A stretch of DNA of 64,000 nucleotides, from the NCBI RefSeq assembly GCF_003584015.1, contig NZ_QXFM01000145.1, positions 1-64,000 on the forward strand, read 5' to 3'. The notes under the pieces are model-generated. The model was given only the letters and a program-made list of their open reading frames with translations. It did no database searches and was not told where the DNA came from. Positions 1 through 64,000 of this stretch are shown piece after piece (positions within the stretch are counted from its first letter, which is position 1; every line of letters begins with the position of its first letter). This DNA is from Aurantiacibacter xanthus (lineage in GTDB: Bacteria > Pseudomonadota > Alphaproteobacteria > Sphingomonadales > Sphingomonadaceae). Both the position numbers and the translations under genes were made by a program.

Positions 1-2519
1 GGACGATCCAGCGGGAGCATCAATTCCGCTGGAGCACCCGCCAATGCTGTTCGCCAATGGTTTATCTGGCGTCCTATCAGGCTTTCTGGGTCAGCCTCCT
101 CGCCCAGCAGCGCCCGCTGCCACAGCGCATAGTCGGCATAGTGTACCGGCAGCGGATCGTAGTCCGGCGCCTCTCCGACCGCCCTCGCCCGATAGGCTTT
201 CGCCAGATCATCCAGCAGCAGCCCCATCGACCAACCGTCGGTCGCGATGTGATGCACGACCAATGCCAGTACATGATCGTCCGGCCCCAGTTCCAGCAGC
301 ACCGCTCGCAGCGGCAGGTCACACGCCAGATCGAACGGCCGCGCCGCCTCGGCTGCCAGCATCGCGTCGACCGCGTCCGGCTCACAGATCCGCCGATCCA
401 GCACGACATGTGCCTGTTCGAGCACCTCCTGGTAGGGCTCTCCGCCATCATCCTTCAGCAGCGTGCGCAGGCTCTCGTGGCGCATCACCACATCGTCCAG
501 CGCCGCCGCCAGCGCCGCCACATCCAGCCTACCGGACAGCCGTGCCGCCAGAGGGATGTTGTAGGCCGCATCGGCTCCCTCCAGACGGTCCAGGAACCAC
601 AGCCGCGCCTGCGCGAACGACAGCGGCAAACGCGATGGCCGTTCTGTCGCCGTCAGGACATGGGTCGCCCGCGGCGCCTGCCGCACCCGCTCGGCCAGAT
701 CGCCCAGCCGCGGCGCCTCGAACACCGAGCGGATGCCCAGCACCCGGCCCAGCACGCTGCGCACCCGCGCCACCAGCCGCGCCGCCAGCAACGAGTGACC
801 GCCAAGCGCGAAAAAGTCGTCCTCCGGACCGACCCGTTCCATGCCCAGCAGCTCGCCGACCAGGCCGCACAGCACCGCCTCTTCCGGCGTCCCCGACACG
901 CCCCCGCGCACCTGAGGCCCCGGCGCAGGGAGCGCCTTGCGGTCCACCTTCCCGTTCGCCGTCAGCGGCAACGCGTCCAGCACCACAATCGCCGACGGAA
1001 CCATATAATCCGGCAGAACCGCAAAAAGATGCCGGCGCAGCGCTTCCTCATCGAGCGCAGGCGCCACGACATAGGCGGCCAGTCGCAGTTCGCCATCGGC
1101 CGCCGGAAGGCCAAGCACCTCAGCCTGTTCGACATCGGGCGCCCGAAGAATTGCGGCTGCGATCTCGCCGGGTTCTATCCGGACGCCGCGAACCTTGAGC
1201 TGATCGTCGACGCGCCCTTGGAATACGAACTGTCCATCCGCCCGCTGGCTGGCCAGATCGCCGGTTCGATAAAGACGTTCCCCTGGCTGAAAGGGGCTGG
1301 CGACAAAGCGCGTGGTCGTCAGACCGGGACGCCTCCAATACCCACGGGCCAGGTTGTCTCCGGCGATATAGAGTTCTCCGGTCTCACCCGGACAGCAGGG
1401 CCTGAGTTGCTCATCGAGAAGATAAAGGCTCGTCCCAACAATCGGCGCCCCGATTGGTGGCGAATCTTCTTTCGGAGCGATGAGCGCCGCCGTCGAGAAG
1501 ATCGTTGCTTCCGTCGGACCATATTCGTTGACGAGGGCGACGGCGGCGAACCGCTCGTAATGCCGCCGGACGAGACCCGGTTGCAGCGCATCGCCACCGA
1601 CGATGACCCGCGTCAAGTTGGCGCCGAACGGCGCATCGTCATCTGTCAGCACGGCGGCATAGGCCGACGACGTCAACATAACGGTTCGGACCGCATCACG
1701 CCAGCGCGGCGCCAAGTCATGAAATCCGACCAGATCGACACCCAACACCAGGGTTCCACCGCCGCCGAGGGTCGCGAAGATTTGGGCGACGGAGATGTCG
1801 AAGGTCAGCGGAGCGGTCAGGCAGACGACGCCTGGCGCGTCCGGATAAAGATGCCCGCGCGCTCGAAGCGAGCGCATAACGGCACGGTGGGAGACTGCGA
1901 CGGCTTTCGGGTCTCCCGTGCTACCGGAAGTATAGATGAGATAGGCGATCTGATCCGGCGAAACTTGCCTCTGCGGCGCCACTGGAACCGCCGAAGGCGC
2001 AATTGGGAGAACTGGCATCGCCAAACTGAGCGAGCGCAGAGGCTCGGGCAGGCGCCTCCCTACTCCCTCAGGGGCCACGATCCCGCTCGGGCAGGCGTCG
2101 CCAAGGATCGATGCGAGGCGGGTATCGGGCTGGTTGGGGTCGAGCGGCAGATAGGCTGCACCCGTTTTCAAGATGCCCAGGATCGCGACAATGCTCTCGA
2201 TCGTAGCCGGTGACAGGATCGCGAACACCTGTTCGGGACCAGCTCCAGTCTTCAACAGGATATCCGCAAAGTGCCCTGCATACCGGTCAAGCTCGGCGTA
2301 GGTCAGCTCCCGCTTGCCCTCAACCAGAGCAATGGCATCGGGTGTCGCGCCGGATTGGGCTTCAAATAACTCGGCCAGATTGAGGGAATCCGTAGCCAAA
2401 AGCGGGTTCCTCTGGCCCGCGTGACCGGTCTCGGTTCCTGATGCAGAAAGGCCATCAGCAGATTGGCTGCTTGAACCCTGACGGTCCGTAGTTGGCTGGT
2501 GTTGACGCTCCTTGGCCAT
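1..2519 (-). CDS. Nonribosomal peptide synthetase, A-PCP-C, truncated by the window edge
   Basis: The frame is open from the left edge to an ATG at 2519, preceded by TAGGGG. About 50 unstructured residues come first. An adenylation domain (roughly residues 50-560) follows, with YTSGSTGDPKAV (A3), NEYGPTEATIF (A5), YRTGDL (A7) and TANGKVDRK (A10). Next is a carrier domain with FFALGGHSLL, where the serine takes phosphopantetheine. Last is a condensation domain with HHIATDGWSM (HHxxxDG) that continues past base 1. The enzyme should activate one amino acid and pass it to the next module in the cytoplasm. My hand-read specificity code is D-I-A-L-I-G-E-I-F, which I cannot match to a substrate. Starting with A and lacking a leading C suggests an initiation module. 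The MbtH, phosphopantetheinyl transferase and siderophore-type importer nearby suggest a metallophore or other peptide. At least one more module must lie to the left. Confidence 0.93.
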   Translation of the reverse strand, partial: MAKERQHQPTTDRQGSSSQSADGLSASGTETGHAGQRNPLLATDSLNLAELFEAQSGATPDAIALVEGKRELTYAELDRYAGHFADILLKTGAGPEQVFAILSPATIESIVAILGILKTGAAYLPLDPNQPDTRLASILGDACPSGIVAPEGVGRRLPEPLRSLSLAMPVLPIAPSAVPVAPQRQVSPDQIAYLIYTSGSTGDPKAVAVSHRAVMRSLRARGHLYPDAPGVVCLTAPLTFDISVAQIFATLGGGGTLVLGVDLVGFHDLAPRWRDAVRTVMLTSSAYAAVLTDDDAPFGANLTRVIVGGDALQPGLVRRHYERFAAVALVNEYGPTEATIFSTAALIAPKEDSPPIGAPIVGTSLYLLDEQLRPCCPGETGELYIAGDNLARGYWRRPGLTTTRFVASPFQPGERLYRTGDLASQRADGQFVFQGRVDDQLKVRGVRIEPGEIAAAILRAPDVEQAEVLGLPAADGELRLAAYVVAPALDEEALRRHLFAVLPDYMVPSAIVVLDALPLTANGKVDRKALPAPGPQVRGGVSGTPEEAVLCGLVGELLGMERVGPEDDFFALGGHSLLAARLVARVRSVLGRVLGIRSVFEAPRLGDLAERVRQAPRATHVLTATERPSRLPLSFAQARLWFLDRLEGADAAYNIPLAARLSGRLDVAALAAALDDVVMRHESLRTLLKDDGGEPYQEVLEQAHVVLDRRICEPDAVDAMLAAEAARPFDLACDLPLRAVLLELGPDDHVLALVVHHIATDGWSMGLLLDDLAKAYRARAVGEAPDYDPLPVHYADYALWQRALLGEEADPESLIGRQINHWRTALAGAPAELMLPLDR

Positions 2520-2946
2520 CGTCCCCTACAAAATCTTGGGACAGGACCGTCGACGCACCTTTCGCCCGAATCCGTTAGTTCGTCCCCGAAAAACTGGTGA
2601 CGAAACGGTATCCGCACATGCTAGGATTTGCCACTGCGAAATGGCGTTTGCCGCAATTTGGCGTGTCGGATTTCGGCAGTAGGAGGAGCGGGCCAATATT
2701 GAAGGGCGTTCGGATGACTTGAGCTTCAAAAATGCTCCGAGACGCGCGACTCCATTAATGGCTACAAATACTCGCCAAGCTTTGGACACGCGCCACCTAA
2801 GATTGACCGCATAGATAGCATTCCCCGCGCCAGCTTGGAGTCTGCGAGGAGATTCAGCGTTGCGGCACCTTGAAGCATCCCGGCCGTCCCTTATGCTTGG
2901 ATCCGACATACCCTCCTTGATCTAACAATGGCATCCGTGGGTCAAC
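2520..2946. other. Gap between NRPS and importer, no convincing gene
   Basis: This 427-base stretch separates two minus-strand units, so it should hold the leader of the NRPS gene. A minus-strand frame at 2526-2909 opens just after an AAGGAGG, but its spacing to the ATG is too short. The predicted protein is arginine-, serine- and cysteine-rich and resembles no family I know. I saw no clear Fur box or terminator by eye. Confidence 0.5.
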
Positions 2947-3741
2947 TCACCCGACAGCCACCGGAAAAGCAAATCGGCCCCTTCCCTCAGGCAACGGGGC
3001 TACGCCCATGGGAATACCGTAAACTGCGTTCAGGCTATCAGGAGTCAGCAAGTCGTCCGGCGTTGCATCAGCGACGAGCCCGCCCTCACGAAGTGCGATG
3101 ATCCGGTCACAGAAGCGCGCTGCCATATTGATCTCGTGAATCACGACCACGCTCGCAACACGATGCGCCTCGCTGAGCTGCCTCAGCAAACCCAGGACTT
3201 CGATCTGATGTCCCACGTCCAGCGCCGCGATCGGCTCATCGAGGAGAAGCAGCCGTGCTTCTTGGGCTACGAGCATAGCCAGCCAAGCGCGTTGTCGTTC
3301 GCCACCAGAGAGAGTTTCCAGGAAGCGATCGGCCAACCCAACCATCCCTGTAAGGCGCAACGCTTCTTCTACCTTCAGGCCATCTCCCTCGCCGAAACGA
3401 CGAAAAGCCCCGTGCCAAGGATAGCGCCCAAAAGCGACCAGTTCGCGGACTGTCAGTCGTGTCGTGATTGGCACATGTTGCGGCAGATAGCCAACTGCAC
3501 GAGCGAAGGCGCGATCCGACCAGTCGACGAGGTCACGGCCATCATAGTAGATCGTTCCTCCACTCGGCGGTTGCTGGCGGGCGAGTAGCCGCAGCAGGGT
3601 GGATTTTCCGGAGCCATTCTGACCTATGATACCGGTCACACCCTGCCTACCGATATCAAGCGTCAAAGGATGCAACAGTATCTTGCCTTCGACCGCGAAT
3701 TGCAGGCCAGCAAGGGTCATTCCGGTCGTCGATCCGTTCAT
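2947..3741 (-). CDS. Iron-siderophore/heme-type ABC transporter ATPase (FecE/FhuC-like)
   Basis: This 264-aa ATPase has Walker A GQNGSGKST near residues 40-48, signature LSGGERQRAW, Walker B LLLDEP followed by IAALD, and the switch histidine in VVIHEIN. Spacing and length fit the FecE/FhuC/BtuD family that powers import of ferric siderophores, heme or cobalamin. Its start overlaps the end of the fused permease by four bases, and the permease in turn overlaps the binding protein, so the three form one operon read from 6610 leftward. The NRPS follows on the same strand after 427 bases, which suggests that the importer takes up a metal complex of the peptide. The substrate is inferred only from that linkage. 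Confidence 0.93.
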   Translation of the reverse strand: MNGSTTGMTLAGLQFAVEGKILLHPLTLDIGRQGVTGIIGQNGSGKSTLLRLLARQQPPSGGTIYYDGRDLVDWSDRAFARAVGYLPQHVPITTRLTVRELVAFGRYPWHGAFRRFGEGDGLKVEEALRLTGMVGLADRFLETLSGGERQRAWLAMLVAQEARLLLLDEPIAALDVGHQIEVLGLLRQLSEAHRVASVVVIHEINMAARFCDRIIALREGGLVADATPDDLLTPDSLNAVYGIPMGVAPLPEGRGRFAFPVAVG

Positions 3742-5720
3742 TTGCCGCGCGCCCTTCTGTTCAATAGCAGCATCAAAGCCGGCGCCCCCAACAACGCGGC
3801 TACAAGGCCGGTTGGTAATTGCAGCGGGAAACTGACAGTCCGCGCCAGCCAGTCCGCCCCGATCATAATCGCGCCACCAGTTCCCGCCGCTGCTAAGATC
3901 ACCGACTGGAGCTTGCGCAAGCCGAGTGTCATGACGATGTGCGGTGCGACTAATCCAATGAATGTGACAGGCCCGAGGATTGGCATAGCCGCTACACTGG
4001 CAAGGGCGGCCAGCAGCAACAGCGTGAGCCGCGCCCGTGGCAGATTTACGCCCAGCCCCTGAGCGGCCTCAGGCCCCAGCGGGAGAATCTCAAGCCAGCG
4101 GCGCAGCACAAGCGCTGCGATCAGCGTCAGCGCTGCAGCCAACATCGTCAGCACCGCAGCCTCGAGCGAAACGCCGGCGACTGAACCCGACATCCAGCCT
4201 AGCAAGCGCATCGCGCGCGGATCGCCAACAGCCGTCAGGACGCCAACAAGCGCATCAGCCAGTGCACTGACTGCGATGCCCGCCAGCAACATATGGTCTG
4301 GAGCAAAAGCGCTGCGCCTTCCGAGAGCCAAAATCAGCAGCAAGACAGCAAGGCCGCCAAAAACGGCTGTCGCCGCCTCTCCTGCGACGCCGATCTCACC
4401 GAAGAGCAGCAGGCTCAGCGTTACGGCCAGCAATGCACCGGCCGAAACTCCCAGCACCTCGGGGCTCGCAAGCTCGTTGCGAGTCAGGCGTTGCAGGACG
4501 ACACCAGAGATAGCCAACAGGGCACCGGCTGCGCCGCTCGCCAGGATCCGCGGAAGCCGCCAGACAGCAACCGCGTCCCACGCACCAAATGGTAGCGACC
4601 AGTTGCCTGTCGGCCCTCGGCCGACGAGCAAGGCGACAATGACGAGCAGTCCTAGCCCCATGAGGACAACAGGCGTCCGCGCCGCGGGTGGATCACTCCA
4701 ACTGGGCGGCGTAGCGATGGCGGGTGGCGCCGATGGCTTCATCCGGCGAATGAGCAGCAGGAGCAAAGGCGAACCGAGAACGGCCGTAACGGCCCCGGTC
4801 GGAAGAAACTCCGAAAGCTGGCCGGCGAAAAGCATGACGGTCGCATCGGTGATCAGCAGCATCAATGCGCCAAGCAAGATCGACCAACCCAGTTGAGCAC
4901 CGAGCCGACGCGCGCCCGCCAACCGCGAAAGAGCCGGCGCGACAAGGCCAACGAAGCCAATCACGCCGACAGTGCTCACGACAAAGGCGGTCATGGTTGA
5001 GGCAATAGCGATCGAGACGAAACGCAGCCGCACGACAGACAGGCCAAGCCCTCGAGCCCCTTCATCGCCCAACTGCAGAACGGCCAAGGAGCGCAGGAGC
5101 GGCAGCAAGGCCAACGAGGCTAACCCCAAACGCAGCGCCAATGCCAGGAACGGCGACCAACTCTGTTGGCTCAAAGAGCCACTACCCCAAAGGAAAACCG
5201 CAGTCATTTGCCGAGCCTCGACAAGGCCCAATAAGGCGGCCAGAGCGCCGCAGAAAAGTCCGACAATCAAGCCGGCGATCACCGTCGCGACCGGCTCGAA
5301 ATTGCGGCGTCGAACGAGCAGGAAAACCAGACCCGTGGTGATCGCGCTGCCCGAGATAGCAACAAGATCACGACCGAATCCGAGAAGGCCCGGCGCTGCA
5401 ACTGTGGCGATTGCCAGTGCAACTCGCGCACCAGCCTCGACACCGAGCGTCGTCGGCGAAGCCAGCGGATTGCGTAGCACGAATTGCATGATCGCTCCGG
5501 CCCCCGCAAGCCCCGCGCCACACAGCGCAGCCATGGCCAGCCGGGGCAGCGTCGCATAGATGAAGACCATCCTGTCTGCGTCGTAGCCTTCGGCCTTCGA
5601 GGGCGTTTGCAGGAAGGCCGTAAGCGGATCATGAATTACTGCAACCACCAGCCCGCAGGCGATCAGAGCGAGGAGCAAGGCCAGCAGGGCCGGCCCGAAT
5701 TTCACCCTTCCATCCTTCAT
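3738..5720 (-). CDS. Fused double FecCD permease (FhuB-like)
   Basis: This 660-aa inner-membrane protein consists of two homologous FecCD halves joined by a linker near residues 330-350 (PSAPPAIATPPSW). The halves carry GAGAIMQ...NPLASPTTLGVEAGA and AISGVVLQ...NELASPEVLGVSAGA, and each has a VxFIGFVGLVAP/VTFIGLVAPH loop that contacts the ATPase. FhuB, the classic fused permease for hydroxamate siderophores, has the same length and layout. The start at 5720 is an ATGA overlap with the stop of the binding protein. The same frame stays open further upstream, but that part is antisense-free filler overlapping the binding-protein gene. The protein should move an iron complex from periplasm to cytoplasm with the ATPase at 2947. 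Confidence 0.93.
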   Translation of the reverse strand: MKDGRVKFGPALLALLLALIACGLVVAVIHDPLTAFLQTPSKAEGYDADRMVFIYATLPRLAMAALCGAGLAGAGAIMQFVLRNPLASPTTLGVEAGARVALAIATVAAPGLLGFGRDLVAISGSAITTGLVFLLVRRRNFEPVATVIAGLIVGLFCGALAALLGLVEARQMTAVFLWGSGSLSQQSWSPFLALALRLGLASLALLPLLRSLAVLQLGDEGARGLGLSVVRLRFVSIAIASTMTAFVVSTVGVIGFVGLVAPALSRLAGARRLGAQLGWSILLGALMLLITDATVMLFAGQLSEFLPTGAVTAVLGSPLLLLLIRRMKPSAPPAIATPPSWSDPPAARTPVVLMGLGLLVIVALLVGRGPTGNWSLPFGAWDAVAVWRLPRILASGAAGALLAISGVVLQRLTRNELASPEVLGVSAGALLAVTLSLLLFGEIGVAGEAATAVFGGLAVLLLILALGRRSAFAPDHMLLAGIAVSALADALVGVLTAVGDPRAMRLLGWMSGSVAGVSLEAAVLTMLAAALTLIAALVLRRWLEILPLGPEAAQGLGVNLPRARLTLLLLAALASVAAMPILGPVTFIGLVAPHIVMTLGLRKLQSVILAAAGTGGAIMIGADWLARTVSFPLQLPTGLVAALLGAPALMLLLNRRARGK

Positions 5721-6610
5721 TCCGCTACGCGCTCCAACTCGGTCGTGAGGAGACGCGCGAATCTCAAGGCGGCCGGCAGCGCCCCGAACATGAGAACCGG
5801 CGGCAATGTCGACATATGGCCCGCCTTGACGAACGGCAGCTCGCGCCAGAGAGGACTTTGCGCGAGTGTCGGCAACGCATCTGGCGGGACGGGCTGGAAG
5901 GTGATGAGACGCACGTCCTTGTCGGTTGCGAGCCCTTCTATCCCCGTCGTCGCAAAGCCCCAGGCATTTGTGGGTTTGGTCCAGGCGTTCTGGAGCCCCA
6001 GTGTCTCGAGCACATTCTGGTAGAGCCCAACTCCGCCATAAGCGCGCACGTGCCGTGCGTCGAGAAAGCCCACAAGCAGAACTGGCGGCAGGCGCAAACG
6101 CGCAAGACGAGCGCGGCAAGCGGCAAACTGTGCATCGCTGTATGTGATCAGGGCTTCTGCCTGTCGTTCGGCACCGATCATCGCTCCCAATTCACGGGTC
6201 AATCTGCGTGGACGCTCGAGCGGCGACGGTGTCGGCTCAAAGACGGTGAAGCGGCGAACCGGTGCGATGCGGGCGAGCGCCGGTTCCTGGTCTTGCGAAA
6301 AGGGCGATGTCAGGATGATGTCCGGGCGCAGAGCGGCCAAGAGCTCGAAATTGACCTCTTGCTGGATGCCGATGTCGGCCGTGCCGGCCGGCAGGCGCGG
6401 CTCAACCACGAATCGGTTCCAATCGCTCGCCGCCACCAGCGCAACCGGCGGTTTTCCAAGCGCAAAGAGGGTCTCGGCAATGGCCCAATCCAGTACGGCA
6501 ACGCGCTGAGCCGCCGCTGACGCGCCGAGGGGGCTTGGCAACAACGCCGAGTAAGCGATCGCTCCAAGCAGATTTCTCCGCCTTAGGAATAAATTGGATT
6601 TGCCCCTCAT
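5717..6610 (-). CDS. Periplasmic siderophore-binding protein (FhuD-like)
   Basis: This 297-aa protein begins with a twin-arginine-type signal (LRRRNLLGAIA) and an AxA-like cleavage region near residue 33. The mature part shows the class III binding-protein pattern: RVAVLDWAIAETLFALGKPP at the start, then ELLAALRPDIILTSPF, and FATTGIEGL in the second lobe. FhuD and its Tat-exported relatives share this pattern. It is the first gene of the importer operon, with AGGA ahead of its ATG. It should hand a metal chelate to the permease encoded directly downstream. No TonB-dependent outer-membrane receptor is present in the window; one may lie to the left. Confidence 0.9.
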   Translation of the reverse strand: MRGKSNLFLRRRNLLGAIAYSALLPSPLGASAAAQRVAVLDWAIAETLFALGKPPVALVAASDWNRFVVEPRLPAGTADIGIQQEVNFELLAALRPDIILTSPFSQDQEPALARIAPVRRFTVFEPTPSPLERPRRLTRELGAMIGAERQAEALITYSDAQFAACRARLARLRLPPVLLVGFLDARHVRAYGGVGLYQNVLETLGLQNAWTKPTNAWGFATTGIEGLATDKDVRLITFQPVPPDALPTLAQSPLWRELPFVKAGHMSTLPPVLMFGALPAALRFARLLTTELERVAE

Positions 6611-6686
6611 GATGTCCTATTCGTTAATAAGGGCATAGTGGAGAGACAAGCCCGTAGACCCGAGTTCTGATCATGCGGAGTACTCG

Positions 6687-7505
6687 TTGGCGATGGTCGA
6701 AGCCGAGATCGCGTTCCTAGCGCCTTGCAAGCGGCGTCCTGTCTTTCATGATATACCTTCAGACAAGGATTTTCTCCCGCTTACACAACACATCGTTCCA
6801 ATCAGCGCGGTCCATGACGAGCGGACGAGATTCACGCTCGACCGTGATGGCATCGAGATTGTTCAACGGGCATGTCCGCTGGAATACCACTCGGCAGGTG
6901 AAGGCCGCATCGCCTATCTTCGAGCGCTCGAGGAATTCGTCGCCAGTACGACTGGAGCCGTAAAGGTCGTGGCGCTGGGGAATGGCGTCGTCCGTCGTAG
7001 CGAACGCTCGGTACGCCACAGGCGTGATGGGACGACCGTGCTCGGACGCTTTGCCCATTGCGATTTCAGTCCCTCGGATGCCGGTTCACGTTTTTGGGTG
7101 GAGCATCTGCTGTCTGGCGGAGAAGCGCAGGTGAGAATGGCTCGTCGCTATGCGATCTACAATGTCTGGCAGTGCCTGACCGATCCGCCACAGGATACGC
7201 CGCTCGCATTCTGCGAGCCGGCCAGCGTATTGCCGGAGGATATTGTTGGCTGCGATCAGGTGATTACGGCCAGAGATGGCAGCACAATCCGCTTCGAACT
7301 CAGACTTTACCACTACAACCCAGCTCAGAACTGGTTCTACTTTCCAGACCTAGGTCGGAACGACCTGATGGTCTTTACCGGCCACGACTCCGATCCGGCC
7401 CGACCGCAGGGCATTGCCCATGCCGCCTTCAGCGATCCGACCTGCCCCGAAGGCGTCCCGCCCCGCGAGAGCATTGACGAGCGGCTAATCGCCTTCTTCG
7501 AGTAG
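6687..7505 (+). CDS. CmcJ/NvfI-family oxidoreductase
   Basis: The 272-aa product has the conserved C-terminal block of the CmcJ/NvfI (asaB-like) family: NVWQCLTDPP, then an LRLYHYNPAQNWFYFPDL segment, FTGHDSD and AHAAFSDP. Members act in cephamycin and fungal meroterpenoid biosynthesis as hydroxylases, desaturases or isomerases in a 2-oxoglutarate-dependent-oxygenase-like fold. The best-spaced ribosome site (CGGAG) serves a TTG at 6687; an ATG at 6693 is the alternative. It is transcribed away from the importer operon and converges on a P450 gene. I expect it to tailor the NRPS product or make an unusual monomer. The reaction cannot be read from sequence. Confidence 0.85.
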   Translation: MAMVEAEIAFLAPCKRRPVFHDIPSDKDFLPLTQHIVPISAVHDERTRFTLDRDGIEIVQRACPLEYHSAGEGRIAYLRALEEFVASTTGAVKVVALGNGVVRRSERSVRHRRDGTTVLGRFAHCDFSPSDAGSRFWVEHLLSGGEAQVRMARRYAIYNVWQCLTDPPQDTPLAFCEPASVLPEDIVGCDQVITARDGSTIRFELRLYHYNPAQNWFYFPDLGRNDLMVFTGHDSDPARPQGIAHAAFSDPTCPEGVPPRESIDERLIAFFE

Positions 7506-7523
7506 GCTCCCGACCGGGTTCGT

Positions 7524-8774
7524 TCATCTCTCGGCAATGACCATCACGCGCTTGTAATTGGACGAAAAATTTGAGGCTAGCCTCTCCGGTGGCTCACAGA
7601 GGCGGAGACGGCGGAAGCGCGGCAGGATTTCTTCCCAAAGCAGCCGTAGCTCAATGTCAGCTACACGCCTGCCAAGGCAGCGATGGACGCCCGAACCAAA
7701 GCCGGCGTGACGTTGAGCGTTAGGCCGATCGACACGGAATGTATCACCGTCCTCGAATACTACTTCGTCGCGATTCGCCGACCAGTACCAAAGCACGACC
7801 TTGTCACCTGTTCGGATCAACTTGCCGCCAAGATCGGTATCGCGCGTTGCCGTTCGCCGCATATGGATGATCGGAGATTGCCAGCGGACGATCTCCGCCG
7901 CCGCGTTGGGGATGAGTGACGGCTCGGAGCGCAGTTTCTCCCAAGCCTGCGGAAAACGGTCGAATGCAACGACTCCGCCCGAGAGCGCACCGCGCGCCGC
8001 TTCGTTGGCGCCAGCGATCATGGTCACGGTGCCGATGAGATGCTTGGGATCCTGCGGCATGGCGCAGGTTGCAGGCGCATTGGCGAGCGCGGATATGATG
8101 TCATGCCCGCATCCGCCTGTGCGGGCGCGCCACATCTCCATTATGCGCGCCAGATAGACATCGAGGACCGCCGCGCGCTGATCCCAGCTCTCGACCAGTG
8201 CGCCAGGTTCCGGGCTTGTCACCAGCACTTCGGCCCAATAGGGCAGCAGATGTCGTTCATCGCGTGGAAAGTCGAATAGCGCGGCCACAATCCAAGTCGT
8301 CAGTTCGACCGACACCCGCTCCACCCAATCGAAGGGTTCGCCGACCGGAAGCGCATCGAGGATCGCCCCGATCTCGTGCCGAATTTCGTCTTCCAGCGCG
8401 CGAATGCGCCGATTGCCAAGCGCTGGCGCCACAGCAGCACGCTCGGCGGTATGGCCGGGCGGATCGGCTGTGGCGAACGCCGGCGCGTCGAACTCGGGTG
8501 GAACATCATTAATGATGACGTTGCCCGCTGACGAGAAGTCTTGGAAATTCTTTTCCACTGCAATGAGATTGTCGTACCGCGTGATCGACCAGTAGGGACC
8601 GTAAGCACTGTCAGGGCACCAATGAACCGGATCGTCTCGCCGTAGGCGCGCGAAGTAGGGTCCGACCGTCTGGCTTTGAAATCGCTCTCCTAGGCTGACG
8701 TCGATCTGTTCGAGAGGCAAACGATCAGCCTCGTGCGTTGCCTGCGCTAGTAGGGCTTCGGCATCAAAGGTCAT
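7524..8774 (-). CDS. Cytochrome P450 lacking the I-helix threonine
   Basis: This 416-aa P450 has the heme-binding signature FGSGVHRCLG with the axial cysteine, and an IVRWQSPIIHMRR segment like the K-helix region of CYP153-type bacterial P450s. Its I helix reads AGANEAARGALSGG, aligning with GGNDTTRNSMSGG in CYP153-like enzymes. The acid is therefore kept as Glu, but the proton-relay threonine is Ala. Start choice: ATG at 8774 overlaps the upstream P450 stop as ATGA. A longer in-frame start at 8810 would overlap that gene by 40 bases and is less likely. It is translationally coupled to the P450 at 8771 and probably oxidises the NRPS product or a precursor. Confidence 0.93.
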   Translation of the reverse strand: MTFDAEALLAQATHEADRLPLEQIDVSLGERFQSQTVGPYFARLRRDDPVHWCPDSAYGPYWSITRYDNLIAVEKNFQDFSSAGNVIINDVPPEFDAPAFATADPPGHTAERAAVAPALGNRRIRALEDEIRHEIGAILDALPVGEPFDWVERVSVELTTWIVAALFDFPRDERHLLPYWAEVLVTSPEPGALVESWDQRAAVLDVYLARIMEMWRARTGGCGHDIISALANAPATCAMPQDPKHLIGTVTMIAGANEAARGALSGGVVAFDRFPQAWEKLRSEPSLIPNAAAEIVRWQSPIIHMRRTATRDTDLGGKLIRTGDKVVLWYWSANRDEVVFEDGDTFRVDRPNAQRHAGFGSGVHRCLGRRVADIELRLLWEEILPRFRRLRLCEPPERLASNFSSNYKRVMVIAER

Positions 8775-10018
8775 GGCGCTGCGGTCGCAGTATCCCAGCG
8801 CAGGTGACAAGTGACGACCGTACCCAGCACACCGCCTTGCATGCGCACCGGGCGATCAGGGTCGAGCATGAAGTTCGGAATCCGGGCCAGCCATTCTTCC
8901 AGCATGACTGTCATTTCCGCTTCGGCCAGTTGCGCACCCGGGCAACGGTGAACGCCGTTACCATATGCGGAATGCGGCGCGGCATCCCGATTCAGGTCGA
9001 CGCGCAAAGGATCGGGGAAAATCGTTGGATCCAGGCCGTGCAGTGGAGGCATAATGACCATGTCTCCTGCCTTCAGGGTCACCCCGTCGAGGAGTTGGTC
9101 GGCACGCACCAGCCGCGCCTTTGTCATGATGGCGAAGCGCCGTGTCATTTCGCGCACCGCCGCTGGCAACAATTCTGGATCGGCAACGAGTCTGCTCCGT
9201 AATGCGTCTTCGCCGGCGAGGTGCCTCATCATCATCGCAAACAGCGACACGACAGTGTCCAGTCCGCCGGTCAATAGAGCGGTCGCAACATCCGCAGCCT
9301 CATCATCTTCGATAGGTCGACCGTCAATTTGTCCAGCCAGAAGCGCTGTGATGATATCGTCTCCCGGTAAGGCCCGCCGCTCCGCGATCAACGCCCGCAG
9401 AAAGGTTGCAAAGCGATCCATTACAGGCTCAGGGAGATCGGTCCCTTCGTCCGCAAGCAGATGTGCGGCATAACCAGGCAAAACTGCCATGCGGTCGGCC
9501 TCGATTCCCGCCAGCCCTGCAAAAAGCGCAAGAGGTAGCGCGGCGGCATAATCCGCAACGATGTCGCACTCTCCACGATCGCGGATGCCTTCGGCGGCGC
9601 GAGATGCAAGTTCGCGCACGATCGGTATGGAGCGGCGCACTGTGCGGCTCGACAACAAGCCCGTCAGAATGCGCCGATATGGCTGGTGCTCGGGTGGGTC
9701 GAGGGTGGTGGGCCTGAGCGGATACAATTCGCCCCATTTGCGGGGAACAAGCGTGATCTTAGACGAAAAATGCTCGTGATCGGAATAAACGTGGGCAATG
9801 TCCGCTCCCCCCAGCACGACCCAGTGTCCGCCATTGCGCGGAGTCCAGATGACTCGCGCTGGAGCGCTTTCAGCTACTTCCATCCAAGCTCGGAGAAAAT
9901 CGTCACCCGATCCCGGCAGGCGATATATGTCGAGATCGACCATCCGCTCCACCGGCACATGGGCAGGCCTCGGCACAGGGGCATCTCCCATAATCAGATC
10001 GATCTGGTCTTCGATCAT
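8771..10018 (-). CDS. Cytochrome P450, CYP101-like
   Basis: This 415-aa P450 has a normal I helix (LLTGGLDTVVS, with the Asp-Thr pair), an EMTRR K helix in place of ExxR, and the heme loop YGNGVHRCPGAQLA. The TTLDPPEHQPYRRIL segment is the usual C-helix region. The I-helix and heme loop resemble P450cam-type (CYP101/CYP111) enzymes common in sphingomonads. I start it at the ATG at 10018 (MIEDQID). An in-frame TTG at 10096 would add 26 low-complexity residues and overlap the Rieske gene promoter. It leads a two-P450 operon divergent from the Rieske oxygenase across about 100 bases. Electrons would have to come from ferredoxin partners not seen here. Confidence 0.93.
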   Translation of the reverse strand: MIEDQIDLIMGDAPVPRPAHVPVERMVDLDIYRLPGSGDDFLRAWMEVAESAPARVIWTPRNGGHWVVLGGADIAHVYSDHEHFSSKITLVPRKWGELYPLRPTTLDPPEHQPYRRILTGLLSSRTVRRSIPIVRELASRAAEGIRDRGECDIVADYAAALPLALFAGLAGIEADRMAVLPGYAAHLLADEGTDLPEPVMDRFATFLRALIAERRALPGDDIITALLAGQIDGRPIEDDEAADVATALLTGGLDTVVSLFAMMMRHLAGEDALRSRLVADPELLPAAVREMTRRFAIMTKARLVRADQLLDGVTLKAGDMVIMPPLHGLDPTIFPDPLRVDLNRDAAPHSAYGNGVHRCPGAQLAEAEMTVMLEEWLARIPNFMLDPDRPVRMQGGVLGTVVTCHLRWDTATAAP

Positions 10019-10116
10019 GCAGGGCACACCCACTTTCGCTCCACCACACCTGAATTCGACTTCCCTGTTTGAATATCCATGATTACTGCTTCTCAAGCTA
10101 TAAAGAACTGACTCGA

Positions 10117-11307
10117 ATGACTATGTTTCAGAAGGCGCGACGCGCGCAAGCTCAATCGGTTCGCAAGCGCTTGGTTGCGCATATCGCAGCCGGTGGAACC
10201 ACAGATTTGGCGTCATCGGAAATGCGTTTACCTGCGCATTGTTATACCGATCCGGCGCGCTGGGCAGCCGAGCGACAGACCTTGTTCGATGGGGTGCCGC
10301 TGATCGCCTGTCTCGCACAAGACATCCCGCATCCCGGCGACCGAATAGTGTTCGAAGTCGCGGACCATGAGGTTTTGGTCCTGCGGGATGAGAAGGGGCA
10401 GGTCCGCGCCTTTCGGAATCGTTGCGCACATCGTGCCGCGCGGCTTGTCGGGGCTGGGGGCGATCCAGACTTGAGGCGCGGTCAGCGCATCGTTTGCCCG
10501 TTCCACGGCTGGAGCTATGATCTGTCCGGCCGCTTGGTCAACATCCCCGGTCGAGCAGGCTTTGACCCGGAGACGCTCGAAAATTGTCGGCTGTCGCCTG
10601 TGGTCGCAGCGGAGCAAGACGGTGTGGTCTTCGTGCGAATGCGGGGAAACGAGCCGCTCGACTTGCCAATGCATTTAGGTAGCTTTGCGCCGGTCCTGGC
10701 GACGCTCAACCTGACCGCAATGGTGCCGGTTCAGGCTAGCCGACTGGATGCGAGAACTAACTGGAAGATCGCAATCGACACCTATGCGGAAAGCTATCAT
10801 TTCGGCGTGCTCCATGCCCGCTCTATAGGCAATGCATACATCTCGAATGTAGCGGCGTTCGACGATCATGGCGCACACTGGGTTCTGACTTTTGCCGAAC
10901 GTGCGCTTGCCGATCTGGTCGGCACTTCTGAGCAAGAGTGGCCTGAAGCGCGACATGTGGGAACCTACTTCATTTTCCCGAATACCGTTCTGGTCGCCGG
11001 CGATATCGGGCCCTCTGAGCGTTTCGTGCGCATGTTCCGGATTTTCCCTGGTGACACGCCGGGTGAAATGGTCTGCCTTTTCTCAGTCTACATTTCTGGT
11101 CTTTCGGTTGAAAACTATAAAGCCAAATTCGGGACCATTGACGACAGCAAGAGCGACGTGACGGTGGAGGATTATGAGGTCGCTGAGGGCATCTGGTCCA
11201 ATCTGGCGACCAAGGACGAAGGGCCCGATCTCATCGTGGGGCGCAATGAGCCGGCCGTGCAGGCCTTTCACCGGGCAGTCATGGATGTTGTCGGCTTGCC
11301 CATCTGA
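10117..11307 (+). CDS. Rieske non-heme iron oxygenase, alpha subunit type
   Basis: This roughly 396-aa protein has an N-terminal Rieske [2Fe-2S] domain with CAHRAA and CPFHGWSYD (Cys-x-His and Cys-x2-His ligands). A C-terminal catalytic domain follows, with NWKIAIDTYAESYHFGVLH. The two histidines there, with a later Asp, form the mononuclear iron site. Layout and size fit aromatic-ring and alkyl-group hydroxylases of the RHO alpha family. The ATG at 10117 is preferred; an in-frame TTG at 10069 lies further upstream. It is divergent from the P450 pair and 49 bases ahead of mbtH, so it is probably cotranscribed with it. No reductase or ferredoxin gene is adjacent, so those must be supplied in trans. 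Confidence 0.93.
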   Translation: MTMFQKARRAQAQSVRKRLVAHIAAGGTTDLASSEMRLPAHCYTDPARWAAERQTLFDGVPLIACLAQDIPHPGDRIVFEVADHEVLVLRDEKGQVRAFRNRCAHRAARLVGAGGDPDLRRGQRIVCPFHGWSYDLSGRLVNIPGRAGFDPETLENCRLSPVVAAEQDGVVFVRMRGNEPLDLPMHLGSFAPVLATLNLTAMVPVQASRLDARTNWKIAIDTYAESYHFGVLHARSIGNAYISNVAAFDDHGAHWVLTFAERALADLVGTSEQEWPEARHVGTYFIFPNTVLVAGDIGPSERFVRMFRIFPGDTPGEMVCLFSVYISGLSVENYKAKFGTIDDSKSDVTVEDYEVAEGIWSNLATKDEGPDLIVGRNEPAVQAFHRAVMDVVGLPI

Positions 11308-11356
11308 AATGCGGCGCTAGAGTGTTTGTCAGCTTGGAGAAAGGAACCCACCACAG

Positions 11357-11587
11357 ATGACCAATCCCTTCGACGATGATGAAGGCGAGTTCTTGGTTCT
11401 GGTCAACGATGAAGGGCAGCACTCGCTGTGGCCCACTCAGTTTGACGTGCCAGCCGGATGGCGGACGATAGGACCGCAGGGCGACAGGCAAATGTGCATG
11501 GCCTGGATCGACGAGAACTGGACCGACATGCGTCCGTTGAGCCTGGTGCGGGAAATGGACGCATTTGCAAATTCGCGCGCGAGTTAA
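11357..11587 (+). CDS. mbtH: MbtH-like NRPS accessory protein
   Basis: The 76-aa product has the full MbtH signature: NPFDD at residues 3-7, FLVLVNDEGQHSLWP, VPAGW, then MAWIDENWTDMRPLSL with the invariant tryptophans. MbtH proteins bind NRPS adenylation domains and are often needed for their solubility or activity. It lies 49 bases after the Rieske oxygenase on the same strand and is followed by an insertion sequence. It most likely serves the NRPS at the left edge. It confirms that the whole 1-13.7 kb block is one biosynthetic locus. Confidence 0.97.
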   Translation: MTNPFDDDEGEFLVLVNDEGQHSLWPTQFDVPAGWRTIGPQGDRQMCMAWIDENWTDMRPLSLVREMDAFANSRAS

Positions 11588-11643
11588 CGCAGAGAATCTG
11601 ACAAAAAGAACCTGTCTAAGCCGCTGACCACCGGTACTTTCCG

Positions 11644-12953
11644 CCAGCTGGACACCCGCAAAAACGCCTCGCATTTGAGGCTATGATCTGATTCACTCGG
11701 TGCGTTAGACGGAGAGTTTCGATGCAGCCAGGCAGCCTGTTTTCGCTGGCGGAGCACCTTGAGCGGCTGAGCAAGGACGGCGACCCGCTGGAGGTGTTGG
11801 CGGGCACGGTGGAGTTCGAACGTTTCCGGCCGCTGTTGACCCGCGGTCTCGGCTATAGCGCCGGCACCAAGGGTGGCCGCCCGGCGTTCGACCCCGTAGC
11901 GATGTTCAAGGTGCTGGTGGTTCAGGCGCAGCATAATCTGTCGGATGCGCGCATGGAGTTCATGATCCGGGACCGCTTGAGTTGGATGCGCTTCTTCGGC
12001 TTCGACCTTGGCGGCGCGATGCCGGACGAGAACACCATCCGCCACTATCGCAACCGGCTGACCGAGAGCGGGACGCTCGAGGCGTTGATGCAGGCGTTCG
12101 AGCAGCAACTGCGCGAGGCCGGATACCTGGCAATGGGCGGCCAGATCGTCGATGCCACGCTGGTGCCCGCGCCCAAGCAGCGCAACACCGAGGACGAGAA
12201 GGCTGCCATCAAGGCAGGCAAGTCGGCAAAGCAGATCTGGCGCGGCAAGCCGAACAAGGCGCACCAGAAGGATGTCGATGCGCGCTGGACGGTGAAGATC
12301 GGCGGCAAGATCCGCTACCGCCCCGACGGGACGCCGCTGCCGCAGATCGCCACGCCCGTGTTCGGCTATAAGTCGCATATCAGCATCGACCGGCGCTATG
12401 GGTTTATCCGCCAGGCGGCGGTGACGTCGGCAGCGGATAGCGACGGTCGGCAGTTGCGGCGCGTAATCGATACGAGCAACACCGCTGGCGATGTCTGGGC
12501 TGACAGCGCCTATCGCAGCGCCAAGAACGAGGCATTGTTGAAGAGCAACATGCTCAAAAGCCGCATCCATCGTCGCAAACCCAAGGGCAAGCCGATGCCC
12601 GAGAGCATGGCGCGCGCCAATGCGGCAAAGTCCGCGATCCGTGCCAGGGTCGAGCATGTCTTCGCGCACCAGAAGAACCGCTATGGCCTGTTCATCCGCA
12701 CCATCGGCATTGCCCGTGCGCAGACAAAACTCACGCTCGCCAATCTGGCCTACAACTTCGACCGCCTGATCTTCCATCAGCGGTGTGCAACCACGGGATA
12801 GGTGCGCCTGAAATCCGCGGAAGGGGCTGAAAGGCCAAGGGACAACGCCGAAAAGCGGCCAATCACACCCCTCAAATAGCACCTCTCGATGCCATCCCCG
12901 CAATCAGGCCAGTCCCCGCGCAAAAACCGTGGTTGTTGCGGGTGTCCAGCTGG
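11644..12953 (+). mobile_element. IS5-family insertion sequence
   Basis: A complete transposase gene is bounded by an exact 18-base inverted repeat. CCAGCTGGACACCCGCAA lies at 11644-11661, and its reverse complement lies at 12936-12953. Similarity stops just outside these blocks, so I use them as limits, but the true ends could lie a few bases away. I see no convincing target-site duplication directly outside the repeats. The element sits between mbtH and the phosphopantetheinyl transferase and does not appear to break either gene. Confidence 0.75.
11722..12801 (+). CDS. IS5-family DDE transposase
   Basis: This 359-aa transposase is intact. An N-terminal DUF772-type region (roughly 40-140) includes PAFDPVAMFKVLVVQ and MPDENTIRHYRNRL. 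The catalytic domain follows, with DDE residues in QIVDATLV, VWADSAYRS and ARVEHVFAHQKNRYGL (the glutamate of the Y-2-R-3-E-6-K type motif). GGAG lies ahead of the ATG. The order and motifs fit the IS5 group of the IS5 family. A long antisense frame covering this gene is a by-product of its codon bias. Confidence 0.93.
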   Translation: MQPGSLFSLAEHLERLSKDGDPLEVLAGTVEFERFRPLLTRGLGYSAGTKGGRPAFDPVAMFKVLVVQAQHNLSDARMEFMIRDRLSWMRFFGFDLGGAMPDENTIRHYRNRLTESGTLEALMQAFEQQLREAGYLAMGGQIVDATLVPAPKQRNTEDEKAAIKAGKSAKQIWRGKPNKAHQKDVDARWTVKIGGKIRYRPDGTPLPQIATPVFGYKSHISIDRRYGFIRQAAVTSAADSDGRQLRRVIDTSNTAGDVWADSAYRSAKNEALLKSNMLKSRIHRRKPKGKPMPESMARANAAKSAIRARVEHVFAHQKNRYGLFIRTIGIARAQTKLTLANLAYNFDRLIFHQRCATTG

Positions 12954-12990
12954 AGCGGTTCGTCTGTCGGACTATGACCAGCAGGACAAG

Positions 12991-13752
12991 CTAAGATTGG
13001 CTAGCAACAGGAAGCGATCCACATCGCATTACTCCGAAGCTCCAGCGATCTGTTGGCCCCCAGAAGTTACTCACCCGTTTCAATGCAGGGCGCTCACAAG
13101 CAGAAAAAGCAAAGGATTGCAGTCCCTGCGCAATTCCTTCGCCTGTAGCTTTTATAAAAGCTTCACCAAGCGTCCAAAATCTGTAGAATAGTTCGACCCT
13201 TTCGGCTTCTGACTGAGCCGAAAGAAGATCATGGTTCATTTCTTGAGCGAATTGCATGGTAGCAACCTGCATCATATCAGGAAATTTACGAACCATTTCA
13301 ACATCGATTCCCACTCGACTACGCCCGACAGCGATGGCTACCAATTCTCTGGTGTGACTGATGCTGAAGTAAATTTGTTTCGCTATAGCCCCATGACGTC
13401 CGGAGTCGAGCCAAGGTTTTCCATAATTGTCCCGGATAATGGCTATATCTTGAGCCGGACAATCAAGGTGCCTACCCAATAGTATTCGTGCAGCCACGCG
13501 AGCTGATGCAACACTCCATTGATCTTTACGGTCACGAAGTCGAAGAATGTAGACCTTTTCCTCATCAGGAAGAAAATGAAATAACGAAGAAAAATCTCCA
13601 CTTGCGGGAGTGCCAAGCCAGACTATCGGCAAATCGGTTTGGATTGAATTACTATAGCTCAACAGATTTGGAAGAATGACGGGCATTTTAGCGTCACCCT
13701 CGATCGCCCATGCTGCCGCATGATGAACCATCATTTCACCGGGCTCTGCCAT
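12991..13752 (-). CDS. Sfp-type 4'-phosphopantetheinyl transferase
   Basis: The protein carries the Sfp/HetI core: SVASARVAARILLGRHL, the phosphate/CoA-binding block with FSISHTRELVAIAVG, the Mg-binding RVGIDVEM, and FYRFWTLGEAFIKATGEGI. The last corresponds to W(x)2KEA; the usual lysine is a glycine here, a variation I have seen in some proteobacterial members. It should convert apo-PCP of the NRPS to holo form. The start is uncertain: ATG at 13752 is used, ATG at 13686 has a better-spaced GAGGG, and a TTG at 13788 is possible. The gene is visibly more AT-rich than its neighbours, so it may have a separate origin. Confidence 0.88.
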   Translation of the reverse strand: MAEPGEMMVHHAAAWAIEGDAKMPVILPNLLSYSNSIQTDLPIVWLGTPASGDFSSLFHFLPDEEKVYILRLRDRKDQWSVASARVAARILLGRHLDCPAQDIAIIRDNYGKPWLDSGRHGAIAKQIYFSISHTRELVAIAVGRSRVGIDVEMVRKFPDMMQVATMQFAQEMNHDLLSAQSEAERVELFYRFWTLGEAFIKATGEGIAQGLQSFAFSACERPALKRVSNFWGPTDRWSFGVMRCGSLPVASQS

Positions 13753-13922
13753 CGTTCTTAACGGTAACGCGGAGAGAATATGAGACAAAAACCTTCTCCG
13801 GTGCGCGAATTACTAGCCGAAAACTCGGAGACAGAGGTCAACGACGACGAACGGGGGCGCGCACAGGGAGTACGGGGACCGCATAATCAGCTTTCCTCAA
13901 TCTTACATTCAATGACACTAGT

Positions 13923-14174
13923 TTATCCACCGCGATCGGCAATACCCCTTATCCACGCGTCGATTTCCTCCTCGACCCACACCGTGCATTTGGGCCCGAG
14001 CGAGCGGGACTTGGGAAAGCGGCCTTCGCTCATCCGCTGGTAGATAGCCGAACGACGCAGGCCGACACGGTTGATAACTTCAGGCAGCCGCAAAAGCCTG
14101 GCCGGCGGGGGGCCAGATGGCGTTGCATGTTCTGCGTTTGCGCCGTCCTCGGCAGGTTGGGGATGTGCATTCAT
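13923..14174 (-). CDS. AlpA-family DNA-binding regulator
   Basis: The 83-aa product ends in an AlpA/MerR-like winged HTH: RLLRLPEVINRVGLRRSAIYQRMSEGRFPKSRSLG, then VWVEEEIDAWI. AlpA-type proteins regulate integrase or excision genes in P4-like islands and are common at the ends of integrative elements. The ATG at 14174 is chosen because AGGA lies six bases ahead. A second in-frame ATG two codons earlier has no room for a ribosome site. It follows the XRE regulator on the same strand and may be cotranscribed with it. It may act on the P4-type integrase, which lies some 49 kb away. Confidence 0.85.
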   Translation of the reverse strand: MNAHPQPAEDGANAEHATPSGPPPARLLRLPEVINRVGLRRSAIYQRMSEGRFPKSRSLGPKCTVWVEEEIDAWIRGIADRGG

Positions 14175-14223
14175 GTACATTCCTGTCGGTTCAATTTCTC
14201 GGTCCCCTCCGAGGTGAATTTGA

Positions 14224-14685
14224 TCAGCGCGGCAGCGCCATCGAAATGTCGCGATTGGCAAAATCATCGATGTGCTTGGCGAGCATGCGCGCGACGAGCT
14301 GCGAAGTGCCGTTCGCCCATCGGGGCCGCAAATCCTCGACGCGTCGCCCAAGCGTGCGTTCGAGCTGGCCTGGCAAGGCCGTGAAGAAGTCCTCAAGGAA
14401 CTCCCCCATTTCGCTGCGCATCCATTCGCAGGCGAGATCCTCTTGACCTGCCAAGGCGAGGATCATGCTGGCGCGGGGAAACGCTCCGCACACGTCCAAT
14501 ACCCGCGCGGCCTCATCAAGCCCGATCGGCCGATCGCCGCGCATCACACGAAGAAGGGTCTCGCGGTGGATGCCGACTTCCCGGGCAATCCGGTGCTTGG
14601 GCTTGTCAGACGACTCGATTGCATGGGCAAGAATGTGTGCGAGGCTGGCGTTGGCTTCGCCTCGGAATGGCGCGGGCTGGTGCAT
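14224..14685 (-). CDS. XRE-like helix-turn-helix regulator
   Basis: The 153-aa protein has an HTH near residues 15-65: SDKPKHRIAREVGIHRETLLRVMRGDRPIGLDEAARVL fits the Cro/CI fold. An acidic C-terminal half of unknown fold (EMGEFLEDFF and similar) follows. ATG at 14685 follows TTGGAG at suitable distance; an in-frame TTG at 14700 is less likely. It is divergent from the tra operon across a 348-base control region. An exact LexA-type box and a TTTTCCTACAT motif lie 55-86 bases upstream of its start. It is therefore a good candidate for a local regulator of transfer genes. Confidence 0.82.
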   Translation of the reverse strand: MHQPAPFRGEANASLAHILAHAIESSDKPKHRIAREVGIHRETLLRVMRGDRPIGLDEAARVLDVCGAFPRASMILALAGQEDLACEWMRSEMGEFLEDFFTALPGQLERTLGRRVEDLRPRWANGTSQLVARMLAKHIDDFANRDISMALPR

Positions 14686-14756
14686 CGACAAAAACTCCAA
14701 CGATTAGGAACTGAGTCGTAGCCATATCGCGCGCCGTCCATGTAGGAAAATGAAAA

Positions 14757-14771
14757 GAACATATATGGAAC
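14757..14771. promoter_or_regulatory. LexA (SOS) box, GAAC-N7-GAAC
   Basis: GAACATATATGGAAC is an exact match to the alphaproteobacterial LexA site. It lies 72 bases upstream of the XRE regulator and 263 bases upstream of traA. Confidence 0.75.
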
Positions 14772-14949
14772 ATCTCGTTTCTAGGCGAATCACTCCCTAG
14801 GCTCGAGTCGTCGACAATCGCCGCCACTCCTGTCGAGATTCGTCGACGCTGATTACGAGATAAACCGCTGTTTCTGCGTATTATCGCCGACAGCAACCAT
14901 TCGATGCGTCCATATCCGTCCGCCGCATCAGCTCGAGAGGCGTTCCGAC

Positions 14950-14971
14950 TTTCCTACATCGAATTCCTAGA
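14950..14971 (+). promoter_or_regulatory. Tandem TTTCCTA(C/G)A operator-like sites ahead of traA
   Basis: TTTCCTACAT is followed directly by ATCGAATTCCTAGA. The latter matches ATCGAATTTCCTAGA in the S24 repressor promoter (38575-38589) except for one T. I infer a shared operator for the element's repressor. Confidence 0.55.
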
Positions 14972-15033
14972 TGCATGTGGAACACACAGCGAACGAGAGA
15001 ACGCTGGGTTCACCCCTCCAGATGGAGCTCCAT

Positions 15034-15378
15034 ATGCAGTCTTTCACCCTCTCCCGGCGCTCCGGCGCCATCGACCAGCGCCCCTCGAAGTTCGGGCGAG
15101 CCATGACCTTCGCGGTACCGCTTGCGGTCGCAGCACTGGCCGCAAGCGCCGCCTACGCGGGCGCCGACACGACCTTCACCCCTGCCCTCACGAAATTCAC
15201 CGATTTCCTCGAAGGCTCGGGCGGCAAGATCATCACCGTCCTCAGCCTTGCAGGCGGCCTCATCGGTCTCGCTTCGGGCCGGTTCTCGCTCGGGCAGGTC
15301 GCTGTTCCGGTCGGTGTCGGCATCGGTGTCGGCACGGGTGTTCCGATCGTCACCTCGGTCGTCACCGCGGTCATCTGA
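15034..15378 (+). CDS. traA: F-type conjugative pilin TraA
   Basis: This 114-aa propilin has a basic, long leader and a hydrophobic segment ending in AASAAYAGAD, where leader peptidase would cut. The mature part has two hydrophobic helices (IITVLSLAGGLIGLASGRF and VAVPVGVGIGVGTGVPIVTSVV). That size and double-helix layout are typical of F-type TraA/VirB2 pilins, which polymerise into the conjugative pilus. The ATG at 15034 has GGAG ahead. It is the first gene of the tra operon, immediately upstream of traL, in the usual place for F-like systems. Confidence 0.9.
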   Translation: MQSFTLSRRSGAIDQRPSKFGRAMTFAVPLAVAALAASAAYAGADTTFTPALTKFTDFLEGSGGKIITVLSLAGGLIGLASGRFSLGQVAVPVGVGIGVGTGVPIVTSVVTAVI

Positions 15379-15404
15379 CGCATCGGACGGGAAGGCGCGT
15401 CGCC

Positions 15405-15692
15405 ATGACGGACCCATATATCATCCCGCGTCGGCTCGACGATCCGGAGCTCATCGGCTTCTGGACCATCGACGAGTTCTGCGGGATGCTCATCCCCTTC
15501 ACCTGGGGGATCCTCAGCCAGCATATCTTTATCGGCATCATCGTTGCCTTCGGCGCCTGGTTCTCGCTGCGAAAGGCAAAAGCAGGACGCGCCAGCTCCT
15601 GGGTAGCCCATGCCGCCTATTGGTATCTGCCGGCCGGATTGTTGGGCCTGAAATCGACGCCGCCTTCCCACTGCCGCCTGCTTGCCGGTTGA
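15405..15692 (+). CDS. traL: T4SS protein TraL
   Basis: The 95-aa product begins with YIIPRRLDDPELIGFWTIDE, the standard TraL opening. Two hydrophobic segments follow (IPFTWGILSQHIFIGIIVAFGAWF and the AYWYLPAGLLGL region). TraL is a small inner-membrane part of F-type conjugation machines, related to VirB3. It lies between traA and traE as in F. The ATG at 15405 is chosen because the family begins a few residues before this motif. Confidence 0.92.
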   Translation: MTDPYIIPRRLDDPELIGFWTIDEFCGMLIPFTWGILSQHIFIGIIVAFGAWFSLRKAKAGRASSWVAHAAYWYLPAGLLGLKSTPPSHCRLLAG

Positions 15693-15704
15693 GGGGAGAT
15701 ATCC

Positions 15705-16277
15705 ATGTTTGCCGACATTTCACACGAGCGTCAGCAGTCGCTGCTGCGCCAGCGCAACCTCTTCGCGCTCACCAGCGCCGGGCTTGGCATTGCGCTCGTC
15801 GTCGCCGTCAGCCTTGCTGCCACCCGCGACCGCGAAGTCGTGCTCCTGCCGACACTCCCCAAGCAGCTCATCGTCAGCAGCGCGGGGGTCGAGGCCGACT
15901 ATCTCGAACTCGTGACCCGCGATGCCGCGCTCGTCTTGCTCAATCGCAGCCCCGAGGGCCTCGACTACTGGATGGCCGAAATCCTGAAGCTCGCCGATCC
16001 GGCAAGCTACGGTCGCCTCAAGGCCGATCTCGTCCGGATCGTCGAGGAACAGCGGGGCTCGGAACTTACCCAGGCCTTCGTCATCCGGTCGATGACCGTC
16101 GACCCCAAGGGGCTGACTTCCGATGTGACCGGCACGCTCAAGACCTTTGTCGGCGCCCAGGTCATCGCGAGCGACGAGCGCCGTTTCCGTTTCAACTGGA
16201 CCTACCGGGGCCTGCGTCTCGCGCTGTCAGGCTTCAGCCAGTTGCCCCCCAAAGACCCAACGAAGGAGGCCCAGTGA
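15705..16277 (+). CDS. traE: T4SS protein TraE
   Basis: The 190-aa product has a short cytoplasmic N terminus, one membrane segment (FALTSAGLGIALVVAVSLA) and a periplasmic domain. The domain includes the TraE pattern YLELVTRDAALVLLNRSPE and GTLKTFVGAQVI. TraE is the VirB8 counterpart in F-type systems and scaffolds the inner-membrane complex. Its stop overlaps the traK start by one base, with GGAGG inside its end serving traK. Confidence 0.93.
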   Translation: MFADISHERQQSLLRQRNLFALTSAGLGIALVVAVSLAATRDREVVLLPTLPKQLIVSSAGVEADYLELVTRDAALVLLNRSPEGLDYWMAEILKLADPASYGRLKADLVRIVEEQRGSELTQAFVIRSMTVDPKGLTSDVTGTLKTFVGAQVIASDERRFRFNWTYRGLRLALSGFSQLPPKDPTKEAQ

Positions 16278-17032
16278 TGGCTTACCGACGCAAGACGCGC
16301 GTATGGAGCCTGGCTCTTTGCGCCAGCACCATCCTCGCATTTTCCGGGAGCGGCGCTCAGGCCGCCGACCAGTTCAAACAGGCTGCAGACGGAGCGAGCA
16401 TCGAATGCGCCGTTTCGGCCCGCGAACTAACGCGCTTTGCGCTCGTCGACGACCAGTTTGCCAGCGTTTCGAAGATTTCGACCGGCACGCCCTACAACGA
16501 TTTTGCGGTCACCAACGAGCCGCTGCGCGGCGACATCTACGTATCGGTGCCCGAGACCTTTGCGGCCCGGTCAATCAGCTTCTTCGCCACGACCAAGAAG
16601 GGCTTCGTCTACAAGGTTTCCTGTCAGGTCGAGCCTGTTCCGGCAGTCCAGGTCTTCATCACCAACCCGGCGATCGCGACGAACAAGGCGGCAGGCTGGG
16701 AAAGCGAAACGCCGCTGGAGACGAGCGCATTACGCCTCATCCAGGCCATGGCCAATGACCGCACGGTCGATGGCTTCGAAGTCCGGCAATCCTCAGCTCT
16801 TCCGGCACGGGTCGGCGACCTCGAGGTCCAGCTCATTGCTGATTACCGCGGCAGCGCGCTTGCCGGGAAGGTCATCCGTCTGGCGAACCGTGGCCGCAAA
16901 CCGCTGACGCTTGCCGAAGCGGATCTCGCGTCGTCCGGGACCCTTGCCATCTCAATCGCCCAGCCAACTCTCCAATCGGGCGAGAGCACCGTCGCCTTCA
17001 TCGTCGGCACGAACGGGGAGATCGGTCAATGA
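16277..17032 (+). CDS. traK: T4SS secretin-like protein TraK
   Basis: The 251-aa product has a signal peptide ending at GAQAADQF. The mature protein shows TraK features: ISFFATTKKGFVYKVSCQVEPVPAVQVFITNP in the middle and repeated beta-strand segments. TraK is the VirB9 counterpart and forms the outer-membrane core with TraB and TraV. GGAGG lies ahead of the ATG, and the gene ends in a four-base ATGA overlap with traB. Confidence 0.92.
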   Translation: MAYRRKTRVWSLALCASTILAFSGSGAQAADQFKQAADGASIECAVSARELTRFALVDDQFASVSKISTGTPYNDFAVTNEPLRGDIYVSVPETFAARSISFFATTKKGFVYKVSCQVEPVPAVQVFITNPAIATNKAAGWESETPLETSALRLIQAMANDRTVDGFEVRQSSALPARVGDLEVQLIADYRGSALAGKVIRLANRGRKPLTLAEADLASSGTLAISIAQPTLQSGESTVAFIVGTNGEIGQ

Positions 17033-18363
17033 GCGACACAGCCATCCCCTCGACCCCGGTTCAAGCCGACCCCGCATCGCCTTCGCCAGTCACTAGCCTC
17101 AACGCCAAGACCGCGCGGCGGCAGAAGCTTCTGCTTGGCTCCTTGGGCGCGCTCGCGCTTATTGGCGGTAGCTGGTTCATCCTGGGAGGCGACGACGGCG
17201 CGAAGAGCGACGATCCCACCGCCGCCCAGACCATCGACACGGCGGGACTCATCAATCGCGACCTTTCGCAGCGCGAATTCGTCGCGACCTACGGCAATCG
17301 TCTCGATGCCGTGACCCGCGAGCAGAAGGCGATGAAGGACGCGAGCCTCCCGCGTGAGGAAATCGAAGCCCAGCTCGCCGCCCTCAAGGCCGAGAACCAG
17401 GCCATGCACGTTGACGGCCAGGCCGCGATCGATGCGATCTCCGCCGAGAACGCGGATCTGAAGGCGCGCCTTGCCAGCCAGAGCACCTCGGCTCCCCCGA
17501 GCGTGCCGCCGCCGGCCTATGGCCCGCAAGCTGGCGGCTATGACGCGCGCGGCCGGACGGCCCCGTCAACGCTCGGCGGCGCGCCGGTGGGGGCCGGTGA
17601 AGCTGCAATGCCCGGGCCAGGCGAAGTCAAGCTGATGAGCTTCACGTCGGACAAAGCCGGGGCAAGTGGTCCAAGGTTTGCGCGTCCCGAAACCCCGCCG
17701 GTCGTGATCGAGGATTCACCGGACTATCTGCCGCCCAATTCCTATGCCTCGGCGCGCGTCATCGTTGGCGTCGATGCATCGGCCGGTGTCGCGAGCCAGA
17801 CCGATCCGCTTCCGGTTGTCCTGCGCATCACGGGCCCAGCGCGATCAGTCATGCAGAACGGCAAGGTTCTGACGACCCGCATCCAGGGCTGTATCGTCAA
17901 TGGCGCGGCGCGCGGCGATCTCTCTTCGGAGAAAGTCTACGTGAAGTTGGCCCGGATGACCTGCGATCAGCCCGGCGGGCGCGTCGCGGTGAGCGAGGTC
18001 AAAGGCTTCATCAGCTTCGCCGGAAAATCCGGTGTGCGTGGCCGTGTCGTCAGCCGCGAGGGCAGCCTTGTGAGCCAGGCCCTGCTTGCCGGGATCGTGG
18101 GCGGTTTCGGGCGCGGCTTTTCGGCGAACGCCAACAGCGTCTTCTCCGGCGTCACGACCAATGCCGATGGCACCCGCTCGAAGCTCTCTGCCGGCGACAT
18201 CCTCGGCGGTGGGCTCGGCCAGGGCGCTGCGGATGCCGCCGATACGGTCAGCAAATATCTGATCGAGCGCGCCGAACAATACCAACCCGTCGTCGAGATG
18301 CCGACCGGCATCGATGTCGAGATCGTCTTCCTCGACGGCGTCTACGTGAGGAACTCCCAATGA
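17029..18363 (+). CDS. traB: T4SS core protein TraB
   Basis: The 444-aa product has a membrane anchor near residues 26-48 (LLLGSLGALALIGGSWFIL) and a coiled coil near 85-145 (EEIEAQLAALKAENQ). A proline-rich stretch (APPSVPPPAYGP) follows. The C-terminal TraB/VirB10 domain includes GCIVNGAARGDLSSEKVYVKL and a glycine-rich antenna region. TraB links inner and outer membranes. It overlaps both neighbours by four bases. Confidence 0.95.
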   Translation: MSDTAIPSTPVQADPASPSPVTSLNAKTARRQKLLLGSLGALALIGGSWFILGGDDGAKSDDPTAAQTIDTAGLINRDLSQREFVATYGNRLDAVTREQKAMKDASLPREEIEAQLAALKAENQAMHVDGQAAIDAISAENADLKARLASQSTSAPPSVPPPAYGPQAGGYDARGRTAPSTLGGAPVGAGEAAMPGPGEVKLMSFTSDKAGASGPRFARPETPPVVIEDSPDYLPPNSYASARVIVGVDASAGVASQTDPLPVVLRITGPARSVMQNGKVLTTRIQGCIVNGAARGDLSSEKVYVKLARMTCDQPGGRVAVSEVKGFISFAGKSGVRGRVVSREGSLVSQALLAGIVGGFGRGFSANANSVFSGVTTNADGTRSKLSAGDILGGGLGQGAADAADTVSKYLIERAEQYQPVVEMPTGIDVEIVFLDGVYVRNSQ

Positions 18364-19250
18364 CCCCCGCCACAAACGATCCAACCCCCACCAAGCCGCG
18401 GCGCTGGCTGCGACCGGTGGCGACCGTTGCTGCCGTCGTCGCCCTGTCAGCCGCAACGGGTTGGGGCGTGGCCAGCCTCGCTTCCCCGGCCCAGGCTCCC
18501 GACACGGCAAAAGTGCGCGACGCGCTCAAGCTGCGCCTCCCGAAGACGCCGATCGACGCCATCACCTGCGATGGCCTTGGCGGCCTGTGCGAAGTCGCCT
18601 CGAAATCGACGCTGTTCTACGTCGATCGCGCGGCGAAGTATCTGGTGATCGGGCGCATCTACGACATGGAGGCGCGGCAAGACCTGACGGCAGCCCGTCT
18701 CCTCGCACTCAACCCAGACTTGCTGGCTGCTGGTGCTGCACGGCGGAGCAATGCCGGCGAAGAAAGCCAGCCCGCCCCGCGCGCCACCCCGCAGAACGTA
18801 TCGCTCGCCGGCCTGCCCGCGAACGGCGCGATCACCTGGGGACCGGTGAACGGCCCCAAGGTCGTCGTCTTCTCCGATTTCCACTGCGGCTACTGCAAGA
18901 AGCTCGAAGCCGAACTGAAGGCGATCGGTGCGCGCGTCGAGGAGCGGCCCATTTCGATCTTCGGGGCCGACAGCCGCCGTGATGCCGAACGGGTGCTGTG
19001 TTCGCCGCGCCCCGAGGTGTCGCTGCACATGGCCTATTCGGGTCTCGCCCTCGCCAATCCGAAGCCCTGCGACACGAGCGGGCTCGATGCCAACGAAGCC
19101 TTCGCCAAGGCCCATGGCTTCAACGGGACGCCGGTCATCGTGCGCCCGTCCGATGGCGCGATCCTCGAAGGCTATCGCCCCGCTTCCGTGCTCCGCGAAT
19201 TTCTCACGCCCGCCAAAGCGGCCGCGCCCGCTTCGGCCAAGAAAGGATAA
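18360..19250 (+). CDS. DsbC-like thiol:disulfide interchange protein
   Basis: The 296-aa product has a signal/anchor near residues 20-42, a DsbC-type N-terminal dimerisation region (TPIDAITCDGLGGLCEVASKS) and a thioredoxin-fold domain with CGYC near residues 176-179. The cis-proline loop is in GFNGTPVIVRP. It should isomerise disulfides in the periplasm. Cysteine-rich TraU, TraN and TraH made by the same operon are the likely clients. F-like plasmids encode a DsbC homologue in their tra regions for the same purpose. Start overlaps traB as ATGA. Confidence 0.93.
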   Translation: MTPATNDPTPTKPRRWLRPVATVAAVVALSAATGWGVASLASPAQAPDTAKVRDALKLRLPKTPIDAITCDGLGGLCEVASKSTLFYVDRAAKYLVIGRIYDMEARQDLTAARLLALNPDLLAAGAARRSNAGEESQPAPRATPQNVSLAGLPANGAITWGPVNGPKVVVFSDFHCGYCKKLEAELKAIGARVEERPISIFGADSRRDAERVLCSPRPEVSLHMAYSGLALANPKPCDTSGLDANEAFAKAHGFNGTPVIVRPSDGAILEGYRPASVLREFLTPAKAAAPASAKKG

Positions 19251-19255
19251 TCGTC

Positions 19256-20011
19256 ATGCGATTTCCCCACCGTATTCTCGCCTCTGCCTGCCTTGCTCTG
19301 CTGACAAGCGCGTGCGCGACTTTCGGCACCAACATCGAAGGCGATTTCACCTGCCGAGCCCCCAAAGGCGACTGCGCGCCCAGCCATGTCATCGACGCCC
19401 GCGCAACCGGTGACATGACCGCAACCGGCTCGCTGGAGAACGACTATCCTGCGACCGTCCCGGTTGCTGCCGGTGATCAGGCCCGGACGTCCGAGCGAAC
19501 GCTCAGGATCGTGTTTCCGGCCCATGTTGATGAGACCGGGACGCTGCACGATGATGCGGTCGCCTGGGCAGTCGTCGAAAATCCGCGTTGGGCCGCAGAA
19601 CTGCGCCGCAAGGTTGGTGAGGACACCGCCCCGCCGCTGATGCGCCAGCTGCGCCGCAAGCTCAAAGCCGTACAGGCACAGACCGAGGAATCGGGCGAAA
19701 CGCATCAAGGTGTCGCCGCCGAGCAGCCTGCCAAACAGCCCGAAGCCGAGACGTTCGATCTCGGACAGCCCTTTCAACCTTCATCCTCACTCGAGGACAC
19801 CCCCTCTGCCTCGCCGCTGGTCCTCCCCTCCACGGCGCGCGAGGCCGTTGCCGGAGCGAAAGCCCCGGCGGTCGAGGGGTTCGACATGGCGCAGCCCCCG
19901 CATGATCGAGCCCCTCGGCCTTCTGCCGACAAGGCCCCGCTGATCTTCCCGACCATCGAGGCAATCGAGGCCGCGAAGAACGCCGCTCAGGCACAGAAGG
20001 AGCCCAAGTGA
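19256..20011 (+). CDS. traV: T4SS lipoprotein TraV
   Basis: The 251-aa product starts with a lipoprotein signal (ACLALLTSAC; LTSAC is the lipobox, Cys20). The conserved NIEGDFTCRAPKGDC motif of TraV follows directly. The remaining two thirds are low-complexity, proline- and alanine-rich, which is longer than F TraV (about 170 aa). TraV is the VirB7 counterpart, anchored in the outer membrane. The ATG at 19256 is the natural start, five bases after the dsbC-like stop. The A of its TGA stop is the A of the traC ATG. Confidence 0.92.
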   Translation: MRFPHRILASACLALLTSACATFGTNIEGDFTCRAPKGDCAPSHVIDARATGDMTATGSLENDYPATVPVAAGDQARTSERTLRIVFPAHVDETGTLHDDAVAWAVVENPRWAAELRRKVGEDTAPPLMRQLRRKLKAVQAQTEESGETHQGVAAEQPAKQPEAETFDLGQPFQPSSSLEDTPSASPLVLPSTAREAVAGAKAPAVEGFDMAQPPHDRAPRPSADKAPLIFPTIEAIEAAKNAAQAQKEPK

Positions 20012-22557
20012 TGGCCGAGAAACTGAAGACGATTGTCGACCGGCTCCTCACCGGACTTCTGGGCGATGCCGAACATGCCGAGCAGAGCCGCCCTGCCCTG
20101 ATGCTCGATCTGCTGTCGGACTGGCTCCCTTACCGGGTCTATGATCCGGCGAGCCGGCTCTATTTCAACGCGCGATCAAAGGGCTTTGTCCTTGCTGTCA
20201 CGCCGTTGATCGGTGCCGATGAGCGTACCGGCGAGATCCTTGGATCGTTCTTCTCCGAGGGCCTGCCACCCGGGGCCTGCCTCCAGGTGCTGCATCTCGC
20301 GTCTCCGCGCATCAGCCGGATCGTCGCTCCCTGGTTTGCGCCGCGCTATGTCCAGGGCGGCGTCTACGAGGCGATTGCCCGCCACCGCGCGCGTCGGCTT
20401 TACGGCCTCGTCTGGGAATCGGGTTCGCAGGACGCGCCGTTCCATGCGCGGCATCATCAGGTGATCGTTTCGGTCGGCGTGCCCGCTGCCAAAGCGGTGA
20501 GCAACGAGGATCTCAAGCAGACGCGCGACGGCCTCATCGCGATGCTGAAGTCGCTCAATCTGGGCGTTGCCGAAGTCGAGCCGCAGCAGCTGATTGCGAT
20601 CATCGACGACCTGACCTCGCCGACGACCGCGCCGCAGGACGACGCTGTGCCCTATAATCCCAATGACGCGATCGCGGCGCAGGCGATCCGCCACGATATC
20701 GAACTCGTCATCCTGGAAGACCGGATGCGGCTCGTCACCGAGCGGTTTCGGGCAACGGGCAAGGTTGACGATGGGGTTCCTGAGATCGGCACGGTCTACC
20801 CCGACGCCTTCGATGTGCGGCATTTTTCCTCGCGCAACATGCCCCAGCGCTGGGCGCCGTGGGAGTGCGCGCGGCTCATCGGCGACATGTTCACCGACAA
20901 GCTGCGTTTCCCCTGCCCGGCCGCGACGATGCTGTGCCTCGTCTATCCTGACCAAGAGGCCGCTTCGGCCAAGGCCGGCTTCAAGTTCATGCGTACCACC
21001 AGCCTTGCGGGAACGCGCAGCGCACGGTTCCTGCCGCGGATCGGCGAGCAGGCCGCCGAATGGCAGCACGTCCAGTCCGAGCTGCAGGAGGGTCGCCGCC
21101 TCGTGCGGGTCTTCTATGGCCTGACGACCTATTCGCCGCTCGGCCGCGGTGACCGGGACGAACGCGCGATCAAGTCGATCTACAAGGCGGCAGGCTGGGA
21201 CCTTGCCGACGAGCGCTACCTGCAAATCCAGGGTCTGCTGGCAGCCATGCCGATGACGCTGGCCGACGGGCTTGGCGCCGACATGGAGCGTCTCAAGCGC
21301 TTCAAGACCGTGCTCTCGACCACCGCCGCCAATATCGCGCCGATGCAGGGCGAATATCTTGGCAGCGTCCATCCGCATCTCCTGTTCGTGGGCCGGCGCG
21401 GCCAGCCCTTCTTCTGGTCGCCATTCGAGAACGAGGCCGGCAACCACAATGTCGCGATCTGCGGCAAGTCGGGCTCGGGCAAGTCGGTGCTGCTTCAGGA
21501 GATGTGCGCGGCGCTGCGCGGTGCGGGCGCGCAGGTCGTCGTCATCGACGACGGCCGCAGCTTCGAGCATTCGGTAAAGCTTCAGGGTGGCCGGTTCGTC
21601 GAGTTCACCATGAAGGCAGGCTTCTGTCTCAACCCGTTCTCGATGATTGATGGCGAGCGGGCAGCCGAAGACGAGGATTACCGGCTCGACTGCTTCGGCA
21701 TGGTCAAGGCCATTGTTGGCCAGATGGCGCGGCACAGCGCGCAGCTCAACGATACCGAGCGCGGCCTGATCGACCGTGCGGTCAACATGGTCTGGAGCGA
21801 CCAAGGCGTAGCAGCCTCGATCACTGGCGTCGGCGAAGCGCTGACCGGTCTTGGCAACGAGACAGCGAGCGATCTTGCGACCGCGCTCGCGCCCTACATG
21901 GCAGGCGGTACTTATGGCGCCTTCTTCGAAGGCCAGGCAAGCCTCGATCTCGACACCGACTTCACCGTCTTCGAAATGTCCGATCTCGCCACGCGCGAAG
22001 AACTGCGCGCGGTCGTGCTCTCGGCGATCATGTTCATGACCAGCCAGGCCATGACCCGCAGCCCGCGTTCGGTGAGGAAACTGCTCTTGATCGACGAGGC
22101 CTGGTCGATGCTCAAGGGCGGCTCGATGGGTGAGTTCGTCGAGACCTACGCCCGCACCTGCCGCAAATATGGCGGGGCGCTGGCGACCGCCACGCAGTCG
22201 CTCAACGACTATTACAAGTCGGACGGTGCGACCGCTGCGCTGGAAAACAGCGACTGGATGCTGATCCTTCAACAGAAGCCCGAGACGATCGCCGATTTCA
22301 AGGCGTCGAAGCGGCTCGACATGGATGATCGCACCGAGACCCTGATCCGCAGCCTGAAGCGCTCGGGCAGCGACTATTCCGAAGTCTTCATCAAGGGACC
22401 GGAAACCGAAGCCATCGGCCGGCTCGTGCTCGACGACTATTCAGCGACGCTGTTCTCGAGCTCTCCCCAGACCTTTGCCGCGATCGATGCCGAGATCGCG
22501 CGCGGCCATCAGCTTGCAGACGCGATCGAACTGATCGCCTTTGCCAATCGAACCTGA
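20011..22557 (+). CDS. traC: T4SS ATPase TraC
   Basis: This 848-aa ATPase is the VirB4 counterpart. Walker A is GKSGSGKS near residues 485-492, and Walker B is LLLIDEAW near 691-698. An RMxxxTQSLNDYY-like motif (ATATQSLNDYYKS) follows. The N-terminal TraC domain (residues 20-300) includes DWLPYRVYDPASRLYFN. It powers pilus assembly at the inner membrane. AGAAGGAG precedes the ATG at 20011; a GTG one codon earlier would also read but is less likely. Confidence 0.96.
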   Translation: MAEKLKTIVDRLLTGLLGDAEHAEQSRPALMLDLLSDWLPYRVYDPASRLYFNARSKGFVLAVTPLIGADERTGEILGSFFSEGLPPGACLQVLHLASPRISRIVAPWFAPRYVQGGVYEAIARHRARRLYGLVWESGSQDAPFHARHHQVIVSVGVPAAKAVSNEDLKQTRDGLIAMLKSLNLGVAEVEPQQLIAIIDDLTSPTTAPQDDAVPYNPNDAIAAQAIRHDIELVILEDRMRLVTERFRATGKVDDGVPEIGTVYPDAFDVRHFSSRNMPQRWAPWECARLIGDMFTDKLRFPCPAATMLCLVYPDQEAASAKAGFKFMRTTSLAGTRSARFLPRIGEQAAEWQHVQSELQEGRRLVRVFYGLTTYSPLGRGDRDERAIKSIYKAAGWDLADERYLQIQGLLAAMPMTLADGLGADMERLKRFKTVLSTTAANIAPMQGEYLGSVHPHLLFVGRRGQPFFWSPFENEAGNHNVAICGKSGSGKSVLLQEMCAALRGAGAQVVVIDDGRSFEHSVKLQGGRFVEFTMKAGFCLNPFSMIDGERAAEDEDYRLDCFGMVKAIVGQMARHSAQLNDTERGLIDRAVNMVWSDQGVAASITGVGEALTGLGNETASDLATALAPYMAGGTYGAFFEGQASLDLDTDFTVFEMSDLATREELRAVVLSAIMFMTSQAMTRSPRSVRKLLLIDEAWSMLKGGSMGEFVETYARTCRKYGGALATATQSLNDYYKSDGATAALENSDWMLILQQKPETIADFKASKRLDMDDRTETLIRSLKRSGSDYSEVFIKGPETEAIGRLVLDDYSATLFSSSPQTFAAIDAEIARGHQLADAIELIAFANRT

Positions 22558-22589
22558 CTTCTCCCTCCATCCAAGGACACCCAGAACCG

Positions 22590-22985
22590 ATGCCACTCCA
22601 TCTCGTCACGCCGATCGACCAGGCCGAGGACGCCCGTGCCGACAGCGACAGCCTCGACCTGCCCGCCAAGGGCTGGCGCTCGCATGCCGCCGACCTCTGC
22701 TACATCGTGCTTCGCGGCAGCACCTTCCTCGCCTCGAGCTACCTCATGGCGCTCGGGCTCCCGCTGCTCTTCTTCCTTCTGATCTCGGGCGGCGATGCCG
22801 GGGTTTTCTTTGCGCATCTCGCCAATATTTCGGACCGGTTCCTCGGCGCCGAGCAAGGCCGCCAGATCGGATTCCTCGACGAGTTCAAGTTCGTCCTCAT
22901 CGGTGTCGCGACGCTCGTCGTGGTCTGGCGCCTGCCGCGCTTCATCAACGATCTCGAGCGCGAACTCTCGGGAGAAAAGCTGTGA
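22590..22985 (+). CDS. Uncharacterised inner-membrane protein in the tra operon
   Basis: The 131-aa product has two strong hydrophobic segments (SSYLMALGLPLLFFLLISGG and KFVLIGVATLVVVWRLP) and short charged ends. I do not recognise it as any F plasmid protein. Its place between traC and trbI is where F has trbI, traW and smaller genes, so it is probably a lineage-specific accessory of the envelope complex. Its stop overlaps the GTG of trbI. A conserved neighbour in related elements would support a role in transfer. Confidence 0.85.
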   Translation: MPLHLVTPIDQAEDARADSDSLDLPAKGWRSHAADLCYIVLRGSTFLASSYLMALGLPLLFFLLISGGDAGVFFAHLANISDRFLGAEQGRQIGFLDEFKFVLIGVATLVVVWRLPRFINDLERELSGEKL

Positions 22986-23389
22986 AGAACATATTGGCAA
23001 CACAGTCCCTGCGCGGCCGCATGGGTGCGGTGAACTGGACCGCCGTCGCGCTCGGTTTGAGCATGGTCGGCTCGGCGCTCTGGGGCGTCTGGGCGACCGA
23101 CAAGCTGCTCGCGCTCGACAAGCGCGACGTGGTGACCGTGCAGCTGAGCCGTATCATGGGCGACTTCATCGAAGCCGAGGCGCGCGCAGGCCGACCGCCT
23201 GAAGAAACCAAGATGCGCGTCCAGGCCTACCTCCAGGCGGTCGAAGCCTCCGTCGAACATCTCGGCCGCGAGGGCCGCACAGTGCTTGTCGCCGAAGCGG
23301 TGGTGGCCGGCAGCACGCCTGATCTCACCGAAGCCGTGCGCGCCGATGTCGCTCGCCGCGTGGGAGCCATTCCCGATGCGCGCCGCTGA
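22982..23389 (+). CDS. trbI: TrbI-like conjugal transfer protein
   Basis: The 135-aa product has one N-terminal membrane segment (WTAVALGLSMVGSALWGVWA) and a periplasmic part with VVTVQLSRIMGDFIEAEAR, which fits the F-type TrbI family. TrbI affects pilus extension and retraction in F. The start is GTG at 22982, overlapping the previous stop. Longer in-frame starts would run through the preceding gene. Confidence 0.85.
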   Translation: MKNILATQSLRGRMGAVNWTAVALGLSMVGSALWGVWATDKLLALDKRDVVTVQLSRIMGDFIEAEARAGRPPEETKMRVQAYLQAVEASVEHLGREGRTVLVAEAVVAGSTPDLTEAVRADVARRVGAIPDARR

Positions 23390-23900
23390 TCTTGTCCTCC
23401 ACTCGCCAACCGGGCGGCGCCTCGCGTTGTGGACAGGGCTTGGCGCGGCCGCGCTCGCGCTCACCTCGCTCGCCGCCTTCTCGAAGGACCACGCGCTGAT
23501 GATCAACGCCAGTCCGAGCCTGCCTTACTGGGCGATCTGGCTCGATCGCGGCGCGCTGCCCCAGCGCGGCGAGATCATCCTGTTCGATCCGCCCGCCTCG
23601 CCGCTGCTCGAAAGGCACTTCGGCAAGAAGCCCAAGCCGTTCGGCAAGAAGGTGAGCGGCATGCCCGGCGATGTCGTGATCGAGAAGGATCGCAGCTTCT
23701 TTGTCAATGGCCGCAAGGTCGCGGTAGCCAAGCGGGCAAGCCGTTTCGGCGAGCCGCTGGCGCTCGGTCCGACAGGCGTGGTGCCTCAAGGCTGCTATTT
23801 CGTCAGCACCGCGCACAAGGACGGTTTCGACAGCCGCTATGCGGCAATCGGGTGGATCTGCGCCAAGCGCATTCTCGGGGTCGGGAGGCCGATCCTGTGA
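23376..23900 (+). CDS. S26-family signal peptidase (TraF/TrhF type)
   Basis: The 174-aa product has an N-terminal membrane anchor and the S26 catalytic motifs. The serine lies in NASPSLPYWAIW and the lysine block is KKVSGMPGDVV. A C-terminal STAHKDGFDSRY box matches the S26 S-x-DSR-x-G region. Such peptidases in F-like and IncH systems mature the pilin. TraA, encoded first in this operon, is the probable substrate. The ATG at 23376 has GGAG nine bases ahead and overlaps the trbI end by 14 bases. Confidence 0.92.
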   Translation: MRAADLVLHSPTGRRLALWTGLGAAALALTSLAAFSKDHALMINASPSLPYWAIWLDRGALPQRGEIILFDPPASPLLERHFGKKPKPFGKKVSGMPGDVVIEKDRSFFVNGRKVAVAKRASRFGEPLALGPTGVVPQGCYFVSTAHKDGFDSRYAAIGWICAKRILGVGRPIL

Positions 23901-24541
23901 CACCGCTGCGCGCCGCCCCATTCCTCGTAGCCGGTCTTCTTTTGGCCGCGCCGGCAAGCGCCCGCGACTACGGCCAGCAAGGCACGGTCTGGTCGGTGAT
24001 CGAGCCTGACCTGCTCGAGCAAATCCATGCGCGTCTCACCCATCTCGAGAAGACCGGCGAGACGGCCAAGCTCAATGAGGAGCTGAAGCGGCGCACGATC
24101 GCGCGCGTCAACCGCCCCGAGCCAGTCGCGGGGATGAACGCCGCAGCGGCAGCACGCAGCTGGCGTTTCGATCCGACGATCAGCGTCGAGCGTGACATTG
24201 CCGATGACAAGGGACGGGTGATCGTTGCGGCCGGGACCCGGGTCAATCCGCTCGACACCGTGCCGCTGCGGGTGCCGCTGGTCTTTCTCGATGGCGATGA
24301 TCCCAAGCAGCTTGCCTGGGCGACCCGGCGCTATGCCAGCACCAAGGCCAAGCTCATCCTCGTGCGCGGTGCACCGCTGGAACTCATGAAGGCCCGCCAG
24401 CGCCGCTTCTATTTCGACCAAGGCGGCAGCCTCGTGAAGCACTTCGGCATCCGCGCCGTGCCCGCCACGGTCGAGCAGCAGGGCCGCATCCTCATCATCA
24501 CCGAGCAGCCTGTCCGGCCCAAGGAGCGCGCACCGTCATGA
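23897..24541 (+). CDS. traW: T4SS periplasmic protein TraW
   Basis: The 214-aa product has a signal peptide ending in APASARD. The standard TraW opening DYGQQGTVWSVIEPDLLEQI follows, then the SWRFDPTISVERDIAD region. TraW is a periplasmic protein of F-type systems acting with TrbC and TraU in pilus assembly. The start is GTG at 23897, overlapping the peptidase stop, and the end overlaps traU as ATGA. Confidence 0.94.
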   Translation: MTPLRAAPFLVAGLLLAAPASARDYGQQGTVWSVIEPDLLEQIHARLTHLEKTGETAKLNEELKRRTIARVNRPEPVAGMNAAAAARSWRFDPTISVERDIADDKGRVIVAAGTRVNPLDTVPLRVPLVFLDGDDPKQLAWATRRYASTKAKLILVRGAPLELMKARQRRFYFDQGGSLVKHFGIRAVPATVEQQGRILIITEQPVRPKERAPS

Positions 24542-25566
24542 GAACAAAGTCTCCCCTATCTACATGGCTATGCAGTGCGATCTTCTTTCTCGGTCTCATG
24601 CTCGCTGCGGCTGCGCCCGCACAGGCATCGGCAGGCCCGGGCCGCTGCACGGGCAAGTTCGTCAATCCGATCACCGACATCTGCTGGTCGTGCCTGTTTC
24701 CGATCTCGATCGGCGGCCTGAAGATCTGGCCCTCGAGCCGACCCGATACGAGCAACCCGGCGCTTCCCGTTTGCCTCTGCGGATTGCGGCCGGGCATCGC
24801 CATGGGCTTCTGGGAGCCGGTGCGGCTTGCCGACGTCAGCATGAAGCCCTGGTGCTTCGTCAATCTCGGCGGGATGAAGCTCGATCCGGGATTCGACATC
24901 GGCTTCAAGTCGATGGCGGGACCTTCGGCCGTCGGCGGCGCGACGCAGTACAATTCGCAGTGGCATGTCCACTGGTATGCCTATCCGCTGATCTACTGGA
25001 TGGAGATCGTTGCCGATTTCCTGTGCCTGGAACAGGGCTCGGTCGACATCCTCTATATCACCGAGATCGATCCGCTCTGGCAGGACAGCGAGCTCACCGC
25101 GATCATCAATCCCGAAGCGGTGCTCTTCGCCAATCCCTTGGCGCTTGCGGCCTGCGCGGCCGATTGCGTGGCGGCAACGGCCAAGCTGCCGACCGATGAA
25201 CTGTTCTGGTGTGCCGGATGCCAGGGCAGCATGTATCCCTTGAACGGCAATGTCTCGGCGACGATCGGGCACGTCCAGGCATCGCGGCTCGCCCTCGCCC
25301 GCTTCTCTTACAAGCTGCACCGCGAACTCGTCGCCTGGGGCACGATGGGCAGCAAGGGGCTCTGCGGCAAGTATCTGATGCCGGTGATGAGGAAGCAGCA
25401 GTACCGCTTCCAGGCCACCAATCCCAATCCGCAGACCAAGGGCCGCTACGCCTGCGCGCCTATTGGCGCCTCCACCACCTTTATGTCGGCAGGTCAGGTC
25501 TATCCCGCCATCGGCGAGGACATGGGCTATCTGGTCTGGCGCAAACGGAACTGCTGTGCGCTATGA
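24538..25566 (+). CDS. traU: T4SS periplasmic protein TraU
   Basis: The 342-aa product has a signal peptide ending near ASAGPGRC and many cysteines. It carries the conserved TraU block TDICWSCLFPISIGG, then CLCGLRPGIAMGFWEP. TraU is needed for DNA transfer in F and depends on disulfide formation, consistent with the DsbC- and TraF-type proteins encoded nearby. Overlaps trbC by four bases. Confidence 0.96.
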   Translation: MRTKSPLSTWLCSAIFFLGLMLAAAAPAQASAGPGRCTGKFVNPITDICWSCLFPISIGGLKIWPSSRPDTSNPALPVCLCGLRPGIAMGFWEPVRLADVSMKPWCFVNLGGMKLDPGFDIGFKSMAGPSAVGGATQYNSQWHVHWYAYPLIYWMEIVADFLCLEQGSVDILYITEIDPLWQDSELTAIINPEAVLFANPLALAACAADCVAATAKLPTDELFWCAGCQGSMYPLNGNVSATIGHVQASRLALARFSYKLHRELVAWGTMGSKGLCGKYLMPVMRKQQYRFQATNPNPQTKGRYACAPIGASTTFMSAGQVYPAIGEDMGYLVWRKRNCCAL

Positions 25567-26327
25567 AGATATTTCCTCATCTCCTTGTAATCGCGTCGAT
25601 CACTGGCACTGCCATCATGGCAGGGGCTGCGGCGCAAACGAGCGAACCAGAGATCGACCTGGAGGACATCCGTGCGCGCGCCAAAGTCGAGGCGAGCGAA
25701 GCCGATGCGCTGGCTGCCAATGCCCGCACCCGGGCCGAAGCGATGCTCAGGCAAGCCAATGACAGCGCGGCGGCAGCCGAGGCCCATGGCAGACGCTACA
25801 CCGAGCAGTCCGCCCAGTCCGCCAAGTCGAACAGCGAGGATGTTTTCGATTTCGACAAGATGGTCGCCGATGCGGGGACCATGGCCAGCGAGAACCTGGG
25901 TGAAGCGCCGCGCTTCATCGCTTTTGCCTCGCTCTCCATGCCGCCGGCTGCCTTGCGGGCCATGGCGGACGATGTCGCCAAGGCTGGCGGCGTCGTTGTG
26001 CTGCGCGGCCTGCCGGGTGGCAGCGCCAAGATCCTTACGGCTGCGCTGGCGAAAATCGCCGATGACGGCGGGGCGCTCGACGCAGTCGGCATCGACCCGC
26101 GCCTGTTCCGCGCATTCGGGATCGAGGCGGTGCCCACTTATGTCGTGACCAGCAGCGATTTCGACCTGTGCGATGGCTTCGATTGCCGGACGCAGGTTCC
26201 GTCTCACGACCGGATGAGTGGCAATGTCAGCGTGTCCTATGCGCTCGAAACCTTCGCGCAGGGCGGCGGCCCCGGCGCGCTGCTCGCTTCCCAGCACCTT
26301 TCCCGCTTGCAGCGGAGTACACAATGA
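25563..26327 (+). CDS. trbC: T4SS periplasmic protein TrbC
   Basis: The 254-aa product has a signal peptide, then an alanine-rich helical region (residues 30-95). The TrbC domain follows, with FIAFASLSMPPAALRAMADD, VVLRGLPGG and FGIEAVPTYVV, a thioredoxin-like fold. TrbC interacts with TraW and TraU in F pilus assembly. The ATG at 25563 overlaps the traU stop, and its own TGA overlaps the traN start. Confidence 0.93.
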   Translation: MKIFPHLLVIASITGTAIMAGAAAQTSEPEIDLEDIRARAKVEASEADALAANARTRAEAMLRQANDSAAAAEAHGRRYTEQSAQSAKSNSEDVFDFDKMVADAGTMASENLGEAPRFIAFASLSMPPAALRAMADDVAKAGGVVVLRGLPGGSAKILTAALAKIADDGGALDAVGIDPRLFRAFGIEAVPTYVVTSSDFDLCDGFDCRTQVPSHDRMSGNVSVSYALETFAQGGGPGALLASQHLSRLQRSTQ

Positions 26328-28027
26328 AGCGGCTTCTCCTCCCCCTGCTATGCCTCGCCTGCGCATCCCTTTCGTCAGGTGCTTTGGCCCAGACCACGAC
26401 CGAGGCCGCCAAAGCCGACGGCAAGGCCTTCGGACGCGACAAGGCGGCCGACGCGCAAGGCGCGGCAACGACCGAACCGGACGCAAACCGGATACCCAAT
26501 TTCGGGAGCGTGCCCAGCCAGTCGGGCTATTTCGACGATCCCGACTGGATAGCGCGGGAAGCGGCAAGCCAGGCCACCGCAAATACCGGATACCGGACCA
26601 TGCGCGATTCCATGGATCGCCGAGCGCAGTTCGCGCCCCAGGACCTCGACGCGGTCGTCGCGCGCAGCAATATCATCAGCGATGATCCGCTCTCCTACAC
26701 GAGCGGGATGAGCATCAGCGGCAGCCAGAGTCGCTGCGTCCCTCTCCCTCCCGGAAGCGGCACGGCGGCGCGCTACATGGCGACCTGCAACGTTGGCTAT
26801 ACAGCGACGCAGGAAACGCGCAGCTGCGCTATCCCGCTGCGCGCCGCTGCACGAACGGTTACCGACTATCTCTATTACTGTCCGCGTTTCGATCCCGAAT
26901 GCACGATCTATGACCTCCCATATTGTCGGCGAAGCGGCAGTCATCCTGGACCGTGCTTGCAGGGTTACAAGGATGGCTGGGGCTTTCATTGCACCGAACC
27001 AGGTGATCCGATCGATGAATACACTTGCTCGCAAACCGTCGCGGGTCAGCGCATCATCCAAACGAGTTCCAGAATCGAATTCTCGACGAGCCGCGATGAA
27101 AGCCAATGCGCTGGCCTCGCCGCGGACAGTTCCTGCCAGCAGGACACCGAGACCTGCACCGACAGCGATCCGGTCACCCGGATCGTCGATGGCATCGCGG
27201 TCACCCAGCCTTGCTGGGCATGGGCTCGCAGCTACACCTGCGCCCAGTTCACCGAGGCGCAGGATTGCCAGACCCTCGAGAACACGTCCGGCTGCTCGCT
27301 CGTGCGCGAGGACTGCCTTTCGGGTGAGCCCTGTCGGACCTGGGAGCGGGTCTACGATTGCCCGGTCCCAGACCAGCCTGCCGATACCAGCCAGTTCATC
27401 TGCGACGGCGACGTCTATTGCATCGATGGCTCGTGCGAGACGATCGAGCGCGAGGCCAATGACGAGTTCAAGGATGCGGTTGTCGCGCTCAACGCGATGG
27501 ACCAGGCGCGGCGCGAGTTCGATCCTGACACACTCACCCTGTTCAGGGGCACGCGGAACACCTGCTCATCCAAAGTCTTCGGCGTGCTCAATTGCTGCAA
27601 GGGCAAGGGGTTTCCGCTGATCCCGGGCATCCAGCTGCTCGTTGCACTGGGCTGCAGCCGCGAAGAGATCCTGCTCCACCAACGCGATGCGCAGGGCCTG
27701 TGCGCCTATGTCGGGACCTATTGCTCGGACAGCTTCCTCGGCGTCTGCCTGACCAAGAAGAAGGTCTATTGCTGCTTTGAATCCAAGCTCTCACGGATTC
27801 TACAGGAACAGGGCCGCCAGCAGCTGAACAAGCCCTGGGGCAAGCCCAAGACCGAGCAATGCCTGGGCTTCACCATTGAAGAGTTTTCGCGGCTCGATCT
27901 CTCGAAGATGGATTTCAGCGAAGTCTACGCCGAGTTCACCGATGCTGCCCGCCTGCCCGACGAGCTTCAGGCCGCCACCGAAATCCAACAAAAAATCGAG
28001 GACTACTATGCCCGCGCCAGCCAATAA
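26324..28027 (+). CDS. traN: Mating-pair stabilisation protein TraN
   Basis: This 567-aa, cysteine-rich protein has a signal peptide ending in SGALAQ. The C-terminal TraN block includes FGVLNCCKGKGF and KKKVYCCFESKLSRILQEQGR. TraN sits in the donor outer membrane, and its central loops decide which recipient receptor is bound; here they are at roughly residues 140-330. I cannot infer the receptor. More than 30 cysteines imply dependence on the operon-encoded disulfide enzymes. Confidence 0.95.
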   Translation: MKRLLLPLLCLACASLSSGALAQTTTEAAKADGKAFGRDKAADAQGAATTEPDANRIPNFGSVPSQSGYFDDPDWIAREAASQATANTGYRTMRDSMDRRAQFAPQDLDAVVARSNIISDDPLSYTSGMSISGSQSRCVPLPPGSGTAARYMATCNVGYTATQETRSCAIPLRAAARTVTDYLYYCPRFDPECTIYDLPYCRRSGSHPGPCLQGYKDGWGFHCTEPGDPIDEYTCSQTVAGQRIIQTSSRIEFSTSRDESQCAGLAADSSCQQDTETCTDSDPVTRIVDGIAVTQPCWAWARSYTCAQFTEAQDCQTLENTSGCSLVREDCLSGEPCRTWERVYDCPVPDQPADTSQFICDGDVYCIDGSCETIEREANDEFKDAVVALNAMDQARREFDPDTLTLFRGTRNTCSSKVFGVLNCCKGKGFPLIPGIQLLVALGCSREEILLHQRDAQGLCAYVGTYCSDSFLGVCLTKKKVYCCFESKLSRILQEQGRQQLNKPWGKPKTEQCLGFTIEEFSRLDLSKMDFSEVYAEFTDAARLPDELQAATEIQQKIEDYYARASQ

Positions 28028-28844
28028 GGCCGCCTGGCGGCTGCTTGCCGCCTGCCTCACCCTTAGCCTTGTGCCGAGTGCCTTCAGCACTTCGGCGCAG
28101 GCTCAGGAACCGCCCCTCGTCACAACCAGCGACCGGCAGGACAGCTTCTACTGCGAGGAGCGAAAGCTTGGATACTGGTTCTACTGCTCGAAGCCCAGGC
28201 CGCCCGAAATGGAAGTCGAAGCACCGGCGGTCACGCCAAGCGCGACCAGCCAGCTCGACGCCATCACGGCAAATCTGCGCGAACTGAAAGCCAAGGCTAT
28301 CCTCGAGCCCACACCGGCCAATGTGACGGCCTATATCCGATTCCAGCGCGCCCAGCTCGATCGGGCATCGTTGTTCAGCGATGTTTGGCAGCGGGCAATC
28401 TGGCAGGATCCTGATCTCGACTACACGCTCCAGCGTCCGGTCTCGACGCTCGGCAAGCGTCAATGGCAGGACACGCGCAGCGCTGAGCGCAATGCGGTCA
28501 TGGCGCAGCTCTCGGAGCGCTACGGACTGTTCTATTTCTTCGCGCAAAGCTGCGGCGCCTGCGAAGTCATGTCCCCGATCGTCCAGAGCGTAGCTTCGAC
28601 CTGGCACATCACCGTGCGCGCAATCTCGACCGATGGCGGGCCCTCGCGCCATTTCCCGAACTACACGGTCGAGACCAACCAGCGCAGCCGGATGGGGCTC
28701 GAGCCCAAGGTCACGCCGGCGGTCGTGCTCTGGGACGCCGCCAAGGGCCAGCCCATCCCGATCGGCTACGGCGTGATGAGCGCCGACGAGCTTCAGGACC
28801 GCATTTACCTCCTCACATCGAAGGAAGCCGGACGTGACTACTAG
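28008..28844 (+). CDS. traF: T4SS thioredoxin-like protein TraF
   Basis: The 278-aa product has a signal peptide ending in TSAQAQ. The TraF opening DSFYCEERKLGYWFYC follows, then a thioredoxin-like domain with SCGACEVM (CxxC) near residue 185. F TraF lacks the active cysteines, but many relatives such as TrsF/TrbB keep them, so an oxidoreductase role is possible. GAGG lies ahead of the ATG at 28008, inside the end of traN. Confidence 0.93.
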   Translation: MPAPANKAAWRLLAACLTLSLVPSAFSTSAQAQEPPLVTTSDRQDSFYCEERKLGYWFYCSKPRPPEMEVEAPAVTPSATSQLDAITANLRELKAKAILEPTPANVTAYIRFQRAQLDRASLFSDVWQRAIWQDPDLDYTLQRPVSTLGKRQWQDTRSAERNAVMAQLSERYGLFYFFAQSCGACEVMSPIVQSVASTWHITVRAISTDGGPSRHFPNYTVETNQRSRMGLEPKVTPAVVLWDAAKGQPIPIGYGVMSADELQDRIYLLTSKEAGRDY

Positions 28845-30270
28845 GATGAAACGTGCCGTCGCCGCGATCCTCGCGGCCACCCTGCCCCTTACCAGTGCAT
28901 CGGCCGATGTCGGCAGTTCGATGGACTCGTTCCTCAACGATGTCGGCGGCGCTGCGAATATCAATGGGCCGACCGCATTCGAAGGCCAGTCGGCCGGATA
29001 CTACAGCCTCGGCAATGTCTGGACGCGCTTTCCTCAGAAGACGACCAACATCGCCAACCTGCAACTGCCGCGCGCCCGTGCGGGGTGCGGCGGTATCGAC
29101 ATTTTTGCCGGGTCCTTCAGCTTCATCAACGCGAGCGAGATCGTCGCGATGCTGAAGGCGGTGGCCAACAATGCGGTCGGCTTCGCTTTCAGCCTGGCGA
29201 TCGACACGGTCTGCCCGGAATGCTCGAAGATCATGCAGGAGTTCAGCCAGAAGGCTCAGCTCATGAACAACCTCAACATCAACTCCTGCGAGATGGCGCA
29301 GGGGCTGGTGGGCGGCATCTGGCCCAAGGGCGATCTGGCCGACAAGGCGATCTGCGAGGCGATCGGCAATTCGGAAGGCATCTTTACCGACTATGCCGCC
29401 GCCAAGCATGGCTGCGGAACCAAGGGCCAGCGTTCGAGCACCACGGCGCAAGGCGCAGGCAAATATGACGACGTCAATCCTGCCGTGGCGAGGAACTACA
29501 CCTGGACGATCCTCAAGAAATCCGCGTTCTTCTCGCCAAATGGCACCTTTGACGAGGAACTTGCCGAATATGCGATGACGCTGCTCGGCACGATAATCTA
29601 CGTGCCCCCAACGGACGATGAGCCGGGCAAGTTTGTGCCGATCGTTGGGGAAGCGTCCTCGACGCTGGTTACTTCACTGCTCGATGGAACGAGCAACGGG
29701 AACGTCCTGATCTTCGACTGCGACGAGCCGGACAAGTGCCTCGATCCCGGCTTCAAGTCGCTCAGCCTTCCCGCATCAAAGGCGCTGCGCCCGCGCGTTG
29801 CGGCCCTGATCGCCGGCATGATCCAGGCAATCAATGACGACACCGCGATCACCGACGCGCAGAAGGAGCTGCTCCAGGTGGCTTCGATCCCGCTTTACAA
29901 GATCCTGACGGTCCAGGCGGCCTATGGCCGCGGGATGCCAACCGACGATCGCGAGACGCTGGCGGAGATCGCCAGCGTCGACCTGCTGTTCGCGGTCCTC
30001 GACCGGATCGTCAGCGAGGCGGGTCGCTCGATGTCGAGCTTTATCGGCGCGGACGAAGCCAAGATCGCGATGTGGCAGGGCCAGGTGAATGTCGTTCGGC
30101 AGGCACTCGCCGACAGGCAGGCGAACACGCACCTCAAGGTCAACGCCATCATGCAGATCATCGAGAAGACCGCGTTCATCGAGAACGTGCTCGCCGCCTC
30201 GATGTCGCCGGGCATGGCCGCCTCGCTCGACTGGTCGCGCGGCGTGCAGTCGCGCGCCCTTACCCACTGA
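28834..30270 (+). CDS. traH: T4SS protein TraH
   Basis: The 478-aa product has a signal peptide ending in SASADV. The TraH pattern follows: SMDSFLNDVGGAANI, GPTAFEGQSAGYYSLG, LPRARAGCGGIDIFAGSFSFINASE. TraH is an outer-membrane-associated assembly factor of F pili. The GTG at 28834 has AAGGA eight bases ahead and is preferred. An ATG at 28846 has a poorly spaced site. Confidence 0.95.
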   Translation: MTTRMKRAVAAILAATLPLTSASADVGSSMDSFLNDVGGAANINGPTAFEGQSAGYYSLGNVWTRFPQKTTNIANLQLPRARAGCGGIDIFAGSFSFINASEIVAMLKAVANNAVGFAFSLAIDTVCPECSKIMQEFSQKAQLMNNLNINSCEMAQGLVGGIWPKGDLADKAICEAIGNSEGIFTDYAAAKHGCGTKGQRSSTTAQGAGKYDDVNPAVARNYTWTILKKSAFFSPNGTFDEELAEYAMTLLGTIIYVPPTDDEPGKFVPIVGEASSTLVTSLLDGTSNGNVLIFDCDEPDKCLDPGFKSLSLPASKALRPRVAALIAGMIQAINDDTAITDAQKELLQVASIPLYKILTVQAAYGRGMPTDDRETLAEIASVDLLFAVLDRIVSEAGRSMSSFIGADEAKIAMWQGQVNVVRQALADRQANTHLKVNAIMQIIEKTAFIENVLAASMSPGMAASLDWSRGVQSRALTH

Positions 30271-30309
30271 TCCCTTTCAGCGCGCCGAAAGCGGCGGGAG
30301 CCCAGCATC

Positions 30310-33012
30310 ATGGTCGAGATTTTCACGGTTGGCGGCGGCGACTACCTGGTCAATGTCTTTCAGGCGGTCGCCGCCTGGACGGGCAATGGGGGCTACAAGA
30401 GCCTTCTGCAGGTCGTCATGGTCATGGGGCTCGGCCTCTCCGCAATTACGTTGGCCTTCAATCAGGACTGGCGGGCCTGGATCAACTGGTTCCTTGGTGC
30501 GACACTGATCTATTCGTGCCTGATGGTGCCGCGGCTCGACGTCCATGTGACCGACCGGCTAAACCCCAGTCTCGCCCCTGCCAATGTCAGCAATGTGCCG
30601 CTGGGGCTTGCACTGATGGCGAGCTTCACGAGCCAGGTCGGCGACTATCTGACTGGCTCTGCCGAGGTGGTGTTCGGGATGCCGGGCGATCTCAACTACT
30701 CGAAGAATGGCATGATCTACGGCGCGCGGCTCTACGATGCCACGCGGTCCTTGCGCATTTCCGACCCGGAATTTGCCGCCAATCTCGATGAGCATTTCCG
30801 GCAATGCGTGTTCTACGACGTGCTGCTTGGCCGCTATTCAATGAAGGAACTCGCCGAATCGGGCGATATCTGGGCGACCATTGCCCCCGGCAGCCAGGCG
30901 CGGGCCCAGCGCTTCCTGACCCGCGATGCGGGGACTGGACAGGTAACATCCAACATCATCACCTGCCGTGAGGCCTATGATGCGCTGAACACGCAGTGGG
31001 CCGGACTGATCGACGCAATGGGCACGGTATTCGGGCGCCAGCTCTATCCCAACCAGACTGCCGCCCTCGCCAAGGCCAAGCTCTTTGCCGACCTGCCAGT
31101 GGCCTACCAGTATCTCAGTGGAGTCTCCGCGAATGCAACCGAGATCTTCAAGCAAACGCTGACGATCAACGCGATGAGCCAGGCCATGCATTCGATGGCG
31201 GCGACGAGCGGCGCGGGCAATGTCGATGTCTACGCTCAGACGCGCGCAGATATTCAGACCGAGCGGACCTATGGTTCGATCGCCAGCAACGCGATGAAGT
31301 GGGTGCCGCTCCTCAATGTCGTGCTGACCGTGCTCTTTTACGCCCTGTTTCCGGTCCTCTTCCCGCTGTTCCTGCTGCCCAAGACCGGGCCGCTGGCACT
31401 CAAAGGCTATGTGACAGGTTTCTTCTACCTGGCAGCATGGGGGCCGCTGTTCGTGATTCTGCACATGATGCTGATGTACAAAGGCGCCGCGGACATGAGC
31501 GCGGTTGCCGGTGGCAATGGTCTCAGTCTTGCAAGCTTCACCGGCATGGCCGATGTGAACAGCGATATCGGGCTGCTTGCAGGCTATCTCATCGCCTCGG
31601 TGCCGTTTCTGGCAGGCGGCGTTGCCAAGGGCGCCATGGCGATTTCACACCATGCGACTAGCTATCTCAATCCGAGCCAGAACGCGGCCGAGGAAGCGGC
31701 GCGCGAGGCGAGCACGGGCAACGTCTCGCTGGGCAATACCAGCTTCGAGAATTCGAGCGTTCTGACGCGCCAGTTCGCACAAGGGACGATCGCGCCAAGC
31801 TTCACTTATGGCGCGGCGCAGACCCGCACATTCAGCGACACGGGCTCGATGACGACGAGTTTCCCTGAAGCCAGCTATGACCAGCTTCCGAACTCGAGCT
31901 ATCCCTTCACGCCCAGCCTCGGACAGGAGTTCACCTCGCGCCTGTCGACGATGGCATCGCAGGCCCGCTCGAACAGCGAGAGCTATGCGAACATTGCGAC
32001 GGAATCGACCACCAGCGCGGTCACGAAGTTCCGGGAGCTGCGCAGCCAATTCAGCCGCGGATCGGCTTTCGAGAGCGCAACCGGCACATCGAACTCCGAC
32101 AGCATCCAGACCGCCTTCAGCGAGGTCGACCAGGCGTCCACCAACCTGCAGCGTCAGTTCGGCCTATCACGAAAGGCCGCTGACGACATTACTGTTGCCT
32201 GGTTCCTTAACGGCGAGGCCGGCGCCAGCGCTGGTGTGACGAATGGTGTGGCTTCCGCGAATATCGGAGCGAAGGGTGGGCGAAACCAATCGTGGACTGA
32301 CAGCGACATCGGCATCGCATCCGAAGACCGCTCACGCATCTTCGGGAGCCTCGCGCAGATGTCGGACAGTCGGAACTGGTCGAGCACGCGCGATGGATTT
32401 GTTCGCAGCGTCAGCACCTCGTCGAGTTCCTCGATTTCGTCGACCGCGAGTGGCATGAACGCTTCGCTGACCGAGGCCCAGAGTTACAGTCGCGAAGCAC
32501 GGCGGGCTGAGGAACTGGCGAACCGCCTCGAAAGCCAGGCATCGTTCTTTGAAGGTAACAGCGCCGCAGGCAGCCTAAACTTGTCACAGGCCTACCGCGA
32601 ATGGGGTTTGGTCGAAATTGAACGCAATCGCGACTTCTACGGCAATGTCCGCTTCGACGACCTGTCCTTCCAGCTCAGCCCGGAAGGTCAGGCGCTGCAG
32701 GGCAAATTCATCGAAAGCTACGCGGAACAGCTGCGCGACGGAATCGAGGAGAGGCTCGTACTGACGCCAGGACAGCCAATCTCGCGCCCTTCGGTGACAG
32801 GACCCGAATCTATCCGTGGTCGTGCCCAAATTGGTGGAGGGGGTTCAGGAACCGTGCCGCAGGTGGACCCGGGCAATGTTCACGACGAAGTGCTGCGCGC
32901 TCAGGATGCCGGTCGCCAGCGGATCCGCGGATCCAGAGGACGTCTGGACGAGGTTACCAAAGGAGCGCATGGAGCAAGCGCGGAAGCAGCCGATGACGTC
33001 AAGGAATGGTAG
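30310..33012 (+). CDS. traG: T4SS mating-pair stabilisation / pilus assembly protein TraG
   Basis: The 900-aa product has an N-terminal membrane domain with about four hydrophobic segments (near residues 35-80 and 335-470). It includes VGGGDYLVNVFQAVAAWTG at the start, the usual TraG opening. A long serine- and alanine-rich helical periplasmic tail (480-900) follows. In F the N-terminal half acts in pilus assembly and the C-terminal half in mating-pair stabilisation and entry exclusion. It is the last gene of the operon and converges on a small minus-strand gene five bases away. Confidence 0.94.
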   Translation: MVEIFTVGGGDYLVNVFQAVAAWTGNGGYKSLLQVVMVMGLGLSAITLAFNQDWRAWINWFLGATLIYSCLMVPRLDVHVTDRLNPSLAPANVSNVPLGLALMASFTSQVGDYLTGSAEVVFGMPGDLNYSKNGMIYGARLYDATRSLRISDPEFAANLDEHFRQCVFYDVLLGRYSMKELAESGDIWATIAPGSQARAQRFLTRDAGTGQVTSNIITCREAYDALNTQWAGLIDAMGTVFGRQLYPNQTAALAKAKLFADLPVAYQYLSGVSANATEIFKQTLTINAMSQAMHSMAATSGAGNVDVYAQTRADIQTERTYGSIASNAMKWVPLLNVVLTVLFYALFPVLFPLFLLPKTGPLALKGYVTGFFYLAAWGPLFVILHMMLMYKGAADMSAVAGGNGLSLASFTGMADVNSDIGLLAGYLIASVPFLAGGVAKGAMAISHHATSYLNPSQNAAEEAAREASTGNVSLGNTSFENSSVLTRQFAQGTIAPSFTYGAAQTRTFSDTGSMTTSFPEASYDQLPNSSYPFTPSLGQEFTSRLSTMASQARSNSESYANIATESTTSAVTKFRELRSQFSRGSAFESATGTSNSDSIQTAFSEVDQASTNLQRQFGLSRKAADDITVAWFLNGEAGASAGVTNGVASANIGAKGGRNQSWTDSDIGIASEDRSRIFGSLAQMSDSRNWSSTRDGFVRSVSTSSSSSISSTASGMNASLTEAQSYSREARRAEELANRLESQASFFEGNSAAGSLNLSQAYREWGLVEIERNRDFYGNVRFDDLSFQLSPEGQALQGKFIESYAEQLRDGIEERLVLTPGQPISRPSVTGPESIRGRAQIGGGGSGTVPQVDPGNVHDEVLRAQDAGRQRIRGSRGRLDEVTKGAHGASAEAADDVKEW

Positions 33013-33016
33013 AGTT

Positions 33017-33247
33017 TCAGCCCTTCAAGACATCCCAGTAGAGGACAAAGGAGGCGAAAATCGCGAGAACTAGAAATACCGCGATTGTGAGTTTCCGTCC
33101 CCAAGGATCGGCCCAGGACTTCTTGATCCGATACTCCATCAGACGATTGTCATGGATCGCCTGATCGATCTCAGACAGCCCTTCCCACTTGCGGGGTCCG
33201 CGCGTCTCTGCATTCTCAATGTCGAAATTCGTCATGATCGCGTTCAC
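33017..33247 (-). CDS. Small single-pass membrane protein
   Basis: The 76-aa product has a charged N-terminal half (RKWEGLSEIDQAIHDNRLMEYRIKK) and one C-terminal hydrophobic helix (LTIAVFLVLAIFASFVLYW). The GTG at 33247 is chosen because AAGGAG lies seven bases ahead; ATG at 33235 lacks a good site. I do not recognise the family. It lies opposite the 3' end of traG. Small membrane proteins next to traG or traS sometimes act in entry exclusion, but nothing in the sequence proves that here. Confidence 0.7.
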   Translation of the reverse strand: MNAIMTNFDIENAETRGPRKWEGLSEIDQAIHDNRLMEYRIKKSWADPWGRKLTIAVFLVLAIFASFVLYWDVLKG

Positions 33248-33582
33248 ATTGCTTCTCCTTGGAACATAGCGAAAACAATGGCTCAAAGACAGCGGAAACT
33301 CGCGCCCTCGCGCTCGTGTGCCACACGCGCGCCTTTACTCTGCGATGACTGCGTGCGGCGACAATCCGCTCGATCAGCTTGTGGCAACGAAATTTGAGTA
33401 AGCGGACATTGGCACTACCAGTCCTACTGTGAGCGACGCGCCGCAGTTTCTGTCGAGTAACGATCAACTACGTGACATCTGAAATCAAAGTAAGCGGTGT
33501 CCCGCTGCCGTCATCACACGCGCCTCGCGACCCCAACGGGGGGCGCCCACCATGGTCGCCCCGTTCCCATTAGCCGTCATCA
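33248..33582. other. Intergenic stretch at the boundary of the restriction cargo
   Basis: These 335 bases contain no convincing gene. Near 33535-33565 AACGGGG and CCCCGTT could pair, but there is no T tract. The GC content falls across this region toward the restriction genes, so it may contain the junction of that insertion. Confidence 0.45.
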
Positions 33583-35919
33583 TTATGATAGGTCCAACGC
33601 TAGCTTTATCGCGGCTCGCTCATCCGAAGCATGGATTCCATGCAGTCTGCCGTTTTTCCAACTCCATACAGTGAAGCCGAGCTTCCCGACTTTGTTGATC
33701 TGGCCGGAGGGTAATGCTTCGGCCTCGCCTTCGGAAATGAGTCTCAGCACAACCTTTGCAGGCTCGCCGAGAGTATCAATATCAAAAAGCTTGCCAACGC
33801 TCGCTTCAGCCAAAAGATGATCGCCCTTTGTATCGATAGCGATGACGGTCTTATCTACCCAGACGAGAAAATCGGGCCAGTAGGTAGATGACGACGCTAA
33901 ATCCAAAAGGGGGATGTAAAATCCACTGTTTCGCGGATTTCGCGCCCATACTCGCTGGGTGCGGTCAAGCGCGCGACAAAAGCGTAGTTCAAGTGGATTT
34001 AGCCCAGAATATTTCGCGTGCAGTGATTTACTAAAATCGGTCGCATCGCGAAGATCGATTGCCACCGGGCCCACTGAATAGGGTGCATCAAAATCATTTT
34101 GAAAGATTCGAGAATGGGCAATGTAAGCTTCTACAACTGACCTAGCCACGGATCGGACATGATCCGCCGCAGGGCTAGTTAGCTCAATCATCGCATCAAA
34201 TTTTGGCAACTCGATATCGACAAGATTGACGGGGCCACCAGCACGCCGTAGCGCGCCGGCATAGAGCCTTTGAAGTTCTCGCCTAAATATTGATCGTACG
34301 GTGACGCGATTGCTATGCTCTACTTCAATCCATTCAAAAGATGACTCTGCTCCAGCTCCAATTTCCTGAAGGACTAGCATACGGCTTCCTTGACCCACCG
34401 TGTTTGGGCCACCAGCGGAAAAGTCCATCATCTTGTTTATAAGGTTGGCGATCGGGTCCTTCGCCTTTGCAGAGTGAATGCCAATTGTCGGGACCGTGCG
34501 AGGTGGCTCCGGATGCACCTTCTCCATAACCCTGCCGGTGCTATCAGACTTAATCAGCAGCGACACCGCAGGATGCTCTGACACAAGCTGACGACGAATA
34601 TCATCAAGAATTTCATCAAAGACACCGCGTTCGTCTGTGCGGATATAAAAGTGTGCGGTGTTTAGGACAGGATTTGTATAGTGTTCTGCGCCAGGCTGAC
34701 GAAGAACACGACCGATGACCTGCGTTATTTGTCTTGGTGACGCCATTTCTTTATCAATATAGGCAAATCCACAAGTTGGATCGTCCCAGCCTTCTTGCAG
34801 GCCAAGGTTGAAGATGATGTGTTCAAAATCGCCTTCAATGAAGTCAGTGTAATCCTTATCACCACCAGACAGAACCCGCATCCCCTTGGGGGCTGGAGCA
34901 TCTTTGGTAAACTTTAACTGACTGTATATGACGATCTTCGACGGATCGATTTTCGCATTTTCTACAAGATGCCGCCAAATAAGAATAGGGCGAGCCTGCC
35001 TCTCATTAAATGGTCGCTTCGTATCCTCAGCTATCGGAACTCCATCAACAGTATTTGTGCTGCAAACGTATATTGCCTTTGGTTTGTATGGAGCCGGGAG
35101 TAGCGCGGCGGCAGCTCTAGCTTCCGCCATGTCCGACAGCATAGCATCAACGGCCGTTTCCATGGGAGTGACATAACCGCCAATGGCAATTCGCTCTTTC
35201 ACCAGTCCTGCCGAGACGACATCTTTGCTGGCTACTGCCGTTGTAAACTGACTATCCTGCCAGCCTCGATCAGTGCGTAGGCGGGTAATGGTGTTCTCCA
35301 GACGGGATGGAAGCGTCATCGTCGCGCTTGCGGCGATCAGTCCGTCAGGTGACAGCTCTAATAGCCTGCGCGTCTGGAGGTCCGATAGATTATGCCCTTC
35401 GTCATAAACCACAATTAGCGGACGTCGCGCGCCGCTCGCCGCCCGCCTACGCTTTAGCAGCTCCCACAGGGAATCAGTGGCTAAATCAAGCTGCGCCTCA
35501 AAGACCTTACGATCCCCGCCCTCTTCATCCTCGACTGCAAATTTGCCGACTGTCGCTACTAAAAGTACCGGACGTGTTGAATCCTCCAGATCCGATGGTG
35601 CAACCTGAAGGAGAGGCTTAACAGTAAAGCCCGGAAGATTATCGGCATATTTCCCGGCCGAAAGATTGGAATACGCTTGAGATACAACGATCTTTCCCTT
35701 TGAAACCCAAAGGACAATTGGCTGTATAGGCAGACGATCACGAATCTGGGATACGGCGTCAGCAAGAATAAGTGTCTTACCGCTGCCGGTAATCGATACT
35801 AGGGTTTGAATGAAAGGCACGGTTGTGGTTCTATCAACCATGAGTGGATTGATAGCGTACTCTGCAAAGCGCTCTGCAATAGAGGAAGCCGCCCGCTCCT
35901 GAAACCCGAAAAGCTCCAC
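33583..35919 (-). CDS. res: Type III restriction enzyme, Res subunit
   Basis: The 778-aa product is a DEAD/DEAH-type helicase-nuclease. Walker A is TGSGKT near residues 45-50, motif II is YDEGH, motif III is SATMT, motif VI is QVIGRVLRQPG, and a C-terminal PD-(D/E)xK site has PDFLVW followed by AIDTKG. Res cuts unmodified DNA in complex with Mod. It starts at GTG directly after the Mod stop codon (TAA GTG), so the two are translationally coupled. Base composition is clearly lower in GC than the tra operon. Confidence 0.95.
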   Translation of the reverse strand: MELFGFQERAASSIAERFAEYAINPLMVDRTTTVPFIQTLVSITGSGKTLILADAVSQIRDRLPIQPIVLWVSKGKIVVSQAYSNLSAGKYADNLPGFTVKPLLQVAPSDLEDSTRPVLLVATVGKFAVEDEEGGDRKVFEAQLDLATDSLWELLKRRRAASGARRPLIVVYDEGHNLSDLQTRRLLELSPDGLIAASATMTLPSRLENTITRLRTDRGWQDSQFTTAVASKDVVSAGLVKERIAIGGYVTPMETAVDAMLSDMAEARAAAALLPAPYKPKAIYVCSTNTVDGVPIAEDTKRPFNERQARPILIWRHLVENAKIDPSKIVIYSQLKFTKDAPAPKGMRVLSGGDKDYTDFIEGDFEHIIFNLGLQEGWDDPTCGFAYIDKEMASPRQITQVIGRVLRQPGAEHYTNPVLNTAHFYIRTDERGVFDEILDDIRRQLVSEHPAVSLLIKSDSTGRVMEKVHPEPPRTVPTIGIHSAKAKDPIANLINKMMDFSAGGPNTVGQGSRMLVLQEIGAGAESSFEWIEVEHSNRVTVRSIFRRELQRLYAGALRRAGGPVNLVDIELPKFDAMIELTSPAADHVRSVARSVVEAYIAHSRIFQNDFDAPYSVGPVAIDLRDATDFSKSLHAKYSGLNPLELRFCRALDRTQRVWARNPRNSGFYIPLLDLASSSTYWPDFLVWVDKTVIAIDTKGDHLLAEASVGKLFDIDTLGEPAKVVLRLISEGEAEALPSGQINKVGKLGFTVWSWKNGRLHGIHASDERAAIKLALDLS

Positions 35920-37923
35920 TTATTCCGTCCCTTCTGGGTTATTAAATTCATCGTTCTCATTAAGGCCAAGATGAGCCAAGATGCGATCGGGAATTTTCCA
36001 GAACCTTACGTTAGGGGACTGGAACGTCTCGTACCGCGCATAGACGTGGTACGGCGTTTTCACCCCAGCGCGCTTTCCTTCTGTCACGACAGTTTTATAC
36101 GTATCCAAATCGAGGGAGCCGACTGGACCGCCGTTATCCCAGATCAGAAAATAGCCTTCGCCGTCATCGTCCGTTCCAATCAGGTATTGATAATCTGCGT
36201 TATCAAAAACGCTGAGATTTGGTGCGCTTCGGCGTTGGTTTTCCCAATGCGAAGTCAGCACTATATCAATCAGTTCATTTCGCTGCATTGACAGCACAGT
36301 TTTCGCATCAATAGTCTTTGTGAGAAGGCGATATTCAAAGCCGCCGCCCAAGGGTTCCGCCTTTGCGTTATTCGGCCTTTCTCCGGTGACAGCGTTACGC
36401 AGTCGTTTCCAAGTCAGGGTCCGGGCGTACTTATCACCATTTTCAGGTGCGCCTTGTTCGATAAGGATGAAGCGGCGAGCAGCGTCTTGCTCTGCGTTCA
36501 TCTCAAGGACCGCATGACCGGTCGAACCAGACCCGGCATATGGGTCCATAACCAGACCGCCATCGGGACACCAAATCTGGATAATCTTCTTCAATAGGCG
36601 GAGCGGCTTGACGGTATCGAAGCCGTGATCGCGTCCTACTACCTCGTCTAATTCGCGCTTGGCGAGATCGGTGTGGCCTGATTCAGCATGGGGCCACGTG
36701 ACCGACCCGATGTCGACCGGGGCGCCGTATTGGTCCTCGTCCCAGAACGTCGTTGGAACCTTTCCCTCTTTGATCCGATCGACATAGGTCTTTAGCCGAG
36801 GCCGCCCATGGCCGGGCCGCCGGCTCTTGTCATCGCGGAAATAGAGGCTTGGCCAGTTGCCAGCATTGCGACGTGCAAGGGCGCGCTCCGCTGCCTTGAT
36901 AACGGCTGGATCGTTGGACGGATCATAATTCTCTAGTGTGACGCCCGAACCCTTAATAACGAGGGCTTTACCACGACCGTCCCCTAAGTCCTTTTCGACA
37001 TAAGGCGATCCCCACTCCGCCAAGTATGCTTTGGCCTCAGTTTTCGTAAAGTTGACCCAGTGCGATCGGGCTTCGGGTAGCAGCCCGTCGAAGCGGTATT
37101 CGCCATTGGGATAGTGAAGGTTCCCGGTTACTGGCGATTGGATGGCATAAGCGGTATCCTTCCGGTGCTGGCGCGCAGTCGGATCGCTTGGAATCCAATC
37201 GCCATTCGGATCACTATCAAGGTTCTTAATCGATCCACGATCAAAGTCGACGCGGCCAGTGCGAGAACGCGACTTATCCTTGGCATATACGAGGACGTAT
37301 TCCGTGGTTTTTGATACAGTCTTAGCATCGTTCTTGGGAGAGTATGCCTTCTGCCAGTTGATTATGCCGAGCCGGTTTTCCTCACCAAAGACCTCGTCCA
37401 TCATCATCCCAAGATGGTACAGCTCGTTGTCATCAATACAGACGGCAATGACGCCAGATGGCTTGAGCATCAACTTCATCACCTGAAGTCGTGGCATCAT
37501 TGCTTTTATCCACTTAGTGTGGCGGGACCCATCTTCCTTGGCGACCAATGTGCCAAGCTCAGGGTCATTTGGATCGCTATCCCACCGGTCATTATATCGA
37601 AAATACTGACCCGTATTGTAAGGGGGGTCAGTTAGGATCAGATCGACCTCACCGCGATATTTGTAGAGCGTGACCATAGCTTGAAGGTTTTCACCCTCAA
37701 TCAACAGGTTCCTCGCCTGATCTGCTGCGGGGCCAACATGCAGCTTCGCTTCTCGCCGGGTCACACGCGGCCTGACGCGGCGGGCAATCTCCATAGCTGT
37801 ACGCTTGCCGTGAAAACTCAGAGCCACCCCATTCGTGAGCAAACCCCGCACCATTCGTTCTAGGTCATCGCGATCAAGCTTCGCTAGCTCTCTGCCCAAC
37901 TCATCGGCCTGCGGTATCGACAT
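35920..37923 (-). CDS. mod: Type III DNA methyltransferase, Mod subunit
   Basis: The 667-aa product is a beta-class adenine methyltransferase. The catalytic DPPYNTG lies near residues 98-104 and the S-adenosylmethionine-binding DPYAGSGSTGHAV near 437-449. A target-recognition region lies between them, with an RFDGLLPEAR-like block. It should methylate a short asymmetric site and guide Res. The recognition site cannot be read from sequence. It is the first gene of a two-gene unit inserted between the tra operon and the element's regulatory switch. Confidence 0.95.
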   Translation of the reverse strand: MSIPQADELGRELAKLDRDDLERMVRGLLTNGVALSFHGKRTAMEIARRVRPRVTRREAKLHVGPAADQARNLLIEGENLQAMVTLYKYRGEVDLILTDPPYNTGQYFRYNDRWDSDPNDPELGTLVAKEDGSRHTKWIKAMMPRLQVMKLMLKPSGVIAVCIDDNELYHLGMMMDEVFGEENRLGIINWQKAYSPKNDAKTVSKTTEYVLVYAKDKSRSRTGRVDFDRGSIKNLDSDPNGDWIPSDPTARQHRKDTAYAIQSPVTGNLHYPNGEYRFDGLLPEARSHWVNFTKTEAKAYLAEWGSPYVEKDLGDGRGKALVIKGSGVTLENYDPSNDPAVIKAAERALARRNAGNWPSLYFRDDKSRRPGHGRPRLKTYVDRIKEGKVPTTFWDEDQYGAPVDIGSVTWPHAESGHTDLAKRELDEVVGRDHGFDTVKPLRLLKKIIQIWCPDGGLVMDPYAGSGSTGHAVLEMNAEQDAARRFILIEQGAPENGDKYARTLTWKRLRNAVTGERPNNAKAEPLGGGFEYRLLTKTIDAKTVLSMQRNELIDIVLTSHWENQRRSAPNLSVFDNADYQYLIGTDDDGEGYFLIWDNGGPVGSLDLDTYKTVVTEGKRAGVKTPYHVYARYETFQSPNVRFWKIPDRILAHLGLNENDEFNNPEGTE

Positions 37924-38332
37924 TAATGCGCGCCCTATTCATCTCTCAAGTGCGGCCCGTCTGCCGCCAGAATGTTCCTAGTGTGTTCCGCCTTTGTCGG
38001 CAATGCCCCGCCCTGATTTGATCTTCTAGACAGACAATCCGGCTCTTGGCTAGGAGCACATTTCGCTCATAGTCGACTATCGCTGGACCTTCGAAACACG
38101 TGCCGATTCCGGCCAGCTTCGCCCGCTGCAGAGCCATAATCGTTTGTCGCAGCGTGCCGTTATGAACTCCGTTCTTTTATCGGTTGTCATTTGGTATGCA
38201 CCTCCAATCACCAATGCAGACTGACGCTGGCGGACAATTTCACCGATAGACCATCGCGTGCAAGTACGTCGGGCTTTGTCAGACGGTTCTGAAGACATGA
38301 AATACCGCGTCGTGGGCGGAAGAAGCGAGAAC
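37924..38332 (-). pseudogene. Gap with possible remnant of a small frameshifted gene
   Basis: No intact gene is convincing in these 409 bases. On the minus strand, MTTDKRTEFITARCDK (start near 38188, with TTGGAGG ahead) and LRQTIMALQRAKLAGIGTCFEGPAIVDYE (reading to 37946) lie in different frames. They look like two halves of one small helical protein separated by a one-base slip near 38150. The second half continues with RNVLLAKSRIVCLEDQIRAG. I do not recognise the family. It may be decay next to the restriction insertion, or simple coincidence. Confidence 0.35.
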
Positions 38333-38506
38333 TCAGTCCCTTTCCGCTAGAAATTGCCTGACCCTCTGCTGCGTCTTACGCCTCGGCTGCCGTCCCTCGC
38401 GCAGGTCTTGAACGAACCGGGGGTCTCCGACCGCGTCCCTCCCAAACATGCTAGCCTTCGTACCGCTTCGCGCCAAATAGCCCTCAATCTGCTCCAGGAG
38501 TTCCAT
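38333..38506 (-). CDS. Short HTH-like protein divergent from the S24 repressor
   Basis: This 57-aa frame runs from ATG at 38506 to TGA at 38333. It begins MELLEQIEGYLARSG, followed by TKASMFGRDAVGDPRFVQDL and a basic tail. The pattern (short helix, S/T-x-F-G-x-x-A-x-G-D, then an arginine-rich helix) is one I associate with small XRE-like DNA-binding proteins of alphaproteobacteria. It is transcribed away from the S24 repressor gene across a 106-base region with a LexA box and nested palindromes. By position it resembles Cro opposite CI. No strong ribosome site is visible (AAGG is close to the ATG). Confidence 0.65.
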   Translation of the reverse strand: MELLEQIEGYLARSGTKASMFGRDAVGDPRFVQDLREGRQPRRKTQQRVRQFLAERD

Positions 38507-38531
38507 CGCCTTCGACTCGCTTTCCGCTTGC

Positions 38532-38546
38532 GTTCTTGTTATGTTC
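38532..38546. promoter_or_regulatory. LexA (SOS) box, GTTC-N7-GTTC
   Basis: GTTCTTGTTATGTTC matches the alphaproteobacterial LexA consensus exactly. It lies between the divergent 57-aa gene (26 bases from its ATG) and the S24 repressor (67 bases from its ATG). Confidence 0.75.
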
Positions 38547-38551
38547 TTATT

Positions 38552-38589
38552 AGGAAGGCTTCCTAGAGTCTAGGATCGAATTTCCTAGA
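38552..38589. promoter_or_regulatory. Nested palindromic operators of the S24 repressor
   Basis: Two perfect inverted repeats overlap: AGGAAG-G-CTTCCT (38552-38564) and CCTAGA-G-TCTAGG (38562-38574). A third half-site TTTCCTAGA follows at 38581-38589. The layout suggests cooperative binding of a dimeric repressor at its own promoter, 24 to 60 bases ahead of the S24 start. Confidence 0.65.
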
Positions 38590-38612
38590 CGGATGCGATA
38601 GGACCCGCAGCG

Positions 38613-39257
38613 ATGGAAGATGCACGCAAAGCACTGGACGATCTGATCCAGCAACGAGGCTGTAATTACTCCTCGATTTCTCGCCTTCTTGGACGCAACG
38701 CGGCCTACATCCAGCAATACATCCGTCGCGGCAGTCCCCGGCAACTGGACGAGCAGGACCGCTCCGTGCTCGCCCGCTTCTTCGGTGTAGACGAGAAGAT
38801 CCTCGGTGCGCCCGAACGGCGATCCGGCCCAGTCGTCGAACTGGTCCATGTCCCGGTTCTCGATGTCGAAGCCTCGGCAGGGCACGGCGCTTTGGCCGAA
38901 ATGGAATCCAAATGCGCCCAGTTCGGATTCGACGAGAAGTGGCTGCGCCGTCTGACCGCAAGCAAGGCAACGAGCCTTTCGATCATCGCCGTGCACGGGG
39001 ATTCGATGGAGCCGACCTTGCATGACGGCGATGAAGTCATGGTTGACCTGAATGATGGACAGTCGCGGCTGCGCGACGGGATCTATGTGCTGCGCATGGA
39101 TGACATGCTCAGCGTCAAGAGGGTCGCTATCGAACCGCAGGGCAAGCGGGTTTCTGTACTCAGCGACAATCCGGCCTATCCTAGCTGGCGCGGTCTGGAG
39201 AAGCGGACGATCAATATTGTCGGCCGCGTGCTTTGGTTCGGCCGCGCGCTGCGCTAG
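38613..39257 (+). CDS. LexA/CI-type S24 self-cleaving repressor
   Basis: The 214-aa product has an N-terminal HTH (residues 15-45, SSISRLLGRNAAYIQQYIRRG) and a C-terminal S24 peptidase domain. The nucleophile is Ser131 in VHGDSMEPTL and the general base is Lys169 in LSVKRV. The probable cleavage site is Ala89-Gly90 in VEASAGHG. Spacing between these points resembles E. coli LexA (84/85, 119, 156). Such proteins, like SetR of SXT, hold an integrative element quiet and are cut when RecA is activated. It lies next to a LexA box and operator palindromes and is probably the master repressor of this element. Confidence 0.9.
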   Translation: MEDARKALDDLIQQRGCNYSSISRLLGRNAAYIQQYIRRGSPRQLDEQDRSVLARFFGVDEKILGAPERRSGPVVELVHVPVLDVEASAGHGALAEMESKCAQFGFDEKWLRRLTASKATSLSIIAVHGDSMEPTLHDGDEVMVDLNDGQSRLRDGIYVLRMDDMLSVKRVAIEPQGKRVSVLSDNPAYPSWRGLEKRTINIVGRVLWFGRALR

Positions 39258-39268
39258 GTAGCGAACCC

Positions 39269-39694
39269 ATGCTTGCGCTTCTTGCTGCCTCGATCGTCGC
39301 TGCCGGCCAGACCTTTACCTGCACGCCCACGCATGTCTGGGATGGCGACGGGCCCATATGGTGCGCCGAAGGCCCCCATGTCCGCATTGCAGGAATCGCC
39401 GCGCGCGAAATGGACGGGACATGCCGGACCAACCAGCCCTGCCCCGACGCGTCGGCTATCGAAGCGCGCGACGCGCTCGTCGATCTTCTTGGTGGCCCTC
39501 GCGGTACCATCTCGACAAGGCACGTCGTGGTTCGTGGACCGAGATTGACGTGCCGGTCGGAAGGTTCGGCAGGCGGCAACCGGACGGCTGCCTGGTGCCG
39601 ACTACCGAACGGAGCCAATCTCTCCTGCGCGATGATCCAGACACGCACAGTGCTGCGCTGGGATCGCTACTGGAAAGGGCCTGCATGCCGCTAG
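39269..39694 (+). CDS. Thermonuclease-like (SNase-fold) secreted protein
   Basis: The 141-aa product has a short signal peptide (MLALLAASIVAAGQTFTC). An SNase-like core follows: HVWDGDGPIWC, then VRIAGIAAREMDG, which aligns with VxDGDT and VRLxGIDAPE. Six or more cysteines suggest a periplasmic disulfide-bonded protein. Some canonical catalytic residues may differ (AAREMDG in place of DAPE), so activity is uncertain. It starts 12 bases after the S24 repressor stop and overlaps the next gene by ten bases. Confidence 0.75.
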   Translation: MLALLAASIVAAGQTFTCTPTHVWDGDGPIWCAEGPHVRIAGIAAREMDGTCRTNQPCPDASAIEARDALVDLLGGPRGTISTRHVVVRGPRLTCRSEGSAGGNRTAAWCRLPNGANLSCAMIQTRTVLRWDRYWKGPACR

Positions 39695-39993
39695 GCCCGG
39701 AACTCTGTCTGACAGGCCGTCTTGCCGAAGGCCCCTTCGGACTTGAACTGCATTCGGGCGGCGGGGTGTGGGAGCTCGACACCGGGCGTGGAGCACGCCG
39801 GTTGCTTGGATGCGAAGTGGAAGTCTGCGGACGCCGCGGCGGTTTCAATGAGCTCATCTGCGATCAGATCTGGCCAGCAGGACAACCCCGCCCTCCTCGC
39901 TCCAAATTTGATATCGAACTACTCTTGGCATGCAGTGTCGTGGGCTACGGTTTGATCGCGTTCTTCCTCGGCTTCTTTGGACGTCTCGGCTGA
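39685..39993 (+). CDS. DUF5818-like protein with C-terminal membrane segment
   Basis: The 102-aa product contains a small beta-barrel-like core, LTGRLAEGPFGLELHSGGGVWELD then RRLLGCEVEVCGRRGGFNELICDQIWP. It matches the DUF5818 pattern as I know it. A C-terminal membrane helix follows (IELLLACSVVGYGLIAFFLGFF). Function unknown. It overlaps the thermonuclease-like gene, and its TGA overlaps the next ATG, so it belongs to the operon behind the S24 repressor. A second DUF5818-like gene lies at 62240. Confidence 0.75.
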   Translation: MPLGPELCLTGRLAEGPFGLELHSGGGVWELDTGRGARRLLGCEVEVCGRRGGFNELICDQIWPAGQPRPPRSKFDIELLLACSVVGYGLIAFFLGFFGRLG

Positions 39994-40190
39994 TGCTGAG
40001 CGATTGGGAACTCTGGGCCTGTGCCAACCAGGTCCTGAAGACCCACGGTGAGAATGCACCGCTTCATGTCGCCGAGCAGATCGGCGCGCTGGCGCTTGCA
40101 CAGGACGAGGTGGGCATCGCCACCTGGAAAGCCATTGCCAAACGCGTGGCGGAGCTGATGGGCAAGGAAGGCCCGACCCAGCTTCAATAA
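39993..40190 (+). CDS. DUF6961-like small protein
   Basis: The 65-aa product (MLSDWELWACANQVLKTHGENAPLHV start, GIATWKAIAKRVAELM end) matches a short, soluble, helical family common in sphingomonads that I recall as DUF6961. Function unknown. The ATG overlaps the previous stop (TGATG), so it is translated from the same transcript as the two genes before it. Confidence 0.75.
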   Translation: MLSDWELWACANQVLKTHGENAPLHVAEQIGALALAQDEVGIATWKAIAKRVAELMGKEGPTQLQ

Positions 40191-40223
40191 ACCAGAACTG
40201 CCTCAGCCAAGTCACAACAGCGG

Positions 40224-40472
40224 TTAGCCTATCGGCGATAGATCGCCCGGAAAGAGAGTGGGCTGAGAGCTCCTGCCCGCATTCCCCTCTCTCTCGATCT
40301 CCAAACCCTGCATGCGTTCGACCAGATGGCGCGCGAGATCGACACGAGCATTGCGCTGGGTTCGAGGATCGTCAGCGCCGAGCCCGATAAGCGTTGCCTC
40401 GGACGCAACCGCAAGCGCGACTTCGATATGCGTGAACAGGATTTCATCGGCGATTCGGGACATGGCCGCCAT
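40224..40472 (-). CDS. Small uncharacterised protein downstream of traI
   Basis: The 82-aa product begins MAAMSRIADEILFTHIEVALAV and has a helical N-terminal half and a polar C terminus (NAGRSSQPTLF). It lies 64 bases downstream of traI on the same strand and may be the last gene of the traD-traI operon. The start could be ATG at 40472 or 40463; neither has a clear ribosome site. I do not recognise it. Confidence 0.55.
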   Translation of the reverse strand: MAAMSRIADEILFTHIEVALAVASEATLIGLGADDPRTQRNARVDLARHLVERMQGLEIEREGNAGRSSQPTLFPGDLSPIG

Positions 40473-40535
40473 GAGAACAAAAACAGAACTAACAGTCAAC
40501 CGGTGCCATATGAACCCATGCGGATAGACGCTGCG

Positions 40536-43472
40536 TCAGATTCCGATTTCGAAGGGCTTGGTGATCGAGCGATCAAGTTCGGGCGGCTCGCGAGCCGGTT
40601 CTTGCGAACGATCAGGCGCCTTGCCCTTCGCCTGGCCCGTTGCTGCCGCATCGCGCAGCTGATTGACCGTTTCGAGCGCCGAGCGCTTCATTCCCGGATT
40701 GCGCTCAACGGCTGCTTCGAGCTTGCCCGCATTGTCGACAAACAGGGTCAGACCGTCGCGCAGACGGGTTATTGTGACGAGGAATGTCTGCTGGTTGGCA
40801 AGATTGCGTTCGCGGCTGTCCATGACGGCAATCCCGCGGTCAGAGGTCAAGCCCTGCGCCATATGCGCATTGAGCGCGTAGGCGAGATCAAGACGCTCGA
40901 GCATGGGGTCGCCTAGCCCCAGCCGGTGTTCGGCGCCAAGCGAGGTTTTCACCGTGACACCCTTCGCATCAACCGCCACGATGCGCGCCTGATCGGCGTT
41001 GAGCAGGCCGCGCTTGTGATCGGTCGCCGTCCAGCGGATGCGGTCGCCATCGTGGATTTCGAGCGGGCGAACCTCAAACAGGCGCAGCGGATCCTGATCA
41101 CCCTGCGGCCGCATCTGGCCTGGCCGGAATTCAAAGCGCTTGCCCCGCTCGTTCCGCAGCATCACGCGTTCGCGGGTGGGATCGGCTTCGATCACCTCAT
41201 AGCGCCCTCTCTGAAGGCCCTGCCCCCGTTGCCGGCGGTCGACTTCGAGCACCATGCCGGCCGCAAAGCTGCGCGCATAGCGCATTTCCTCACGCGTCAG
41301 ATTGACGCGCGACAGCACATTGAGACGCAAGGAACCCGGCCCCAACTCCCCATTGGCTTTGAGCCCAATCTGGACAGCGTCATTCACCTGTCCGCGCAAG
41401 TTGCGACCCGACGCATAGATCGCGGTGACCTCGCGCTCGACCGGCGATAGCGAGAGCCAGGCCGCCGCAGCATCGACGGCGGCTGTATTTCCCGACGCGA
41501 CGACATGCGGACCAAGATGCCGCAAGGCCTCATCGATATGTCCGCCCTGGGCTGCATATTGAGCGTCGCGCAGTGCCTTCTCGCGCGCCCGAAGATTGGT
41601 GTTCATGACGGCGATTTCGACGCCTGCCTTCTGCATGACATCGAAAGGTTTGCCCGCATCGACAGCGCCCAATTGCTTACGGTCCCCGATGCTCGCGAAG
41701 CGGTCGAGCTGGAGCAGGTTGGCGAGGCGCACGAGCTTTTCCTTGTCGGCATTGCCGACCATCGAGGCTTCGTCGAGCAGCACCGTGGTGCCGCGCAGAG
41801 ACGCGCGGGCTTCGGCAAGCCTCGCCTGGTCCGCTCCTTCCAGAAGGCCCTGATGTTGGTGTAAAAAGCGCGCAACCGTCATCGAGGGTATGCCGGTGTC
41901 ACGCTCGAGCATCTGCACGAGCGTGTTCTGGACTGCGAGCCCGAGCACGGACTTGCCTTCCTCGCGCAAGATGTCTGCAACGGGTTTGAGAACGGTACTC
42001 TTGCCGGCGCCAGCTACGCCTTGGATCGCGACAATCCGGTTGTGGGAGGCGAGAAGCAGGCGCCCTGCCCCTTCCTGGCCGTGGTTCAATGTCAGGCCGT
42101 ATTTGAGCTGGGAGAGCGCCTGAAGGCGCTCTCCGGCTACATCAGCTTCGACCACGGCTATGCCATGTCCCCGTCCGCTTTCGACGGCCGCAATGATGCG
42201 CTGTTCGAGCCCGATCGCATCGCGGGTTGTGACAAGATTCCGATCTGCGCCCCTGCCTTTTTGCAGGTGGCCTTGGCGCAGCAATTGGTCGACGCGGTGT
42301 TCGATGTCGGTGAGCGTGGTGGGCAAGGCAAAGCCAAGCGCTGAGCGATAAATCTCGGTCCGCGAGAAGGCCGCGTCGCGTTCGCCCAAGTGCCGGATCG
42401 CCGATGCAACCGCATGAACCGCCGCGATCTGCTCGGGCGTCCGGCGCCCCATGTCGCGAGGCACAAGCGGGTCGCCCTCACGCAGCCCCAGACGCTCCGC
42501 GAAGGTCGCAGCCAGAAGGCGCGCCCGCTGGCCGATCGATCGCACCAAATTTCCAATTCCGGAGACGGAGCCAATGTCGGTGGCGGCCCGTGCATTGGCC
42601 TGCGCAATGACAAGTCTCGGATCAAAGTCCAGCTGCGCGGCTGCCTCACGCCATTGGCTCACGAGAGCCTGGCGGTCTGCCACTGGCCCTTTGTCGGCGC
42701 GGGTCATCAGATTGGCCGCGTTACGCGCAGCGAGGCCCTTGCTCTCCATCGTCGAAAGCTTGTCGAGGATCTCGGCGCGGCGCGAACTGAAGGCATCACG
42801 CACGGGTTTAGGAACGCCCACCGCTTCGAAATTGCCATGCTTGCCGTATTCCCCAACCTGGTAGCCGAGCTTTTCGACCGCCAGGCGGAAGCGCGCCATG
42901 GTCATGGCATTGAGCAGCGTGTTGTGCTCCCAGAGCTTGTCGTTTCTCAGCGCTCGCCATTTGCCATCGGGTCCCTGGGTGACATTGGCAATCACGGCGT
43001 GAAAGTGCGCGTTGGGCTCCTGATTGCGGTTGGTATCGTGTTGGAAAAGACCGATCACAAAATTGCGTGTCGCGACCACTCGCTCCTTACCTCGGACATC
43101 CATGCGGGTTTCGGCGAGATTTTTCTCGGCCCAGGCCAGCGTCTCGCGGACGGCAGCGCCATAGGCATCGAGGATACGCCTGTCGCCGCCGACGAGGGCA
43201 AGGATGGACCAGCTCTTGGGCATCGAGAATGTGAGGTCAGTGCCAGCGCGATGGGCCCTGTTGTCGGTCCCGACACGGCTTCCATCGGGCAGCCTGCCCT
43301 TGAGCACGGCCTCGAACTGCGAGGCTTCGATAACGCCTCGCAGTCCAAGCGTCTCCGCGCCTTTACCAAGCCATTGACCCGACCTCTCGGCATCGGCGCG
43401 GGTGTAGTAATTGTCGGCGGCAAAGTAGTTGGCAGCGCCGCCAGCAGTGCGGACATTGGCTACAGAGAGCAT
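40536..43472 (-). CDS. traI: MOBF conjugative relaxase-helicase TraI/TrwC
   Basis: The 978-aa product has an N-terminal TrwC relaxase domain with catalytic tyrosines Tyr16 and Tyr22/23 and metal-binding His145, His156 and His158 (PNAHFHAVIAN). A RecD-like helicase follows, with Walker A GVAGAGKST (485-493), Walker B LLDEASMV and an SRGIAVM-like motif. Length is close to TrwC of R388 (966 aa) and much shorter than F TraI (1756 aa). It nicks oriT, stays bound to the strand and unwinds it for export. GGAG precedes the ATG. It follows traD by 37 bases. I could not locate oriT; the region upstream of 46216 is the best place to look. Confidence 0.96.
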   Translation of the reverse strand: MLSVANVRTAGGAANYFAADNYYTRADAERSGQWLGKGAETLGLRGVIEASQFEAVLKGRLPDGSRVGTDNRAHRAGTDLTFSMPKSWSILALVGGDRRILDAYGAAVRETLAWAEKNLAETRMDVRGKERVVATRNFVIGLFQHDTNRNQEPNAHFHAVIANVTQGPDGKWRALRNDKLWEHNTLLNAMTMARFRLAVEKLGYQVGEYGKHGNFEAVGVPKPVRDAFSSRRAEILDKLSTMESKGLAARNAANLMTRADKGPVADRQALVSQWREAAAQLDFDPRLVIAQANARAATDIGSVSGIGNLVRSIGQRARLLAATFAERLGLREGDPLVPRDMGRRTPEQIAAVHAVASAIRHLGERDAAFSRTEIYRSALGFALPTTLTDIEHRVDQLLRQGHLQKGRGADRNLVTTRDAIGLEQRIIAAVESGRGHGIAVVEADVAGERLQALSQLKYGLTLNHGQEGAGRLLLASHNRIVAIQGVAGAGKSTVLKPVADILREEGKSVLGLAVQNTLVQMLERDTGIPSMTVARFLHQHQGLLEGADQARLAEARASLRGTTVLLDEASMVGNADKEKLVRLANLLQLDRFASIGDRKQLGAVDAGKPFDVMQKAGVEIAVMNTNLRAREKALRDAQYAAQGGHIDEALRHLGPHVVASGNTAAVDAAAAWLSLSPVEREVTAIYASGRNLRGQVNDAVQIGLKANGELGPGSLRLNVLSRVNLTREEMRYARSFAAGMVLEVDRRQRGQGLQRGRYEVIEADPTRERVMLRNERGKRFEFRPGQMRPQGDQDPLRLFEVRPLEIHDGDRIRWTATDHKRGLLNADQARIVAVDAKGVTVKTSLGAEHRLGLGDPMLERLDLAYALNAHMAQGLTSDRGIAVMDSRERNLANQQTFLVTITRLRDGLTLFVDNAGKLEAAVERNPGMKRSALETVNQLRDAAATGQAKGKAPDRSQEPAREPPELDRSITKPFEIGI

Positions 43473-43509
43473 CAGGTCTCACTCCGCCCGGCGGCGTCTG
43501 CCTCGTGCG

Positions 43510-45894
43510 TCACAGTTCAAAATCGCCGAGATCGGGACCCTCGTGCGATGGCTGATCCTGTTCGGGAACGCCGTCTTCGAGCATGAGCTTGCGGGCCTCC
43601 GCCTCTAGCTGGCGTTGGGCTGTCCGATCGACGGCTTGCGGCTTATCCGAGGGCGGCTTGGCCCGCGGCAAGTCGCTTCGTTGTCCCTCCTTCGCGCTAT
43701 TCGACGGATCCTTCTCATCGGGATGATCGCCTTTTCGGAGCGTCGCATTCGTCGGCAGCAGCGGACGGGAATTGCGCGGCGTTGCCTTGCGCGCTTGGGG
43801 CGACGATTTTCGCGGATGACCGGACTTGCCTGAAGCCTTCTCAGTGTCGTCGGTAATGTCCTTCTCGGCCTTTTTGGCCGCCTGCTGGCGTGCCTGTTTG
43901 GCATCGGCCACGGCTGCCGGTTCGAGCGGAAGAGTACCTTGCTTTGGGACGAGAGGCTTGCCTGCCCCGTCATCGTTCGACGAGGGATGCTCGCTCTGGT
44001 CTGCTCGGGGATTGGCAGTTGCCTGGCCGCCCTCAGGTTTGCCTTCGACCTGCCGGATGGGCTCTCGATCCTTGGCCCGGCCGACGAAGACGTGCGCGAT
44101 TCTTTCCCGGTCTATTGGTTTCAGGCGAACCGGTGCCGCTGGAAAGCCGTCCGGGAATTTGATGAAGCCCGACAGGCGCGGCAGGTTCATCAACTGGTCG
44201 GGCAGCAGCAAAGGCTCGATATGCTTGCGCGGTGTCAGGCTGACGGCGTCGCGGGCATTGTTGTAGCCGTAGGTGTAGCCTTCTTCCATGTCGCGAACCT
44301 GGCGATGACCGATGAAGTCGGAACACCAGGTGGCCGTCTCGCGGTCTGCCGTACCGAGGATCAATTTGGTCCTGGCAAGCGATGCAAGCGTCATCGCCAT
44401 GTTCTCACCGTAGACCTCCTTGAGCTTGGCATAGGCATGGATGCCGGTGACGATTGCGCCGCCGAAATTGCGCGCCGTCTGCAGGCCTTTTTCGAGAGCG
44501 GGGAGCCGGTGAAGCGCACCCAGCTCGTCGATGAAGAACCAGCATTTGAGGTCCTTGGTGCGAGGCATCGTCATCAGCGTGTTCATCGCCGTATCGAGCC
44601 ACAGCGTGAGCAGCTGCGCGCACACGCTCATGTCGACGTAGCGCGCGGAGATGAAGACCATCGAGCCACTTCTTTTGGCGTTCGTGCCTTCGTCGTCATG
44701 GGCGCCCTCCTCGATCCAGTCGCGGACCGAAAAGCGGCGCCCGGAAGTGGGCAGGAGCTTCAGCGCCTTGGCGTTCACGTTGAACACTGCCCGGATCGAT
44801 TCCGCCATGCGCGCGGCTTCAGGAGCAGTCAGGGGATCAGCGATCGTGCCTCGCATCATTGCGTGGACCCGCGAGAGATCAGCGGTCATCAGTTCGCGGG
44901 CAAGCGCAGCATTGGTGCCCCGCCCTTCGGCCACCAGCTTGAGGCAGAACTCGACGAATAGGGCACGCGCCGCGATAACCCAGAACTGCGCCTCCCCGCC
45001 CCCATCATGGGGTACGAGGGCTTCCGCTGCCGCCCAGAATTCACCTTCGGTGCGGCATTCGTCGAAGAGGCTCCATTGCGGACAGCGCGCGTCGAGCGGG
45101 TTCAGAATGATGTCCCGGTCGGCCTGGTAGAAGTGTTCGATAAAAGCGCCGGTTAGGTCGAATACGACGCAGCGCTGTCCCTTGGCGCGGGCTTCGGCAA
45201 TCATGTCCGACATGGCGACTGTCTTGCCCATGCCGGTGGTCCCGATGAGCATGGCATGGCTCTGCTCGAGCCGCCAGGGATAGACAACCGTCGCAAGATG
45301 CGAGGGCCGGTATGGAAATGCCGCGGACAGTTCCTTGGGCGAACACAGATGCCATTTCCAACCCATGGCGCTCGAAAGCTCTCGGGCGCGCTCGCGCTGG
45401 TTGTGCCCGCGCAGCTCATCGACCAGTTCCGGTAGCGTAACGAGCATGGCCCCGCGTTCATGCTTTCGCTCTTTCGAGCGACTGCCGAAGCGCGCTGCGA
45501 ACCAGTAGAACAACACGAAGGCCGGCACGAGAAGCAAGGCCGAACGCACCAGAGCATCGCCCAGCAAGTCGAGCAGATGATCCCAGGCATTGATCACCGG
45601 CGGATAGGCATCGAGCATGATGATGGGGAGCTGGACGGTTCCTCCAAACCCCGTTTCGAGTGCGACCTGTTTGGCTGGATCGAACTCCATGAAGCCGTAG
45701 ATGGCAGCATAAATTCGCATCCAGACGAGGTAGGCTTCGTGATCGCTCAGCCCTGCCGAAATGGTCCACCAGCTAGTCCAGGAAATGCCGATGGCGGCGA
45801 TGATCAGCGGCCCCTTGAGACCTGCTGCAAACATGAAGCTGAAATGTCCGAGCAGCTGACTTCCGCGCGTGAAGTTGACGAGGTTACGCTTCAT
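43510..45894 (-). CDS. traD: Type IV coupling protein TraD
   Basis: The 794-aa product has two N-terminal membrane segments (near 24-45 and 112-133) and Walker A GTTGMGKT (218-225). VFDLTGAF and Walker B WFFIDELGALHRLPALEKGL follow. A charged low-complexity C-terminal tail (about 620-794, rich in Lys/Pro/Ser) ends acidic (DLGDFEL). This is the VirD4/TraD coupling ATPase linking relaxosome to the T4SS. GGGAGG lies before the ATG at 45894. The start overlaps the stop of the RHH gene by 11 bases. Confidence 0.95.
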   Translation of the reverse strand: MKRNLVNFTRGSQLLGHFSFMFAAGLKGPLIIAAIGISWTSWWTISAGLSDHEAYLVWMRIYAAIYGFMEFDPAKQVALETGFGGTVQLPIIMLDAYPPVINAWDHLLDLLGDALVRSALLLVPAFVLFYWFAARFGSRSKERKHERGAMLVTLPELVDELRGHNQRERARELSSAMGWKWHLCSPKELSAAFPYRPSHLATVVYPWRLEQSHAMLIGTTGMGKTVAMSDMIAEARAKGQRCVVFDLTGAFIEHFYQADRDIILNPLDARCPQWSLFDECRTEGEFWAAAEALVPHDGGGEAQFWVIAARALFVEFCLKLVAEGRGTNAALARELMTADLSRVHAMMRGTIADPLTAPEAARMAESIRAVFNVNAKALKLLPTSGRRFSVRDWIEEGAHDDEGTNAKRSGSMVFISARYVDMSVCAQLLTLWLDTAMNTLMTMPRTKDLKCWFFIDELGALHRLPALEKGLQTARNFGGAIVTGIHAYAKLKEVYGENMAMTLASLARTKLILGTADRETATWCSDFIGHRQVRDMEEGYTYGYNNARDAVSLTPRKHIEPLLLPDQLMNLPRLSGFIKFPDGFPAAPVRLKPIDRERIAHVFVGRAKDREPIRQVEGKPEGGQATANPRADQSEHPSSNDDGAGKPLVPKQGTLPLEPAAVADAKQARQQAAKKAEKDITDDTEKASGKSGHPRKSSPQARKATPRNSRPLLPTNATLRKGDHPDEKDPSNSAKEGQRSDLPRAKPPSDKPQAVDRTAQRQLEAEARKLMLEDGVPEQDQPSHEGPDLGDFEL

Positions 45895-46216
45895 CGGAAC
45901 CTCCCTCGCCGGCGTTTGCGGTAAGCCCCAGTTCCTTGCATTTGCGCGCGTAGGCTTGATGGGCTCGCTCACGCAGACTGTGATCGGCATGCCCGGCGAG
46001 AAGCGCATCGACGCCGACCATCACAAAGACGGATTGACGGCTGACGCGCTCCATCGTTGTCTCGAGCCTGGAGACAAGATCGTCGTCATCGCAGGCCCGC
46101 GACAGGAGCGATCTGATCCATTCGCTGACGCTGATATCCCGCCGCCTGGCGGCAGCGCGAACCCGCTCGGCGAGGTCGAGGGAAACATGAACTTGGAGCG
46201 ATTTTGGCCGTGTCAT
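45884..46216 (-). CDS. Ribbon-helix-helix relaxosome accessory protein
   Basis: The 110-aa product has an N-terminal RHH fold: SLQVHVSLDLAERVRAAARRRDISVSEWIRSLLSRA. A helical C-terminal part (residues 55-110) follows. It heads the traD-traI operon, so it is probably the TraY/MobC-like protein that binds oriT and may control its own promoter. AAGGAG lies eight bases before the ATG at 46216. An exact LexA box lies 71 bases upstream. Confidence 0.85.
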   Translation of the reverse strand: MTRPKSLQVHVSLDLAERVRAAARRRDISVSEWIRSLLSRACDDDDLVSRLETTMERVSRQSVFVMVGVDALLAGHADHSLRERAHQAYARKCKELGLTANAGEGGSDEA

Positions 46217-46650
46217 GCACGGACTCCTTGTGGTCAGGAGCCCGGAACGCACTGCGAAAGGCCTGGCTTGTCTAAATCAGAAATGAGAACATGTCAAGAA
46301 CATAGCGGAGCGCGGAATTGCGCCGTTTCGAGCCCCTGTTCATCCGAATATGATTGGCAGATGCAGGCCCATCCATTTCTGATTGAGAAGCTGCCATTTC
46401 GCAAAAATACTCTCAACTAACTGATATACCATGCTTTTTAACCCCATCCGAATGCGATTTGTCGCGTACGGTGTGCTCTTCCGTCCCCAGCTTAGAGGGT
46501 AGGTTCCAGTGTCATGACCAGCACGGGATCGGCGGTTTTGAAGTCCCAAAAGCAAGGGATGAATACCATGCCGCTCGATTGCCGATTGTGTTAAAGATCG
46601 ATCGAGTCCGCCAGCAGGAAGAATGGTATCGCGGGCATCCCACCAGGAGC
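46217..46650. promoter_or_regulatory. Control region ahead of the traD-traI operon, possible oriT
   Basis: A 434-base stretch without a gene. It carries the LexA box at 46287-46301 and AT-rich sequence near 46400-46445. It is the longest gap next to relaxase genes and is where I would expect oriT, but I could not identify a nic site by eye. Confidence 0.45.
46287..46301. promoter_or_regulatory. LexA (SOS) box, GAAC-N7-GAAC
   Basis: GAACATGTCAAGAAC is an exact match to the alphaproteobacterial LexA site. It is 71 bases upstream of the RHH gene that heads the traD-traI operon. Confidence 0.75.
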
Positions 46651-46851
46651 ATGGCTACGGCGGATGTAACACTGAGCGCGACGCCCAAAGGCAACGGATT
46701 CCAGGCAACCGTGACCTATTCGAGCGGCGTGTCGATCAGTTCGGCAGAAGCCTTTTCGACGAAGGCAGAAGCGATATCAGCAGCGGCCATGAAGGTACTC
46801 GACATGCCCGATCGGCTCGAGAAATTCGATGCGTCGGACGCCGAGGACTGA
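46651..46851 (+). CDS. Small uncharacterised protein
   Basis: The 66-aa product (MATADVTLSATPKGNGFQAT start) looks like a short beta-rich N-terminal half followed by a helix (TKAEAISAAAMKVLDMP). I do not recognise it. AGGAG lies only two bases ahead of this ATG, so an upstream non-ATG start in the same frame is possible. It converges on the gene at 46954, with a terminator-like hairpin between them. Confidence 0.55.
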   Translation: MATADVTLSATPKGNGFQATVTYSSGVSISSAEAFSTKAEAISAAAMKVLDMPDRLEKFDASDAED

Positions 46852-46914
46852 TGCTGCAGGGAATGCTCGCGCGATGCCTGCGGGAGCGACAATACGGGAC
46901 CCGAGCAAAAAGAT

Positions 46915-46942
46915 AGGAGGAAGCCCTGACGGACTTCCTCCT
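46915..46942. terminator. Intrinsic terminator between convergent small genes
   Basis: A perfect 9-bp stem AGGAGGAAG / CTTCCTCCT has a 10-base loop. On the minus strand it is followed by TATCTTTTTGC, so it ends transcription of the gene at 46954. It may also work for the plus-strand gene. Confidence 0.7.
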
Positions 46943-46953
46943 TGTGTGTGGCA

Positions 46954-47190
46954 TCAGAATTCATCGCTCAGCTTTCCAGGCACTGTGTCGATGACCCGGT
47001 CCAGCATGGCCTTGGGCAGTGCGCCGTAATCGCCCTCATCGACCGCGATGTAACCTGCCTCACCATCGGTCAGGACATATTGGGTGAAGTAGCTGTGAAG
47101 GGACCGGGCATGAGCCTTGTCGAGTGCGGCAACGAAGGCTGCCTGATCTGCCTGGAATAAACCCTGCGCGATATTCAGTGAAGCGTACAT
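46954..47190 (-). CDS. Uncharacterised 78-aa protein
   Basis: The product begins MYASLNIAQGLFQADQAAFVAAL and ends in VIDTVPGKLSDEF, a small acidic soluble protein. TCAGGAGGAAAG lies ahead of the ATG. The same TCAGGAG leader occurs before six other minus-strand genes between 48253 and 60428, so this gene belongs to that maintenance module. I do not recognise the family. Confidence 0.75.
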   Translation of the reverse strand: MYASLNIAQGLFQADQAAFVAALDKAHARSLHSYFTQYVLTDGEAGYIAVDEGDYGALPKAMLDRVIDTVPGKLSDEF

Positions 47191-47516
47191 GATCTTTCCT
47201 CCTGATGTTCGATGCGTCGCATCAGGAGCTGCGAGGATGTGGGCGACGGGCCGGGTCAGGGACCGCGCATAGCGCGGCCGCGAAGCGGCGATGGGGGAAA
47301 CGATTTTTGCCGGGCTTGCCCGGTAAAAATGGTGGGGCCCCGTCGTCCTTGACGCGGCCCCAAAGCCCGCATCACGCTTGGACTTTCTGCGAGAGAGACC
47401 TCTCCAACGTCAGCGTAAGAAGCACTGGCATCGCGGCAAAAACCGTTTTCCTACATGGCCCCATGCTGGCACTGTCGCGCGTGGAGGGGACCAACGGCCA
47501 GCGAAAGGACAATCTG
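47191..47516. promoter_or_regulatory. Gap with palindrome and shared TTTTCCTACAT promoter motif
   Basis: A 326-base stretch without a gene. It contains the near-perfect palindrome at 47304-47329 and the motif TTTTCCTACAT at 47446-47456, 61-71 bases ahead of the ATG at 47517. The motif also occurs at three other promoters of the element. Confidence 0.5.
47304..47329. repeat. Inverted repeat TTTTTGCCGGGC / GCCCGGTAAAAA
   Basis: Eleven of twelve paired positions match around a two-base TT loop. The A and T flanks pair with each other and so extend the stem, and no free T tract follows. A protein-binding palindrome is as likely as a terminator. Confidence 0.55.
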
Positions 47517-47747
47517 ATGGCCAGGTCCAAACCGAGCGCGCGTAATGCGCTCAAAAAGCTGCGCGAGCAGCGCGAAGAACTCGATGCACAGGAGACCAGG
47601 CTGCGCGAGGAAGCGGCAGGCGAACTGGGCAAGGTTCTTCTTGAATGCGGAGCCGAGACTATCGAACCTGCGCAATTGAAGCAGCTCATCCGCGCATCGC
47701 TCACCATCGGAATCGACGATGCTCTCAAAAGGCTCTCCCCCGCCTGA
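47517..47747 (+). CDS. Small coiled-coil protein (DUF6437/TraD-accessory-like)
   Basis: The 76-aa product has a basic N terminus, a coiled coil (NALKKLREQREELDAQETRLREEAA) and a C-terminal ECGAETIEPAQLKQLIRASLTIG. This matches small proteins of sphingomonad and rhizobial mobile elements that are annotated DUF6437 or conjugal transfer TraC/TraD-like; the family name is from memory. AAGGA precedes the ATG. The promoter carries the TTTTCCTACAT motif. A role at the relaxosome is possible but unproven. Confidence 0.75.
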   Translation: MARSKPSARNALKKLREQREELDAQETRLREEAAGELGKVLLECGAETIEPAQLKQLIRASLTIGIDDALKRLSPA

Positions 47748-47809
47748 TGCTTCAACCGCGGCGGGGTGTGGGCTCGATGCTCCGCCTCGCCGTTCACGCC
47801 TGCGAGCAG

Positions 47810-47845
47810 AAAAAAGGCCCCGATGGCGCGAACCATCGGAGCCTT
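47810..47845 (-). terminator. Intrinsic terminator of ssb
   Basis: On the minus strand AAGGCTCCGATGG pairs with CCATCGGGGCC around a six-base loop (TTCGCG) and ends in TTTTTT. It lies 19 bases beyond the ssb stop codon. Confidence 0.85.
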
Positions 47846-47863
47846 GTCGTTTGCGGGAGGAAC

Positions 47864-48253
47864 TCAGTCCTCATCGATGTCGGGCGCACCTTCATTGTTC
47901 GACGCCCGGCCCTTGGTGAGGAAGTCCACCTTGTCGGCGATGATCTCGCAGCCGTAGCGCTTGGTGCCGTCCTGGTCTTCCCACTGCGTATAGTGGATGC
48001 GCCCCTCGACCGTCACGAGCTGGCCCTTGGTGCAGTACTTGGCGACGTTCTGGCCGAGACCGTTGAAGCAGGTCACGCGGTGGAATTCGCTGTCCTTGGC
48101 GGTGTAGCCGTTTTCGTCCTTGTAGGTCTTGCCGTCCTTGCGGGCGGGACGGTCGGTGACGACCGAGATCGAGGTGATGTTGGTGCCGCCCTGGGTCGTG
48201 CGGGTTTCGGGGTCGCGAGCGATGCGGCCAACGAGGATAACGAGATTGGTCAT
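47864..48253 (-). CDS. ssb: Single-stranded DNA-binding protein
   Basis: The 129-aa product begins MTNLVILVGRIARDPETRTT and has an OB fold with EFHRVTCFNGLGQNVAKYCTKGQLVTVEGRIHYTQWEDQDGTKRYGCEIIADKVDFL. It ends acidic (DIDED), where SSB tails recruit partner proteins, although the usual phenylalanine tip is absent. Conjugative elements carry ssb for establishment of the entering strand. TCAGGAG lies before the ATG. A CTTCCTAG motif lies about 50 bases upstream. Confidence 0.95.
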   Translation of the reverse strand: MTNLVILVGRIARDPETRTTQGGTNITSISVVTDRPARKDGKTYKDENGYTAKDSEFHRVTCFNGLGQNVAKYCTKGQLVTVEGRIHYTQWEDQDGTKRYGCEIIADKVDFLTKGRASNNEGAPDIDED

Positions 48254-48553
48254 GGTCTTTCTCCTGATCGAGCATTCCGGGTCCATCCCGGCTGCAAACC
48301 CGACTAGGAAGCGGCCACGGCGAAGCGCACCGAAGGGAAACCTCGATCTGGTTCGGGTGGTGCGGGCAGCCGGGCGCAGCCCGGCAACTCGGCCGGACCT
48401 GATCGGGGTTGCGCGTCTCGACGGGGATGCTTCAGGAAAGGTTTGCTTACAGGCCGGGTTGGTCCCGACTGCCTTGCAACAGGCCAAGCCATGACTTTTC
48501 GTATTATCGGGATGCGACGCACCCCCTGACCTCGCCTACCTTCTAAGGCGACA
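48254..48553. other. Gap upstream of ssb
   Basis: About 300 bases without a gene. On the minus strand CTTCCTAGTCGGG at 48302-48314 resembles TTTCCTAGACGG of the S24 promoter and lies about 50-60 bases ahead of ssb. I see nothing else definite. Confidence 0.45.
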
Positions 48554-48982
48554 TCATATCTCGACTACGGACGCTCCTCCCGAAGCGGACGAAAGACCCC
48601 CTGAAAACGCACCGCCAGCAGCAGTCTCAACAGTGCCAAGCGGTATAGGCTCGTCTAGACGGTGCCCCCGCAACATCCAGTCTTGGGGTGTGATGAGGCG
48701 CCCCCAATCCGCAAAGGAAGGAATCGTACCCAAGTCCTCGCGGACGTGCTGCTCGCCTTCAAGGCGAACAGGCACGACACGGTTGTCGGCGTTGACGATG
48801 GTAGGCCCGAACAGCGTTTCGAGCGTGAAAATGCCTTCGGCATGGTGCCGAAGGGCGCGGTGCCGCGGATCAGCAAAGATCGCCTTCGACTGGTCAAACC
48901 ATTGGTGGAGCGGCAGGTAATCTTCCACCACCCCTCCCCATTTCCGGACTGACGATAGGGCGTGATAGTAGCAATGAGCCAT
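48554..48982 (-). CDS. DUF6915-like protein
   Basis: The 142-aa product begins MAHCYYHALSSVRKWGG. It has LPLHQWFDQSKAIFADPRHRALRHHAEGIFTLETLFG, the histidine-rich pattern I recall for DUF6915, found on sphingomonad mobile elements. The clustered histidines and acids may bind a metal. The C-terminal 40 residues are glycine- and serine-rich. GAGAGG precedes the ATG. It lies ten bases after the DUF6878-like gene on the same strand. Confidence 0.75.
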   Translation of the reverse strand: MAHCYYHALSSVRKWGGVVEDYLPLHQWFDQSKAIFADPRHRALRHHAEGIFTLETLFGPTIVNADNRVVPVRLEGEQHVREDLGTIPSFADWGRLITPQDWMLRGHRLDEPIPLGTVETAAGGAFSGGLSSASGGASVVEI

Positions 48983-48992
48983 CGCACCTCTC

Positions 48993-49430
48993 CTAGAGAT
49001 CAGTCGAATGGTCGTCGGTCGCCGTGTAACGCAGCTGGCAGTCCAGAACGAAACTCGGCGTAGCCACGTCGATGAGCAGTTCGCCGCAAGCACCATCATT
49101 GATTTCCCATCCGGGATGATGGCGTTCGAGAGCAAGGTAAGTCAGTTGCTCGAGGGCGGAATTGAGGCTCTGGTCGTCGCCTTCTCCAGCACAGTCGATC
49201 GTAACTTCGGGACACGGAACACTCGCCCCGACGGCGTCAGAGAAGACGCATTCTTCGACCGCACCGCTGTCGCCGCACCCATCGAAGCGGATTTCTACGC
49301 GGGCAATTTCGGCATTGAGCAGCGGGTCAATGATAGCTGCCTTGAGCCGTTGGATTTCACTTTGTGCCTGCGCCGCGCGTTCGGCCTGGCGGACAGCAAA
49401 GTCCGCCATAATTGCCTGAAAATCAGTCAT
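48993..49430 (-). CDS. DUF6878-like protein
   Basis: The 145-aa product has a helical N terminus (AERAAQAQSEIQRLKAAII). A core follows with IRFDGCGDSGAVEECVFSD and LALERHHPGWEINDGACGEL, which fits DUF6878 as I know it. Function is unknown. TCAGGAGATATCTC precedes the ATG at 49430. It is cotranscribed with the DUF6915-like gene. Confidence 0.78.
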   Translation of the reverse strand: MTDFQAIMADFAVRQAERAAQAQSEIQRLKAAIIDPLLNAEIARVEIRFDGCGDSGAVEECVFSDAVGASVPCPEVTIDCAGEGDDQSLNSALEQLTYLALERHHPGWEINDGACGELLIDVATPSFVLDCQLRYTATDDHSTDL

Positions 49431-49509
49431 GAGATATCTCCTGATATGTGCGGGCAAGCACCAATCGTCTTGCCCACGATAACAGGCGATCTCTTTCCTC
49501 TGACGGGCT

Positions 49510-49534
49510 GCGCCAGCGCCGATAGCGCTGGCGC
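49510..49534. repeat. Perfect 10-bp hairpin between DUF genes
   Basis: GCGCCAGCGC and GCGCTGGCGC form a perfect 10-bp stem with a five-base loop. No T tract follows, so processing, attenuation or a leader structure is as likely as termination. Confidence 0.6.
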
Positions 49535-49547
49535 GATGCCCGACGCA

Positions 49548-50501
49548 TCAGTCGGTATCCTGCGCCGCGCGCTTGGGGGAAGTGCCCAGCGGACCACGGC
49601 GATCTACAATCGTGATCCGACGGGATTTGGCTTCGATGACGAGGCGCTCCAGGACTCCGTTTCCGGGAAAGGCGACGACATAACGGGGGTCGAGCGAGAG
49701 CATACGCTCGTTGCGCTTGAAGCCTGCGCGTGCCCCCAGGCGCATGTCGAGGGAGAAGCTGATTTGCGGGATGTTGCGTCGTTCCGCCCATGAGGATGCC
49801 AGACGGTCAACACCCTTGGTATCACCGCCATGGACAAGAACCATGTCAGGAACCCGGTCGTGGACCTTGTCCAGAGTAGCCCAGACATTGTTGGCAAAGG
49901 TGAGAGCGTCCTGCTCGTTTGGATGGCGTGTGCGGCCACCGGCAAATATCACCGGCGTACCTTCTGGCATGGCGGCGCGGCGCTTGGCTTCGGACCGGGC
50001 TCGGACGAACTCGCGGCCCTCCACAAGCGCGGAAGTCAGCATGGCGCTGTGATTGAAGCGCGAACTCGACACGGGCTTCCACGAGGAGCCGAATTCGTTG
50101 AGATAGAGGGCAGCGGCCACTTCGCGCATCTCTTCGAGAGCGATCATGGCCCCTTCGGCACACTGCGCACGCTCAACCTGGGTCTCGAGTTCATGGGTGT
50201 GAATTTCGGACCCATCTGCAGTGGCGACGAGCGCTCGGACTTCGTCGGTTGCGCGGTCGACGGCGGTCGATTTGCGGGTCGCGGAACGGTGGAAGATGTT
50301 GACGAACGCCCAGCCGAGGTCCTCGGCATCGGCCTCCAGCGCAGTCCCCGTGACCATTGCAAAGAGATCGGACCAGACCGCTTCGAGAGTCTGAACGACC
50401 GCCTCGTGGACCGGAAAGTCATTGGTGGAAACCGGGGCAGGACCAATCGAAAAACCGGAAAGATCGAGGCCGGCAAGTTGGTCAGAAAATGATGAGTGCA
50501 T
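49548..50501 (-). CDS. DUF2493 (SLOG-like) domain protein
   Basis: The 317-aa product has an N-terminal helical region and a C-terminal DUF2493 domain: VIFAGGRTRHPNEQDALT, then DMVLVHGGDTKGVDRLASSWAERR, and YVVAFPGNGVLERLV. The glycine-rich loops are those of the SLOG nucleotide-binding fold. Such genes are frequent on conjugative elements, but no function is proven. TCAGGAGG precedes the ATG at 50501. Confidence 0.88.
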   Translation of the reverse strand: MHSSFSDQLAGLDLSGFSIGPAPVSTNDFPVHEAVVQTLEAVWSDLFAMVTGTALEADAEDLGWAFVNIFHRSATRKSTAVDRATDEVRALVATADGSEIHTHELETQVERAQCAEGAMIALEEMREVAAALYLNEFGSSWKPVSSSRFNHSAMLTSALVEGREFVRARSEAKRRAAMPEGTPVIFAGGRTRHPNEQDALTFANNVWATLDKVHDRVPDMVLVHGGDTKGVDRLASSWAERRNIPQISFSLDMRLGARAGFKRNERMLSLDPRYVVAFPGNGVLERLVIEAKSRRITIVDRRGPLGTSPKRAAQDTD

Positions 50502-50802
50502 GGGTATTGTCCTCCTGACTGGCGTGAGGCTGACGCACCCGCTCATGGCTGCGCCAGCGAGAGCCCGTCAGGGCCAGCTTGAGGCAGTCTCCGCACCCGA
50601 CAGGGGAAACCCGCTTGGGCAGGCTGGCGCGGGCAGGCCAACGGCCCACAGGGCCGGGCCAACTCGGGCCTGCGCAAGCCGGGTTGCGGAAGACTGGCGG
50701 CTGGCCCAGGGCCTCTCTCGTATGGCTTCAGACCATGAGCGCACATGCAGGCTTCGTCAGGCAGGACAGGTACATGTATACGCTCACGGGTGAGCGGCGC
50801 AT
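50502..50802. other. Gap upstream of the DUF2493 gene
   Basis: About 300 bases without a convincing gene. A short inverted repeat CGCTCA-CGGG-TGAGCG lies at 50781-50796, just beyond the stop codon of the gene at 50803, and may help end that transcript. Confidence 0.45.
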
Positions 50803-51225
50803 TCAGGCCACCCGTTTTGCGTAGACGCCTTCACCGTTCGACATGTGACCGAGGCAGACGTAGTCGCCGAATAAGGCTTCGAAGCGTGAGGCGATCTGGG
50901 ACAGCCAGCGTTGTGCTCTGGGCGATCTGGCCGTGCGCCAATCGGCATCCCAATAGGCGCCATCGTCACGCTCGACGATCCATACCGCAACCAGGCCGGC
51001 GTAAACCGACACGCCGAAATCCGCATAGGCATTGCGCATGAGGATGCGGTCTTCGCGGCCTCGCCAACCGTCGTGCGCGATCAGAGAAGGGAATGCCTGC
51101 CCTGCGCGCTCACGCAGATCCTCGCGGAGCCACTCATATTCGAAGTCCCAGTCGTCGTCGTTTTCGACTTCGAGCACCGTGAAGGCCACGATGGCCCCGC
51201 TGGGGTAACTGACCGATCGGCCCAT
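50803..51225 (-). CDS. Uncharacterised 140-aa protein
   Basis: The product begins MGRSVSYPSGAIVAF, is rich in Trp, Asp and Tyr (ENDDDWDFEYEWL) and ends in LGHMSNGEGVYAKRVA. AAGGAGGGTATC precedes the ATG at 51225. It starts 12 bases after ardC on the same strand. I associate this type with sphingomonad mobile elements but do not know its role. The acidic, aromatic N-terminal part could mimic DNA, as antirestriction proteins do; that is speculation. Confidence 0.75.
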   Translation of the reverse strand: MGRSVSYPSGAIVAFTVLEVENDDDWDFEYEWLREDLRERAGQAFPSLIAHDGWRGREDRILMRNAYADFGVSVYAGLVAVWIVERDDGAYWDADWRTARSPRAQRWLSQIASRFEALFGDYVCLGHMSNGEGVYAKRVA

Positions 51226-51236
51226 GATACCCTCCT

Positions 51237-52178
51237 TCAAGCGGCCAACGCAGCGTCGGCGGACGCTTCGTCGGGATCATCGGCAGATATCCGTGCTCCG
51301 AGTCTGAGCAGAAGGCTTGATGCTTCCTCCGCCTTTGCGGCAGCGGTGAGAATGGCACGGTCATCCTGCTTCAGGAGCTTGAGCCAGTGCTCGATATAGC
51401 TCGCATGGCTATCGAGGTGGGTGACTGGCAGACCGAGTTCAGCGCCAAGCATAGCGCTCGAAAGTTCGGCAATGAGTTCCTCGGCAGCGTAAGTTGCAGA
51501 ACCAAATCGATTCTTGAGATTGCGGTCGAGGCGACTGGCATGACCGGTCCAATGCGACAGCTCGTGCGCGAGCGTCGCGTAATAGTGGTCGAAGCCCGAG
51601 AAGAGATGCGCGGGCGGCATTGTCACCCGGTCAGCTACCGGCTCATAATAGGCTTCGTCGCCCTGATGACGTAGGACGGCCGGAATACGGGCAAAGAATG
51701 AGTCGAGTTCAGCCTGACGGCCCTCGGGCTCCACCACCTCAAGCGTCGCGGCGGGATGGAAACGCTCCGGCAGACCTTCGACCTGATCAGCATTGAAAAC
51801 CGGATAGGCCTTCAACACACGACGACTTTCGTCGGTTTTTTCGCCGGTGTCGGGGGCTTCGACTTCCTTGGTGTAGCTCTTGTAGAAGATGGCGATGGTG
51901 GATTTTTCACCCTTGCGCACCTGTGCGCCCAGTTCATTGGCCTGATTGTAGGTCATCCAGAACGGCGAGGCGTAACCGCACATGTCGGCAACCATCCAGA
52001 GCCAGAATACATTCATGCCGCGATAAGGGATGCCGCACGCCCGCAATGGGCGCGAGACTGGCACACCGCGCCATGGCTTGATCCACGGCTTCGTGCCGGA
52101 CTCGAGGCGGGCGATGATTTCCTGGGTGATACGGGTAGCAGGCGACATTCCGCCGCTTTGTCCCTTCCGATAGGCCAT
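51237..52178 (-). CDS. ardC: ArdC-like antirestriction protein
   Basis: The 313-aa product has an N-terminal ssDNA-binding (DUF1738) domain: ARLESGTKPWIKPWRG, PYRGMNVFWLW, FWMTYNQANELGAQVRKGEKSTI. A C-terminal metallopeptidase-like domain follows, with HELSHWTGH (HExxH) and EELIAELSSAMLG. ArdC proteins bind the entering single strand and protect it from restriction. Note that the same element also carries a type III system of its own. TTCAGGAGATAC precedes the ATG. Confidence 0.94.
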   Translation of the reverse strand: MAYRKGQSGGMSPATRITQEIIARLESGTKPWIKPWRGVPVSRPLRACGIPYRGMNVFWLWMVADMCGYASPFWMTYNQANELGAQVRKGEKSTIAIFYKSYTKEVEAPDTGEKTDESRRVLKAYPVFNADQVEGLPERFHPAATLEVVEPEGRQAELDSFFARIPAVLRHQGDEAYYEPVADRVTMPPAHLFSGFDHYYATLAHELSHWTGHASRLDRNLKNRFGSATYAAEELIAELSSAMLGAELGLPVTHLDSHASYIEHWLKLLKQDDRAILTAAAKAEEASSLLLRLGARISADDPDEASADAALAA

Positions 52179-52263
52179 GTTGTATCTCCTGAAATGGCCT
52201 GACGACAGTTCCGTCGGTCAGTGCCGGAGATCCCGGAGCCCCCTCCGCTCTCTTTCCATGAAG

Positions 52264-52299
52264 GAAGCGGCCCCCCGGCATGTGCCGGAGGACCGCTTC
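52264..52299. repeat. Compound hairpin between ardC and the ParB-like gene
   Basis: GAAGCGG pairs with CCGCTTC outside, and CCGGCA pairs with TGCCGG inside, giving a long interrupted stem with a two-base loop. It lies in the 155-base gap of two minus-strand genes. No T tract follows. Confidence 0.6.
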
Positions 52300-52333
52300 A
52301 CGGTGGCGAGCAGCCGTTCCTGTCAGGAGGAGG

Positions 52334-54313
52334 TCAGGCGGCCAGCTCGCTCGGGGGCTGATTGTCGTCGTTGGCGACGAAATCCGCATCGGGACTTTGC
52401 GCTTCGTTATCGGCAGGAATTTCCGGCTGGTCGGCAAAACGCATGACTTCGGGCACCCAGGCGAGGGCTCTTTCCCGAACTTCGACCTCGGTGATGTAGG
52501 TCCCGGCGAAGACGCGCTCGGCGCTCATCGCGAGATCGCCCTTTTTCACCGATGCAAAGCGTGAGGACAGTTCCAAACCGCCAACATCGGTGAGCGCATC
52601 AAGGATGACCTGCTTCGAGACGCGGTCGAAGTAGTTTGCCGCGGTCGGACGCCACCATTGCGCCATGTCGATGCCGATCGTGCTGCCCAGATGATCCTGG
52701 AACGTGATCTGACGTTCGCCTGCCATGTTGAGGCTCGCCTCGAGTGTGCGAGCGACGACGAAGCCGAGCCATGCTGCGCGCCTTTCATCAGCGAGTGCCC
52801 GAAACATCTTGAAGCGCGACGAAGCGTCTTCGCCAGATCTCCAGCTCTCATCGAGACCCGAGCGCAGGTCCGCAAGGGATGCGCTTGCCGGCGCATCCTT
52901 CGCTTCGAACCCGACAATCGGACCCGCGGGGACGCCGCCACGCAGGGTCGTGGCCGCGCGTGACCGCCAGTCGTGGGTGTCGGCATCCGCGAGGGTGAAG
53001 ACCATGATGTCGAGCGAAAGGCCGGGATCCGATGCCACGTGGAGCGCGAGCACGTCACGACGTTGCATCGCAAGTTCGTCGACCAGACGCTTGGAAAGAG
53101 CTGCACGGCGTTTGTCATCACTCGCGACGACTTCGACGACATCTTCGTCACCAACGACTTCGATGTCGCGCTCGCCGTAGAACACTGGCTGGAGAACCGG
53201 TGTGCCGTCGCGCGAGAGGACGAGGATCATTCCGGCATCGGCCTTCAGTTCGGGTGCCAGCTCCGGGGGCTTTGCCCGAATGTCCTGGCATTCGCGTTCG
53301 ATCGCTTCGATCGTCGCCTCGGCCGCGGCAACTGCTTCTTCGGCGCTGTCTTCGTCTTCGAGAATAGCCGCATGCTCGTCGTAGGAAGCATCGAGCTCGT
53401 CAAGGCGGGCCAGTTCGGCGTCAGTCAACGGAGCCGGCTCCGCTGGAAGGCGAATGAGGCCTTCTACGAGATCGTGACTGGCATAGGCGTCAAGCGTCGG
53501 CTTGACCCAGGCAAGACCCTGCTCTGCTGCGAGCGCCTTGGCGCGTTTCCCCATTTCCTCCGAGGCAAGGCTTTCCAGAAGCGCGACATCAACCCAGGAC
53601 TCGCTGTCATCGTCGTCGAATAGTTCGCGTTCGATCCGGCCACCTGCAGCGATATAGGCCTCGCGCCCGACAAGACGGGCCCGAGCGTCGCTGCCGCGAA
53701 CCGTGCCGGAGAGCACCATGCGCCGGATGCTGTCGGCGCTGGGCGCATAATAGCCCGAGGACGACTGTTCATAGACGCGAGCCTGAATTTCTTGGTCGGA
53801 GGTCGCGCCGAAAGCTTTGGCGAGATCGAGAGTGATTTCGCCGGATGCCAGAGCATCGAGGACGACGGGTGCAAGGGTCGCGAGACGCAGCCGGCCTTCG
53901 ACGAAGCGGACCGTCAGTCCGAAGCGGCGCGCGACATCTTCCGTCGAGGCACCAGCATCAATAAGGGCAGCGAACGCCTGCGCTTCATCGGCTGGGTTCA
54001 TCGCGAGGCGATGGAAGTTTTCGGCCAGGCTCGTTTCGACGGCTATTTCCGCATCGTCCTCAAGCACGAGGCAGGTAACCTCGTAGCCCTTCGGCAGGAC
54101 TTTCTCTTCGGCAAGCGCCAGCAAGGCGCACCGGCGGCGCTCTCCGGCTTCGACCTCGAATTTGCCACGAGCCGCAGGCCGAACAATGAGGTTCTGCAAC
54201 AACCCATGGGCTGCAATGCTCGCTTTCAGTTCGGAATCTGCGACTGGGTCACCGTGACGGCGTACATTGCGAGGGGACTGGACCAACTTGGTCAGCGGGA
54301 TCGACTTGATCAT
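52334..54313 (-). CDS. Large ParB/Spo0J-family protein
   Basis: The 659-aa product has an N-terminal ParB nuclease-like domain (IKSIPLTKLVQSPRNVRRHG, AAHGLLQNLIVRP, VEAGERRRCALLAL, ETSLAENFHRLAMNPADEAQAF). An HTH follows (STEDVARRFGLTVRFVEGRLRLATL). About 400 further residues are acidic and helical. It is roughly twice the length of chromosomal ParB. Proteins of this size occur on alphaproteobacterial conjugative elements without a partner ParA, and none is visible here. It may therefore act as a CTP-dependent DNA clamp or regulator instead of in partition. TCAGGAG precedes the ATG at 54313. Confidence 0.92.
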   Translation of the reverse strand: MIKSIPLTKLVQSPRNVRRHGDPVADSELKASIAAHGLLQNLIVRPAARGKFEVEAGERRRCALLALAEEKVLPKGYEVTCLVLEDDAEIAVETSLAENFHRLAMNPADEAQAFAALIDAGASTEDVARRFGLTVRFVEGRLRLATLAPVVLDALASGEITLDLAKAFGATSDQEIQARVYEQSSSGYYAPSADSIRRMVLSGTVRGSDARARLVGREAYIAAGGRIERELFDDDDSESWVDVALLESLASEEMGKRAKALAAEQGLAWVKPTLDAYASHDLVEGLIRLPAEPAPLTDAELARLDELDASYDEHAAILEDEDSAEEAVAAAEATIEAIERECQDIRAKPPELAPELKADAGMILVLSRDGTPVLQPVFYGERDIEVVGDEDVVEVVASDDKRRAALSKRLVDELAMQRRDVLALHVASDPGLSLDIMVFTLADADTHDWRSRAATTLRGGVPAGPIVGFEAKDAPASASLADLRSGLDESWRSGEDASSRFKMFRALADERRAAWLGFVVARTLEASLNMAGERQITFQDHLGSTIGIDMAQWWRPTAANYFDRVSKQVILDALTDVGGLELSSRFASVKKGDLAMSAERVFAGTYITEVEVRERALAWVPEVMRFADQPEIPADNEAQSPDADFVANDDNQPPSELAA

Positions 54314-54441
54314 GGGACATACTCCTGATTGCGAGCTCAAGCATCGACCATCGACGCTCCTTCGGCTCAGTCAGAAGCAAGCTTCCTTTCCTCTTCTCTG
54401 GGCGCAGTCGTTGATAGGGAAACCAGTCATTTACTGGTAAG

Positions 54442-54966
54442 ATGGCATGTCATGCCAATATGATGCACGGCCCAACAGACATGTGGAACGAAGACAACGC
54501 CATTTACGACGATGGTGAATGGATTACCTGGACTGAGATCAACACACATCTCGCGCGTTTGGAGTTCGAAGCCCGGTTCCCGAACCTCGACGTCGATCTG
54601 GTTCCGATATTTCAAGACTTGCTCGCTGTTGCGCAGAACTATTACGAGCTCACGGGCAGCCACCTTCAGGTGTATGGCGATCTCGGTGAACTCTATGGGG
54701 CCATCACTCACGGGCTCAAACTGCATCGGAATTACGCACAAGGGTCGGACGGCAAAATTGGCAATCACTTCGTTGAAGTGAAGACGATTACGCCTTTCAA
54801 GAGCAACGACACAATTACGCTCAATCTCAAGCGCAACTTTAGCAAGGTCCTGATCGTGAAGATTGATTCTGACTTTGAGGTGCAGGGCAAGCTGATCGAC
54901 CGCAAAGCCCTGCCCAAGGTGAAGGGCACTTCGTTGAAATTAAGTTGGGCGGATGTCGTTTCATAG
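54442..54966 (+). CDS. DUF6998-like, possibly nuclease-related protein
   Basis: The 174-aa product carries TWTEINTHLARLEFEARFP, LQVYGDLGELYGAITHGLKLHRNYAQGSDGKIGNHFVEVKTITPF and IDRKALPKVKG. The E-x-K in VEVKTI after an acidic loop resembles a PD-(D/E)xK-type site, and I recall the family as DUF6998. It stands alone on the plus strand, with lower GC than its neighbours, between the ParB-like gene and the toxin-antitoxin pair, so it may be a separate acquisition. The start at 54442 lies just after an inverted repeat CCAGT-N5-ACTGG; ATG at 54481 is possible. Confidence 0.7.
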   Translation: MACHANMMHGPTDMWNEDNAIYDDGEWITWTEINTHLARLEFEARFPNLDVDLVPIFQDLLAVAQNYYELTGSHLQVYGDLGELYGAITHGLKLHRNYAQGSDGKIGNHFVEVKTITPFKSNDTITLNLKRNFSKVLIVKIDSDFEVQGKLIDRKALPKVKGTSLKLSWADVVS

Positions 54967-55005
54967 CTGGATTGCTTTTTAGCCTGCGCGCCGTGGATCT
55001 TTCGC

Positions 55006-55725
55006 TCAAGCAGAACCCACCACCCGAAACACCGCCCCTGTACCAGCGTCTCGAACCAGATCGACACCCTTTCCGTCCCAGTGATAGTCAAGGTGACGTC
55101 CCTGAGTGGGGTCGGATGCACAATCCGGGTAGAACAAGCCGACACATTCACCACCCGGATGCCGGATGCTCGGATAGACAAGACCTTCGGCCCCGCCCCC
55201 TTTGAGCGCAACAGCGAGGACTTGCGATGCGGCATAGTTGTCGGGGTCAAGCGCGGGATTGCCTGCGACAAGGCTCCTGAGATCGTGAAGATCGGCGCTT
55301 ACCGAAAAGATGATCTCACGGAACTGTGAGGTCCAGCCTGGCGCTTCTACGGTGCGAGCCATGAAGCGGGCATGATGATGGATTGTCTCGAACAGCGCAG
55401 TTTCGAATGAATCCCCCGCGTATAGGACGCCGTAAGTCCCATCGGTGAAGCGACTTGGTCGGTCAGTGCTGACATGCGTGAACGGGGCCATCAGATAGGA
55501 TGCGCCGTTGCCCCCTACCCGGCGGTCAGCAGGTACCAGATCGAGATTGCCGATCGTCGCCATGATGCGGGGATTGGTTTTTTGCTCGGCAGAGATCAGC
55601 AGCGGCCAATCTGCGGGGTCTGCGATATCTTCGAACAGGTCGATCGGTGGAAAGGCACTGCGGATAATCCGCACAGCACCTTTCCACTCGACCTGGGCAA
55701 CCGGAATTGCCTTGGAATCAATCAC
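55006..55725 (-). CDS. RES-domain toxin (NAD-degrading type)
   Basis: The 239-aa product has the RES pattern: arginine-containing strand RIIRSAF near the start, YGVLYAGDSFETALFETIHHHA in the middle, and EGLVYPSIRHPGGECVGLF with the catalytic-region serine and histidine. RES toxins such as MbcT and ParT consume NAD or modify metabolic enzymes. It starts at GTG overlapping the antitoxin stop (GTGA), the normal order for this class. It is somewhat longer than common RES toxins (about 150-230 aa). Confidence 0.9.
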   Translation of the reverse strand: MIDSKAIPVAQVEWKGAVRIIRSAFPPIDLFEDIADPADWPLLISAEQKTNPRIMATIGNLDLVPADRRVGGNGASYLMAPFTHVSTDRPSRFTDGTYGVLYAGDSFETALFETIHHHARFMARTVEAPGWTSQFREIIFSVSADLHDLRSLVAGNPALDPDNYAASQVLAVALKGGGAEGLVYPSIRHPGGECVGLFYPDCASDPTQGRHLDYHWDGKGVDLVRDAGTGAVFRVVGSA

Positions 55726-56135
55726 CAGGCACCACGTTCGGCATCAAGATAGCGACGCACCCGCATGATATCAGTCAGCTCACCGCCAAGCATGACGTCG
55801 AGCGCACTCGCTCCGGCAAAGGCGGCGTTACCTGCCTTGATCCAGGCGTAGCCCCGCTGGGCTTCGGAAAAGATGATCCTCAGCGCCTTGTGAATACCCA
55901 TCAGGTTGGAGAGCCGTGCCGCACCATCGCGCGAGACACGGCCCGCACCCTCAGCCTTCCACCGCCGGTAGGAGCGAACCGGCATGTCGAGCAAAGTCGC
56001 TGCCTGCTCGTCTGTGAGTTCCCATTTGCCGAACAGGTTTAGCACGGCGCGAAACATCGCCGATGCTTCCTCCTGAGTTACAGGATCGGGTCGGAAGGCG
56101 TGGGGGACGGTATCAACGGGTTGCAAAGCCAACAT
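55722..56135 (-). CDS. Xre/MbcA/ParS-type antitoxin
   Basis: The 137-aa product has an Xre-like N-terminal HTH (FGKWELTDEQAATLLDMPVRSYRRWKAEG). A C-terminal MbcA/ParS toxin-binding domain follows, with LMGIHKALRIIF, YAWIKAGNAAFAGASALDVMLGGELTDIMRVRRYLDAERG. The C terminus should plug the toxin active site. GGAG precedes the ATG at 56135. A palindrome TGCCA-TT-TGGCA lies 37 bases upstream and is a likely autoregulatory operator. The pair should stabilise the element in its host. Confidence 0.93.
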   Translation of the reverse strand: MLALQPVDTVPHAFRPDPVTQEEASAMFRAVLNLFGKWELTDEQAATLLDMPVRSYRRWKAEGAGRVSRDGAARLSNLMGIHKALRIIFSEAQRGYAWIKAGNAAFAGASALDVMLGGELTDIMRVRRYLDAERGAW

Positions 56136-56171
56136 GACTATTCTCCATATGGCAGCATATACCACTTTGAA

Positions 56172-56183
56172 TGCCATTTGGCA
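56172..56183. promoter_or_regulatory. Palindrome in the toxin-antitoxin promoter
   Basis: TGCCA-TT-TGGCA is a perfect 5+5 inverted repeat ahead of the antitoxin start, a typical site for an Xre autoregulator. It lies in the 60 bases between the two genes. Confidence 0.5.
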
Positions 56184-56195
56184 AGATAACGATTC

Positions 56196-59100
56196 TCATC
56201 CCACAAGTCGCGCCAAGACCGCTACTGCGCTCGTCGTCGGGACGAAAAGTCGCGTTTGATAGCGTATGATCTCGGTGAAGCACCCATGTGTCTTGTACCA
56301 GTCGAGGCGCGACGCCGACCAACCAGCCAGTTCGAGCCGCTGCGCGCCATTGACGAGGCTGCGCTTGAGCGTAAGCGCTTCGCGGCTTTTGATTTGCATC
56401 GGTCGCCCTGTCCCGAGCACCGCATCGACGATTTGCTCTGCCGAAAAGGCATGTTCGTCCTCGAGCCCAAGCGCCTGGCAAAGTTCGGGCACGCAATGGA
56501 GGGGAACCTCCCGGCCTAACAGCGAGCGTCCATCTCGCGCCGAAATCCGGCTGACCCGAACATAGTCGGAAGGGAGTTTGTCCCACACCGGAAGCAGCAG
56601 GCCGGTTGCAAGATGCAGGCGCTCGCGCTTGTGATTTGAGGCGGCGTCATCGACCTCCACCTGCCACAGGCGGCGAAATTCGGTTGGATCCACCGTTTCC
56701 CAGTTGCTCTCCGCGAGTTGATCGGCGGTGATGTGCCCATGCTTCAAGGGACGGACAAGCTCGAAGCGGGCCACCCGCATACCTTCGTCGGTGAGCAGAC
56801 TTCGCGCCGGGACAAGCAGCCCGATCCGGCCTGAGCGCGCATTGCGCAGAAGCTGCTGACGCGCACCTGAAAAGCCGTAGAGCTCCTCGAGGCGTTCGAG
56901 CCGCATAGGCTTGAGCGCACGGGCGATCTCAAGTTCCAGGAGGTGCGTAGTCGCGCCCGACAGCGCATCGGTGCGCAGTAGAGTGTCGGTCAGCACCTCG
57001 TAATGCTCCACCGCAATGGTCTCGACCCCAATGTCGAGCGTGCCGGCCTGGCGTGCTGCATCGATCCGCGCTTCGACGAGGCCGAGAAACTCGTCAAATA
57101 TGCCGTTCTGCAAAGCAATCGGCAACGCGAGGATGCGATTGAGCCAGCGCTGGATTGTTGGCAGGTCATCGACCATCCCGCCGTCCGGCCCTTCGACCCT
57201 GAGCCCGCTCAATTCCTCAAACCGGGAAAGCGTAACGGCTTCCAGCTTGCCTGCGAACAACAGGCCGAACCAGCGATGAAGCGCCTCCCTGGCGTAGGTG
57301 CTCTCGAGATTGTCGGCAGGATCAAAGAGGTTCTGCCCACCAGTCTGGCGCTGCCCGCGGGTCAGTGCCCCGAGGCTGTCGAGCCGCCGTGCAATCGTCG
57401 ATATAAACCGACGTTCGCCACGCACATCGGTGGTCACCGGGCGGAACAGCGGGGCCGATGCCTGATTGGTACGGTTGGTACGGCCAAGGCCCTGAATCGC
57501 GGCATCGGCCCGCCAGCCCGGCTCAAGCAGGAAGTGGACCCGGCGCATCTGGTTCTTTGCCGCAAGGTCGGCATGATAACTGCGGCCGGTGCCACCGGCA
57601 TCGGAGAAAACCAGAATCCGCTTTGTCCCGTCCATAAAATCTCGCGTGTCGGCGACATTGGCGCGCGGAGAGCGCGACTGGAGCACCTGGCGTCCATCGC
57701 GCCCGACGATCAGGCGGCGAGTACGGCCGGTGACTTCGGCGACCTGATCGACACCGAACCGTTCGATGATCGCATCGAGCGCCGTCGCGATCGGCGGCAA
57801 GGCACAGAGCTGCTCGATCATGCGATCGCGCGCGGCAAGCGCCGAACGACAGAGAACAGGAGCACCGTTCTCATCACTCATCGGTTCGGACCGGGCATTG
57901 CCGTTCTCGTCCGTAAACACGGCCATCAGCCGCACGGGAAAGCTCTTGGTGAGGTAATCAACCACGTATTCGCGGGGAGAGAGATCGATTTCGAGTGCTT
58001 CACGTTCTGCATCGGAGAGATCGGCGAGGCGGCGATTGAGCATGGCTTCGGCTGTCGAGACGAGTTGCACTACAACAGCATTGCCGTCGGCGAGTGCCGT
58101 ATCAATCGCAGGCAGCAGGCTCGGCAGCTTCATCGATAGAAGGAGTTGCGCGAAGAAGCGCTGCTTGGTGCCTTCAAACACCGAAAGCGCCGCCGATTTG
58201 GCGCCTGAATTCAGGGTATCGCCACTGTCAGTGTCGACGATCCGGGTTGCCTCGAGTGCCTCGCGCAGGTTGGCATGAATGATTGCCCAGGCGTCTGCAT
58301 AGGAGTCATAAACCGCTACCTGGTCGGGGGTCAGGCAATGCTCGAGAACCTCGTACTCAACTCCGGCGAATGAAAGTGCCCTCGCCGCGTACAGTCCGAG
58401 TGACTTCAGATCACGGGCGACCAGTTCCATTGCAGCGATACCGCCATCGCGGATGTCTGCGACGAAGGCTTCGCGATTGGCAAAAGCCGTCTCGGGACCC
58501 CAAAGGCCAAGACGGGTGGCATAGGCGAGATTATTGACGTCGGATGCCCCGGTCGCCGAAGCGTAGAGCACGCGGGCGCGCGGCAGCAGATTCTGGATGC
58601 GAACACCGGCAATGCCCTGCTCCGATCCCTTGACCTTACCACGTGAGCCCTCCCCGCCTGCGGCGTTGGCCATCGCATGGGCTTCGTCGAAGACGATGAG
58701 CCCGTCGAAGTCCTCCCCTGCCCATTCGAGAATCTGATCGAGCCTGGTCGCGTCGCTTCGACCCGAACGCAGTGTCGGATAAGTCACGAAGAGTATGCCC
58801 TCGCGCATCCCGATCGGGACACCGAGCTTCCATTGGCCAAGGGGCTGGACGTCGATGGGAAGGCCGCCGAGCGCGCTCCAGTCGCGGCGGGCATCTTCGA
58901 GCAAAGCTTCGTTCTTGGAAATCCAGATGTGGCGCCGTTCACCCCTCACCCACCGGTCGAGGATGACGGAAGCGACCTGCCGTCCTTTCCCTGCACCAGT
59001 TCCGTCACCAAGAAAGTAGCCCATGCGGTAGGCGTGCCCCTCGGCGCTCGCCTTCAAGGCGCAGCCCTTGTCGTCGGGCTCAAACCGTCCCGGCAGATCG

Positions 59101-60428
59101 CGGGCATGCGCGCTTGCGGCATAGATCAGGGTCTCGGCCTGCGCAGCGGATAGGACGCCCCCAGCAATGAGGTTCGACGGAAGCTGAGGCACCACTTCGG
59201 GCACGGGTGCGGTTATCGAACCCATCGCAACGGATTCGACCAGGGGGGTCGGATGCGGGACAGCATCTGCAATTGAGATCCGGCTCGGCCGGTAGGGCAA
59301 ATAATGCCCAACCTGGCTTTCGATCGGCGCAGGTGCTTCGAGCGGAGTAAAATCAAGCGGCAGGATCGACGGCGCCGCATTGGTTGGATGGACCTTAAGT
59401 GGAACTGGTTTCGTCTTGTTCGCAACCAGCCGAAGCGGCAATGCTGGCTTAATGCCGATGCTGGGTCCCGCGGGCAGGCTTACCCGGTCAGGGAGCATAT
59501 CGATCAGCAGATGAAGCTCGGCAAAGTTTGCCGGCTGGGCAATGATCGGGCTGGTACCATCCTCAGCCTTGTCGAGAATCAGGAGCCGGGTTGAGATTGA
59601 GGTGCCCTGCTTGATGAAACCGCGCTCGATCGTCGCGTTGAGGCGCAACGAGAGGGGACCAGCGATCCCGGCGAGGAACTTCGGAAGCTCGAACCATTCG
59701 GGCATCACTGCGACCAGGCGGCCACCGGGCAGAAGGCGCTTCCAGGCAGAACGTAAGTGCCGGTCGCCAGTGCGGCTATCGTGGCCCCTCTCGATACCGT
59801 GTGAATATGGCGGGTTCATCAGCACCACGCTCGGACCCACGTCGGGCGTGAGAAGTTCGTCGATCAGTTCCCCGTCAAATCCCGTGACTGTCGCCTCCGG
59901 AAACACGACGCCCAGGCATTCGCGGCGCAGCGGCGATATCTCGTTGAGAGCAAGACGCGCAGTTGCCTTTGCTGCCCATACGCCCAGCATCCCGGTCCCG
60001 GCCGACGGCTCGAGAACCAGTTCAGCGGCAGAAATCGCGCATGCCTTTGCAGCCATCCAGGCCAGACGGGGCGGCGTCGCGAATTGTTGCCACTCGATCT
60101 GCTCATCGCTCCGGTTGGACTGGGTCGGGACCAGACGTTCGAGGTGCGTGAATGCCTCATCGGCGAAGCTGGAAGACATTGCAGGTGAGAATTCAGTTGC
60201 CTGCGCCAGGAACAACACCTGCGCCAATTCAAGTGCGGCATGGGCATCGCGTACGGACCAGCGTCCTTCGGCGTCGCTACCGCCGAAGTGATCGGCCATT
60301 GTTGCATTCACAGTGAGCCGTGAAATTGCTTGATCTGCAGCGAGCCGCGCGGCCAGCGCCCTCGCCGCTGCCAGCACTTGCGGCTCGGCGGGATCGGAGA
60401 ATGCGAAAGCGGTATTTGCGTGTGACAT
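56196..60428 (-). CDS. Strawberry-notch family helicase fused to an N6-adenine-type methylase
   Basis: The 1410-aa product begins with a methyltransferase-like region (about 110-330): EPSAGTGMLGVWAA is motif I and LMNPPYSH is the catalytic NPPY. A superfamily 2 helicase follows, with Walker A GDGTGAGKGRQVASV (about 475), VFDEAHAMAN (DEAH) and SATGASD, and then the strawberry-notch C-terminal helicase lobe with FSDAGGTGRSYHAD and LGRTNRTNQAS. The arrangement resembles DarB of phage P1, which protects incoming DNA from restriction. An antirestriction or establishment role is inferred here. TCAGGAGG precedes the ATG. Confidence 0.92.
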   Translation of the reverse strand: MSHANTAFAFSDPAEPQVLAAARALAARLAADQAISRLTVNATMADHFGGSDAEGRWSVRDAHAALELAQVLFLAQATEFSPAMSSSFADEAFTHLERLVPTQSNRSDEQIEWQQFATPPRLAWMAAKACAISAAELVLEPSAGTGMLGVWAAKATARLALNEISPLRRECLGVVFPEATVTGFDGELIDELLTPDVGPSVVLMNPPYSHGIERGHDSRTGDRHLRSAWKRLLPGGRLVAVMPEWFELPKFLAGIAGPLSLRLNATIERGFIKQGTSISTRLLILDKAEDGTSPIIAQPANFAELHLLIDMLPDRVSLPAGPSIGIKPALPLRLVANKTKPVPLKVHPTNAAPSILPLDFTPLEAPAPIESQVGHYLPYRPSRISIADAVPHPTPLVESVAMGSITAPVPEVVPQLPSNLIAGGVLSAAQAETLIYAASAHARDLPGRFEPDDKGCALKASAEGHAYRMGYFLGDGTGAGKGRQVASVILDRWVRGERRHIWISKNEALLEDARRDWSALGGLPIDVQPLGQWKLGVPIGMREGILFVTYPTLRSGRSDATRLDQILEWAGEDFDGLIVFDEAHAMANAAGGEGSRGKVKGSEQGIAGVRIQNLLPRARVLYASATGASDVNNLAYATRLGLWGPETAFANREAFVADIRDGGIAAMELVARDLKSLGLYAARALSFAGVEYEVLEHCLTPDQVAVYDSYADAWAIIHANLREALEATRIVDTDSGDTLNSGAKSAALSVFEGTKQRFFAQLLLSMKLPSLLPAIDTALADGNAVVVQLVSTAEAMLNRRLADLSDAEREALEIDLSPREYVVDYLTKSFPVRLMAVFTDENGNARSEPMSDENGAPVLCRSALAARDRMIEQLCALPPIATALDAIIERFGVDQVAEVTGRTRRLIVGRDGRQVLQSRSPRANVADTRDFMDGTKRILVFSDAGGTGRSYHADLAAKNQMRRVHFLLEPGWRADAAIQGLGRTNRTNQASAPLFRPVTTDVRGERRFISTIARRLDSLGALTRGQRQTGGQNLFDPADNLESTYAREALHRWFGLLFAGKLEAVTLSRFEELSGLRVEGPDGGMVDDLPTIQRWLNRILALPIALQNGIFDEFLGLVEARIDAARQAGTLDIGVETIAVEHYEVLTDTLLRTDALSGATTHLLELEIARALKPMRLERLEELYGFSGARQQLLRNARSGRIGLLVPARSLLTDEGMRVARFELVRPLKHGHITADQLAESNWETVDPTEFRRLWQVEVDDAASNHKRERLHLATGLLLPVWDKLPSDYVRVSRISARDGRSLLGREVPLHCVPELCQALGLEDEHAFSAEQIVDAVLGTGRPMQIKSREALTLKRSLVNGAQRLELAGWSASRLDWYKTHGCFTEIIRYQTRLFVPTTSAVAVLARLVG

Positions 60429-60531
60429 GAGAGACCTCCTGAAGAGGCCCTGGGTTTGTCCGGGTGTCCGTTCGGATGGATCCGCCCGGGGGCCTCACAA
60501 GGCCCCAAGCCCGCTTTCCTCTCACCGACAT

Positions 60532-61440
60532 TCAGACCGCAGCTCGGACTGAGCGCATGAGCACATCATTCCAGTCGTCGCCGGGTAGCTCCGGACGCCT
60601 GGTGACAATCAGCCGCCCTTCGCAAGCGTAGGCATCTCGCGCACGCTCTTCAGCAAGGTGCCCGCCCGCATCATTGTCGACAAAGAGATACAGCTGGTGC
60701 ACCGATTCCGGGATTGTGGCCAAGCCGAAGCGTTCGTTTCCTAGCGTCGCCCAGCAGGGAACCTTGAACATTTGCATCGCTGAGAGGGCCGTTTCGTTTC
60801 CCTCTGCGAGGCCAAGGCGTCCCCCATTCGGGTACGCGAAACGCACCGCCCCAGAACCGGGGCTGCCTAACGCACGCCTGGGCTGATCGAAAGAAGCCAA
60901 GCTGGTTTTGTCGAGGTCAAGGAAGGAGCGGTGCAGCGCCAGAATTCCGGCATCATTGCGCACGGCCGCCACCATCGCGGGTAGAAACCGGACAGCACCC
61001 TTTGGCCCCAGCGGCATATGCGGGTGGAAACGCAGCTCCGGCGAAGAAATCGTGATGCCTCTGGACACGAGGTACTTCTCGGCGGGGCTGCCAGCGATGG
61101 TCGACGCCTCACGCCAGAGCCTCAGCGCATTGCGATTGGCGACTTCCTCGCGCGGTTCGGCCACGATCGGACCACTCGTGCCATCGAACAGGTCCGCAAT
61201 TCGTATTCCGAGCCCGGCCATGGCTTCTAACACCGCCTCGTTCGTGCAGCCGGCAAAGCAATGAACAAGAATTGCGCGCTTTCCGAGTGTGATACTTAGC
61301 GAAGGAGTGCGGTCGTCGTGGGCCGGACAGCAGCACATTCCGCGCGAACGCGACCAGGCACCGCCCAGCTGCTCGACTATCTTGCGCGCGCGGGTTTCCA
61401 GTTGCAGACCTTGGAATTGGGATGATCGGTGTTGGTGCAT
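60532..61440 (-). CDS. TOPRIM/primase-like protein
   Basis: The 302-aa product has a zinc-ribbon-like N terminus (GMCCCPAHDDRTPSLSI, then HCFAGC), as in CHC2 primases. A DUF7146-like linker follows, then a TOPRIM domain with LAEGNETALSAMQMF and YLFVDNDAGG (the acidic metal sites). It should prime or process incoming DNA in the new host. ATG at 61440 follows GGAG at good spacing. An in-frame ATG at 61506 would run through the shared promoter region and is rejected. An exact LexA box lies 82 bases upstream. Confidence 0.9.
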   Translation of the reverse strand: MHQHRSSQFQGLQLETRARKIVEQLGGAWSRSRGMCCCPAHDDRTPSLSITLGKRAILVHCFAGCTNEAVLEAMAGLGIRIADLFDGTSGPIVAEPREEVANRNALRLWREASTIAGSPAEKYLVSRGITISSPELRFHPHMPLGPKGAVRFLPAMVAAVRNDAGILALHRSFLDLDKTSLASFDQPRRALGSPGSGAVRFAYPNGGRLGLAEGNETALSAMQMFKVPCWATLGNERFGLATIPESVHQLYLFVDNDAGGHLAEERARDAYACEGRLIVTRRPELPGDDWNDVLMRSVRAAV

Positions 61441-61500
61441 GGGGGCATCTCCATCGTAACGTGCCTCCACCCGCGCAGCCTCCGCTCTGCGTCGCTGACG

Positions 61501-61516
61501 TTTCATTTTCCTACAT
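61501..61516 (+). promoter_or_regulatory. TTTCATTTTCCTACAT motif, shared with the tra control region
   Basis: These 16 bases are identical to the reverse complement of 14740-14755. Both copies lie beside a LexA box, 50-70 bases ahead of a start codon. Confidence 0.6.
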
Positions 61517-61521
61517 CATAT

Positions 61522-61536
61522 GTTCTATATATGTTC
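61522..61536. promoter_or_regulatory. LexA (SOS) box, GTTC-N7-GTTC
   Basis: GTTCTATATATGTTC is an exact match to the alphaproteobacterial LexA site. It lies between the divergent TOPRIM and lytic transglycosylase genes, 32 bases from the latter's ATG. Confidence 0.75.
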
Positions 61537-61567
61537 TTTCTCGATTCGACCACCAAAGGATTCGGGA

Positions 61568-62227
61568 ATGAGACTGAAATGGGCAGTAGTTGCAGGGGCA
61601 ACGACAGGATTTGGGTCCGTCCTCCCCGCTCACGCGCAGGATATGGAGCCCCCTCAGATGACCGTTGCCTCGGAGTTGACGACCGATGGCTTCCGCGTTG
61701 CAGAAGGGACTGATGGCTTCCTTCTCGTCGAACATGGCATTTGGAGAAAGCCTCCAACGGCCTCGTCCGAGCCGCCGGCTACCGATGCGGGTCGAACCTA
61801 TCTGCCCTATCGATATCCAAAGCCCCAAGGCAGCGCGCCATCGGGCTTCCGTCGGGCAAGCTACCTTCCTCATGTTTACGCTGCTGAGGCGCAATACTCG
61901 CTACCAAGCGGCCTTCTCGACGCTCTTGTATGGACGGAATCACGATATAATCCGATGGCCATCAGCAAGGCCGGGGCCGCAGGCTTGGGGCAATTGATGC
62001 CAGGGACAGCGCGGGACCTTGGCGTTTCAAATCGCTTCGATCCCAAGGCGAACATCTTGGGTGCGGCCCGATACCTACGCCAGATGCTGGACAAATTCGG
62101 GGTGGTTCATCTGGCCCTCGCCGCATACAACGCAGGTCCAGGTGCCGTCGAGCGCGCAGGCGGTATTCCTCGCAATGGCGAGACACCGGCCTATGTGCGT
62201 GAAGTGCTGCGCCATTGGCGTTTTTGA
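61568..62227 (+). CDS. Conjugation-type lytic transglycosylase
   Basis: The 219-aa product has a signal peptide ending in LPAHAQ. A C-terminal SLT domain has the catalytic glutamate in [13 protein letters not shown], then [13 protein letters not shown] and [11 protein letters not shown]. It should open the peptidoglycan locally for the transfer apparatus, like VirB1 or F orf169. It is separated from the tra operon by 28 kb but shares the LexA-box promoter type with it. ATG at 61568 is chosen because the signal peptide starts there. Confidence 0.93.
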
Positions 62228-62239
62228 ACGGGGGGTGTT

Positions 62240-62437
62240 GTGAGCGCGGATCGAAGACGCGTCTCGGGAGTTTTGAGCCGGGGTAGACGCGGGTTGTTCC
62301 TGACCACGACAGACGACGTCGTCTGGATCATCGAGAGGGAAGAACCCGAATGCGAATTCGTCGGATCAGCGGTGATTGTCGAGGGGGTTGTCGCAGGTCG
62401 AGATCGTTTGCGCGCAGACTGGATTGGACCGGTCTGA
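62240..62437 (+). CDS. DUF5818-like small protein
   Basis: The 65-aa product (GTG start, VSADRRRVSGVLSRGRRGLF) has VWIIEREEPECEFVGSAVIVEGVVAGRDRLRADWIGP, the same small beta-barrel pattern as the protein at 39685 and, as I recall, DUF5818. It lacks a membrane segment. It follows the lytic transglycosylase by 12 bases and is probably cotranscribed. Function unknown. Confidence 0.72.
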   Translation: MSADRRRVSGVLSRGRRGLFLTTTDDVVWIIEREEPECEFVGSAVIVEGVVAGRDRLRADWIGPV

Positions 62438-62452
62438 TCGACGCCCTAGTTA

Positions 62453-63705
62453 TCAGGCTGCGCGCTTCCCTGCCTTCTTGATGTCGATGACCTTCCCGCC
62501 GCTCAGATAGTCAGCCCAGTCCTGCATCATCCGGCGCCGAGGAGCCAGGTATTCAGCGGCATTGTAAGCTCCACGCACGTCGTTTTTCTCCGAATGCGCG
62601 AGCTGTAGTTCGACCCAATCCTCATGGTATTTTCTGATCCACATGGGCGGCTTGCCGAACTCGACCAACTGCTCATTGGCCCAGGTGCTCGCCAAGCCCC
62701 GGAAGCCGTGTACGGTTTGGCGACTGTGGTATCCGAGGCGATAGAGCGCGTAGATCATTGTGTTCTCTGAAAGCGGCTTGTTTGGGCCATTACCCGGGAA
62801 GAGAAACTCGCCAGGCGCTGCTGCTATCATAGATTTCGCGATGTGCGTTGCCTGCTGCGAGAGGGGCACCAAATGCTCTCGTCCCATCTTCATTCGCTCG
62901 GCCGGTATGCGCCAGACAGGTGATTTGCCGCCGAGGTCTTCGAACTCGGATTTGGCGGCGAAGCGGAGCTCCTTCGTTCGAACCCAAGTCAGGAGCGCAA
63001 AGAGAACTGCGTCACGGGTGATTGAGGACCGCCGTTCGCCCTCTTCCTGGTAGGCATGCAGCTTCTCGATGAATGCGGGCAATTCGCTGAGCGGCAGACG
63101 GCTCATATGCTTCACTCGTGGTCGCGGCTTTAGCGCCCCACGCAGATGTGTCGTCGGATCATTCGAGGCCAGGCCACACGCGATTGCGAACTGGAAGACT
63201 TGCCCCACCCTTGCTTCGCACGCCGGCTGATATCGAGCGCGCCTCTTGCTTCGATTTTGCGTATCATTGCCAGGACGTCGGGCGCCGTGATTTCATGAAC
63301 GAGTTTCTCGCCGATGGCTGGAAACACGTCCCTTTCCATGCGCGACCAGACGCGTTCGGCGTGCGCGGCATTCAACGCGCTCTTTCGATTTTCATGCCAG
63401 CGCTTTGCGACATCAAAGAAAGTGGCACCCTCCTGGGAGATCACTTCCCCCTTGGATTTCATTGGATCCTTGCCCTCGGCTAGCAACGCCTTTGCGGCTG
63501 TGCGCTTGGCACGCGCTGCAGCTATCCCGAGATCTGGGTAAGCGCCGAACGAGAGCAACTTCTCCTTGCCTGCGAAGCGGTACTTCATCCGCCACAACTT
63601 TGATCCGTTCGGCTGGACGAACAGGAATAGGCCCTCCCCGTCGGCCAGCTTGTAGGCGCGATCACTTGGCTTGGAATTTCGGGCCTGAGTCTCCGTGAGA
63701 GGCAT
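62453..63705 (-). pseudogene. int: P4-type tyrosine integrase interrupted by a frameshift
   Basis: The N-terminal part starts at ATG 63705 (MPLTETQARNSKPSDRAYKLADG) with the DUF4102 arm-binding domain and the core-binding region. Near 63205-63215 the frame slips. RGALDISRRA is in one frame, and CEARVGQVFQFAIACGLASND continues in another, down to 62453. The catalytic part has Arg in TWVRTKELRF, HGFRGL (HxxR), and LAHSEKNDVRGAYN with the tyrosine. The full-length product would be about 417 aa. Adding one base restores it, so it is a recent mutation, a programmed shift or a sequence error. The adjacent tRNA fragment fits P4-type integration. AAGGAG precedes the ATG. Confidence 0.88.
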
Positions 63706-63759
63706 TGGGGGTATCGCTCCTTTCCGACACTCCGCGAAAATACCCCCAAAATACCCCCA
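63706..63759. repeat. Three ATACCCCCA copies at the integrase promoter
   Basis: Two copies lie in an 11-base tandem repeat, AAAATACCCCC twice at 63737-63758. The third is inverted at 63706-63714, next to the integrase ATG. They may be arm-type integrase or excisionase sites, or an operator. Confidence 0.55.
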
Positions 63760-63883
63760 CACCAAATCTGGCTGCATGTGGAAGACCATGGGCGCATGCG
63801 GACGCGAATCACCCGCAAACCTCTGCTTTTCTTTCGATTTTTGGAAAAATGCGGAAGCTAGTGGAAGCTTCCGGATCAAGGAA

Positions 63884-63928
63884 TGGTAGCGGAGGAGGGA
63901 CTCGAACCCCCGACACGCGGATTATGAT
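63884..63928 (-). other. attachment site: 3' fragment of tRNA-Met(CAT)
   Basis: Read on the minus strand, this is the 3' half of an elongator tRNA-Met. The anticodon CAT lies at 63924-63926, followed by the stem strand TCCGC, a GGGGG-TTCGAGT-CCCTC T arm, CTCCGCT and ACCA. The sequence on the 5' side (right of 63928) cannot form the remaining anticodon stem, D arm or acceptor strand, so this is not a complete tRNA. It lies about 180 bases from the integrase start and should be an att core. No second copy of it was seen in the window. Confidence 0.8.
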
Positions 63929-64000
63929 GACGCGATATCGCCCCAAACAACGCGGCGAAATCGACACAAAACTGCCGATTTCTCTCTTCTAATTGCCGAC

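What the first reader, a model, noticed from the sequence alone, without database searches (positions are those of the whole stretch)
14757..61536. Four exact SOS boxes sit at the key promoters of the conjugative element
GTTC-N7-GTTC (or its complement) occurs at 14757, 38532, 46287 and 61522. These are respectively ahead of the XRE regulator/tra region, the S24 repressor switch, the RHH-traD-traI operon, and the divergent TOPRIM/lytic transglycosylase pair. Random sequence of this size would give about two copies anywhere. Here all four that I found lie in short intergenic regions, 26-86 bases from start codons, with AT-rich spacers. This would put DNA processing, mating and establishment genes under one damage-responsive regulon.
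Basis: partly seen in the sequence, partly recalled or inferred. Interest (0 to 1): 0.88.

Follow-up and report, generated by a model that had tools for sequence, protein, structure and literature searches.

The report
DNA-damage switches on sphingomonad conjugative elements
A family of self-transferring DNA elements in sphingomonad bacteria carries what looks like the host's DNA-damage (SOS) control site at the promoters of its regulator, DNA-processing and helper genes, so DNA damage probably switches on its transfer; the idea is known, but this many-promoter layout appears to be a new variant.

Summary
The four boxes are real and not chance. A matrix built only from host SOS sites ranks the four boxes plus one missed box (40475) as the five best sites in the 64 kb; all five are intergenic and the best coding site scores lower. 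At homologous promoters the exact box is kept in 75 of 83 (S24/small ORF), 28 of 32 (XRE), 34 of 35 (TOPRIM/transglycosylase), 48 of 53 (RHH-traD-traI) and 38 of 38 (ORF after traI) loci. The same box precedes recA in this genome and 30 carriers (31 of 31) and lexA in carriers (26 of 26 readable of 30). The element also encodes a CI/LexA-like S24 repressor whose presumed operators (TTTCCTA) lie beside several boxes. Best reading: transfer genes are held by host LexA and by the element's own repressor, and RecA activation inactivates both. Box 14980 (traA) is probable, 37974 unconserved, 8490 and 36745 coding chance hits. LexA binding and induction are untested, and lexA itself is missing from this assembly. 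A new variant of a known kind.

The parts
14757..14771 (-). SOS (LexA) box GTTCCATATATGTTC ahead of the XRE regulator and AlpA
   Evidence: exact match; host-matrix score 22.7, third best in window; kept in 28 of 32 homologous promoters
14740..14749 (-). TTTCCTACAT, presumed S24-repressor operator beside the box
   Evidence: TTCCTAC column identity 1.00 over 31 distinct promoters; binding protein inferred
14224..14685 (-). XRE-type regulator
   Evidence: HTH_31 match below its cut-off, on the ORF 14224-14700; phrog_4583 4.8e-4
13923..14174 (-). AlpA, excisionase/regulator type
   Evidence: PF05930; phrog_2790
   Evidence: kept in 28 of 32 loci (counted), but spacer and flanks are conserved too; matrix score only 9.25
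14950..14959 (+). TTTCCTACAT, presumed S24-repressor operator upstream of traA
   Evidence: binding protein inferred
15034..33012 (+). F-type mating-pair genes traA, L, E, K, B, V, C, U, trbC, N, F, H, G, probably one operon
   Evidence: Pfam TraL, TraK (on longer ORFs), TraE, TrbI, TraC_F_IV, TraU, TrbC_Ftype, F_T4SS_TraN, TraF, TraH, TraG_N, TrbC pilin; traV by position only
37974..37988 (+). weak intergenic box GTTCCTAGTGTGTTC, 50 bp ahead of a DNA methylase gene
   Evidence: score 11.3; no conserved counterpart among the loci held
38333..38506 (-). small divergent ORF (57 aa, Cro-like in position only), box 25 bp before its start
   Evidence: homologs of 33-100% identity; box 15-35 bp before the start in every listed homolog that has one, none in L071, L076, L079, L080; no PHROG, NCBIfam or Pfam match at 0.01
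38532..38546 (+). SOS box GTTCTTGTTATGTTC between the small ORF and S24
   Evidence: score 19.4; kept in 75 of 83 homologous promoters
38551..38590 (+). cluster of TAGGAA/TTCCTA half-sites, presumed autoregulatory operators of S24
   Evidence: TTCCTA or TAGGAA within 170 bp upstream in 80 of 83 S24 loci
38613..39257 (+). S24 (CI/LexA-like) repressor with Ala89-Gly90 site and Ser131/Lys169 dyad
   Evidence: PF00717 4.6e-18; phrog_4 repressor 1.3e-35; Ala and Gly in 83 of 84 aligned homologs (the other not covered there), Ser and Lys in 84 of 84
40475..40489 (-).
   Evidence: best matrix score in the window, 23.7; kept in 38 of 38 loci while the spacer varies
40224..40472 (-). conserved small ORF after traI, function unknown
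   Evidence: homologs at 65-100% identity; sub-threshold DUF6771
40536..43472 (-). TraI relaxase-helicase (TrwC type)
   Evidence: PF08751 2.6e-82
43510..45894 (-). TraD coupling protein
   Evidence: PF10412 3.9e-158 for the longer ORF 43510-46008; start from my gene caller
45884..46216 (-). ribbon-helix-helix protein, first gene before traD-traI
   Evidence: RHH_1, 21.6 bits against a cut-off of 20.5
46287..46301 (-). SOS box GTTCTTGACATGTTC; TTGACA inside it looks like a -35 element
   Evidence: score 18.3; kept in 48 of 53 promoters; the -35 reading is by eye, not found by the promoter scan
60532..61506 (-). TOPRIM/DUF7146 primase-like gene; start at 61506 (ATG) or 61470 (GTG)
   Evidence: PF23639, PF13362
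61507..61516 (+). TTTCCTACAT, presumed S24-repressor operator
   Evidence: GTAGGAA column identity 0.955 over 35 promoters; binding protein inferred
61522..61536 (+). SOS box GTTCTATATATGTTC in the divergent TOPRIM/transglycosylase promoter
   Evidence: score 23.1; kept in 34 of 35 loci
61568..62227 (+). lytic transglycosylase (SLT)
   Evidence: PF01464 6.1e-27 for the ORF 61520-62227

Best explanation
The window carries an F-type integrative conjugative element whose regulator, relaxase/coupling-protein, post-traI and TOPRIM/transglycosylase promoters, and probably the traA mating operon, each hold a binding site for the host's LexA repressor. The element also encodes an S24 repressor of the CI/LexA type, which probably binds TTTCCTA half-sites next to several of the same boxes. 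Without damage, LexA and S24 keep transfer silent. When RecA is activated on single-stranded DNA, both repressors cleave themselves, and the AlpA/XRE, mating, relaxase and helper genes come on together. Shown here: the sites, their rank, their conservation, the same box at host SOS genes, LexA in carriers, and the cleavage residues of S24. Inferred: LexA binding, S24 operator identity, repression, cleavage, and the rise in transfer.
For: Nine matches against 1.75 expected, with a clear N7 spacing peak. Matrix from host sites only: the top five sites of the window are 40475, 61522, 14757, 38532 and 46287, all intergenic, 18.3-23.7 bits; best coding site 15.7 bits. Conservation: S24 75/83, XRE 28/32, TOPRIM 34/35, RHH 48/53, post-traI 38/38, window included; in four of these five promoters the eight GTTC positions are more conserved than both spacer and flanks. 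Same box at recA in 31 of 31 loci and at lexA in 26 of 26 parsed of 30 loci; LexA over the family cut-off in 50 of 50 carriers. Boxes also stand before genes that I read as uvrA, imuA and dnaE2 in this genome. A second related element in the same genome has boxes at XRE, traA and S24. S24 cleavage residues conserved. GTTC-N7-GTTC as the alphaproteobacterial LexA motif is stated in PMC8565304 and PMC3323433 (passages).
Against: No binding or expression data. lexA itself was not found in this assembly, probably because a contig ends there. The traA box scores low and sits in a generally conserved stretch. The XRE box has lost its exact form in two close relatives (L123 at 99% and L132 at 93% protein identity) as well as L136 and L137. 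The RHH box is absent in the distant relatives L059-L062 and in this genome's second element, and in L038. Eight S24 homologs at 46-59% identity have no box. Loci are related by descent, many nearly identical, so the counts are not independent. No exact box stands beside the integrase, which looks frameshifted in this copy. In E. coli IncI1 and IncFII plasmids SOS level did not correlate with conjugation frequency, although mitomycin C raised both (PMC12211044, abstract).
Confidence: 0.76

Rival explanations
1. The element's own S24 repressor, or another element-encoded regulator, binds the GTTC-N7-GTTC boxes; resemblance to host LexA sites is mimicry or shared ancestry, and host LexA plays little part.
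For: S24 has a LexA/CI-type protease domain and a box lies upstream of it in 75 of 83 loci. lexA was not found in this assembly.
Against: Boxes and TTCCTA/TAGGAA sites are separable: the post-traI promoter has the box without them in 38 of 38 loci, RHH in 47 of the 48 loci with a box, and the second element's RHH promoter has TTTCCTAC and no box; 6 of the 8 box-less S24 homologs still have TTCCTA or TAGGAA upstream (L072 and L075 have not). The box matches the one before recA and lexA in carriers.
Confidence: 0.13
2. The boxes are real LexA sites but act mainly on the regulatory switch and on small repair or helper genes; transfer itself is set by S24 or by growth signals, so SOS has little effect on conjugation. 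(Overlaps with the best reading on LexA binding, so the odds do not sum to one.)
For: Low-scoring traA box. Precedent of SOS-raised tra expression without more transfer for an E. coli plasmid (PMC12211044, abstract).
Against: The relaxase/coupling-protein promoter has a box in 48 of 53 loci, and S24 carries the RecA-type cleavage residues.
Confidence: 0.25
3. Chance matches in intergenic DNA.
For: Two of the nine matches (8490, 36745) and perhaps 37974 fit chance.
Against: Shuffles, spacing control, matrix ranking and conservation of the core.
Confidence: 0.01

Closest known systems
SXT/R391 ICEs with SetR (PMC4542580, passages)
   Same: ICE with an S24 repressor of 215 aa with an Ala-Gly cleavage site, an operon with a Cro-like gene at the switch, and SOS-triggered transfer
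   Different: There SOS acts through RecA-driven SetR cleavage, which frees setCD. Here LexA-type boxes sit directly on several structural and regulatory promoters. No SetCD search was made here.
SGI1 sgaDC (PMC9927553, passages)
   Same: Integrative element with LexA control of a promoter, with a gel shift of the sgaDC fragment
   Different: A LexA site on the master activator of an island mobilised by IncC plasmids, gammaproteobacterial motif; the second candidate promoter (sgiAT) did not bind. Here five or more promoters of an element with its own transfer genes, alphaproteobacterial motif.
CTX prophage rstR/LexA switch (named in a passage of PMC3323433; mechanism recalled)
   Same: LexA and a phage repressor share one switch region
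   Different: A filamentous phage, not a conjugation system with several boxed promoters.
Alphaproteobacterial LexA regulon (PMC8565304, PMC3323433, passages)
   Same: GTTC-N7-GTTC box; here found at recA and lexA
   Different: Transfer genes of an ICE as regulon members were not seen in the listings (capped lists of open-licence papers).
phn island of Delftia acidovorans (PMC9960961, passage)
   Same: A catabolic ICE-like island said to encode a LexA-like protein
   Different: Function stated there as unclear; no boxes described in the passage seen.

Membership tests
[quoted passage not shown]
   five strong and two weaker intergenic sites
Alphaproteobacterial LexA regulon | site conserved at orthologous promoters | tested here: met
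   met for five promoters; 14980 less diagnostic; 37974 no counterpart found
Alphaproteobacterial LexA regulon | canonical LexA in the host | tested here: inconclusive
   50 of 50 carriers and 54 of the 61 genomes are over the cut-off; this genome is not, but the locus falls at a contig end
Alphaproteobacterial LexA regulon | LexA binding and SOS induction | not testable with these tools
   needs gel shift and expression
F-type integrative conjugative element | F-type mating-pair genes, relaxase, coupling protein | tested here: met
F-type integrative conjugative element | intact site-specific integrase | tested here: inconclusive
   integrase domains present but in two reading frames
F-type integrative conjugative element | excision and transfer | not testable with these tools
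   needs experiment
SetR-type SOS-cleavable repressor | S24 domain with Ala-Gly site and Ser/Lys dyad | tested here: met
SetR-type SOS-cleavable repressor | N-terminal helix-turn-helix domain | tested here: inconclusive
   no Pfam HTH match; phrog_4 repressor profile covers residues 12-213
SXT/R391 family | SetCD activator and SXT core genes | not tested
   no dedicated search

The most novel reading that the evidence does not exclude
A two-repressor SOS lock built into a whole ICE family across Sphingomonadales: host LexA and the element's own RecA-cleavable S24 repressor hold the same promoters through adjacent but different operators, so all transfer modules open together only when RecA is active. 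The switch module (S24, box, small divergent ORF) is homologous to a resident chromosomal module that also carries the box, which suggests that the element and the chromosome share or exchanged their SOS switch.
Probability: 0.45. Interest if true: 0.7.

Novelty: new variant of a known kind. Interest (0 to 1): 0.57.

Why it matters
Sphingomonads are known for spreading pollutant-degradation genes on mobile elements (recalled, not tested here). If transfer is wired straight into the host SOS response at many promoters, genotoxic pollutants, UV and some antibiotics could directly speed up gene spread. It also gives a clear test of why an element would use both the host's repressor and its own.

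Tried and rejected
Chance: rejected for the five strong sites, not for 8490 and 36745, undecided for 37974.

Element regulator as box binder: considered seriously because no canonical lexA was found in this assembly. The PF01726 hit (L120) reads, by eye, as a DNA-binding-domain protein among phage-like genes, not LexA. In a same-genus genome lexA lies beside genes that I read as moaC, moeA and comEC; here the moaC contig ends 62 bp after the match, and comEC gave no match (a search without a positive control), so I read it as an assembly gap, not proven.

A sigma-70 scan of 38200-46600 found no promoter at the boxes; the -35 reading at 46287 is by eye. No PDB sequence relative of S24 at 0.01. 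Paper searches for LexA control of sphingomonad elements listed nothing relevant (one search listed 20 of 254).

Full report
Observation. GTTC-N7-GTTC has nine exact matches in the window, not four; 1.75 are expected and 0 of 100 shuffles reach nine. All four reported sites are there. Seven matches have T before the second GTTC (0.41 expected; 0 of 300 shuffles reach seven). The whole genome has 49 of that form against 8 for the reversed control pattern, and 7 of the 49 lie in this 64 kb of 4.38 Mb. Direct repeats at other spacings from 0 to 15 give 0-5 in the window; N7 gives nine. In the 80 loci (1.42 Mb) N7 gives 194 and the other spacings 37-108.

Matrix test. I built a weight matrix only from host sites: recA promoter boxes (down-weighted as a group), the uvrA, imuA and dnaE2 sites of this genome, and four lexA promoter boxes of relatives. 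The five best sites in the window are 40475 (23.7 bits), 61522 (23.1), 14757 (22.7), 38532 (19.4) and 46287 (18.3). All are intergenic, in a window that is 11% noncoding by my gene calls. The best coding site scores 15.7. The reversed matrix reaches 14.2 at best. The other four exact matches score 11.3 (37974), 11.1 (8490, coding), 10.0 (36745, coding) and 9.25 (14980), below several inexact coding sites.

Who reads the box. In this genome the box precedes genes that I read from their translations as recA, uvrA, imuA and dnaE2. Of the 42 GTTC-N6-T-GTTC sites outside the window, 12 lie inside called genes and 30 do not; of the seven in the window, none lies inside a called gene. recA has the box in 31 of 31 loci examined, this genome plus 30 of the 50 carrier genomes. 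Canonical lexA is over the family cut-off in 50 of 50 carriers, and its own promoter has the box in 26 of 26 loci that my script could parse, out of 30 fetched. In this assembly lexA was not found. In a same-genus genome lexA lies between genes read as moeA and comEC, after moaC; here the moaC contig ends 62 bp after the match and comEC gave no match. I read this as an assembly gap, not proven.

Conservation. Relatives of S24 came from 80 loci of named genomes, mostly Sphingomonadales genera by their titles; XRE and TOPRIM loci came from 50 of those genomes. Exact boxes at homologous promoters, the window and this genome's other copies included: S24/small ORF 75 of 83, XRE 28 of 32, TOPRIM/transglycosylase 34 of 35, RHH-traD-traI 48 of 53, ORF after traI 38 of 38. 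Mean column identity of the eight GTTC positions, spacer and flanks: S24 0.95/0.81/0.77, XRE 0.98/0.66/0.81, TOPRIM 1.00/0.92/0.72, RHH 0.91/0.97/0.61, post-traI 1.00/0.79/0.67. At RHH the spacer is TTGACAT, which looks like a -35 element. Losses: eight S24 homologs at 46-59% identity, four XRE promoters (two of them in close relatives), one TOPRIM promoter, and RHH in L059-L062 and L118 and in L038. The loci are related and not independent. The traA box is present in 28 of 32 loci (counted), but the surrounding stretch is conserved too, so this is weaker evidence. The methylase box has no counterpart among the loci held.

The element. Pfam shows an F-type mating apparatus, a TrwC-type relaxase, a TrwB/TraD coupling protein, AlpA, ParB, SSB and an integrase in two frames. 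S24 has Ala89-Gly90 and the Ser131/Lys169 dyad: Ala and Gly in 83 of 84 aligned homologs, the other not covered there, and Ser and Lys in 84 of 84. This is the arrangement by which LexA and CI-type repressors cleave themselves with RecA (family knowledge; SetR described in PMC4542580, passages).

A second operator. TTTCCTA-type half-sites lie beside the boxes at XRE, traA, S24 and TOPRIM, and without a box at 47447. TTCCTA or TAGGAA is found upstream of S24 in 80 of 83 loci, including 6 of the 8 without a GTTC box. The post-traI promoter has the box and no such site in 38 of 38 loci, RHH in 47 of the 48 loci with a box, and the second element's RHH promoter has TTTCCTAC and no box. So two proteins are likely involved: host LexA on GTTC-N7-GTTC and, by inference, S24 on TTTCCTA.

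Mechanism. Best reading: double repression that is released by one signal, RecA on single-stranded DNA. The box between S24 and the small divergent ORF lies 25 bp from the ORF's start and is kept at 15-35 bp in every listed homolog with a box, so the ORF is the likelier target there. A module on contig 7 of this genome has the same parts: an S24 homolog at 47% identity, a box and a related small ORF.

Known and new. SOS induction of ICEs through a cleaved repressor is known (SXT; PMC4542580 passages). Direct LexA control is known for the SGI1 sgaDC promoter (PMC9927553 passages). I saw no report of LexA sites spread over several transfer promoters of one ICE, or of this family, in the listings of searches; those cover only open-licence PMC papers and long lists were capped, so absence is not shown. 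PMC12211044 (abstract and passages) is a caution: SOS level and conjugation were uncorrelated for the plasmids studied. Verdict: real, well conserved, a new variant of a known kind; function untested.

Noticed in passing
contig C137 of the same genome (L115, L116, L118): A second, diverged element of the same family with boxes at XRE, traA and S24; its RHH promoter has TTTCCTAC instead of a GTTC box.
   Followed up: partly
contig C7 of the same genome (L081, L215): Module of S24 homolog, GTTC box and small ORF beside genes that look chromosomal by eye; low-scoring S24-type hits that may be its orthologs occur in 30 of 36 same-genus genomes (counted from the list; orthology untested).
   Followed up: partly
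62453-63705: Integrase split over two reading frames, so either a frameshift mutation or a sequence error.
   Followed up: no
about 63880-63925, and L212 beyond window position 64000: By eye, a tRNA 3'-end-like stretch just outside the integrase, then a run of genes that read like a trb/VirB-type transfer system, suggesting two elements in tandem; ARAGORN found no full tRNA.
   Followed up: no
33583-37923: DNA methylase and ResIII helicase pair, possibly a type III restriction-modification cargo; the methylase has the weak box 37974.
   Followed up: partly
1-13800: Cargo that looks like a biosynthetic cluster: an adenylation/NRPS-like gene, two P450-like genes and a Rieske-like oxygenase by eye, and a phosphopantetheinyl transferase by Pfam.
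   Followed up: no
47447-47455: TTTTCCTACATGG without a GTTC box shortly before a DUF6437 gene, a candidate S24-only target.
   Followed up: no
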